From contig JACCQO010000036.1 in assembly GCA_015709205.1 (NCBI GenBank), forward strand, positions 1-33,266: a stretch of DNA of 33,266 nucleotides. The letters are read 5' to 3'. Shown here one piece after another: positions 1-33,266 of this stretch. Made by a program: the position numbers and the translations under genes. Source of the stretch: Desulfovibrionaceae bacterium. GTDB taxonomy: Bacteria; Desulfobacterota; Desulfovibrionia; Desulfovibrionales; Desulfovibrionaceae. Below the pieces are notes generated by a model. The model did not search any database. It was not told the DNA's origin and was given only the letters and a program-made list of their open reading frames with translations. Numbering within the stretch: position 1 is the stretch's first letter; each line of letters begins with the position of its first letter.

Positions 1-170
1 CCTCGCGCCCCCCCGACCGGGGGGCCCGGGGGGGATGATCCCCCCCGGCGGGGTCTGGGGCAGAGCCCCAGCAGGGTGTGGGGCGGCGTCCCACCGGGTC
101 CAGGGCGGAGCCCTGGCGGGGGGGGGCGGAGCCCTGGCGGGGGGGGGCGGAGCCCCGGCTTCTTTCCCGG
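1..170. repeat. GC-rich hairpin repeat region at window start
   Basis: No convincing gene lies here. Three structures are visible: a perfect 23-bp palindrome at 26-48 (CCGGGGGGGAT, G, then its complement), a hairpin CTGGGGC-AGA-GCCCCAG at 55-71, and a hairpin CCAGGGC-GGA-GCCCTGG at 100-116. The second half of the last hairpin is then repeated with a 21-bp period (GCGGAGCCCTGG followed by a run of G) at about 106, 127 and 148. Such arrays are common between genes in high-GC deltaproteobacteria and may end transcription of a gene lying upstream of the window; that role is inferred. Confidence 0.75.
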
Positions 171-286
171 TGCGGGCGGCCGGCTGCGCACGGGCAGAAA
201 TCAATTGGCGGGTAAATGATCCTGCCCTTTCCTTGCGGTCGGGGTCGCAGACATGCACGCTTCGGCCGGGCGGGGGACTGTGGCCG

Positions 287-322
287 AAAGACTTTGACGA
301 GTCTTTGTTCCTGGCCTATGGT
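287..322 (+). promoter_or_regulatory. Operon promoter with a palindrome over the -35 box
   Basis: TTGACG at 294-299 and TATGGT at 317-322 are separated by exactly 17 bp, a good sigma-70 arrangement. The -35 hexamer is the centre of a perfect inverted repeat, AAAGACT (287-293) and AGTCTTT (300-306). A dimeric regulator bound there would cover the -35 box and block transcription. The first gene downstream encodes a winged-helix protein, so autorepression is a natural guess. The predicted start site near 329 leaves a leader of about 70 nt before the ATG at 399. Confidence 0.6.
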
Positions 323-398
323 TTGCATGGTTTCCGGCGCTGGGCAAGATTGTGACGGGGGGTACGCCGGATGGATCGTTTATTTGGTGAATGAAGAT

Positions 399-1028
399 AT
401 GATCGTCAACGACAGGGTTTTTTACAAGCCGTCGCGCCAGGCGCGGCAGTTGGCCGTGCTGGACCTGCTCGCGCGGGGCGCGTCCGGGGCCGGGGCGTGT
501 TTGACGCAGCAGGGGGTGGGCGAGCGCACGGGGTTGTCCGGCGGCATGGTCAACCAATACCTGCGCGAGTTGCAGCGCGACGGGCTGATCGAATTCGAGC
601 CGGTGAACGGCAAAAGTTTCCGCTATCTGCTCACGCCCGAGGGCGAGGCGTTGCGCGAGCGGTTGTTCGCCGACTATTCGGCGGAGACCACGCGCATCTA
701 CACGGCGCTGAAGGATTCGATCCGCGAGAAACTGCGGCCGCTGGCCGAGCGCGGCTTGACGCGCATCGCGGTGTTCGGCGCGTGGGAGACGGGCGAGGTC
801 ACGCTCACGGCGCTGCGCGGCACGCCGTTCGTGGTCGTGGCGGTACTGGACAACGACCGCGCCAAGCACGGCACGCTGTTCCTCGGGCACCCGGTTTCGC
901 CGCCGGAGGTGCTGGCCACGGTGCGGTGCGACGCCGTGGTCATCGCCTCGTTCGGCGGGCGCGAGGCCATCTACAAGCAACTGCGCCCCCTGGCCGAGGC
1001 CCGGGGCATGGAGATCGTGCGCCTATGA
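399..1028 (+). CDS. Winged-helix regulator with Rossmann-like C-terminal domain
   Basis: A protein of 209 residues if started at ATG 399; an in-frame GTG at 387 is the alternative, and neither has a strong ribosome site. Residues about 15-85 form a MarR/Lrp-like winged helix (a recognition segment with GLSGGMVNQYLRELQRDGLI, then the wing FEPVNGKSFRYLLTPEG). Residues about 118-209 look like a nucleotide- or sugar-binding Rossmann domain of the kind found at the front of PglD-type acetyltransferases (AVFGAWETG, then VVAVLDND, then DAVVIASFGG). It opens the glycan operon and overlaps neuB by 4 bp, so it is probably the operon's own regulator, perhaps sensing a sugar nucleotide. DNA target and ligand are unknown. 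Confidence 0.8.
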   Translation: MIVNDRVFYKPSRQARQLAVLDLLARGASGAGACLTQQGVGERTGLSGGMVNQYLRELQRDGLIEFEPVNGKSFRYLLTPEGEALRERLFADYSAETTRIYTALKDSIREKLRPLAERGLTRIAVFGAWETGEVTLTALRGTPFVVVAVLDNDRAKHGTLFLGHPVSPPEVLATVRCDAVVIASFGGREAIYKQLRPLAEARGMEIVRL

Positions 1029-1129
1029 CTCGTGCCCCCATGACTCATGCCCCTATGACTCGTGCCCCTATGACTCGTGTTTCAATGACTCGTGTTTCAA
1101 TGACTCGTGCCCCAGTGACTCTTTCGCCC
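1025..1129 (+). repeat. Seven-copy 15-bp repeat carrying serial start codons
   Basis: Seven consecutive 15-bp units begin at the neuB start codon. Six begin ATGACT and the seventh GTGACT; they encode MTRAP, MTHAP, MTRAP, MTRVS, MTRVS, MTRAP and VTLSP. Every unit therefore supplies a possible in-frame start. The unit length is a multiple of three, so copy-number change alters N-terminal length but not frame. Confidence 0.95.
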
Positions 1130-2287
1130 GCGACGTCTTCGTCCGCGCCCTGCGCGCCCGTGGCGGACCGCGCGTTCGCGCTCGGCTCGGGCCACCTTGT
1201 GGGCCCGGGCGCGCCGTGCCTGCTGGTGGCCGAGATCGGCAACAACCACCAGGGCGACGCGGCCGTGGCCGCGCGCATGGTGGAGGCGGCGGCGCGCGCC
1301 GGGGCGGACGCGGTGAAGTTCCAGAAGCGCGACGCGGCGGCGCTCCTGACGCGGCGCGGGCTGGAGGCGGCGTACGGCGGCGAGCACAGCTTCGGCGCGA
1401 CCTACGGCGAGCACCGCGCGGCGCTGGAGCTTTCCGCGGACGAGCTGGCCGGGCTGGCGCGGCAGGCGCGCTCGCTGGGGCTGGCGTTTTTCGCCTCCTG
1501 CTGGGACATGCCCAGCCTGGAAACCATGCTCGGTGTGGGCATGGACTGCGTAAAGATCGCCTCGGCGGACCTGGTCAACCTGCCCATGCTGCGCCGCGCG
1601 GCCGGGTGCGGGTTGCCGGTGCTTCTGTCCACGGGCATGAGCTCGTGGACGGAGATCGACGCGGCGGTGGAAACGCTCGCGCCGTGCCGGGGACGGCTGG
1701 CGCTCCTGCACTGCAACAGCTCCTACCCGTGCGCGGACGCGGAGGTGGGCTTGCCGGTGATGGCCGAGCTGGCGCGCCGCTACGGGCTGCCCGTGGGCTA
1801 TTCCGGCCACGAGCGCGGCGTGGGGCCGAGCGTGGCGGCGGCGGCGCTGGGCGCGTGCGTGGTGGAGCGGCACTTCACCCTGGACGTGACGCAGCGCGGC
1901 ACGGACCATGCGGCGTCGCTGGACCCGGAGCGGTTCGCGCTGCTGGCCGGTCTGGTGCGCGAAGCCGAGGCCGCCCTGGCCGTGGCCGACAAACGCGTGT
2001 TCCCGGGCGAGACGCGCGCGAAAAGGAAGCTGCGCAAGTCCGTGGTCTATGCGCGGAATCTGGCCGCCGGGCACGTGCTGGCCCCGGCGGACCTGGCGCT
2101 GAAGTGCCCGGGCGACGGAGTTTCCCCGCTGCGCGTGGAGGATCTGCCCGGCCGCGCCCTGACGCGCGCCGTGCGCCGCGACGAGCGGTTCGCGTGGGCC
2201 GACGTGCGCGGCGGCGAGGACGGCGCGGACGCGGAAGGCGGCGTTGCGGGCGACGCCGGGACCGCGATTTCCGGAGACGGCGAATGA
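1025..2287 (+). CDS. neuB: N-acetylneuraminate synthase family protein (NeuB-like nonulosonate synthase)
   Basis: Condenses phosphoenolpyruvate with a six-carbon N-acyl sugar to make a nine-carbon nonulosonic acid (sialic, legionaminic or pseudaminic type); the exact product cannot be told from sequence. The 420 residues comprise a repeat-built N-terminus (1-35), a NeuB TIM barrel with AEIGNNHQGD near residue 69, metal-ligand candidates His262 (GYSGHERG) and His283 (ERHFTLD) spaced 21 residues as in the Neisseria enzyme, the DHAASL segment, and a C-terminal SAF/antifreeze-like domain from about 350 (RKSVVYARNL, CPGDGVSP). The core begins near residue 49, so the first ~45 residues are extra. 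The ATG overlaps the regulator's stop (ATGA). Translation could start at any repeat unit. Confidence 0.92.
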   Translation: MTRAPMTHAPMTRAPMTRVSMTRVSMTRAPVTLSPATSSSAPCAPVADRAFALGSGHLVGPGAPCLLVAEIGNNHQGDAAVAARMVEAAARAGADAVKFQKRDAAALLTRRGLEAAYGGEHSFGATYGEHRAALELSADELAGLARQARSLGLAFFASCWDMPSLETMLGVGMDCVKIASADLVNLPMLRRAAGCGLPVLLSTGMSSWTEIDAAVETLAPCRGRLALLHCNSSYPCADAEVGLPVMAELARRYGLPVGYSGHERGVGPSVAAAALGACVVERHFTLDVTQRGTDHAASLDPERFALLAGLVREAEAALAVADKRVFPGETRAKRKLRKSVVYARNLAAGHVLAPADLALKCPGDGVSPLRVEDLPGRALTRAVRRDERFAWADVRGGEDGADAEGGVAGDAGTAISGDGE

Positions 2288-3258
2288 GCGCGGCGCGTTC
2301 CGCTCGTCCCGGCCCGGCGGGCGCGCCCCTGGTGAGCGTGGTGGTGCCCTCGTTCAATCAGGCGCGCTACCTGCCCACGGCGCTGGATTCGGTGTGGTTC
2401 CAGGATTATCCGAACATCGAGATCGTCATCTGCAACCACGGCTCCACGGACGGGACGGCCGAGGTCGTCGAAGATTTTCTGCGCGACGTCGAGGGCGCGG
2501 AAGAGAGTTTTCTGCTGCGCTACGAGGAGCCGGACGGCGGCGGCCCGCGCAATCCGGCCGACACGACCGACCCGGCGAACGGGGGCCGCTTCGTGCGGCT
2601 GCGGCATCCGCGCTATCCGCGCGTGGCGGGCGCGACGGGCGCTGCGGGCGGCGGGCGCACGGTCAAGGTGCTGCAGTCCGCCGAGAACATCGGCGGCACG
2701 CGCTCCTACAACGAAGGTTTTCGCGCGGCCACGGGCGCATTCTGCACCTACCTGGTGGGCGACGACTACCTGCTGCCCACGGCCGTTTCGCGGCTGGCGG
2801 CCTGCCTGGAGGAAACGGGCGCGGACGTGGCCTATTCCGACCTCTTCGTGGTCGACGACGCGGGCCGCATCCTGCAACGGCTGGAAAAGCCGGACTATTC
2901 CTTCGAAAAATGTTTCGCGGACTGGTTCCACCTCGGGGTTTCGCGGCTCTACCGCCGCGCCCTGCACGAGCGCGCGGGGTGGTACGATCCGGACTACCGC
3001 AACGCCAACGACTACGACATGTTCCTGCGCTTCGCCCTGGCCGGGGCGCGCTTCGCGCACCTGCCGGAGGTGCTCTACTGCACCCGGCGGCACGACCCGG
3101 CGGACCCGGCCGAGCCCGCGTCCTGGCGCGGCGACGGCCACGCCAACCTGCTGCGCGAGTCCGTGCGCTGCGCCCTGCGCGCCCGCGCCGCGATCGCGGG
3201 GAAGGATACGGAGCCCCCCGCAATGAACGAGGAGAAGGACAAATGCGCATCTGCGTGA
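2284..3258 (+). CDS. Family 2 glycosyltransferase
   Basis: A 324-residue GT-A enzyme expected to transfer a sugar from a nucleotide donor. It shows the opening VSVVVPSFNQARYLPTALDSV at about residues 17-36, IVICNHGSTDGT, and the acidic metal site GDDY in place of DxD; later a typical ANDYDMFLRF segment precedes the C-terminal third. An insertion of about 45 Gly/Pro/Arg-rich residues (roughly 75-120) separates the usual N-terminal motifs from VLQSAENIGGTRSYNEGF. There is no membrane segment, so it should act in the cytoplasm. ATGA overlap with neuB argues for translational coupling. The acceptor is unknown. Confidence 0.88.
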   Translation: MSAARSARPGPAGAPLVSVVVPSFNQARYLPTALDSVWFQDYPNIEIVICNHGSTDGTAEVVEDFLRDVEGAEESFLLRYEEPDGGGPRNPADTTDPANGGRFVRLRHPRYPRVAGATGAAGGGRTVKVLQSAENIGGTRSYNEGFRAATGAFCTYLVGDDYLLPTAVSRLAACLEETGADVAYSDLFVVDDAGRILQRLEKPDYSFEKCFADWFHLGVSRLYRRALHERAGWYDPDYRNANDYDMFLRFALAGARFAHLPEVLYCTRRHDPADPAEPASWRGDGHANLLRESVRCALRARAAIAGKDTEPPAMNEEKDKCASA

Positions 3259-4481
3259 TCGGGCTGGGCAAGCTCGGGCTCTGCACGGCCGCGTGCCTGG
3301 CGCGCGGCGGGTTCGAGGTCGCGGGCGTGGATGCCGACGCGGCGCACGTGGCGGCCATCGCGCGCGGCGAGACGCCGTTCGCCGAAACCGGGCTGGCCGA
3401 CCTGCTGGCCGAGGTGCGCGGGCGGCTGACCGTGACCACGGACACGGCCGCGGCCGTGGCGGCCAGCGCCATGACCTTCATCATCGTGCCCACGCCCTCG
3501 CTGCCGCACGGCGGGTTCGACAACGCGCACGTGCTCGCGGTGCTCGAAGCCCTGGCCCCGGCCCTGGCCGCGCACGAGGACCGCCACGTGGTCAACCTGG
3601 TCTCCACGGTCATGCCCGGTTCGTGCGACGGCGTTTTCGTGCCGTTCCTGGAGCGCGCCACGGGCAAACGCTGCGGCGCGGACTTCGGCTTCGCCTACAA
3701 CCCGGAATTCATCGCCATCGGCAGCGTGATCCGCGACTTCCTGAATCCGGACCTGGTGCTCGTGGGCCAGAGCGACGCGGCCACGGGCGCGGCGCTGGAG
3801 GCGGTCTACGGCGCGGTGTGCGACAACGCGCCGCACGTGGCGCGCACCGCGCTGGTCAACGCGGAGATCGCCAAGCTGTCCATCAACTGCTTCTGCACCA
3901 TGAAGATCAGCTTCGCGAACACGTTGGGCCAGGTCTGCGAGGCCGTGACCGGGGCCGACGCGCGCGAGGTGGCCGGGATCATCGGCCACGACACGCGCAT
4001 CGGGCACAAGTACGTCCAGCCCGGCCTGGGCTTCGGCGGGCCGTGCTTTCCGCGCGACAACGAGGCCTTCATCCGCTTCGCCGCGGACCACGGGCGCGAC
4101 GCCGAGCTGCAGCGCGCCGTGGTGGCCGTGAACGAGCGCCAGCCCGGCCGCGTGGCCGAGCGCATCGTGGCGGCGGCTTTTCGCGCGGGTAGGCGCGTAG
4201 CCCTACTCGGGCTGTCCTACAAGCCCTTCACCTCCCTTACGGAGCGCTCCCAGGCCCTGGACGTGGCCGTGCACCTGGCCACGCGCCACCCGGAGCTCTC
4301 CATCACGGCCTTCGACCCCATGGCGCGGTCCAACGGGCTGTGGCGGCTGTCGGAGTCGCTGCAGGAGTGCGTGCGCGGGGCCAACGTGGCCGCCGTGCTC
4401 ACGCCCTGGCCCGAGTTCCGCGAGCCGGGCTGGCGCGCGCTCCTGGCCGAGGGTGCGGAAGTGCTGGATTTCTGGGGGTAG
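3243..4481 (+). CDS. UDP-sugar 6-dehydrogenase (UDP-glucose/UDP-ManNAc dehydrogenase family)
   Basis: Predicted to oxidise C6 of a UDP-hexose to a uronic acid with two NAD molecules. The 412 residues start with a Rossmann GxGxxG (GLGKLGLCTAACLARGG), followed by VPTPS, the STVMPGSCD segment, FAYNPEFIAIGSVIRDF, and the catalytic cysteine in GLGFGGPCFPRDN. The third-domain motif reads GLSYKPFTSLTERSQALDV, where family members usually have a form of GLAYKPxTDDxRES, so substrate choice may differ from standard UDP-glucose dehydrogenase. The start lies inside the glycosyltransferase frame (16-bp overlap) behind GAGAAGGA, a good ribosome site. Confidence 0.88.
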   Translation: MRICVIGLGKLGLCTAACLARGGFEVAGVDADAAHVAAIARGETPFAETGLADLLAEVRGRLTVTTDTAAAVAASAMTFIIVPTPSLPHGGFDNAHVLAVLEALAPALAAHEDRHVVNLVSTVMPGSCDGVFVPFLERATGKRCGADFGFAYNPEFIAIGSVIRDFLNPDLVLVGQSDAATGAALEAVYGAVCDNAPHVARTALVNAEIAKLSINCFCTMKISFANTLGQVCEAVTGADAREVAGIIGHDTRIGHKYVQPGLGFGGPCFPRDNEAFIRFAADHGRDAELQRAVVAVNERQPGRVAERIVAAAFRAGRRVALLGLSYKPFTSLTERSQALDVAVHLATRHPELSITAFDPMARSNGLWRLSESLQECVRGANVAAVLTPWPEFREPGWRALLAEGAEVLDFWG

Positions 4482-4487
4482 CGACGG

Positions 4488-5453
4488 ATGACGAAGACGT
4501 TGCGCGACGAGGCGGCCCGGGCCGCAGCCTTTTCGGGCGAGCCTTTTTCGGCCGGAGATTCTCCGGCCGGGCCCTTTCCGCCCGCCCCCTGCCCGGCGCG
4601 CGCCCTGTGGGCGTGCCGCACGGAGCTGGCGCAGTTGCGGCCGCGCATCGAGGCCCTGCACGCGGCCGTGAATTTCGCCAACGACTTCAGCCCGTTCCAG
4701 TGGGCGCAGCTCACGGCCCTGGTGCTCGACTGGCGGCCGGACCTGATCCTGGAGCTGGGCCGCAAGTGGGGCAACTCCACCTGCGCCTTCACCGAGGCCG
4801 CCGCGTGGCTGGCCCATGGAAACGGGGCCGACGGCCCGGCCCCCTGCCGCGTGGCCAGCGTGTGTCGCGACCCGGAATGGGAGGAGGTCACGCTGCCGAA
4901 GCTGCGCGCGGCCGGACTGGCGGACGCGGACTGGCTGTCGCGCCTCACGGCGCACCGCGCGGACATCACCCGGTTCGACTTCGCGCCCGCGCTCGCCGGG
5001 GCGCGCCGCGTGCTCGTGTTCTGGGACGCGCACGGCTGGGAGGTGGCGGCCACGGTGCTCGGCGGGCTCATGCCCCGGCTGGCGGGCCGTGAACACCTGG
5101 TGGCCCTGCACGATCTTTCGGACCAGCGCTACGGCCCCGAGGCCAACCTGGACTACGCGGGCCGGGGCCTGTGGGCCGGGCGCGACATGGACGGCGCGCG
5201 GCTGCTGCTCGGCCACGTGGACACGGCCGTGCCCCAGGCCGTGTGCGCCCTGGATTTCTGCACGCGCAACCGCATCGGCCTGGAAAGCGCCGAACACGAG
5301 CTGCGCACGCGCCTGGACGCGGCCCAGGCCGCCGAGCTGGCCCGCCTGCTCGGCCCGCTCTTCTCGCTCCAGGCGCACTGGTTCCACTTTTCGCTCAACC
5401 ACGCGCCGGGCGCGCCGACCTTTCCGCGCGACCCGGCCAGGGAGGAAGCATGA
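4488..5453 (+). CDS. SAM-dependent methyltransferase-like protein
   Basis: A 321-residue protein. After a Pro/Ala-rich front of about 45 residues it shows a class I methyltransferase-like fold: LILELGRKWGNSTCAF (motif I) near residues 86-101, VASVCRDPEWEEV as the second acidic strand, ADITRF, then RVLVFWDAHGWEV and LVALHDLSD. The pattern recalls CmcI-type proteins and other surface-glycan cluster methyltransferases. No substrate can be assigned. It starts 6 bp after the dehydrogenase and its TGA overlaps the next ATG. It could be a non-methylating relative of the fold. Confidence 0.65.
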   Translation: MTKTLRDEAARAAAFSGEPFSAGDSPAGPFPPAPCPARALWACRTELAQLRPRIEALHAAVNFANDFSPFQWAQLTALVLDWRPDLILELGRKWGNSTCAFTEAAAWLAHGNGADGPAPCRVASVCRDPEWEEVTLPKLRAAGLADADWLSRLTAHRADITRFDFAPALAGARRVLVFWDAHGWEVAATVLGGLMPRLAGREHLVALHDLSDQRYGPEANLDYAGRGLWAGRDMDGARLLLGHVDTAVPQAVCALDFCTRNRIGLESAEHELRTRLDAAQAAELARLLGPLFSLQAHWFHFSLNHAPGAPTFPRDPAREEA

Positions 5454-6451
5454 CGACCGTCAGGCCCGGCCACCGGGACATCACCGTGTACGTGGGACTG
5501 CGCCCCTTCGAGGGCGAATGGATCGAGAAGAACGAGGCCGTGCTCGCCGGGCTGGCCTGGCAGGGCGTGGAGGGCCTCAAGGTCAAGTTCGTGTGCTGGC
5601 CCAGCGAATCGTCCACGGCCGTGTACGCGGCCGGACACGGCTACGAGGCCCTGGTGGTGCCCTGGTACCGGCAGTACCTGTTCCCGGGCCCGCAGCGCAG
5701 CTTCAAGGCCATGTTCGAGACCGCGCTCATGGACTGCGACACCGAAATCTTCGTCTACATCAACGGCGACATCGTGCTCGGCCCGGGCGTGCTCGGCTGG
5801 ATCCAGGAGCACGTGGAGCACTCCACGCTCTATTCCCTGCCGCGCCACAACTGGGACTACGACGGCCCCCTGCGCTCCCCGGCGGATTTCGAGCGCGCCC
5901 TGGAGCGCGCCGTGCCCGAGGAGTGGACCGCCGTGGACCTCTTCGCCCTGCGCGCCACCGAGGGACGCCAGCAGCTCATCCCCCTGCCGCCCTTCCTGCT
6001 CACGGCCGGGTCCATGGATTCCTGGCTCGTGGCCCGCACGGGCGAACTGGGCTGGCGGCGCGTGCTCGTGCCGCCGGACTCCTTCCGCATGCTGCACGTC
6101 GAGCACCCCTTCAGCCACCCGCTCAAGCCCGGCGCGGCCCCGGAAAAGGTCGCCAAGTGGGCCTTCAACTGCGGCATCTACGAGACCGCGACCCAGGGAA
6201 TGGACGTGCGCTGGCGCATGGACACGTCCCTGGCGGTGTTCGAGGGCGCGGAGCGCTACAAGTTCAAGAACGGGCTGCCCACGCGGGCCTACACGGCGTG
6301 CGAGGACATCTACGAGTGCGGCGAGCGCACCTTTGCCTGCGGCGCGGGCGAGGACGCCGCGTGCGTGGAGCAGTCCGGCGCGTGCCGCGTGGTGCGCGAA
6401 TGCGGACCGGAGCAGGGCGGAAAAAACGCGGGGGAGGACGGCCATGACTGA
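5450..6451 (+). CDS. Glycosyltransferase-like protein with cysteine-rich C-terminus
   Basis: A 333-residue protein that resembles GT-A glycosyltransferases: ITVYVGLRPF at the front, a middle segment AMFETALMDCDTEIFVYINGDIVLGPGVL with a single acidic site (NGDIV) where DxD is expected, and an SMDSWLVARTG acceptor-side segment. No close named family was recognised. The last ~50 residues hold six cysteines (YTACEDIYEC, TFACGAG, AACVEQSGAC, RECG), which suggests metal binding or disulfides. ATG overlaps the preceding TGA by 4 bp; its own end overlaps the next gene by 8 bp. Confidence 0.65.
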   Translation: MTTVRPGHRDITVYVGLRPFEGEWIEKNEAVLAGLAWQGVEGLKVKFVCWPSESSTAVYAAGHGYEALVVPWYRQYLFPGPQRSFKAMFETALMDCDTEIFVYINGDIVLGPGVLGWIQEHVEHSTLYSLPRHNWDYDGPLRSPADFERALERAVPEEWTAVDLFALRATEGRQQLIPLPPFLLTAGSMDSWLVARTGELGWRRVLVPPDSFRMLHVEHPFSHPLKPGAAPEKVAKWAFNCGIYETATQGMDVRWRMDTSLAVFEGAERYKFKNGLPTRAYTACEDIYECGERTFACGAGEDAACVEQSGACRVVRECGPEQGGKNAGEDGHD

Positions 6452-7430
6452 GTGGGCGCGACCGGACACGGGCTGCGCGTGGGGCGATGCGGAAATGGAG
6501 CGCCGCACCCGCGCCGGGACTGACGGAGCCGGAAACGGCGGTGCGGGCGCGGACGTGCTCGCGGCCAACCTCGCCAAGTGGTCCACCCTGCCCTCGGGCG
6601 GGCCGGACCAGGCGCGCGTGGAGGACCTCCTGGCCCTTTCCGATGCGGACTTCGCGGAATTCTGGCGCGCGGGCTCGGCCAAGTGGACCGCGGAGCGCGG
6701 CTGGGAGTACGAGCGGTTCGGCGCCCGCTTCGCCGGGCTGCGCGTGCTGGAGATCGGCTCGGGCCTTGGGCACGACGGGCTGGCCCTGGCTCCGCGCGTG
6801 CGCAACTGGACGTTTTGCGACATATTGGCGCAGAACCTGACATTGGTGCGCAGGGCGGCGCGGCTGCTCGGGGTGCGCAACGTGTCCTTCCAGCAGTTGC
6901 ACGATCCCCTGGCGCACGACTTCCGGGGCACCTTCGGCGCGTTCTGGGCCCACGGCGTGCTGCACCACCTGCCCTTTGCCCTGGCCCGGCGCGAAATGGC
7001 CAACATCGACCGATTCCTGGCCGTGGGCGCGGTGGCCGGGGTGCTCATGTACCCGCGCGAGCGCTGGGAGGCGGCCGGACGGCCGCCCTTCGGGGAATTC
7101 GGCGCGCGCACGGACGGCCCGGGCACGCCCTGGGCCGAATGGTACGACGAGGACAAGATCCTGGCCCTGTTCGGCCCGGCCTGGGCCCTGCGCGACACCG
7201 TGCACTGGGGCTCGGCCGACAGCCGGTTCGTGACCTTCGAACTGGTCAAGGAGCGCGAAACCCCGGACGAGCAGCCCGGCGACGGTGCGGAATACGCCGG
7301 GGAATGCGCCGGGGGCGGCTCGTGCTGCGAAACCGGCGGCTCCTGCTGCGAGACCGGCGCGAGCTGCTGCGGCAGCGGCGGGTCCCGCTGCGGCGGGAGC
7401 GGCAAGGCGGGCCCGGGAGGCGGCGCATGA
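6444..7430 (+). CDS. Class I SAM-dependent methyltransferase with Cys-Cys repeat tail
   Basis: A 328-residue protein. SAM-binding motif I is VLEIGSGLGHDGLAL near residue 101, followed by the second strand FCDILAQNL and FGAFWAHGVLHHLP as motif IV. A signature region YPRERWEAAGRPPFGEF, TDGPGTPWAEWYD closes the fold. The same signature recurs in the gene at 11208, so the two are paralogues. After residue ~275 the fold is replaced by a low-complexity tail with four heptads of the GGSCCET type. Likely to methylate a sugar in the glycan pathway; acceptor unknown. Start ATG 6444 follows GGGGGAGGA. Confidence 0.8.
   Translation: MTEWARPDTGCAWGDAEMERRTRAGTDGAGNGGAGADVLAANLAKWSTLPSGGPDQARVEDLLALSDADFAEFWRAGSAKWTAERGWEYERFGARFAGLRVLEIGSGLGHDGLALAPRVRNWTFCDILAQNLTLVRRAARLLGVRNVSFQQLHDPLAHDFRGTFGAFWAHGVLHHLPFALARREMANIDRFLAVGAVAGVLMYPRERWEAAGRPPFGEFGARTDGPGTPWAEWYDEDKILALFGPAWALRDTVHWGSADSRFVTFELVKERETPDEQPGDGAEYAGECAGGGSCCETGGSCCETGASCCGSGGSRCGGSGKAGPGGGA
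7314..7397 (+). repeat. Four 21-bp repeats coding for Cys-Cys heptads
   Basis: Four in-frame 21-bp units encode GGSCCET, GGSCCET, GASCCGS and GGSRCGG at the C-terminus of the methyltransferase. The cysteine pairs are kept in three of the four units even though codons vary, so selection on the protein is possible, but recent slippage would look similar. Confidence 0.92.
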
Positions 7431-8698
7431 GGATCGGCGCGCTCGTGCCCGCGCGGCTGGGGTCCAGGCGGCTGGCGCGCAAGAATATCCGCGAGCTGGG
7501 CGGCAAACCCATGCTCTGCTGGACCGTGGACGCCCTGCTGGAATCCGGCGTCTTCCACGACGTGACCGTGTCCACGGAGAGCGCGGAGGTGATCGAACTG
7601 GTGCGCTCGCGCTACCCGGCGGACGCGGTGCGCACGCTGCTGCGGCCCGCCCGCCTGGCGGCCGACGACGCGTCCCTGGACGGCGTGCGCGCGCACTACC
7701 TGGAAAATCGGCCTGCTCTGGACTGGTGCGGCCTGTTCATGCCCACCTATCCCTTCCGCGACCCGGCCAAACTGCGCGAGGCCCAGGCCGCGATCCTCTC
7801 GGGCCACGTCTGGCGCGTGCAGACCGCGACCGCCGAGACCGCGCCGATCATGGACTACTACTATCCGGTCTTCTCGGACGGGAAAACGGAGGGGGAAACG
7901 GACGGCGCGGGCGGGCCCGGAGACGGCGCGCCGGACACGCGCGCGGCCACGGGCGTGAAGCGGTTCTTCCACGAGCCCAACTTCCACTGCCGCTTCCTGA
8001 TCTCCACCTACCTGCTCTCGCGGCGCGACGCGGCCGAACACCTCTGGAACGCCTACGGCCTGTCCCCGGCCGAGCGCACCTATTTCGTGCACGCGGACGC
8101 GCGCGAGGCCGTGGACGTGGACACGGCCGAGGACTTCGCCGAGGCGGAGCACGTTGCCGCCGGGCTGCGCCGCGTCCCCCGGCCGCTGGAGGTCTTCGAC
8201 GCCGGGTCCGTGGCGGCCAGGGGCGCGGTTTCGGACGCCAACGGCCTTCCGGGTTCCTGGCGGCTGGTGGCCCCGCGCGGCACGGACTTCGCGGCCTTTG
8301 CCGCGTACCTGCGCGCCCTGCCGTCCGATCCGCTGGCCGGCGACGCAAAGCCCGTGCTGGTGCTGCAGACCGCGAGGCCGCACCTGAACTTCCTGATGCT
8401 CCAGGACGGCTGCCAGCGGCGGCCGTGGATCGGGCCCGAGGCCGCCAACTGGCTGCGCTGCCCCGAGGCCCAGCGCACCGGCGACATGGCCCGGCTGCAC
8501 GGCCATTTCCGCCACGCCGCGCACGTCCGCGTGCAGCGCGAGTTCGGCGCGGCCAACGGCCGCGCCCTGGGCCGCACCGACGCCTACGGCGGGTTCCACG
8601 GCATGGACTGGTCCGCCGTGCCCATGGAGCGCGTGCTGCGCCTGGAGGAGCTGGAGCGCCAGGGCTTTCTGGCCCCGGCCCACGACTGGATCGGCTGA
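7427..8698 (+). CDS. CMP-nonulosonate cytidylyltransferase (NeuA-like) with C-terminal extension
   Basis: Activates a nonulosonic acid by joining it to CMP, the step after NeuB. Residues 1-~235 are the nucleotidyltransferase: VPARLGSRRLARKNI (7-21) is the CTP-binding loop, GKPMLCWTVDALLESGVF follows, then VTVSTESAEVIELV, FMPTYPFRDPAKLREA in place of the usual LxPTSPLR, and VDVDTAEDFAEAE. A Gly/Asp-rich insertion sits near residue 150-170. Residues ~240-423 have no match I recognise; they contain VLVLQTARPHLNFLMLQDG and AYGGFHGMDW and may be a second catalytic domain. Typical NeuA proteins are ~230 residues. ATGA overlap with the upstream gene. Confidence 0.8.
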   Translation: MRIGALVPARLGSRRLARKNIRELGGKPMLCWTVDALLESGVFHDVTVSTESAEVIELVRSRYPADAVRTLLRPARLAADDASLDGVRAHYLENRPALDWCGLFMPTYPFRDPAKLREAQAAILSGHVWRVQTATAETAPIMDYYYPVFSDGKTEGETDGAGGPGDGAPDTRAATGVKRFFHEPNFHCRFLISTYLLSRRDAAEHLWNAYGLSPAERTYFVHADAREAVDVDTAEDFAEAEHVAAGLRRVPRPLEVFDAGSVAARGAVSDANGLPGSWRLVAPRGTDFAAFAAYLRALPSDPLAGDAKPVLVLQTARPHLNFLMLQDGCQRRPWIGPEAANWLRCPEAQRTGDMARLHGHFRHAAHVRVQREFGAANGRALGRTDAYGGFHGMDWSAVPMERVLRLEELERQGFLAPAHDWIG

Positions 8699-8735
8699 TC
8701 GCGCCGCGCGCGGATGCGTGGCCCGGCGCGCCCCG

Positions 8736-8757
8736 GGTCCGGGCCCGGGCCCGAACC
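8736..8757. repeat. Near-perfect palindrome between operon genes
   Basis: GGTCCGGGCCC followed directly by GGGCCCGAACC: the arms match at 10 of 11 positions and the odd pair is a G-U in RNA. It lies in the only gap over 40 bp in the operon (8699-8776), with no T-run after it. It may be an RNA stability or attenuation element rather than a full terminator. Confidence 0.6.
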
Positions 8758-8776
8758 GGATGCGGAGAAAACGCCA

Positions 8777-9700
8777 ATGGAAGAGCACATGGACGGCAAC
8801 CATCCCGGCGCAGGCGGCCCGCCCTCCGGCCCCCCCTCCGCACGGCCCGATGCGGCGGCCCCCGCGCCCGTCCGCTTCTTCGTCACCGGCACGGGCCGCT
8901 GCGGCACCATGCTCCTGGCGCGCGCCCTGGCCCTGGCCGAGCGCACGTCCTGCGCGCACGAACGGTCCATGAAGTACGCCAAGCTCGCGCCCGCCTACAG
9001 CCGCGCCGACCTGGGCCGCCTCTACGAGGAGATCGACGACGTCATCGCGCCGGAGTCGGCCCGCGCTTTGGCGCGCGGCGAGCACTGGGGCGAGGTCTCC
9101 GGGCTGCTCTGGCCCGTGCTGCCCGAGCTGGCCTGCCGCTACGGGGACGCGCGCTTCGTGCTCGTGGTCCGCGCGCCCGAGGCGTTCGCGGCCTCGGCCG
9201 TGGCGCGCGGGTTCTTCGACCCGGCCCACCCCCACGCCCTGGAGCACGTGCGCCCGCTGCAGGGCACGGCCATGGCCGAACGCTGGGCCGAGGCCGAGCC
9301 CGTGGAAAAATGCCTGTGGTACTGGGCCGAGGTCAACGGCTTCGTGCTGCGCGCCTTTGCCGCGCTGGAGCCGGAGCTGCGCCGCGTGGTGCGGCTGGAG
9401 AATTTGTCCATGGAGCTCATCGAACGCCTCTTCGCCTTTCTGGGCCTTGGGGGCTTCGCGGCGCGCCGCGCGGAGCTGGCCGCGCTGCTGGCCCGGCGCG
9501 TGAACGCCACGCCCGGGGCCCACGGCGCGCACGGCGCCGCGCCGCCGGACGAGGTGAACCCCTGGTCCGTGCCGCGCACCGTGGGCCCCATGGACGCGTG
9601 GCCGGAACAATGGCTTGCGGCCTTCGACCGCTGGGCCGCGCCCCTGGCGCGCTACCTCTATCCGGACCGCTACCCGGAACCCGCCGGGGAGAGGCGCTGA
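8777..9700 (+). CDS. Sulfotransferase family protein
   Basis: A 307-residue protein. The phosphosulfate-binding loop is visible as FFVTGTGRCGTMLLARAL around residues 34-51, and a 3-prime-phosphate site as FVLVVRAPEAFAASAVARGFF. CLWYWAEVN and LENLSMELIERLFAFLGL are also typical of the fold. It is expected to move sulfate from PAPS to a hydroxyl on the glycan, in the cytoplasm, since no signal peptide or membrane segment is seen. ATG 8777 was chosen because GGAGA lies 8 nt upstream; an ATG at 8714 has no such site and would add low-complexity residues. The last codon overlaps the next start by 1 bp. Confidence 0.8.
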   Translation: MEEHMDGNHPGAGGPPSGPPSARPDAAAPAPVRFFVTGTGRCGTMLLARALALAERTSCAHERSMKYAKLAPAYSRADLGRLYEEIDDVIAPESARALARGEHWGEVSGLLWPVLPELACRYGDARFVLVVRAPEAFAASAVARGFFDPAHPHALEHVRPLQGTAMAERWAEAEPVEKCLWYWAEVNGFVLRAFAALEPELRRVVRLENLSMELIERLFAFLGLGGFAARRAELAALLARRVNATPGAHGAHGAAPPDEVNPWSVPRTVGPMDAWPEQWLAAFDRWAAPLARYLYPDRYPEPAGERR

Positions 9701-11169
9701 TGGCCCGCGTGCTCCTGATCCGGCCCTGGCGGCACGGGGACGCGGGCGTGGCCGAGCACGACCTGGCCAACCAGTGGCGCAACGGCCCCTATTCCCTGCT
9801 GCTGCTCGCCGCCATCCTGCGCCGCGCCGGGCACGAGGCACGCGTGGCCGACCTGGAACGCGAACTGGTGCGCGCGCGCGGCGACGTGGCGGCCTGCCTG
9901 GCCGGGCTGCGCGCCGAGGTGGCGCGCTTCGCGCCGCATCTCGCGGGCGTCGGCTTTTTTTCCGTGCACTACGAGCAGGCCGGGAGCATAGTGGCTGCCG
10001 TGCGCGAGGCCGCGCGCGCGACAAGGATGCCCGCGCCGCTCCTGGTGGCCGGGGGCATCCACGCCACCGTGGCCACGGAGTCCTGCCTGGCTCCGCCGCC
10101 CCGTGGCCTCGGCTTCGACTGCGCCTGCGTGGGCGAGGCCGACGTGAGCCTGGCGCGGCTGGCCGACGGCGCGGCCCCCGCCACGGTCCCGGGCGTGGCC
10201 GTGCCCGGTACGACCGGTACGACCGGAGCGACCGGTACGACCGGTACGGCCGGTACGACCGGTGCGGCCGGTGCGGCGGCCCCGCCCCCCGCCCCGGCCG
10301 AGCGCGTGGCGCACCTGGACGACCTGCCGCGCGCGGACTGGGCGCTCTGCGACCACGGCTTCTATTCCGCGCCCACGGCCGCGCGCGTGAAGTTCCGCAC
10401 CACGCGCTCGCTGGACCTGATCATGGGCCGGGGCTGCGGTTTCCGTTGCGCCTTCTGCGCCTACGGCGCGCTGTCCAGGCCGCGCTACCATTCGGCGGAC
10501 TACGTGCTCGACGAGATCGCGGCCCTGGCGCAATTCACCACGGGCGTGTACTTTCTGGACTCCACCCTGGGCACCAACCGCCGCCTGCTGGAGGCGGTCT
10601 GCGCGGGAATGCTGGCGCGCGGCCTGCACAAGCGCGTGGAATGGTACGCCAACATGCGCTCGGACCAGGTGGACGAGGAACTTCTGCGCCTGATGTGGGC
10701 GGCCGGGTGCCGCTACCTGTTCTACGGGTTCGAATCCGGCAGCCAGCGCGCCCTGGAGCGCATGGCCAAGCGCAACACCGTGGAGAACAACGTGCGCGCG
10801 GCGGAGCTGCACAACCGGCTGCGGTTCCCGTACAACGCCTCGGTGCTCGTCAACTACCCGGGCGACACCGAGGAGGACCTGGCGGCCACGCGCCGCTTTC
10901 TGGAGGCCGCGCGGCCGCCCAGCGTGGGCGTGAACTGGTACGTGCCCCTGCCCGGGTCCACGGACTACGCGCACCTGCTCGCGGCCGGGCGCATCGACCC
11001 GCACGACCCGGCCGAATGGCGGCGCGTGGGCGAGGTCAACGGCGCGACCTTCTACGCCGACGCGGACGAGGCCGCCTACCGCGCGCGCGTGGCCGAGCTG
11101 GAGGACTACGCCTACCGCGTCCTGCCGGAGATCACCAACCCGCTCTGGCGTGGCGCGCAACCGGCCTGA
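9700..11169 (+). CDS. B12-binding domain radical SAM protein
   Basis: A 489-residue protein. The N-terminal ~180 residues resemble a cobalamin-binding domain (LLIRPWRHG, GPYSLLLLAAILRRAGHEARVADLE, HLAGVGFFSVHY, VAGGIHATV, CVGEAD). A Gly-Thr-Thr repeat linker (residues ~170-194) leads to the radical SAM core with Cys246, Cys250 and Cys253 (CGFRCAFC), the iron-sulfur site, then YFLDSTLGTN, YANMRSD, YLFYGFESGS and VNYPGDTEED. Such enzymes methylate unreactive carbons or rearrange substrates; here a sugar or sugar-nucleotide substrate is likely from context. The start overlaps the preceding stop as TGATG. Confidence 0.85.
   Translation: MARVLLIRPWRHGDAGVAEHDLANQWRNGPYSLLLLAAILRRAGHEARVADLERELVRARGDVAACLAGLRAEVARFAPHLAGVGFFSVHYEQAGSIVAAVREAARATRMPAPLLVAGGIHATVATESCLAPPPRGLGFDCACVGEADVSLARLADGAAPATVPGVAVPGTTGTTGATGTTGTAGTTGAAGAAAPPPAPAERVAHLDDLPRADWALCDHGFYSAPTAARVKFRTTRSLDLIMGRGCGFRCAFCAYGALSRPRYHSADYVLDEIAALAQFTTGVYFLDSTLGTNRRLLEAVCAGMLARGLHKRVEWYANMRSDQVDEELLRLMWAAGCRYLFYGFESGSQRALERMAKRNTVENNVRAAELHNRLRFPYNASVLVNYPGDTEEDLAATRRFLEAARPPSVGVNWYVPLPGSTDYAHLLAAGRIDPHDPAEWRRVGEVNGATFYADADEAAYRARVAELEDYAYRVLPEITNPLWRGAQPA
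10207..10278 (+). repeat. Eight-copy 9-bp repeat encoding Gly-Thr-Thr
   Basis: Eight tandem units of the form GGTACGACC, with A/G changes toward the end (GGTGCGGCC), code for GTT, GTT, GAT, GTT, GTA, GTT, GAA and GAA between the cobalamin-binding and radical SAM domains. The same unit family reappears at 14740-14784. Confidence 0.95.
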
Positions 11170-11207
11170 AACAACCCCGAACCCGTCCGGAAAAACCCGA
11201 AACCACC

Positions 11208-12113
11208 ATGAAACAGCATCCCGGCATTTCCGGCGCCCCCGGCACCACCCCGTCGGCACCGCCCGTTCCCGCGCCCGAAAGCGACATCGACGCCGCCGTG
11301 TTCGACCAGTGGCTCGCGCGCCTGGCGCGCAAGTGGTCCGTGGTTCCGGCCGACGGCAAGGACCGCGTGTCCACGGCGCGCTTCGCCGAGCTGGACGACG
11401 CCGAACTCCTGCGCGTGTGGACCGAGATCCGCGACGCCGAGGTCGCGGGCGAGCGGTTCGCGGTGCGCGGCTGGTACCACGCGCTCTACGGCCCGGCCCT
11501 GGCCGGGGCCCGCGTGCTGGACCTGGGTTCGGGCCTCGGGCTGGACGGCCTGTCCTTCGCCGGGCTCGGCGCGCGCGTGACCTTTGCGGACATCGTGCCC
11601 GCCAACCTGGAGCTGCTGCGCCGCCTGGCGCGGCTCATGGGGGTGGAGGCCGACTTCCTGCCCATCGAAAACGCGGACTCCTTCGCCCTGGCCGCGCCGG
11701 GGTTCGACGCGGTCTGGTGCCAGGGCTCGATGATCAACGCGCCGCTTCCGGTGGCGCGCTTCGAGGCCGCCCGCATCCTGCCCCTGCTGGCCGAGGGGGC
11801 GCGCTGGATCGAGCTGGCCTACCCGCGCGCGCGCTGGGAGGCGGCGGGCCGCCCGCCCGCCGAAACCTGGGGCGAGTCCACCGACGGCCCGGGCACGCCG
11901 TGGGTGGAATGGTACGACCTGGACAAGATGCGCGCGCGCCTGGCGCCCGCGACCTTCGACGTGGTCCTGCACTTCGATTTCTGGCAGAACGACTTCAACT
12001 GGTTCGATCTCAAGCTGCGGCCCCGGCGGGAGTGGGCCGGACACGACGGTCCAGCGGCGCACGGCGGCTCCGGTGGGCCCGGCGAGCCGACCGGGCAGGG
12101 AGGCGCATCATGA
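11208..12113 (+). CDS. Class I SAM-dependent methyltransferase, paralogue of the 6444 gene
   Basis: A 301-residue protein with SAM motif I VLDLGSGLGLDGLSFA near residue 104, ARVTFADIVPANLELLRRLARLMGV, and FDAVWCQGSMINAPLP as motif IV. It ends in the signature YPRARWEAAGRPPAETWG, TDGPGTPWVEWYDLDKM that is nearly the same in the 6444 gene, and WQNDFNWFDLKL. It lacks the cysteine tail; its C-terminus is Gly/His-rich instead. The ATG follows a 38-nt A/C-rich, G-poor gap without a clear ribosome site, so this start may depend on coupling or an unstructured leader. Substrate unknown. Confidence 0.8.
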   Translation: MKQHPGISGAPGTTPSAPPVPAPESDIDAAVFDQWLARLARKWSVVPADGKDRVSTARFAELDDAELLRVWTEIRDAEVAGERFAVRGWYHALYGPALAGARVLDLGSGLGLDGLSFAGLGARVTFADIVPANLELLRRLARLMGVEADFLPIENADSFALAAPGFDAVWCQGSMINAPLPVARFEAARILPLLAEGARWIELAYPRARWEAAGRPPAETWGESTDGPGTPWVEWYDLDKMRARLAPATFDVVLHFDFWQNDFNWFDLKLRPRREWAGHDGPAAHGGSGGPGEPTGQGGAS

Positions 12114-13543
12114 CCGTGCAGCGCTCCGGAGCCGAGGAATTCGCCTTTCTGGCCGCGTTGGTGCGGCTGCTCGGCGCGCGCCGCGTGCTGGAGGTGGGCA
12201 CCTCCACGGGCGACGGCGCGCTGACGCTGGCGCGCTCGCTCGCGCGCATCCGCTCGCCCCGGCCGGTCGGCCCGCGTGGCGGCCAGCGCAGCGGGACGCG
12301 CGGCGGCGCGCCCCTGCCGCCGCCCGTGGAGGTCGTCACCGTGGACATCGCGGACCTGCGCGAGCCCGCGTGCCGCAACCATCCCGGCCCGGTGCCCATC
12401 CGCTTCCTCAAGGGCGATTCCGGCGAGGTGCTCGCGCGCCTGGCCGCGCGCGGCGAACGGTTCGACCTCGTGTTCATCGACGGCGGCCACCACTTCGCCA
12501 CCGTGCGCCGCGACTGGGAGCTGGCGCGCTCCCTGACCGACGCGGTGGTCCTGCACGACGTCCTGCAGTTCAACGGCGTCTCGCGCGTGGTTTCGGCCAT
12601 CCGCAAGGACCCGGACTGGGACGTGACCGTGCTCTCCTACCCCGGCACCACCCTGCTCGACCCGGCCTCGGGCTCGCACTTCTTTTCCATGCGCTGCCCC
12701 GGCCTGGCCCTGGCCACGCGCAAGCCGCCGCGCCGCGCGCCCGCCGCGCCGCCCGCGCCGCCCCTGTGGGAACGGCCCACCGACGCCTCGCGCAAGGCCC
12801 TCAAGCGCCGCACCGCGCGCTTCGACCGCTGGCACGGCCGCGCGGACCGCGCCGCGGACATGTCCATGCAGGACTGGCGCATGCTCTTCCACATGTTCTG
12901 GAACATGGCCCCGCGGGCCGTGGTGCACCTGGGCCACGCGGGCACCGGGGCGAGTCTGCTCTTTCTCAACTACGCGCGCGCCAAGAAGGCCCGCGTGACC
13001 CTGGCCGACCCCTCGGGCAATTTCTGGGAGCGCAAGCTCCCGCTGATGGCCCCTTCGCTCGTGCCCCAGATCCCGCGCGCGCGCGTGCTCGTGGGGCCCG
13101 AGGCCTGCGCCGCGCTGCTGGAGGACGCCCAGGACGAAGCGGCCTGGGCGGAACGTGCGCCGGGCACGACGCCGGGCGGGCCCGCGCTCTACTGGATCGA
13201 CGAATACACGGACGAAGCGGCCTACGAAATCGCCCGCGCGCTGGCGCGCCGCCTGCGGCCCGGCGACGCCCTGTGCCTGCGCAACTGTTCGCCCGACGAC
13301 GGCCGCCCGGACGCGGTGCGCGCCTTCGGGGCCATCTGCACCTGCCGGGCGGCCGCGCCGTTCTTCAAGTGGCTGGCGGAGCAGCCCGTGCACGCGCGGC
13401 TGGCCAACCCCCAGGCCGTGTTCGGCGACTACGTCAACGCCGGGCACTGGCTCATGGTCTGCCCGCGCGCGGCAGCGAACACGGAGACCGAGGCCGCGGA
13501 AAAACCCTCGAAAAGGAACGTTTCGAAGAAGGAGTCCGAATGA
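12110..13543 (+). CDS. Two-domain methyltransferase-like protein
   Basis: A 477-residue protein. Residues 1-~200 are a class I methyltransferase of the MTase_24 type: VLEVGTSTGDGALTLARSL (motif I), VVTVDIADL, FDLVFIDGGHHFATVRRDWELA, VVLHDVLQFNGVSRVV. A Pro/Ala-rich linker follows. Residues ~255-460 may be a second Rossmann-like domain (AVVHLGHAGTGASLLFLNYARAKKARVTLADPSGN; ALYWIDEYTDEAAYEIA; LRPGDALCLRNCS), reading as a diverged copy of the same fold. Whether both halves bind SAM is not clear. ATGA overlaps at both ends. The C-terminal ~25 residues are charged and Lys/Glu-rich. Confidence 0.7.
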   Translation: MTVQRSGAEEFAFLAALVRLLGARRVLEVGTSTGDGALTLARSLARIRSPRPVGPRGGQRSGTRGGAPLPPPVEVVTVDIADLREPACRNHPGPVPIRFLKGDSGEVLARLAARGERFDLVFIDGGHHFATVRRDWELARSLTDAVVLHDVLQFNGVSRVVSAIRKDPDWDVTVLSYPGTTLLDPASGSHFFSMRCPGLALATRKPPRRAPAAPPAPPLWERPTDASRKALKRRTARFDRWHGRADRAADMSMQDWRMLFHMFWNMAPRAVVHLGHAGTGASLLFLNYARAKKARVTLADPSGNFWERKLPLMAPSLVPQIPRARVLVGPEACAALLEDAQDEAAWAERAPGTTPGGPALYWIDEYTDEAAYEIARALARRLRPGDALCLRNCSPDDGRPDAVRAFGAICTCRAAAPFFKWLAEQPVHARLANPQAVFGDYVNAGHWLMVCPRAAANTETEAAEKPSKRNVSKKESE

Positions 13544-14730
13544 GGGCCGTGAGCGGCTCCTCGGACTATCCGGCCGCCATGATGGGCGACCTCGACGAAC
13601 TGGTCCAGGACGCCCACGAAATCGCTCATGAAATCGCGCGTGCGATCGCCGACCGAGGCACGCCGGAGAACGGAGGCGGCGCTCCCGCCGCCCCGGCCAA
13701 CGTCTACGTCTACGGCGCGCTCGGGCCCGCATGGCTCGTGGGCCGCGCCCTGGACGAGCACCCGCGCCTGGCCGTGCGCGGCTACATCGACCGCGACCGC
13801 GACCGGCTCCTGGAAATGGCCGCCCTGGGCCGCCACGTGCCCGCGCCCCTGCTGCATCCGGACGAGTTGCCGCCCGGTCCGACAGACGGTTCCCCGAACG
13901 GTTCGCCGAGCGGGCCGACGCCCGCCGACGCCGTGGTCGTGGCCACGGCCCCGGCGCACCACCGCGACGTGGCCGCCACCCTGGCCCGCCGCCTGCCGCG
14001 CGCGCGCATCTTCTTCCTGCACCGCTCGCCCTGCGCCGCTCCCGCGCGCGCGCCCAGACCACCCCTGCTGCTGACCACACCCGGCCGCTGCGGCACGCTC
14101 TGGCTGGCCCACCTGCTCGGCCACCTGCTGCGCCCCCTCGGCTACCGCTCCGTGCGCCTGCCGCCCAGCGGCGCGCCGGACGACCCCGACGCCCTGGCCG
14201 CCGCGCTCGTGCCCGGGCGCTGGTGCGCCGGGCACGTGCCGCCGTCCCCGGCGCTCGTCGCCGCCGCGACCGCCGAACGGTCCACGGCCACGCTGCGCGC
14301 CGTGCACCTCTTCCGCGACCCGCGCGACATGCAGGTCTCGGCCGCCTTCTACAACCACGGCGCGTTCCGCTACGATCCGCACTATCTTGAACTGAAGCTC
14401 GGCCAGATCGAGGCCTGGAAGGACGTGCCCGGCGTGCTGCACCTGCGCTACGAGAAATTGCGCGCCGACACGGCCGGAACGCTGGCGCGCGTGCTCGCGC
14501 ACGCGGGGATCGACGGCGCGGATGCGGCTCCGCAGCGGGTGCGCGCCGTGTGTCGCCTGTTCACCTTCGAGCGCCTTTCCGGCGGCCGCTCCCCGGGCCA
14601 GGAGGACGGCGCGGCGCACTACCGCAAGGGCGTGTGCGGCGACTGGAAGAACCGCTATTCCGCCGCCGAGGCCCGGAACGCGGCCGAACGCTTCGGCGCG
14701 CGCCTCGCGACCCTGGGCTACGAGCCCTGA
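13540..14730 (+). CDS. PAPS-dependent sulfotransferase with N-terminal Rossmann-like domain
   Basis: A 396-residue fusion. Residues ~175-396 are a classic cytosolic-type sulfotransferase: LLTTPGRCGTLWLAHLL (5-prime-phosphosulfate loop, ~178), HLFRDPRDMQVSAAFYNHG (3-prime-phosphate site, ~255) and HYRKGVCGDWKNRYS (~360), the RKGxxGDWKN hallmark of PAPS users. Residues ~52-165 form a Rossmann-like domain (VYVYGALGPAWLVGRAL, VRGYIDRDRDRL, ADAVVVATAPAHHRDV) of the same general kind as in the operon's regulator. The ATG follows AAGGAG with good spacing and overlaps the preceding TGA. It converges with the TylF-like gene, their 3-prime ends overlapping by 13 bp. Confidence 0.85.
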   Translation: MRAVSGSSDYPAAMMGDLDELVQDAHEIAHEIARAIADRGTPENGGGAPAAPANVYVYGALGPAWLVGRALDEHPRLAVRGYIDRDRDRLLEMAALGRHVPAPLLHPDELPPGPTDGSPNGSPSGPTPADAVVVATAPAHHRDVAATLARRLPRARIFFLHRSPCAAPARAPRPPLLLTTPGRCGTLWLAHLLGHLLRPLGYRSVRLPPSGAPDDPDALAAALVPGRWCAGHVPPSPALVAAATAERSTATLRAVHLFRDPRDMQVSAAFYNHGAFRYDPHYLELKLGQIEAWKDVPGVLHLRYEKLRADTAGTLARVLAHAGIDGADAAPQRVRAVCRLFTFERLSGGRSPGQEDGAAHYRKGVCGDWKNRYSAAEARNAAERFGARLATLGYEP

Positions 14731-15437
14731 GGCGCGCCCGGTGCGACCGGTGCGACCGGTGCGGCCGGTGCGACCGGTGCGGCCTGTGCCGACGATCCGG
14801 CCGCCTCGCCCTTGACGACGTACGCGCGCGGGCTCAGGGCCCAGGGCAGGGCGCGCGGTACATAGCCCGAGCCGCGCAGGAACTCGTCCACCGCATCGGA
14901 CTCGCCCCACTGCGGCGCGCCGTAGTCGTCGAAGGCCACCACCCCGCCCGCGACCACGCGCGGAAAGAACGCGGCCAGGGCCGCGCGCGTGGGGTCGTAG
15001 TTGTCGAAATCCAGATTCAGCAGGGAAATCCGCCAGCCCGGCCGCGCGGCCGCGTACTCGCCCACGGTGCGCGACGCGTCGCCCGGCACGATCTCCACGC
15101 GCCGCTCCAGCCCCTGGGCGCGCGCAATCTCCAGCAGCGACTCCACGCTCGCCGTGCGCGCCACCTCGGGCATGAACGGTTCGTCCCACTCGTGCGTGCG
15201 CTTGGGCTCCGCGCCGAAAAGATCGAAGCCCACCACGCGCCGGTCCGAGCGCGGGGCGAAGATTTCCAGCAGCTTGGCCCAGAACAGCAGCCCGGCCCCC
15301 CGGCACACCCCGCATTCGACCACGTCGCCCGGCAGCTCCACCACGCGGCGGAACAGCTCGTAGCGCGCCAGCAGCTTGGTATGGCGGTCCAGCCCGGCGT
15401 GCAGCGCGAAATCGTTGAACAGCGCCCATTCGTCCAT
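14718..15437 (-). CDS. TylF/macrocin O-methyltransferase-like protein
   Basis: A 239-residue protein starting MDEWALFNDFALHAGLDRHT; the ATG at 15437 is preceded by AGGAGGTGG at ideal spacing, and longer readings are low complexity. Typical TylF features are visible: GDVVECGVCRGAGLLFWAKLL (SAM site), VVGFDLFG, LLNLDFDNYDPTRAAL and GGVVAFDDYGAPQWGESDAVDEFL with the paired aspartates used as metal ligands. Such enzymes methylate sugar hydroxyls with SAM and Mg. Convergent with the operon, it may belong to the same glycan pathway but is separately transcribed. The last ~25 residues are an Ala-Pro-Val repeat encoded by the array at 14740-14784. Confidence 0.85.
   Translation of the reverse strand: MDEWALFNDFALHAGLDRHTKLLARYELFRRVVELPGDVVECGVCRGAGLLFWAKLLEIFAPRSDRRVVGFDLFGAEPKRTHEWDEPFMPEVARTASVESLLEIARAQGLERRVEIVPGDASRTVGEYAAARPGWRISLLNLDFDNYDPTRAALAAFFPRVVAGGVVAFDDYGAPQWGESDAVDEFLRGSGYVPRALPWALSPRAYVVKGEAAGSSAQAAPVAPAAPVAPVAPGAPQGS
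14740..14784 (-). repeat. Five-copy 9-bp repeat encoding Ala-Pro-Val tail
   Basis: Five tandem units of GGTGCGACC or GGTGCGGCC on the plus strand. Read on the minus strand they encode alternating Val-Ala-Pro and Ala-Ala-Pro triplets at the C-terminus of the TylF-like protein. The unit is the same family as the array at 10207-10278, read there on the other strand. Confidence 0.9.
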
Positions 15438-15844
15438 GCGCCACCTCCTGCGTTCCCGTGTACACCACACCTCCCGCGCCCGCCAGGGCGGCGGACGGCG
15501 GAGGCCGGGACGGGGGGATGTCCGGGCAGGCAGGGGAGGGGGGAGGAGCGCGCAGGAGGTGCGGGCGGGCGGCGCTTCGCGATGGCGCGGAGGAAGGGGG
15601 GACGGAGAGACGCGAAAGGCGCGGAGACGGCAACAGCTGGGGTGCTGACGCGAAGAGCGTGGAGGAAGTGGGTAGCCGGAGGCGCTTCGGGCGGGCTGCT
15701 TTCGCAGCACCGCCCACGGGCGTGCCGAGGGAGAGGGAAACCCTGAACCCCGGCTGTGCGACCGGGGCTGGGGGAGGGGGTTGATCGCTCAATTCCGCAG
15801 GCGCGGGCGGGGGAAAACAGGCGTGTTTACGCGGCACCCGACGA
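15438..15844. other. Gene-free stretch with one GNRA-capped hairpin
   Basis: Purine-rich plus-strand sequence with no credible coding potential or clear promoter. At 15689-15715 an inverted repeat GGGCGGGCTGC / GCAGC-A-CCGCCC forms an 11-bp stem with one bulge; on the minus strand the loop is GAAA, a stable tetraloop. The stretch lies upstream of the minus-strand TylF-like gene and must contain its promoter, which I could not place. Confidence 0.5.
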
Positions 15845-15959
15845 CCGCGAAAAGGGTGCAGCAGCATTGCTGCCCGCGAAAAGGGTGCAGCAGCATTGCT
15901 GCCCGCTAAAAGGGTGCAGCGTCACGCTGCCCGCGAAAGTGGTGCAGCAGCATTGCTGC
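15845..15959. repeat. Four-copy hairpin repeat array (28-29 bp units)
   Basis: Units at 15845-15873, 15874-15902, 15903-15930 and 15931-15959. Each has a leader CCGCGAAAAGGGT (third unit CCGCTAAAAGGGT; fourth CCGCGAAAGTGGT) then a hairpin. In units 1, 2 and 4 the hairpin is GCAGCA-GCAT-TGCTGC; in unit 3 it is GCAGCG-TCA-CGCTGC, so both arms changed together and pairing is kept. The array ends 10 bp before the stop of the minus-strand EcfT-like gene, so it lies in its 3-prime region. Confidence 0.93.
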
Positions 15960-15969
15960 CTGCCGGCCA

Positions 15970-16725
15970 TCAGATCAGGCTGGCGGCCCAGGCGGAGGCG
16001 ATCAGGGCCGTGGTGGCGAGCCAGACGCGCGGCTGGGGGACGAAAGCGGCGCTCCAGGCCTCGGCCTCGTCCAGGCCGCGCGCGGCCACGGCCAGGGTCT
16101 GGCCCCAGGTCCTCCGGCTCAGGCTGCGCAGCACGGTCTGCGCCGCCAGCACCACGCGCCGCCGTCGCGAGCAACGCGGCGCGCGCAGGGCCAGGGCCGT
16201 GCGCGCCCGGGTCGCGGTCTCGTGCACCAGGGGAATGAAATGCAGCATCAGCGCCAGGGACAGGGCCGTCTTCCAGGCGTGCCGCCCGAGCACGGGCCGA
16301 AGCGCCCAGGCCAGGGCCAGCCCCAGGCGGCGCGGGTTCGTGGCCCGGGCCAGGGCCAACCCAAGGGCGATGAGCAGGGCCAGCCGCGCGCCCAGCAGCC
16401 CGGCCTGGGCCAGGTTGTCGCCCAGGGTCAGCCCGGCGGGCGGAAAGAACGCGTCCATGCCGAACTTCACGCCCGACCACAGCAGCACGAAGAGCAGGTA
16501 GGCGCGCAGGGTGCGCGCGTGCGTGGCGTCCCACGCCCCCAGGGCCGCGCAGGCCGCGGCGGCGGGAACCGCGATGCACGCCAGCCCCACGGGCCCGGAC
16601 CGCCAGGTGATCAGCCCCAGGGCCAGCGTGGCCGCGACCTTGGCGCGCGGATCCGCGCCGCGCAGGGCGTCGGCCAGACGCGCCGAACGCGACGGAGGAC
16701 GGATGGTGGTGCTGCGTTCGCTCAT
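15970..16725 (-). CDS. CbiQ/EcfT-family energy-coupling transporter membrane subunit
   Basis: A 251-residue membrane protein with about five to six hydrophobic segments (for example KVAATLALGLITW, VGLACIAVPAAAACAALGAW, LRAYLLFVLLWSGVKFGM, ALLIALGLALA, LATTALIASAWAASLI). The DPRAKVAATLALGLITW start is typical of EcfT/CbiQ proteins, and the two cytoplasmic Ala-Arg pairs near RTALALRAPR and ARGLDEAEAW fit the ATPase-coupling motifs. In ECF importers this subunit links ATPases to a vitamin- or metal-binding S component. None of those partners is adjacent, so it is an orphan here and the substrate cannot be named. The ATG at 16725 has only a weak ribosome site. Confidence 0.75.
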   Translation of the reverse strand: MSERSTTIRPPSRSARLADALRGADPRAKVAATLALGLITWRSGPVGLACIAVPAAAACAALGAWDATHARTLRAYLLFVLLWSGVKFGMDAFFPPAGLTLGDNLAQAGLLGARLALLIALGLALARATNPRRLGLALAWALRPVLGRHAWKTALSLALMLHFIPLVHETATRARTALALRAPRCSRRRRVVLAAQTVLRSLSRRTWGQTLAVAARGLDEAEAWSAAFVPQPRVWLATTALIASAWAASLI

Positions 16726-16755
16726 GGTGGGCCGAACCTACGCGAGCCCCAGCCG

Positions 16756-16795
16756 GGGCGCAACCGGGCGCAATTGGGCGCAATTGGGCGCAATC
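16756..16795. repeat. Four tandem decanucleotide repeats
   Basis: GGGCGCAACC, GGGCGCAATT, GGGCGCAATT and GGGCGCAATC follow one another, about one helical turn each, 30 bp upstream of the EcfT-like start in the 313-bp divergent gap (16726-17038). Helical phasing fits a cooperative binding site but no protein is known. Confidence 0.85.
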
Positions 16796-16904
16796 GGGCT
16801 GCAGCCGGGATGCAGGCGGGGCACAACCGGAGCGCGGGCCTCCTGCCGACGTTTCCCCGCGCGGTGCCGCAAGGCGGAGCGGGCGCGTATCTCGCGGAGG
16901 AACC

Positions 16905-16932
16905 TTGCCTTTTCGGCCACTTCTGCTAGACC
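16905..16932 (+). promoter_or_regulatory. Possible promoter of the HD-GYP gene
   Basis: TTGCCT at 16905-16910 and TAGACC at 16927-16932 are 16 bp apart, with TG two bases before the -10 (extended -10). A short inverted repeat CCCTT-GCAA-AAGGG follows at 16931-16944. The predicted leader is about 100 nt. The assignment is weak because the -10 matches only partly. Confidence 0.35.
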
Positions 16933-17038
16933 CTTGCAAAAGGGACATCGGAATCGTGCGCGGAACCGTGCGCGCAATCGCGCGCGATGCGCGACACGGA
17001 AGTGCGCACGCGGCGCGAGCGCGGCGAACGAGGACGCA

Positions 17039-19594
17039 ATGGCTGAACGCAACACCGGCCGCCTGGCCGACGACCTCCTGCTGGACCGGATCCTCTCCAC
17101 CGTGGTGGACGAGGTCAAGCGCTACGCGGCCTTCCAGCGCTACCACCTGAGCAAGTACGCCGAGATCGGCATGTCCATGTCCGGTGAGGACGACATCGCC
17201 AAGCTCCTGGAGATGATCGTCTTCGAGGCCCGCGAGATCACCACCGCGGACGCCGGAACCCTGTACATGGTCAACGACTCCGGCACGGCCCTGGACTTCG
17301 TCATCCTCCAGAACGACACCATGGACACGCGCATGGGCGGCACCAGCGGCAAGGAGATCACCCTGCCGCCCGTGCCCCTTTCCGTGGACGGCCGCGAAAA
17401 CCACGGCAACGTCTCCTCCCACGTGGCCATCACCGGCGAAATCGTCAACATCCACGACGTCTACGAATCCGACGAGTTCGACTTCACCGGGCCGCGCAAG
17501 TACGACCAGGCCACGGGCTACCGCTCCAAGTCCATGATGGTCATTCCCATGCGCAACCATGAGAACGACATCATCGGCGTGCTCCAACTGCTCAACGCCC
17601 TGGACCAGGACACCGGCGAGACCATCCCCTTTTCCGACGAGGACGTGGGCCTGATCACCGCGCTGGCCTCCCAGGCGGCCGTGGCCATCACCAAGAACGT
17701 GCTCATCCAGGACCTCCTCGACCTCTTCAACGCCTTCATCAAGTCCATCGCCACGGCCATCGAGGAAAAATCCAAGTACACGGGCGGCCACATCGAGCGC
17801 GTGGCCACCCTCACCGTGGATATCGCAAAGAAGATCAACGAGGTGGACTTCGGCCCCTTCAAGGACACGCACTTCTCCGACGACGAGATGGAGGAGCTGC
17901 GCGTGGCGGCCTGGCTGCACGACATCGGCAAGATCACCACGCCCGAGTTCGTGGTCGACAAGGCCAACAAGCTGGAGACCATCTTCGACCGCGTGCACCT
18001 GGTGGACCTGCGCTTCGACCACATCCTGGCCCTCAAGGAGAACGAGCACCTGCGCAGGAAGAACCGGCTCCTGGCCAAGGGCGACGCGGCCGGAGCCCGC
18101 GCCCTGGAGGAGAACTGGAAGAAGGCGCGGGAAAAATTCCTGGCGGACAAGGCCTTCGTGCTCTCCTGCAACCACCCCGGCGAGTTCATGGCCGACGAGC
18201 GCATCGCGCGGCTCACGAAGATCGGCGCGCGCACCTACGTGGAGCGCGGCGAGAAGCGGCCCTACCTGACCGAGGACGAGATCAGGAACCTGTGCATCCG
18301 CAAGGGCACGCTCACGGACGAGGAGCGCAAGGTCATCGAGAACCACGCGACCATGACGCACAAGATCCTCCAGGAGCTGCCCTTCCCCAAGAAGCTCTCC
18401 AGCGTGCCGGACTACGCCGCCGCGCACCACGAAAAGCTCGACGGCACCGGCTACCCCAACCGGCTCAAGGCCGAGGACATCTCCACCCAGGCGCGGATCA
18501 TGGCCGTGGCCGACATCTTCGAGGCCCTCACGGCCCAGGACCGGCCCTACAAGAAGCCCATGCCGCTTTCCATGGCCGTGAAGATCCTCGGCTTCATGAA
18601 GAAGGACAACCACATCGACGCGGACATCCACGACCTGTTCCTGCAGTCCGGAGTCATGCAGGACTACGCGGGCAAGTACCTGAACGCCGCGCAGATCGAC
18701 CTGGACCTGGCCGTGCGGCCCCTGGAGCCGCGCGTGCTTGTGGTCACCCCGCCGGGCCGCGACGGCGCGGACCTCTGCGCGGCCCTGGAGGGCTGGGGGC
18801 TGCGCGCCGTGGCCGCGCAGTCGGCCTCGCACGCCCTGGCCGTGCTCCAGGAGGACGCCGGGCGCGGCCTGGGCTTCGGCGTGGCCCTGGTGGCCCGGGA
18901 CCTGCTCGGCCGCGGCGGCAGGAACGGCCTGGGCGCGGAGCTGGCGCGCGGCGCGTCGGGGTTCGCGGGCAAGGTGGTGGCCCTGGCCGAGGCCGGGTGC
19001 GCGCTGGGCGACGGGGCCGGGGCCGATGCCGGGGCCGATGCCGGGGCCGGGATCGCCGCGACCCTGCCCATGCGGCCCGCGGCGCAGGAGCTCAAGGACA
19101 CGATCTTCGGCCTGCTGGGCCGCACGCCGCCCGAGGGCGACTTCGAAGGCCTGGACCTGGCCGCGGCCTTCGAGGAGCACGAGGTCGCGCCCTCGGACGG
19201 GCGGCCTCTGGTGCTGCTCGTGGACGACTCGGTGAACACGCGCATGCTCCTGTCCTACTACTTCAAGAACACGCCCTACGCCGTGGTCACGGCGGAAAAC
19301 GGCCTGCAGGCCCTGGAAAAGTTCGGGGCCGCGGCCTTCGACCTGGTGCTCATGGACGTGGAGATGCCGGGCATGGACGGCTACCAGGTGGCCGCGGCCA
19401 TGCGCGCGTGGGAGGCGGAACAGGGCGCCGAGCGCCATCCGCTGGTGGCGCTGACCGCGCACTCCTACAAGGGCGACGACGAGCGCCGCAGCGCGGCCGG
19501 ATACGACGCCGTGCTGACCAAGCCCCTGCGCAAGGCCGACCTCATGGCCATGGTCGATTCGTTACTCGCGCCCAAGGAAGGCGCGCCGAGATAA
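17039..19594 (+). CDS. GAF / HD-GYP phosphodiesterase with C-terminal receiver domain
   Basis: An 851-residue cytoplasmic signalling protein likely to hydrolyse cyclic di-GMP. Residues ~40-215 are a GAF domain (DAGTLYMVND to ISFSDEDVGLITALASQAAVAI). HD-GYP follows: WLHDIGKITTP with His294-Asp295, a ~110-residue insert (KLETIFDRVHLVDLRF onward), then His463-His464 and GYP at 471-473. Residues ~570-690 look like a receiver that has lost a clear phospho-acceptor (VALVARDLLGRGG). The last ~130 residues are an intact receiver with Asp773 (LVLMDVEMPGMDGYQ), ALTAHS and the TKPL lysine. Effector domain first and receiver last is less usual. ATG 17039 follows the leader without a strong ribosome site (GAACGAGGAC). 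Confidence 0.9.
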   Translation: MAERNTGRLADDLLLDRILSTVVDEVKRYAAFQRYHLSKYAEIGMSMSGEDDIAKLLEMIVFEAREITTADAGTLYMVNDSGTALDFVILQNDTMDTRMGGTSGKEITLPPVPLSVDGRENHGNVSSHVAITGEIVNIHDVYESDEFDFTGPRKYDQATGYRSKSMMVIPMRNHENDIIGVLQLLNALDQDTGETIPFSDEDVGLITALASQAAVAITKNVLIQDLLDLFNAFIKSIATAIEEKSKYTGGHIERVATLTVDIAKKINEVDFGPFKDTHFSDDEMEELRVAAWLHDIGKITTPEFVVDKANKLETIFDRVHLVDLRFDHILALKENEHLRRKNRLLAKGDAAGARALEENWKKAREKFLADKAFVLSCNHPGEFMADERIARLTKIGARTYVERGEKRPYLTEDEIRNLCIRKGTLTDEERKVIENHATMTHKILQELPFPKKLSSVPDYAAAHHEKLDGTGYPNRLKAEDISTQARIMAVADIFEALTAQDRPYKKPMPLSMAVKILGFMKKDNHIDADIHDLFLQSGVMQDYAGKYLNAAQIDLDLAVRPLEPRVLVVTPPGRDGADLCAALEGWGLRAVAAQSASHALAVLQEDAGRGLGFGVALVARDLLGRGGRNGLGAELARGASGFAGKVVALAEAGCALGDGAGADAGADAGAGIAATLPMRPAAQELKDTIFGLLGRTPPEGDFEGLDLAAAFEEHEVAPSDGRPLVLLVDDSVNTRMLLSYYFKNTPYAVVTAENGLQALEKFGAAAFDLVLMDVEMPGMDGYQVAAAMRAWEAEQGAERHPLVALTAHSYKGDDERRSAAGYDAVLTKPLRKADLMAMVDSLLAPKEGAPR

Positions 19595-19632
19595 TAATTC
19601 GGGCCTAACCTTTCACCATAACACAATCTCCG

Positions 19633-19661
19633 CCGATACGCCACAGAAATGTGCATATCGG
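19633..19661. other. GAAA-capped hairpin before the HDOD promoter
   Basis: CCGATA (19633-19638) pairs with TATCGG (19656-19661), and CACA with TGTG inside, closing a GAAA loop; an internal loop CGC/CA separates the stems. It ends 4 bp before the next -35 box. It could cap the HD-GYP transcript, although no T-run follows. Confidence 0.55.
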
Positions 19662-19665
19662 TGCC

Positions 19666-19694
19666 TTGACACGCCCCCCTTTCCCCACTATCCC
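19666..19694 (+). promoter_or_regulatory. Sigma-70-type promoter of the HDOD gene
   Basis: A consensus TTGACA at 19666-19671 and TATCCC at 19689-19694 are separated by 17 bp. Transcription from about 19701 would give a leader of ~145 nt before the TTG start at 19846. The leader is less GC-rich than its surroundings. Confidence 0.5.
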
Positions 19695-19845
19695 TCGGGC
19701 TCCGTTTCCTGGTCAGCCCCATCAGCACCCCCGCACAAATGGCCGAAAACATTGTTCTCGATTTTCAATCGGGAATATGTTCAAATGCCTATGGCGTAGA
19801 CGGGTGGGCCGCGCAACGAGAACCCCGGTCTGGAGGAAGGCCCGT

Positions 19846-20700
19846 TTGGACATTCTCAAGGACATCACCGCGGCGGTTGACCGCCTCAAGCCCCTGTCCC
19901 CCGGAGCGTTGCAGCTGCTCTCCATGGTCAGCGGCGGCGAATACGGCATCCAGGACGTGGCCCACGTGGTGGAACGCGACCCGGCCCTGACGGCCAACGT
20001 GCTCAGGGTCGTCAACGCCCCGGCCTTCGGCCTCGGCGTGCCCGTGAACTCCGTGGCCCGCGCCGTGGGCTACCTCGGCGACCGCATGGTCGCAGGCATC
20101 GCCCTGGCCACCTCCTCCCCGCGCGTGTTCAACGTCACCCTGGCCGGATACGAAAGCGGCCCCGGCGAACTGTGGCGCCACTGCCTGCGCACGGCCATCG
20201 CCGCCCGGTACATGGCCGTCAGCGGCACCAACGGCGTCAACGCCAACCTGGCCTTCACCGCGGGCATCCTGCACGACATCGGCAAGGCCGTGCTCTCCGA
20301 CTACCTCGTTGGCCGCACGCCCGAACTGCTCGCGCTCATCGAGGCCCGCGCGGCCGAAAGCTTCCAGGAGGCCGAGCGCGCCGTGCTCGGCGTGGACCAC
20401 TGCCAGGTGGGCCACGCCCTGGCCCTGAAGTGGAACCTGCCCGAGCCCATTCCCCAGGCCGTGCTCCTGCACCACCAGCCCGCCAAGGCCGACCCCGAAT
20501 GGCGCGAGCTGGTCTTCTCCGTGCACCTGGGCGACATGGTCTCGATGATGGGCGGCACGGGCACCGGCGTGGACACGCTCATGTACCCCCTGGACGAGGG
20601 CTATGTGGAAGTCTTCGACTTTGCCGAGGAACAGCTCGACCAGATCCTGCTCGACGTGACCATGGAATTCGAAAAGCTGCGCACGCCCTTCTGGGACTGA
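19846..20700 (+). CDS. HDOD domain signalling protein
   Basis: A 284-residue protein with an HDOD domain over residues ~15-215 (DITAAVDRLKPLSPGALQLLSMV; VERDPALTANVLRVVNAPAFGL; AFTAGILHDIGKAVLSDYL; LLHHQPAKADPEW). HDOD proteins are non-enzymatic relatives of HD phosphohydrolases that often act in cyclic-di-GMP, chemotaxis or stress networks. The start is TTG at 19846 because GGAGGAAGG lies 6-14 nt upstream and the next residues LDILKDITAAV match where the family usually begins; an ATG at 19777 has a poor ribosome site and adds a basic low-complexity stretch. It follows the HD-GYP gene but has its own promoter. Confidence 0.85.
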   Translation: MDILKDITAAVDRLKPLSPGALQLLSMVSGGEYGIQDVAHVVERDPALTANVLRVVNAPAFGLGVPVNSVARAVGYLGDRMVAGIALATSSPRVFNVTLAGYESGPGELWRHCLRTAIAARYMAVSGTNGVNANLAFTAGILHDIGKAVLSDYLVGRTPELLALIEARAAESFQEAERAVLGVDHCQVGHALALKWNLPEPIPQAVLLHHQPAKADPEWRELVFSVHLGDMVSMMGGTGTGVDTLMYPLDEGYVEVFDFAEEQLDQILLDVTMEFEKLRTPFWD

Positions 20701-20732
20701 CGCGCCGCCCCGCGCGGACCCAAGAAAAGCCA

Positions 20733-20763
20733 CGCCGCCGGCCTCGGGCCGGCGGCGTTTTTT
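20733..20763 (+). terminator. Rho-independent terminator of the HDOD gene
   Basis: An 11-bp perfect stem CGCCGCCGGCC / GGCCGGCGGCG with a TCG loop is followed by six T residues, 32 bp after the stop. Confidence 0.93.
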
Positions 20764-20865
20764 CATGCCTTCCGGTCCGGCTGCGATCGGTTTTCCGGCC
20801 CCCACCCCTTGACGCCGCTTCCGGGATATGGAAAACAGATGTTAAATAGGAATCAATCCCAATTT

Positions 20866-21516
20866 ATGAAAAGGTTTTCGCACGCACCGGGGCCCCCCCC
20901 CGACTCGGCCACGAGCCAGGACCGCCAGGAAAAGGCTGTGGAACGGCGGCTCGACGAGCTCATCGCGCGGCTCAGCGAGCGCGGCCGCCGCATCACGCCG
21001 CAACGCGTGGCCATCCTGCGCGTGCTTGCGGGCAGCGAGGGGCACCCTTCCGCCGAACAGGTGCACCGGGCCATCCTGCCCATGTTCCCCACCACGAGCC
21101 TGGCCACGGTCTACAAGACCATCCACCTGCTCAAGGCCGAAGGGGAGATCCTGGAACTGGAGTTCAGCGAGTTCGGCAACCGCTACGACGGCAACAAGCC
21201 CTACCCGCATCCGCACGTGATCTGTTCCGGGTGCGGGGCCATCGTGGACGCCGAGGTCTCCGGACTGACGGAGATGACCCGGCGCATCGCCGAGGAGACC
21301 GGCTTCGCCATCACCACCCACCGCCTGGACTTTTACGGCCTGTGCCCGAAATGCCGCGCCGAGCGCGCCGCAGCGGACCGGGCCGGCGCCCGGGGCGGGG
21401 AGGCCGGGGACGCTGCGGGCGCCGCCGGGCCGGACACGCCCGCCATGCGCAATAGGCCCGCGCCCGCCGAGAACGGCGCGACTTACGACGTGCCGCGCCC
21501 GATCGCGGCGAAATAG
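20866..21516 (+). CDS. perR: PerR-type peroxide-sensing Fur-family repressor
   Basis: A DNA-binding metalloregulator, 216 residues from ATG 20866. GRRITPQRVAILRVL and PTTSLATVYKTIHLLKAEGEI form the winged helix. The regulatory metal ligands of PerR can be matched by spacing: His60, Asp108, His115, His117 and Asp128 (GAIVDAEV), where Asp rather than Glu marks PerR over Fur. Zinc cysteines are 120, 123, 160 and 163; the 37-residue spacing matches Bacillus PerR. A catalase gene follows, the classic target. Starts are uncertain: ATG 20839 and GTG 20938 (AGGA 7 nt upstream) are alternatives, and the 20839-20880 stretch is AT-rich as an operator would be. The C-terminal ~50 residues are an unusual Ala/Gly/Pro extension. 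Confidence 0.85.
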   Translation: MKRFSHAPGPPPDSATSQDRQEKAVERRLDELIARLSERGRRITPQRVAILRVLAGSEGHPSAEQVHRAILPMFPTTSLATVYKTIHLLKAEGEILELEFSEFGNRYDGNKPYPHPHVICSGCGAIVDAEVSGLTEMTRRIAEETGFAITTHRLDFYGLCPKCRAERAAADRAGARGGEAGDAAGAAGPDTPAMRNRPAPAENGATYDVPRPIAAK

Positions 21517-21545
21517 GGCCGCGCCCGCGGAGAACGGCGACTTTT
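21451..21545 (+). repeat. Direct repeat duplicating the perR 3-prime end
   Basis: A segment of about 32-34 bp beginning AATAGG, GCGCCCGC and GAGAACGGCG occurs at 21451-21484 and again at 21512-21543 with few changes. The second copy spans the stop codon and leads into a T-run; the first copy is read through in a different frame. Confidence 0.85.
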
Positions 21546-21549
21546 TTTT
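21518..21549 (+). terminator. Possible terminator of perR
   Basis: GCCG at 21518 pairs with CGGC near 21535-21538 around an inner CCGC/GCGG stem, and a run of eight T residues follows (21542-21549). The stem is imperfect, so strength is uncertain. Confidence 0.4.
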
Positions 21550-21573
21550 ACCCTTATAAGACGGATTGTTCTC

Positions 21574-21589
21574 AATAAAGAATTATTAT
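21574..21589 (+). promoter_or_regulatory. Candidate katA promoter and PerR operator
   Basis: The stretch 21550-21592 is the most AT-rich between perR and katA. It holds a perfect inverted repeat AATAA-AGAA-TTATT (21574-21587) overlapping TATTAT (21584-21589), a good -10. It resembles Fur/PerR-type AT-rich operators only loosely, and no good -35 is placed 17 bp upstream. Role is inferred from the neighbouring perR. Confidence 0.35.
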
Positions 21590-21854
21590 CCACAGTGCCG
21601 TTGCAACGGCCTGCCTTGGACAAAAACACGCGAACCGTGTTCGAATGGCGACGAAAGAACCGCCACGCCACGAGCCGCCGCCACAAAGGAGGGAGAAAAA
21701 AGGAGGAGAAGAGTGCCCCTAGGGGCTGGTGAACGCACCGACCACCATGGCCGGCCAGAAAAGCCGGAGGAGAGGCCCCGAAGCCGCGCGCCAACACGTT
21801 CCGGAGCCTCCCCCCGATTCGGCCGGCTGGAACTCAAGCACAAGGAGCCCAGCC

Positions 21855-23366
21855 ATGTCAAAGAAGAAAAACGTCCTTACCGGCGCCTTCGGCGTCCCCG
21901 TGAGCAACGACCTCGACTCCGCCACCGCCGGGCCGCGCGGGCCCGTGCTCGTGCAGGACGTGCACCTGCTCGAAAAGCTCGGCCACTTCGACCGCGAGCG
22001 CATTCCCGAGCGCGTGGTGCACGCCAAGGGCGCGGGGGCCTACGGCTACTTCGAGGTCACGGCCGACGTGACCGGGTACACCAAGGCCGCCTTCCTCTCC
22101 GAGGTCGGCAAGCGCACCGAGGTCTTCGCCCGCTTCTCCACCGTGGGCGGCGAAAAGGGCTCGGCCGACTCCGAGCGCGACCCGCGCGGGTTCGCGGTCA
22201 AGTTCTACACCGAAGAGGGCAACTACGACCTCGTGGGCAACAACACGCCCGTGTTCTTCATCCGCGATCCCCTCAAGTTCCCGGACTTCATCCACACCCA
22301 GAAGCGCAACCCGGCCACCAACCTCAAGGACCCGGACATGTTCTGGGACTTCCTCTCGCTCACGCCCGAGTCCATCCACCAGGTGACCATCCTCTTCTCC
22401 GACCGGGGCACCCCGGCCACCTACCGGCACATGAACGGCTACTCCAGCCACACCTACAAGTGGTACAACGCCAAGGACGAGTACTTCTGGGTCCAGTACC
22501 ACTTCAAGACCGACCAGGGCATCCGCAACCTCTCGGGGCCCGAGGCCGACGCCCTGCGCTCCGCGGACCCGGACCACGCCACGCGCGACCTGCACGCGGC
22601 CATCGAGCGCGGCGAATTCCCCTCCTGGACCCTGGAGATGCAGATCCTCACGCCCGAGCAGGCCCGCGACTTCCAGTGGGACATCTTCGACATCACCAAG
22701 GTCTGGCCCCACGCCGAGGTGCCCCCGATCAAGGTGGGCAAACTGGTGCTCGACCGCAACCCGGTGAACTACTTCGCCGAGGTGGAGCAGGCCGCCTTCG
22801 CCCCGAGCAACTTCGTGCCCGGCATCGCGGCGTCGCCGGACAAGATGCTCCAGGGCAGGCTCTTCTCCTACCACGACACGCACGTGCACCGGCTGGGCCC
22901 CAACTACCACCTCATCCCGGTGAACCGGTCCAAGAACGCGCCGGAACACAGCGGCCAGCGCGACGGCTTCATGCGCACCGACGACGGCGGCGGCTCCGGG
23001 CCCAACTACTGGCCCAACTCCTTCGGCGGGCCGGAGCCCGATCCCGCCACGGGCGAGCCGCCCATGGGCCTGGAGGGCGACGCCGGACGGCACGCCTACG
23101 CCTTCCCCAACGACGACTTCGTGCAGGCGGGCGCGCTCTTCTCCAAGGTCATGACCGACACGGACCGCGCCCACCTCGTGGCCAACATCGTCGGCCACCT
23201 GGGCGGGGCCTGCAAGCGCATCCAGCGCCGCCAATGCGCCATCTTCCACAAGGCGCATCCGGACTACGGCACGGCCGTGGCCAAGGGGCTGGGGCTCGAC
23301 CTGGACGACGTGCGCGCCCTGGCGCGGATGAGCGCGGCCGAGCGCGCCGAGGCCACCAAGGCCTAG
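21855..23366 (+). CDS. katA: Heme catalase (small-subunit, clade 3 type)
   Basis: Breaks hydrogen peroxide into water and oxygen. The 503 residues match the small-subunit class in length. Catalytic His56 sits in [15 protein letters not shown], Asn129 in [12 protein letters not shown], and the heme-ligand Tyr339 in [43 protein letters not shown] lies between. There is no signal peptide, so it should be cytoplasmic. The ATG follows AAGGAG (21842-21847). The 338-bp gap after perR contains an AT-rich regulatory stretch and, further on, polypurine runs near 21686-21713. Paired with PerR, it forms a peroxide-response unit, useful for an anaerobe meeting oxygen. Confidence 0.97.
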
Positions 23367-23416
23367 CCCGGCCCGACCCGGTCCGGCGCGCACGCCGGGC
23401 CGCAACCCGCAACAGA

Positions 23417-23446
23417 GCCCCCGGCCCGCAAGGGCCGGGGGCTTTT
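23417..23446 (+). terminator. Rho-independent terminator of katA
   Basis: An 11-bp perfect stem GCCCCCGGCCC / GGGCCGGGGGC with a GCAA loop is followed by TTTT, 50 bp after the stop. It also serves as the 3-prime boundary of the convergent protease gene. Confidence 0.9.
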
Positions 23447-23468
23447 CCCTGGCGTAGCGGGGCGGGCT

Positions 23469-24704
23469 TCAGGCCGCGCCGCGCAGAGCGCGGATGCGCG
23501 CGAGCACGGGCGGGTGCGAGTAGGTCAGGAAGACCACGGCCGGGTGCGGCGTGAGGTTGGAGAGGTTGTCGCGCGAGAGGTTCAGCAGGGCGGAGGCCAG
23601 ATCCCCGGGCCGCCCCGTGGTCCGCGCGGCAAAGGCGTCGGCCTGGTATTCGAAGCGCCGCGAGAGCACGGACATGGCCACGCCGAAGAGCATGGACAGC
23701 GGCGTGTAGAGGATCATGAAGAAGACCAGCCCGGCGTAGACCGAGGCGTGGCGCAGGGAAAAGGCCTCGAAGAGCGAGGGCTCGTGCAGGAAGAAGGACA
23801 TCAGCCAGAGCATCAGGCCCAGCTTGGCCACGGCCAGGGCCGTGTTCGTGCGCACGTGGCCCAGGGTGGCGTGGCCCACCTCGTGGGCCAGCACGGCCAC
23901 GATCTCGGCCGTGCCCTGGCGCTCGATGAGCGTGTCGAAGAGCGCGATGCGCCGCCGCTTGCCGAAGCCCGTGAAATAGGCGTTGGACTTGGTGGAGCGC
24001 CTGGAGCCGTCGATGGCGAAGATGCCCGAGAGCGTGATGCCCGCCGTGCGCGCGTACTCCTCGATGGCCCCGCGCAATTCGCCCTCGGGGAGCGGGGTGA
24101 AGCGGTTGAAGAGCGGCAGGATCAGGCTCGGGGCCAGGTACTGCACGGCCAGGAGCACGGCCGAGGCCAGCGCCCAGGCCCACGCCCAGGCCCAGGGCCC
24201 GCCGTGCTTGAAAAACGCGGTCACGCCGAGCAGAATGGGACCGGCGATGCACGCGCCCAGGAGCCAGCCCTTGAGCTTGTCCGCGACGAAGAGCCCGGGC
24301 GTGGTGCGGTTGAAGCCGTAGCGGGCCTCGATGGCGAAGGTGCGGTAGGCGGCGAAGGGCGTGGACGCCAGGTCGGCCAGCAGGGCCAGCAAGCCCACGA
24401 AGAGCAGGCCGGTGACCAGCTCGCCGAACCCGGCGGCGCGGGCCAGGGTGTCCACCCAGTTGAAGCCCCCGGCCAGGAGGAAGGCCATGGTCAGGATCGT
24501 GGCGATGGTCCCGGAAAGGATCGAGAAGCGCGCCACGTCGCGGGCGTAGTCCTGGGAGCGGCGGTAGGCCGCCGGGTCCCACACGGCGCGGAACTCCGCG
24601 GGCAGCTCCGGCGAGAGCGAGCGCACCGTGAGCGCGGCGCAGAGCGTGTCCAGGGCCCAGGACAGCGCCAGGGAGGCGAGGATGATCACGAGGTACGCGT
24701 TCAT
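23469..24704 (-). CDS. M48 family membrane metalloprotease (Ste24/CAAX prenyl protease-like)
   Basis: A 411-residue integral membrane zinc protease. Several hydrophobic segments surround the catalytic HExxH: His274, Glu275 and His278 in VLAHEVGHATLGH; the later zinc-ligand region is RRFEYQADAFAA. The N-terminal part with ARDVARFSILSGTI, FAIEARYGFNRTTPGLFVADKLKG and SNAYFTGFG is typical of the Ste24 type, which in bacteria are thought to act in membrane protein quality control. ATG 24704 was preferred to an in-frame TTG at 24713; neither has a clear ribosome site. It diverges from the Mut7-C gene across only 29 bp. Confidence 0.9.
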   Translation of the reverse strand: MNAYLVIILASLALSWALDTLCAALTVRSLSPELPAEFRAVWDPAAYRRSQDYARDVARFSILSGTIATILTMAFLLAGGFNWVDTLARAAGFGELVTGLLFVGLLALLADLASTPFAAYRTFAIEARYGFNRTTPGLFVADKLKGWLLGACIAGPILLGVTAFFKHGGPWAWAWAWALASAVLLAVQYLAPSLILPLFNRFTPLPEGELRGAIEEYARTAGITLSGIFAIDGSRRSTKSNAYFTGFGKRRRIALFDTLIERQGTAEIVAVLAHEVGHATLGHVRTNTALAVAKLGLMLWLMSFFLHEPSLFEAFSLRHASVYAGLVFFMILYTPLSMLFGVAMSVLSRRFEYQADAFAARTTGRPGDLASALLNLSRDNLSNLTPHPAVVFLTYSHPPVLARIRALRGAA

Positions 24705-24733
24705 GGGCGGCAAGGGGCGCTGGACGGACGCCG

Positions 24734-25636
24734 GTGCGGCGCGCCCGGAAGACGGACGCGCCGGGGGGCCCCGTGTCCCCTGACGCGCTCCTGGTGTTCC
24801 ACGGGGATGTACGGGATTTCCTGGCCCCGGGCAACCGCGCCGACGGCGTGGTCGTCTATCCGGTCACGCGCCGCGCCTCCATCAAGGACGTGATCGAATC
24901 CCTGGGCGTGCCGCACACCGAGGTGGACGCCATCGAGGTGACGGACGGCGGAGGCGGCTCCGGCCCGGAAAGCGACCCCGGCCCGGAAACCCGACGCGCC
25001 GTGGATTTTTCCTATCTGCTCGCTCCCGGCGACGGCCCGGACGGGCAGGCCCGAACGCGCATCGACGTGCGCGGCGTGTGCGCGCCCATGGACCTGTGCG
25101 CGCCCGCGCCGCTCCGGCCCGTGCCCCTGCCGCGCGAGGCCTTCGTGGCCGACGCCAACGTGGGCCGCCTGGCCACCTATCTGCGGCTGATCGGCTGGGA
25201 CACGCGCTACGACCCCGCGGCGCGCGACGCGGACGTGGCGCGCATCGCCCGGGAGCAGCGGCGCGCCGTGCTGACCATGGACCGCGCCCTGCTGCACCGC
25301 TCGGCCATCACCCACGCCCGCCTGGTCCGCGCCCAGGACCCCTTCGGGCAACTGGTGGAGGTGGTCCGCTTTTTCGGCCTGCGCGCGCCGGGCGCGCCGT
25401 TTTCGCGCTGCCTGCGCTGCAACGGGGTGCTCGCGCCCGTGGACAAGGCCGAAGTGCTGGAGCGGCTCCTGCCCCTGACGAAAAAATATTTTGACGAATT
25501 CCACCGCTGCCCGGATTGTGGCAGGATCTACTGGCAGGGCTCGCACCACGGCCACATGCGGGCCTTCCTGGAAAGACTGGCCCGGGCCACGGGCGACGAC
25601 TGGCTGCGGGGGCCGCCTGCGGGCCCCTTGCCTTGA
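24734..25636 (+). CDS. Mut7-C RNase-domain protein with ubiquitin-like N-terminus
   Basis: A 300-residue protein from GTG 24734 (GTG 24773, 13 residues in, is also possible). The front ~100 residues fit the small ubiquitin-like domain that precedes Mut7-C ([22 protein letters not shown], with a Gly/Pro-rich insert). Mut7-C follows from ~135: [41 protein letters not shown], with PIN-like acidic residues, and a zinc ribbon of two pairs, CLRCNG and [13 protein letters not shown]. The family is a predicted RNase by relation to PIN domains and to the Mut-7 exonuclease; its bacterial substrate is not established. Confidence 0.85.
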
Positions 25637-25661
25637 CAGGGGAAATGCCGTAGTCGCATTG
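25633..25661 (+). promoter_or_regulatory. Possible bipA promoter
   Basis: A consensus TTGACA at 25633-25638 overlaps the stop codon of the Mut7-C gene. A -10 is poorly defined (GCATTG at 25656-25661 at 17 bp). The predicted leader is about 95 nt. Confidence 0.35.
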
Positions 25662-25762
25662 CTCCCCCGACAACCGAACACCACCGACCGCGCGCCCGCC
25701 GGGGGGCAGCGCCGGGCGGCAATCCTCCATCCCCATTTCCGGACAGATCCGGAGCACATCCC

Positions 25763-27610
<1,848 letters not shown>

Positions 27611-27619
<9 letters not shown>

Positions 27620-27701
27620 GCGCCCAAGGGGCGGATGGTCGCGTAAGCGCCCGGAGGCACGGTCGCGTAAGCGCCCAGAGGCGAACGATCGTAACAACGC
27701 C
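27611..27701 (+). repeat. Tandem copies of the bipA stop-codon segment
   Basis: The end of bipA, GGCGCGTAAGCGCCC, is repeated as GGTCGCGTAAGCGCCC at 27637-27652 and 27661-27676, and as a worn copy GATCGTAACAACGCC at 27687-27701. The TAA triplets fall at 27617, 27644, 27668 and 27692, all in the bipA frame (steps of 27, 24 and 24 bp). Confidence 0.9.
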
Positions 27702-27751
27702 GGAGGGCGGCGCAGGGAAGGACTTCCTTCCCTGCGCCGCCCTCCGGCGTT
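27696..27751 (+). terminator. 26-bp perfect inverted repeat after bipA
   Basis: The arms 27696-27721 and 27726-27751 are perfect complements over 26 bp with an ACTT loop; TT follows the right arm. It is a likely terminator for bipA, but the stem is far longer than usual, so it could also be a mobile or structural hairpin. Confidence 0.8.
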
Positions 27752-27810
27752 TGGCCGTCCGTCCCGTCTGCGCGTCCCCGCCGCAGGCGCGCCAAAAAGT
27801 TTGGGAGAGT

Positions 27811-27840
27811 CCAGAGAACCCTTTTCAAAGGGTTCTCTGG
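27811..27840 (-). terminator. Inverted repeat at the 3-prime end of asnB
   Basis: CCAGAGAACCCTT (27811-27823) pairs with AAGGGTTCTCTGG (27828-27840). It lies 24 bp after the asnB stop on the minus strand, with TTTTT about 10 nt further on, and could serve both flanking genes. The shape is that of hairpins repeated between genes in Desulfovibrio-like genomes. Confidence 0.7.
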
Positions 27841-27863
27841 CCGCCGGAGGCTTTTTCCCGCGC

Positions 27864-29765
27864 CTAATCCATGTACTGCTTGAACCACAGCTCCAGGCAG
27901 AGCGCGCCCCAGACCACGCGGCCGAAGCTGCGCTCCGAGGCCAGGGCCGCCTCCAGCCCCTTGGCGTCGAAGATGCCGCGCGAGCGCGCCCGGGAATCCA
28001 GGAGCACGTCGGCCACGAACGTCTTGAGCTCCTTGCCGTACCACCGGTGCAGGGGCACGGGAAAGCCCATCTTGTCGCGCCGGGCCAGGATGGCGTCCGG
28101 CACCACGTTCTTGATGGCCTTGCGGAACAGGTACTTGGGCATGCCGTTCCTGAACTTGATGGTCGGCGGGATGCGCGCCATGAGCTCGCAGATGCGGTGG
28201 TCCAGCAGGGGCACGCGCGATTCCAGGCCCCAGGCCATGCTCGTGCGGTCCTCCACGTGCAGCAGGGCGGGCAGGTGCACCTTGAGGTCGAAGAAGAGCA
28301 TCTTGTTCAGGAACGAGGTGGCGTCCGAGGCCTCGAACAGGCTGGTGAACCGCTCGGCCGTGTCTCCGGCGTCGGCGAAGAGGTCCGGACTGTAGAGGGT
28401 CCGGCTGTTCTCGGAACGGTCCATGAGCCGCAGGTAGCGGCTGGCCTGGGTGTCGAAGAGCCCGTCGCCCCAGAAGTAGCGCAGCATGGGCTTGTATTGC
28501 TGGAGCATGGGCAGGGAGGGGATGATCGTGGCCAGGGTGGCGGCGTATTCCGCGCGCTGGGCCGTGTCCTCGATGGCGCCCTTGAGGCATTCCTCCAGGT
28601 AGCCGACCAGGTAGCGCGCGTAGCCCGCGAAGATCTCGTCCCCGCCCTGGCCGCCCAGGACCACGGTGACGTGCTCGGAGGCCAGCTTGGAGACCATGTA
28701 CTGCGGGAACACGCCGGGTCCGGCCGCGGGCTCGTCCATGATCCGGATGATCTCCGGCAGGGTGTCCTGGAAGTCGCGCGGGCCCGGGCGCACGGTGAAG
28801 AGCTCCGCGCCCGCCTCGCGGGCCACGATGCGCGCGTATTCGGTCTCGTCGAAGGCCGCGCCGCCGTCGAAGGCCCCGTTGAAGGTCTTGAGCGCGTCCG
28901 CGCCGGTGTTGAAGGCCTGGGCCAGGCAGACCACGGTGGAGGAGTCCAGGCCGCCGGAAAGGTGCGCGCCCAGGGGCACGTCCGAGCGCAGGCGGATCTT
29001 GACCGCGTCCTTGAGCAGCAGCCGCAGCCGGTCCACGAAGTATTCCTCGTCGTGCTCCGTGTCCGGCTCGAAGGACAGGTCCCAGTAGCGCTCGTTGGAG
29101 CGCACGCGGCCCTCGGCGTCCACGACCATGCGGCAGCCGGGCGGCAGGCGGCGCACCCCGGCGAAAAGCGTGCGCTCGGTGATCGGGGCCTGGAAGGTGA
29201 CGTACTCGCGCAGGGCGGAGGCGTCCGGCGCGCGCTCGGCGAGCCCGGCGGCCACGAGCGCCTTGATCTCCGAGGCGAAGGCGAAGCGACCCGGCGCGGC
29301 CGCGTAGTAGAAGGGCTTCACGCCCAGCCGGTCGCGCGCGCAGAAGAGCACGCCCCGGCGCTCGTCCCACAGGGCGAAGGCGAACATGCCGATGAAGTGC
29401 TCCACGCACTTCTCGCCGTACTCCTCCCAGGCGTGGACGATGACCTCGGTGTCCGTGTGCGTGCGGAAGCGGTGGCCCTTCTGGCGCAGGGTCTGGCCCA
29501 GCTCCAGGTAGTTGTAGATGCAGCCGTTGAAGGAGACCTGCACGGTCCCGTCCTCGTTGGCCATGGGCTGGTGGCCCTGCTCCGGGTCGATGATCGCGAG
29601 CCTGCGGTGCCCGAGCCAGACCGGGGCCGTGGGCGAGGCCCAGTCGCCCTCGCCGTCCGGGCCGCGGTGCGCCAGGGCGGCGAGCATGGCCGAGCCGAGC
29701 GCTCCGTGGCTCCGCGCCTCCAGGCCCGCCCCAAGGGGGCCGATGATTCCTGCGATGCCGCACAT
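27864..29765 (-). CDS. asnB: Asparagine synthetase, glutamine-hydrolysing
   Basis: A 633-residue enzyme that makes asparagine, or an amide on another acceptor, from aspartate, glutamine and ATP. The ATG at 29765 puts the nucleophile Cys2 at the front (MCGIAGIIG), as required. The glutaminase domain shows LAHRGPDGEG, HRRLAIID and SFNGCIYNYLEL; the synthetase domain shows the ATP pyrophosphatase loop LSGGLDSSTVV, FDETEYARIVA, VLGGQGGDEIFAGYARY and LHVEDRTSMAWGLESRVPLLDHR. A ribosome site (GCAGGA) lies ~8 nt upstream. Members of this class also occur in polysaccharide clusters, so a sugar-amidation role cannot be excluded given the glycan operon in the same window. Confidence 0.93.
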   Translation of the reverse strand: MCGIAGIIGPLGAGLEARSHGALGSAMLAALAHRGPDGEGDWASPTAPVWLGHRRLAIIDPEQGHQPMANEDGTVQVSFNGCIYNYLELGQTLRQKGHRFRTHTDTEVIVHAWEEYGEKCVEHFIGMFAFALWDERRGVLFCARDRLGVKPFYYAAAPGRFAFASEIKALVAAGLAERAPDASALREYVTFQAPITERTLFAGVRRLPPGCRMVVDAEGRVRSNERYWDLSFEPDTEHDEEYFVDRLRLLLKDAVKIRLRSDVPLGAHLSGGLDSSTVVCLAQAFNTGADALKTFNGAFDGGAAFDETEYARIVAREAGAELFTVRPGPRDFQDTLPEIIRIMDEPAAGPGVFPQYMVSKLASEHVTVVLGGQGGDEIFAGYARYLVGYLEECLKGAIEDTAQRAEYAATLATIIPSLPMLQQYKPMLRYFWGDGLFDTQASRYLRLMDRSENSRTLYSPDLFADAGDTAERFTSLFEASDATSFLNKMLFFDLKVHLPALLHVEDRTSMAWGLESRVPLLDHRICELMARIPPTIKFRNGMPKYLFRKAIKNVVPDAILARRDKMGFPVPLHRWYGKELKTFVADVLLDSRARSRGIFDAKGLEAALASERSFGRVVWGALCLELWFKQYMD

Positions 29766-29876
29766 GGTCGTATCCTGCCTCGTCCTGTGGTTGTAGCCCG
29801 TAGCTGTCGAGATTGCCCGCGGAAATCCCGTCCCGGGGCGCGAGGGCGCACGCGCCTTGATACCGGCTTCGTCCGG

Positions 29877-29928
29877 GCCGCGCAAGACGGCCGCGCAAGA
29901 CGGCCGCGCAGGCAGGCCGCGCAACAGG
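29877..29928. repeat. Four-copy 13-bp repeat in the asnB leader
   Basis: GCCGCGCAAGACG occurs twice, then GCCGCGCAGGCAG and GCCGCGCAACAGG. It lies in the 230-bp gap (29766-29995) between the phosphatase and asnB on the minus strand. A hairpin CGCCGAT-CTT-ATCGGCG sits at 29943-29959, without a T-run. Confidence 0.9.
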
Positions 29929-29995
29929 GAGCGCACGGTCCCCGCCGATCTTATCGGCGCGGCCCCGAACGACTTGACGGCGCGGGCCCGGCGCG

Positions 29996-31600
29996 TCAGC
30001 AGACCTGCGGGCCTTCGGACTCGTCGTCGTGCCCGAAGGTCACTTCGAGGATGGTGAAGTCGTCCTTGAGGGTGGGGGACTGGTGCAGCTGCTGGGCAAA
30101 GCGCAGCAACCGGTCCAGGTCCGAAACGTCGGGATCGCTGGCGGCCAGGAAGGCCGCGAAGTCGTCGAACTCCCACATGCTCCCGTCGGGCAGCCGGTGC
30201 TCGAACGCGCCGTCCGTGTACACGTAGAGGCGGCCCGGCGCGGGCACCTGGAACTCGGCCTGCACAAAGGGAAAGCCCGGCACCCCGCCGATGAAGATGT
30301 TCTCGGTGCCGAGCCTGTGCATGGGCCCCTTGTCGCAGCCCGCGCCCTGGAAGAAGAGCGCCGGGAAATGCCCGGCGCTGGCGTAGGCCAGCTCGCGCCG
30401 CCGCCGGTCGTAGACCCCGTACCAGATGGTGAAGTACAGGCCGTTCTGCTCGGCCATGGGAAAGGAACGGTTCAGCGAGGCCAGGACCTGGTCCGGCCGG
30501 GTGAAGTCCGTGCCCGGCAGATTGCGCGAGCGCAGCACGTTCATGACCGAAACCGAGAGCAGGGCCGCGCCCACGCCGTGGCCGCAGACGTCGAGCACGA
30601 ACAGGGCGAAGTGGTCCTCGTCCAGCCAGTGGTAGCCGAACACGTCGCCGCCCAGGGAGGTGGAGGGCACGAAGCGCCAGTCCGTGCGCACCGGCCCGGA
30701 CCCCAGCGGCGCGGGGATCAGGCTCTTGACGTACTCGCCGGCCTTGACCAGCTCGTGGTTGAAACGGTTGAGCGCCTCGAAGAGCTCCAGGGTGCGCGCG
30801 GCCACGCGGCGCTCCAGGTGGCGATAGAGCCGCGCGTTCTCGATGGCCGAGGCCGCAAGCACGCACAGCGCGGCCAACAGGCTCAGGTCCTCGGTGCGGT
30901 AGACGTGGGGCTCGGCGATGGACAGGCAGAGCACGCCCATGGCCTTGCCCTTGACCAGGAGCGGGGCGCCGATGAAGGCGTGCACGGGCGCGGCCCCGGG
31001 CACGTGGCGCGGATCCTCGGGCACGTGGTTGACGATCTCGGGCTGGCCGCTGGCGAAGATGGCCCCGGGAATGCCCTGGGGCGAGCGGCCCGTGAGCTTG
31101 TCCGAAGGCCTCGGCCCCGTGTGCGCGAGCAGCTCCAGCCCCTCGCCCTCCTCCCGGCGCACGAGCACGAAGGCGCGGTCGCAACGGATCACCGCCGCGG
31201 CCTCGGCCAGCACGGTCTCGGCCACCTGGTCGGGCTTGAGGTTGCCCGCCAGCTTGCGCGCCAGGTCGTAGATGGCCCCCAACTCGGTGTAGCGCGCCAG
31301 GGAGTCCTGGGTCAGGGCGCGCTTCTCCTCCTGTTCGCGCGCCAGGTGCGCCAGCAGCTCGGCCAGCGCCGCCGCCCCCGCGCCGCCGCGCACCTCGCCG
31401 AGCACCTCGCCCGCCAGGGTCACGGGATGGGCGGAAACGTCTCCAGCGGCCGACAGGCTGCCCGGCGCGACGCTCCAAAGCACCTCGCCCGACGCGGAAT
31501 GGACCTCGGCGTCCAGGGAACAGGCCCCGGACAAGGCCTCCAGAGCCTTCAGGGCCTCCGAGGTCCCGCGCGCGCCCATCAAGCGCCTGAGCTTATCCAC
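29996..31600 (-). CDS. GAF-domain SpoIIE-type serine phosphatase
   Basis: A 534-residue signalling phosphatase that should dephosphorylate an anti-sigma-factor antagonist. After a variable N-terminal ~110 residues (probably sensory), a GAF domain spans ~110-280 (LGAIYDLARKLAGNLKPDQVAETVL; IGAPLLVKGKAMGVLCLSI; DLSLLAALCVLAASAIENARLYRHLERRV), joined by a coiled linker to a PPM/SpoIIE domain: SLGGDVFGYHWLDEDHFALFVLDVCGHGVGAALLS with metal-binding Asp residues, YASAGHFPALFF and LYVYTDGAFEHR. No antagonist or kinase gene is adjacent. The start is GTG at 31600 because AAGGAG lies 6 nt upstream; no ATG nearby has one. Confidence 0.88.
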   Translation of the reverse strand: MDKLRRLMGARGTSEALKALEALSGACSLDAEVHSASGEVLWSVAPGSLSAAGDVSAHPVTLAGEVLGEVRGGAGAAALAELLAHLAREQEEKRALTQDSLARYTELGAIYDLARKLAGNLKPDQVAETVLAEAAAVIRCDRAFVLVRREEGEGLELLAHTGPRPSDKLTGRSPQGIPGAIFASGQPEIVNHVPEDPRHVPGAAPVHAFIGAPLLVKGKAMGVLCLSIAEPHVYRTEDLSLLAALCVLAASAIENARLYRHLERRVAARTLELFEALNRFNHELVKAGEYVKSLIPAPLGSGPVRTDWRFVPSTSLGGDVFGYHWLDEDHFALFVLDVCGHGVGAALLSVSVMNVLRSRNLPGTDFTRPDQVLASLNRSFPMAEQNGLYFTIWYGVYDRRRRELAYASAGHFPALFFQGAGCDKGPMHRLGTENIFIGGVPGFPFVQAEFQVPAPGRLYVYTDGAFEHRLPDGSMWEFDDFAAFLAASDPDVSDLDRLLRFAQQLHQSPTLKDDFTILEVTFGHDDESEGPQVC

Positions 31601-31701
31601 ACGACACTCCTTGCAACTTGCCCGGCCAACGCGACCGCGCCCCACCAAGCCATGTAGCACGGGCCGCGTACAGGCGCCACCCCCCGCCCCGCGCCCGGCC
31701 T

Positions 31702-31758
31702 CGAACGCGGCTTCACGCGCCCGAACGCGAGTTCACCGCGCTCTAGCGGACCGGCTAG
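31702..31758. promoter_or_regulatory. Direct repeats and inverted repeat in the icd/phosphatase gap
   Basis: CGAACGCG-N2-TTCAC occurs at 31702-31716 and 31722-31736, exactly 20 bp apart (about two helical turns). It is followed by CTAGC-GGACCG-GCTAG at 31743-31758. The 368-bp gap separates divergent genes, and these sites lie 100-160 bp upstream of the phosphatase start. They look like regulator sites, but the protein is unknown. Confidence 0.55.
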
Positions 31759-31859
31759 GCCCGAAAAAAACTCCGAAAACCGCCCGCGCATCGGCGACGA
31801 AGCCCCCCCCGCCCGGACGCAAAACGCGTCGAAAATCATCCCGCCGCCCCTTGCGCAAC

Positions 31860-31888
31860 TTGCCAAAGTCGCGCGCTTGCCCTACTAA
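31860..31888 (+). promoter_or_regulatory. Possible icd promoter
   Basis: TTGCCA at 31860-31865 and TACTAA at 31883-31888 are 17 bp apart. This leaves a leader of about 75 nt before the ATG at 31969. The -35 is good, the -10 moderate. Confidence 0.5.
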
Positions 31889-31968
31889 AACCTTCCCCGG
31901 CGAGCCGACGCACCAGCGGCCCATCCTGCCGCAACCCCGCCGCACATCGCAGCACGCAAGGAGTCCCC

Positions 31969-33180
31969 ATGCAGAAAATCACGGTCAAAACCCCGCTCGT
32001 GGAGATCGACGGCGACGAGATGACGCGCGTCATGTGGCAGATGCTCAAGGACAAGATCATCCTGCCCTACCTGGATATCCAGCTCGACTACTACGACCTG
32101 CACGTCAAGAACCGCGACAATACCGACGACAAGGTCACCGTCGAGGCCGCCGAGGCCATCAGGAAGTACAAGGTCGGCGTCAAGTGCGCCACCATCACGC
32201 CCGACGCCAAGCGCATCGACGAATACGACCTCAAGCAGCAGTGGAAGAGCCCCAACGCGACCATCCGCGCCATGCTCGACGGCACCGTGTTCCGCAGCCC
32301 GATCCTGCTCGCCAACATCGCGCCCGAAGTGAAGCACTGGAAAAAGCCCATCGTCATCGGCCGCCACGCCTACGGCGACGTGTACAAGAACGCCGAACTC
32401 AAGATCCCCGGCCCCGGCACCGCCGAACTCGTGTTCACCGGCGCGGACGGCCAGGTCCTGCGCACCACGATCCACGAATTCTCCGGCCCCGGCATCATCC
32501 AGGGCATGCACAACACCGACGACTCCATCCGCAGCTTCGCCCGCGCCTGCTTCACCCTGGGCCTGGACCAGAAGCTCGACGTCTGGTTCGCCACCAAGGA
32601 CACCATCTCCAAGATCTACGACGCCAACTTCCGCAACATCTTCCAGGAAGTCTACGACGCCGAATTCAAGGCCGCCTTCGAGGCCGCGGGCATCGAATAC
32701 TTCTACACCCTCATCGACGACGCCGTGGCGCGCGTGGTCAAGGCCGAGGGCGGCTTCCTGTGGTGCTGCAAGAACTACGACGGCGACGTGATGAGCGACA
32801 TGGTCGCCTCGGCCTTCGGCTCGCTGGCGCTGATGACCTCCGTGCTCGTGTCGCCCCACGGCTACTTCGAATACGAGGCCGCCCACGGCACCGTGCAGCG
32901 CCACTACTACAAGCACCTCAAGGGCGAAAAGACCTCCACCAACTGCATGGCGTCGCTGTTCGCCTGGACCGGCGCGCTGAAAAAACGCGGCGAACTCGAC
33001 GGCACGCCCGACGTGGTCCGCTTCGCCGAGACCGTGGAAAAGGCCTCCATCGAGACCATCGAATCCGGCACCATGACCGGCGACCTAGCGCGCATCGCCA
33101 CCCCCAAACCCTCCGGCTTCGTCACCACCGAGGAATTCATCGACGCCGTCGCCGCCCGCGTGGCGCAGGCCATGGCGTAG
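31969..33180 (+). CDS. icd: NADP-dependent isocitrate dehydrogenase, eukaryote-like dimer type
   Basis: Converts isocitrate to 2-oxoglutarate with CO2 release and NADPH formation. The 403 residues match the homodimeric type II class found in eukaryotes and some bacteria, not the E. coli type: [19 protein letters not shown] at the front, [20 protein letters not shown] (substrate serine and arginines), [37 protein letters not shown] with the metal-binding aspartates, [12 protein letters not shown], and [16 protein letters not shown]. It should feed glutamate synthesis and NADPH supply. The ATG follows AAGGAG (31957-31962). Confidence 0.97.
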
Positions 33181-33218
33181 GGGAAGGATGGGGCGAAAGC
33201 GAAGAGCCGGGGGGAGGC

Positions 33219-33266
33219 GGGGAGGGGAGGGACCTTTTTCGGCGAAAAAAGGTCCCTCCCCTCCCC
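33219..33266 (+). terminator. 21-bp inverted repeat after icd, at the window edge
   Basis: The left arm (33219-33239) ends in TTTTT and pairs over 21 bp with 33246-33266 around a CGGCGA loop. It is a probable icd terminator, 38 bp after the stop. The right arm reaches the last base of the window, so the repeat may be longer. Confidence 0.8.

Follow-up and report, generated by a model that had tools for sequence, protein, structure and literature searches.

The 33,266-nucleotide stretch of DNA analysed here (the window), which is one whole contig, comes from a relative of sulfate-reducing bacteria and carries an operon whose product is very probably a surface sugar of sialic-acid-like type bearing sulfate and methyl groups. 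The synthase and one glycosyltransferase involved are of unusual, little-described kinds that are met again in related genomes. Codon-usage scoring called thirteen co-directional frames on the + strand (g1-g13, positions 399-14730) as coding, together with g14 on the - strand (14718-15437), with scores across g1-g14 ranging from 62.8 to 176.8 and with start codons of our choice. The genes are tightly packed: within g1-g13, neighbouring frames share 1-16 bases at nine of 12 junctions and are 6, 15 and 38 bases apart at the remaining three, and the 3' ends of g13 and g14 share 13 bases. The scores and junctions confirm the compact operon and convergent TylF-like gene proposed by an earlier reading of the letters (the sequence-only reading): g1-g13 is a real operon, and g14 is a TylF-type gene converging on it. 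The region upstream of g1 lies beyond the contig end.

The operon opens with g1 (399..1028, +), a winged-helix regulator by profile matches and neighbourhood, in which a MarR-type domain is joined to a C-terminal Rossmann-like domain (resembling Methyltransf_14 and the N-terminus of NeuD) and which is the partner of the NeuB. Profiles and residue comparison identify g2 (1025..2287, +), whose start is uncertain given several in-frame ATGs in a row, as a NeuB-family nonulosonate synthase with a SAF domain and a non-canonical substrate pocket. By Pfam, g3 (2284..3258, +) is a GT2 glycosyltransferase; g4 (3243..4481, +) is a UDP/GDP-sugar 6-dehydrogenase that scored above the TIGR03026 cut-off and carries GFGGPCFP, presumably the catalytic-Cys motif of nucleotide-sugar dehydrogenases. 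Profiles and a CxxxCxxC motif make g10 (9700..11169, +) a B12-binding radical SAM enzyme. Pfam further assigned methyltransferases to the paralogues g7 (6444..7430, +) and g11 (11208..12113, +), which are 38.8% identical, an N-terminal Methyltransf_24 domain followed by a long C-terminal part to g12 (12110..13543, +), and a TylF-type O-methyltransferase to g14. A class I methyltransferase-like motif, ELGRKWGNSTC, was seen by eye in g5 (4488..5453, +), for which we found no Pfam or PDB sequence match and no NCBIfam match above cut-off. Profile matches thus bore out the NeuB- and NeuA-like enzymes, sugar dehydrogenase, methyltransferases and B12 radical SAM enzyme that had been named from the letters. 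The regulator g1, the GT2 gene g3 and g6 had gone unnamed.

We lean modestly towards reading these genes as a cytoplasmic assembly line whose product is a short, acidic glycan, decorated and containing a non-standard nonulosonate. The genes, their families, order and co-occurrence and the residue changes are observed; the enzyme reactions, the product and the acceptor we infer. The synthase g2 would condense PEP with a six-carbon aldose, g8 would convert its product to a CMP-sugar, and oxidation of a nucleotide hexose by g4 would yield a uronic acid. Linkage of the sugars would fall to g3 (GT2) and g6 (GT-A-type), and modification to the methyltransferases g7, g11, g12, g14 and perhaps g5, to the radical SAM enzyme g10 and to the PAPS sulfotransferases g13 and probably g9, while g1 would control the level of NeuB, possibly by sensing a nucleotide sugar. 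That the operon instead specifies a small-molecule (natural product) pathway is very unlikely; the many methyltransferases, the TylF-type gene and the B12 radical SAM enzyme would suit such a pathway, but NeuB, CMP-transferase, nucleotide-sugar dehydrogenase and glycosyltransferases predominate, and no scaffold-building enzyme is found among the Pfam matches of the window.

The NeuB domain of g2 (PF03102) scored 237.1 bits against a cut-off of 22.1 and its SAF domain 28.5 against 21, the SAF domain alone giving chance matches only in the PDB. In having NeuB and SAF domains and in keeping nine active-site residues, which are conserved in 31/31 g2-type proteins, g2 is like the rest of the NeuB family (NmeNeuB, LegI, PseI and Kdn-9-P synthases). 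It differs from them in its altered pocket residues and in falling below the equivalog cut-offs of both N-acetylneuraminate synthase (TIGR03569; 282.3 vs 399.65 bits) and pseudaminic acid synthase (TIGR03586; 190.0 vs 340.25 bits). The position equivalent to Arg314 of NmeNeuB is Cys in 21 and Ser in 10 of the 31 g2-type proteins compared (29 fetched loci, G027 and the window, with the C34 copy of G085 excluded) and Arg or Lys in none; in 13 other NeuBs it is Arg (5), Lys (3), Ser (2), Asp (1) or a gap (2). Arg314 of Neisseria NeuB is described as positioning the N-acetyl group of ManNAc, and R314A as inactive (PMC6795526). The change would fit a precursor that carries another group at C2, e.g. 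a mannose-type sugar leading to a KDN-like acid. Further changes relative to NmeNeuB are Thr110 to Ser, Phe112 to Trp and Asn184 to Ser, the last in 31/31 g2-type proteins; Ser at the Asn184 equivalent is reported for Pse synthases (PMC7371886), so a Pse-like precursor might fit as well. The supposed C2-specificity position is Ala in g2-type proteins and likewise in 5 of the 13 other NeuBs. Judged from these residues and scores, the nonulosonate is probably neither Neu5Ac nor standard Leg or Pse, and it is perhaps deaminated and KDN-like.

An ordinary surface-glycan cluster, in which g2 makes Neu5Ac or a legionaminic- or pseudaminic-type acid, precursors come from elsewhere and the pocket changes are neutral for substrate class, strikes us as unlikely. 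NeuB_NnaB is the best NCBIfam match of g2, the Ser at the Asn184 equivalent is Pse-like, and the source genome holds two strong Epimerase_2 genes, which make a supply of ManNAc possible, and three NeuB loci besides g2. Against this reading stand the scores well under both cut-offs, the lack of Arg or Lys at the Arg314 equivalent in all 31 proteins, and the genome G042, whose single NeuB is g2-type (with one g8-like match) and in which profile searches found neither an Epimerase_2 (NeuC-type) nor an AGE-type match. Five of the six genomes searched had no AGE match, and G025 had a partial match above cut-off. The nine-carbon acid of the sequence-only reading stands as to its kind but may not be a standard acid, given the sub-cut-off NeuB and the changed pocket.

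The cytidylyltransferase bears on the same question. By its CTP_transf_3 match (60.1 bits vs cut-off 22.6), motifs and model, g8 (7427..8698, +) is a CMP-sugar (nonulosonate-type) cytidylyltransferase with a C-terminal domain of ~170 residues; PAR.GS.R, PT.PFR and D.D are present, which we take to be motifs of CMP-nonulosonate synthetases, and the protein lies below the PseF equivalog cut-off (74.2 vs 205.7 bits). The top PDB match to the model of its N-terminal domain was 9t4z, the CMP-Kdn synthetase PpNeuA (Pp presumably standing for P. parvum), which was slightly ahead of the next NeuA (9.5e-14 vs 6.0e-13) at a lower identity (19 vs 24%). The nearest fold is that of a CMP-Kdn synthetase, presumably the one of the Prymnesium parvum Kdn pathway, in which the synthase is reported to use Man-6-P (PMC6200933); g8 is ~170 residues longer at the C-terminus, and the identity is only 19%. 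The KL1/KL2 capsule loci of Serratia marcescens also have neuA and neuB together, with neuC unmentioned in the main text of the report; their product is given as mainly KDN, beside glucuronic acid, and their NeuB, unlike g2, bears an additional isomerase/epimerase domain (PMC9000132). For g2 as a possible KDN synthase, forming KDN or KDN-9-P out of mannose or Man-6-P, the support is indirect and comes from the pocket residues, the Epimerase_2 and AGE searches and the g8 match.

Searching 248 genomes of the order revealed the g2-type NeuB subfamily in 88 of them, counted from 89 rows of at least 432 bits, two of which come from a single genome, and leaving out the broken copy in G085; the next score down is 357 bits. 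Of the 30 best-scoring loci, 28 have a g1-type regulator directly upstream of the g2-type NeuB; the 30 loci, like the sets of 25 and 24 neighbourhoods that we read, are mostly top g2-type matches on long contigs rather than a random sample. Far fewer genomes (13/248, including G085, whose g8 is in pieces) carry g8 with its C-terminal domain; in 4 more rows the match is confined to the N-terminal part. Twelve of the 13 carriers have a g2-type NeuB (Fisher p 2.5e-5, ignoring kinship and counting G085 on fragments). Relatives of g8 also occur in clusters without an adjacent NeuB in G025, G122 and L035, the last of these (S. aerotolerans) having 1 confirmed locus among 28 candidate stretches.

A marker of the core cluster is g6 (5450..6451, +), found in 5/248 genomes, two of them from one genus (g43), all five of which carry g8 including the C-terminal domain (hypergeometric p 1.7e-7, ignoring kinship). 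Its identity is 60-69% in three genomes and 55-66% in the G085 pieces, and is kept despite a GC content of 30-73% in the cluster stretches read; the motif YINGDI, a candidate for the acidic metal- or nucleotide-binding motif of GT-A enzymes, is conserved in the family. Among 395 genomes of a phylum sample, beyond the order, g6 was found in the source genome only. It has no Pfam match and no PDB sequence match. Its model (pLDDT 61.6) gave LARGE1 and WrtF as top matches, with CMP-KDO synthetase and RmlA nearly as good (TM 0.33-0.47 across these matches), so that nucleotidyltransferases reach about the scores of some glycosyltransferases. From model and homologues, g6 is predicted to be a GT-A-type glycosyltransferase.

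Gene order in relatives, read from a simple predictor that can miss genes, mostly in low-GC loci, defines a core of g3-g4-methyltransferase-g6-g7-g8. In G140, from another genus, these genes are collinear (g7 being 50% identical to its counterpart there) and occur without a g2-type NeuB, indicating that the core need not use the g2 synthase. G136 has g3-g4-methyltransferase-g6 and then g8 ~22 kb further on the same contig, G042 has the order g1-g2...g3-g4...g6 with g6 and g8 on two contigs, and one contig of G085 holds, in this order, fragments of g2 and g3, what looks by eye like an epimerase, and fragments of g6 and g8. The identity of g3 is 52-59% in G140, G042 and G136, and in both G140 and G136 a methyltransferase gene stands in the position of g5. 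The core is joined to the widespread g1-g2 in the source genome, in G042 and partly in G085. Scattering without conserved order was rejected for the core, given the collinear genes of G140 and the single contigs of G136 and G085. The conserved order sought in relatives was found for the core, in G140; of the back half, g9-g13, the search covered g12, which is present in 2/248 genomes, the source genome and G042.

More tentatively, and with rather more doubt than belief, we propose that an order-wide, separately regulated NeuB subfamily, taking no 2-acetamido precursor and making a KDN-like or new acid, has been coupled in a few genomes to a mobile core (GT2, dehydrogenase, g6, g8 and radical SAM enzyme) that attaches an acidic glycan with sulfate and methyl groups to a cytoplasmic acceptor. 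Should this hold, a sialic-acid-like sugar would be made in many genomes of the order by a route which annotation would label as Neu5Ac or Pse synthesis, and two families would be added, g6 as a glycosyltransferase family that lacks annotation and g8 as a family of CMP-synthetases with two domains. Among the open-licence PMC papers listed on Desulfovibrio nonulosonates, LPS and flagellin, on sulfotransferases and methyltransferases with nonulosonates, and on sulfated nonulosonate clusters, none describes this operon.

Of the two sulfotransferases claimed by the sequence-only reading, one was upheld by profile: g13 (13540..14730, +), a PAPS-type enzyme with a Rossmann-like N-terminus by eye, matched Sulfotransfer_1 above cut-off (40.2 vs 22 bits) and has R-S and RKGxxGDWKN motifs. 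The other, g9 (8714..9700, +), stayed sub-threshold in sulfotransferase profiles (21.3 vs 22.8 and 20.2 vs 27 bits) and, with its GTGRCGT loop, is a probable sulfotransferase. The source genome encodes APS kinase, and sulfotransferases were confirmed in the clusters of G042 and G156 too. None is found among the seven cluster genes of G140, which places sulfotransferases outside the minimal core. Sulfotransferases within glycan gene sets are also reported for a sulfated marine Vibrio capsule cluster and for sulfated Halobacterium N-glycans (PMC11641403, PMC11980604). Granular sludges, including anaerobic ones, are reported to contain sulfated as well as sialylated material; in most samples KDN ranks second in abundance among the nonulosonates, yet few of the genomes examined there had sulfotransferase matches (PMC10483923). 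An operon with both sulfation and nonulosonate functions would be a testable kind of source for such material.

Nonulosonates are frequent in flagellin glycosylation islands. The lack of epimerase, flippase and polymerase, from which flagellin had been suggested as acceptor, holds within the window, whose contig ends upstream of g1. None of the 14 window genes encodes a protein with at least three predicted spans, as a Wzx/Wzy or ABC exporter would be, and such an exporter may be encoded elsewhere; the cluster stretches of five other genomes (G140, G042, G136, G027 and G156) likewise have no such protein. That the glycan is placed on flagellin or another cytoplasmic protein, the missing flippase and polymerase being functional, is possible, though we rather doubt it. 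In its favour, cheV lies downstream of g1-g2 in 14/24 neighbourhoods, and in the source genome a GT4 gene and a GT2-like gene that scores below threshold come after flagellin-FliD-FliS. However, cheV begins 113-579 bases past the end of the g2 alignment and so may be on a separate transcript, no flagellin gene is found in the window (cut upstream by the contig end) or in 21 related cluster loci, and the source genome's own flagellin genes lie on other contigs, with window-type genes in 0/5 of the flagellin regions fetched. Known flagellin glycosylation islands are likewise glycan gene sets for a cytoplasmic acceptor (PMC5109656, PMC7874193), but the clusters here have no adjoining flagellin.

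Delivery of the glycan to LPS or capsule by a transporter encoded elsewhere is a serious possibility that falls somewhat short of even. The G136 core lies among Asn-synthase, GHMP-kinase, CDP-glycerol glycerophosphotransferase and GT4 genes, and g1 weakly resembles EPS-associated MarR regulators (23.6 bits vs cut-off 88); yet the cluster stretches encode no multi-span proteins, and another NeuB locus of the source genome (C6) has three. A cytoplasmic acceptor is plausible, given the clusters without multi-span proteins and the glycosyltransferase genes behind flagellin-FliD-FliS. The identities of an NAD synthase, FliD/FliS, the APS kinase, the G156 sulfotransferase and the G136 genes were confirmed.

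Codon-usage scoring placed 13 consecutive genes, g1-g13, on the + strand of the window (399-14730) and a single convergent gene, g14, at 14718-15437, confirming the thirteen overlapping frames plus a convergent gene described by the sequence-only reading. Given that the genes overlap at 9 of the 12 junctions and that the remaining gaps are 6, 15 and 38 bases, co-transcription of g1-g13 is very likely. The view that this operon serves a nonulosonate glycan we judge well founded. The window spans contig C28 in full, one of the 120 contigs of a 4.25 Mb genome, therefore the left side of the operon is visible for 398 bases only, to the contig end, where 21-base GC-rich repeats (43-159) may explain why the assembly breaks. 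To the right lie non-glycan genes of CbiQ-like, GAF/HD, HDOD, Fur, catalase, M48 peptidase, Mut7-C, BipA, asparagine synthase, SpoIIE and isocitrate dehydrogenase type, asparagine synthase being a possible exception. GC content is 73.1% in the operon, 68.8% in the remaining window and 66-71% in other stretches of the source genome. A 29-base repeat in four copies with a GCAGCA...TGCTGC inverted repeat (15845-15960) separates the TylF-type and CbiQ-like genes.

One part of what makes the operon interesting is a widely conserved, non-canonical NeuB with its own regulator. Exploring the 248 genomes of the order, we found NeuB proteins of the g2 subfamily (g2-type) in 88, all scoring at least 432 bits, whereas other NeuBs reached at most 357. 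A homologue of the regulator g1 was located directly upstream in 28 of the 30 best-scoring loci; the exceptions, G025 and G192, belong to one genus and carry the glycosyltransferase g3 downstream instead. In neighbourhoods of mostly best-scoring g2-type matches, cheV followed the g2 alignment by 113-579 bases (14/24), an AMP-binding acyl-CoA ligase-type gene was present (15/25), and a divergent APS kinase gene, Pfam-confirmed in locus L080, lay within ~3 kb upstream of NeuB (5/24). Loci L151, L153, L154, L158 and L080 carry both the divergent APS kinase and the ligase-type gene upstream of the g1-g2 pair. In the window, a 15-base tandem repeat of 7.1 copies (1015-1121) spans the g1/g2 junction; through it g2 has successive in-frame ATG codons and an N-terminus of MTRAP-like repeats, which the aligned relatives lack.

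To characterize the active-site pocket, residues were assigned by hand from alignments with Neisseria NeuB structures and were counted in 31 g2-type proteins and 13 other NeuBs of the same genomes. Apart from Lys53 and Asp247, residue names follow PMC6795526. Glu25, Lys53, Gln55, Lys129, Tyr186, Ser213, His215, Glu234 and Asp247 were kept in all 31 g2-type proteins, while Thr110 was changed to Ser, Phe112 to Trp and Asn184 to Ser in every one. The Arg314 place carried Cys (21) or Ser (10) in the g2-type proteins, compared with Arg (5), Lys (3), Ser (2), Asp (1) or a gap (2) in the other NeuBs. According to excerpts of PMC6795526, the SAF domain of Neisseria NeuB contributes a single residue to the active site, Arg314, which positions the N-acetyl group of ManNAc; the R314A variant has no activity, and R314K is still active. 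Excerpts of PMC7371886 describe a possible determinant of C2 specificity, occupied by Gly in Neu/Leg synthases and by Phe in Pse synthases, and report Ser at position 184 of Pse synthases, a residue that these share with g2-type NeuB. Our own mapping puts the putative C2-specificity position at g2 residue 181, which was Ala in 31/31 g2-type proteins and Ala (5), Gly (5), Met, Ser or Tyr (1 each) in the other 13. The Phe288 place was Lys in all 31, an alignment-dependent assignment, and at the Asn74 place the alignment was unreliable.

The other part of the operon's interest is a rare core around g6 and the cytidylyltransferase g8. Sequence relatives of g6 were absent from Pfam, NCBIfam and PDB, and from a phylum-wide sample of 395 genomes except the source genome; within the order, homologues were found in 5 of 248 genomes including the source, with identities of 60-69% in G136, G042 and G140 and 55-66% over two pieces in G085. 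Relatives of g8 with its C-terminal domain occur in 13/248 genomes, among them all five g6 carriers (co-occurrence p 1.7e-7, kinship ignored). The G140 cluster reads radical SAM, g3 (59%), g4 (57%), methyltransferase, g6 (68%), g7 (50%), g8 (36%), and that of G136 GDP-mannose 3,5-epimerase, g3 (53%), g4 (59%), methyltransferase, g6 (60%), with g8 ~22 kb past the core, preceded by two radical SAM genes and a gene without a family match. The first contig of G042 carries g1 (39%) and g2 (47%), then a sub-threshold glycosyltransferase and a sulfotransferase gene, followed by g3 (52%), g4 (49%), an NAD-dependent epimerase, a gene without a match and, at the contig end, g6 (66%); on a separate contig, three radical SAM genes accompany g8 and g12. 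In G085 a single contig carries fragments of g2, g3, an epimerase recognized by eye, g6 and g8. The gene order that the sequence-only reading suggested looking for in related genomes is thus kept for the core around g6; from the back half, g12 alone was searched and was found in 2 of 248 genomes, the source genome and G042. GC content of the cluster stretches compared ranges from 30 to 73%. The tail of g7 (7314-7392), which the shorter G140 relative lacks, is cysteine-rich and repeated, with SCCETGG units and a 21-base repeat.

In G136 the g1-g2 pair (2.836 Mb) sits far from the core (2.184-2.212 Mb), indicating that the window, G042 and, in pieces, G085 combine two adjacent modules, NeuB pair and core. 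In G140 the core occurs and a g2-type NeuB does not; one of its other NeuBs carries Ser at the critical Arg314 place.

The g6 model (mean pLDDT 61.6) was good for much of the first 180 residues and poor past ~240. Its leading structure matches were the GT-A enzymes LARGE1, fucosyltransferase WrtF and chondroitin polymerase, with the nucleotidyltransferases CMP-KDO synthetase and RmlA close behind at somewhat lower TM-scores. The motif YINGDI, invariant in the g6 family, is a candidate metal/nucleotide motif. The g8 model matched CMP-nonulosonate synthetases, best CMP-Kdn synthetase (E 9.5e-14, 19% identity) and slightly behind it CMP-Neu5Ac synthetase (6.0e-13, 24% identity); the C-terminal extension is common to all six aligned relatives, with weak conservation.

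With regard to precursor supply, the only NeuB of G042 (95% complete) is of g2-type; this genome gave a single g8-like match at 1e-10, and none to AGE or to Epimerase_2, the family of NeuC, LegG and WecB. G025 (100% complete) likewise gave no Epimerase_2 match, and a partial AGE match above cut-off. A precedent for KDN is found in Serratia marcescens neuAB capsule loci, whose product is mainly KDN according to excerpts of PMC9000132. The source genome holds two strong Epimerase_2 genes and three other NeuB loci, and a standard sugar is therefore possible there.

Radical SAM genes were present in all four well-readable clusters (window 1, G140 1, G042 3, G136 4). Two stand just ahead of g8 in G136 (locus L186, 5077-9508), and in G042 they lie on either side of g8; given this adjacency, the enzymes may act on the precursor of the CMP-activated sugar. 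Sulfotransferases were confirmed by Pfam for the window, for G042 and for the G156 g8 cluster, and none was found among the seven G140 genes or the 16 G136 genes scanned, indicating that sulfation is a recurring add-on outside the core. The g8-family clusters of G156 and G136 (L185, L186) both end near a glutamine-dependent NAD synthase gene, which may point to a common hotspot for glycan clusters.

By simple hydropathy, the genes predicted in the cluster stretches read of the window, G140, G042, G136, G027 and G156 encode no protein with at least three predicted spans, a pattern that fits an acceptor in the cytoplasm as well as export through components encoded at other sites. Flagellin, proposed by the sequence-only reading as a possible acceptor, had no gene in any of the 21 related cluster loci inspected. 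The source genome has nine Flagellin_N matches on six contigs other than C28; eight of these, all but the one on C3, were examined with their flanks in five regions, which carried no window-type genes. One strand of its contig C80 (L095, 2661-8898) encodes in a row flagellin, FliD, FliS, a GT4 enzyme and a GT2-like protein of sub-threshold score, suggesting that flagellin glycosylation in this organism may rely on other enzymes. Another NeuB locus, on its contig C6 (L042 and L102/L103), carries His_biosynth (HisF-type) and glutamine amidotransferase genes and, unlike the cluster stretches read, three multi-span membrane proteins; it is probably responsible for a second nonulosonate surface glycan.
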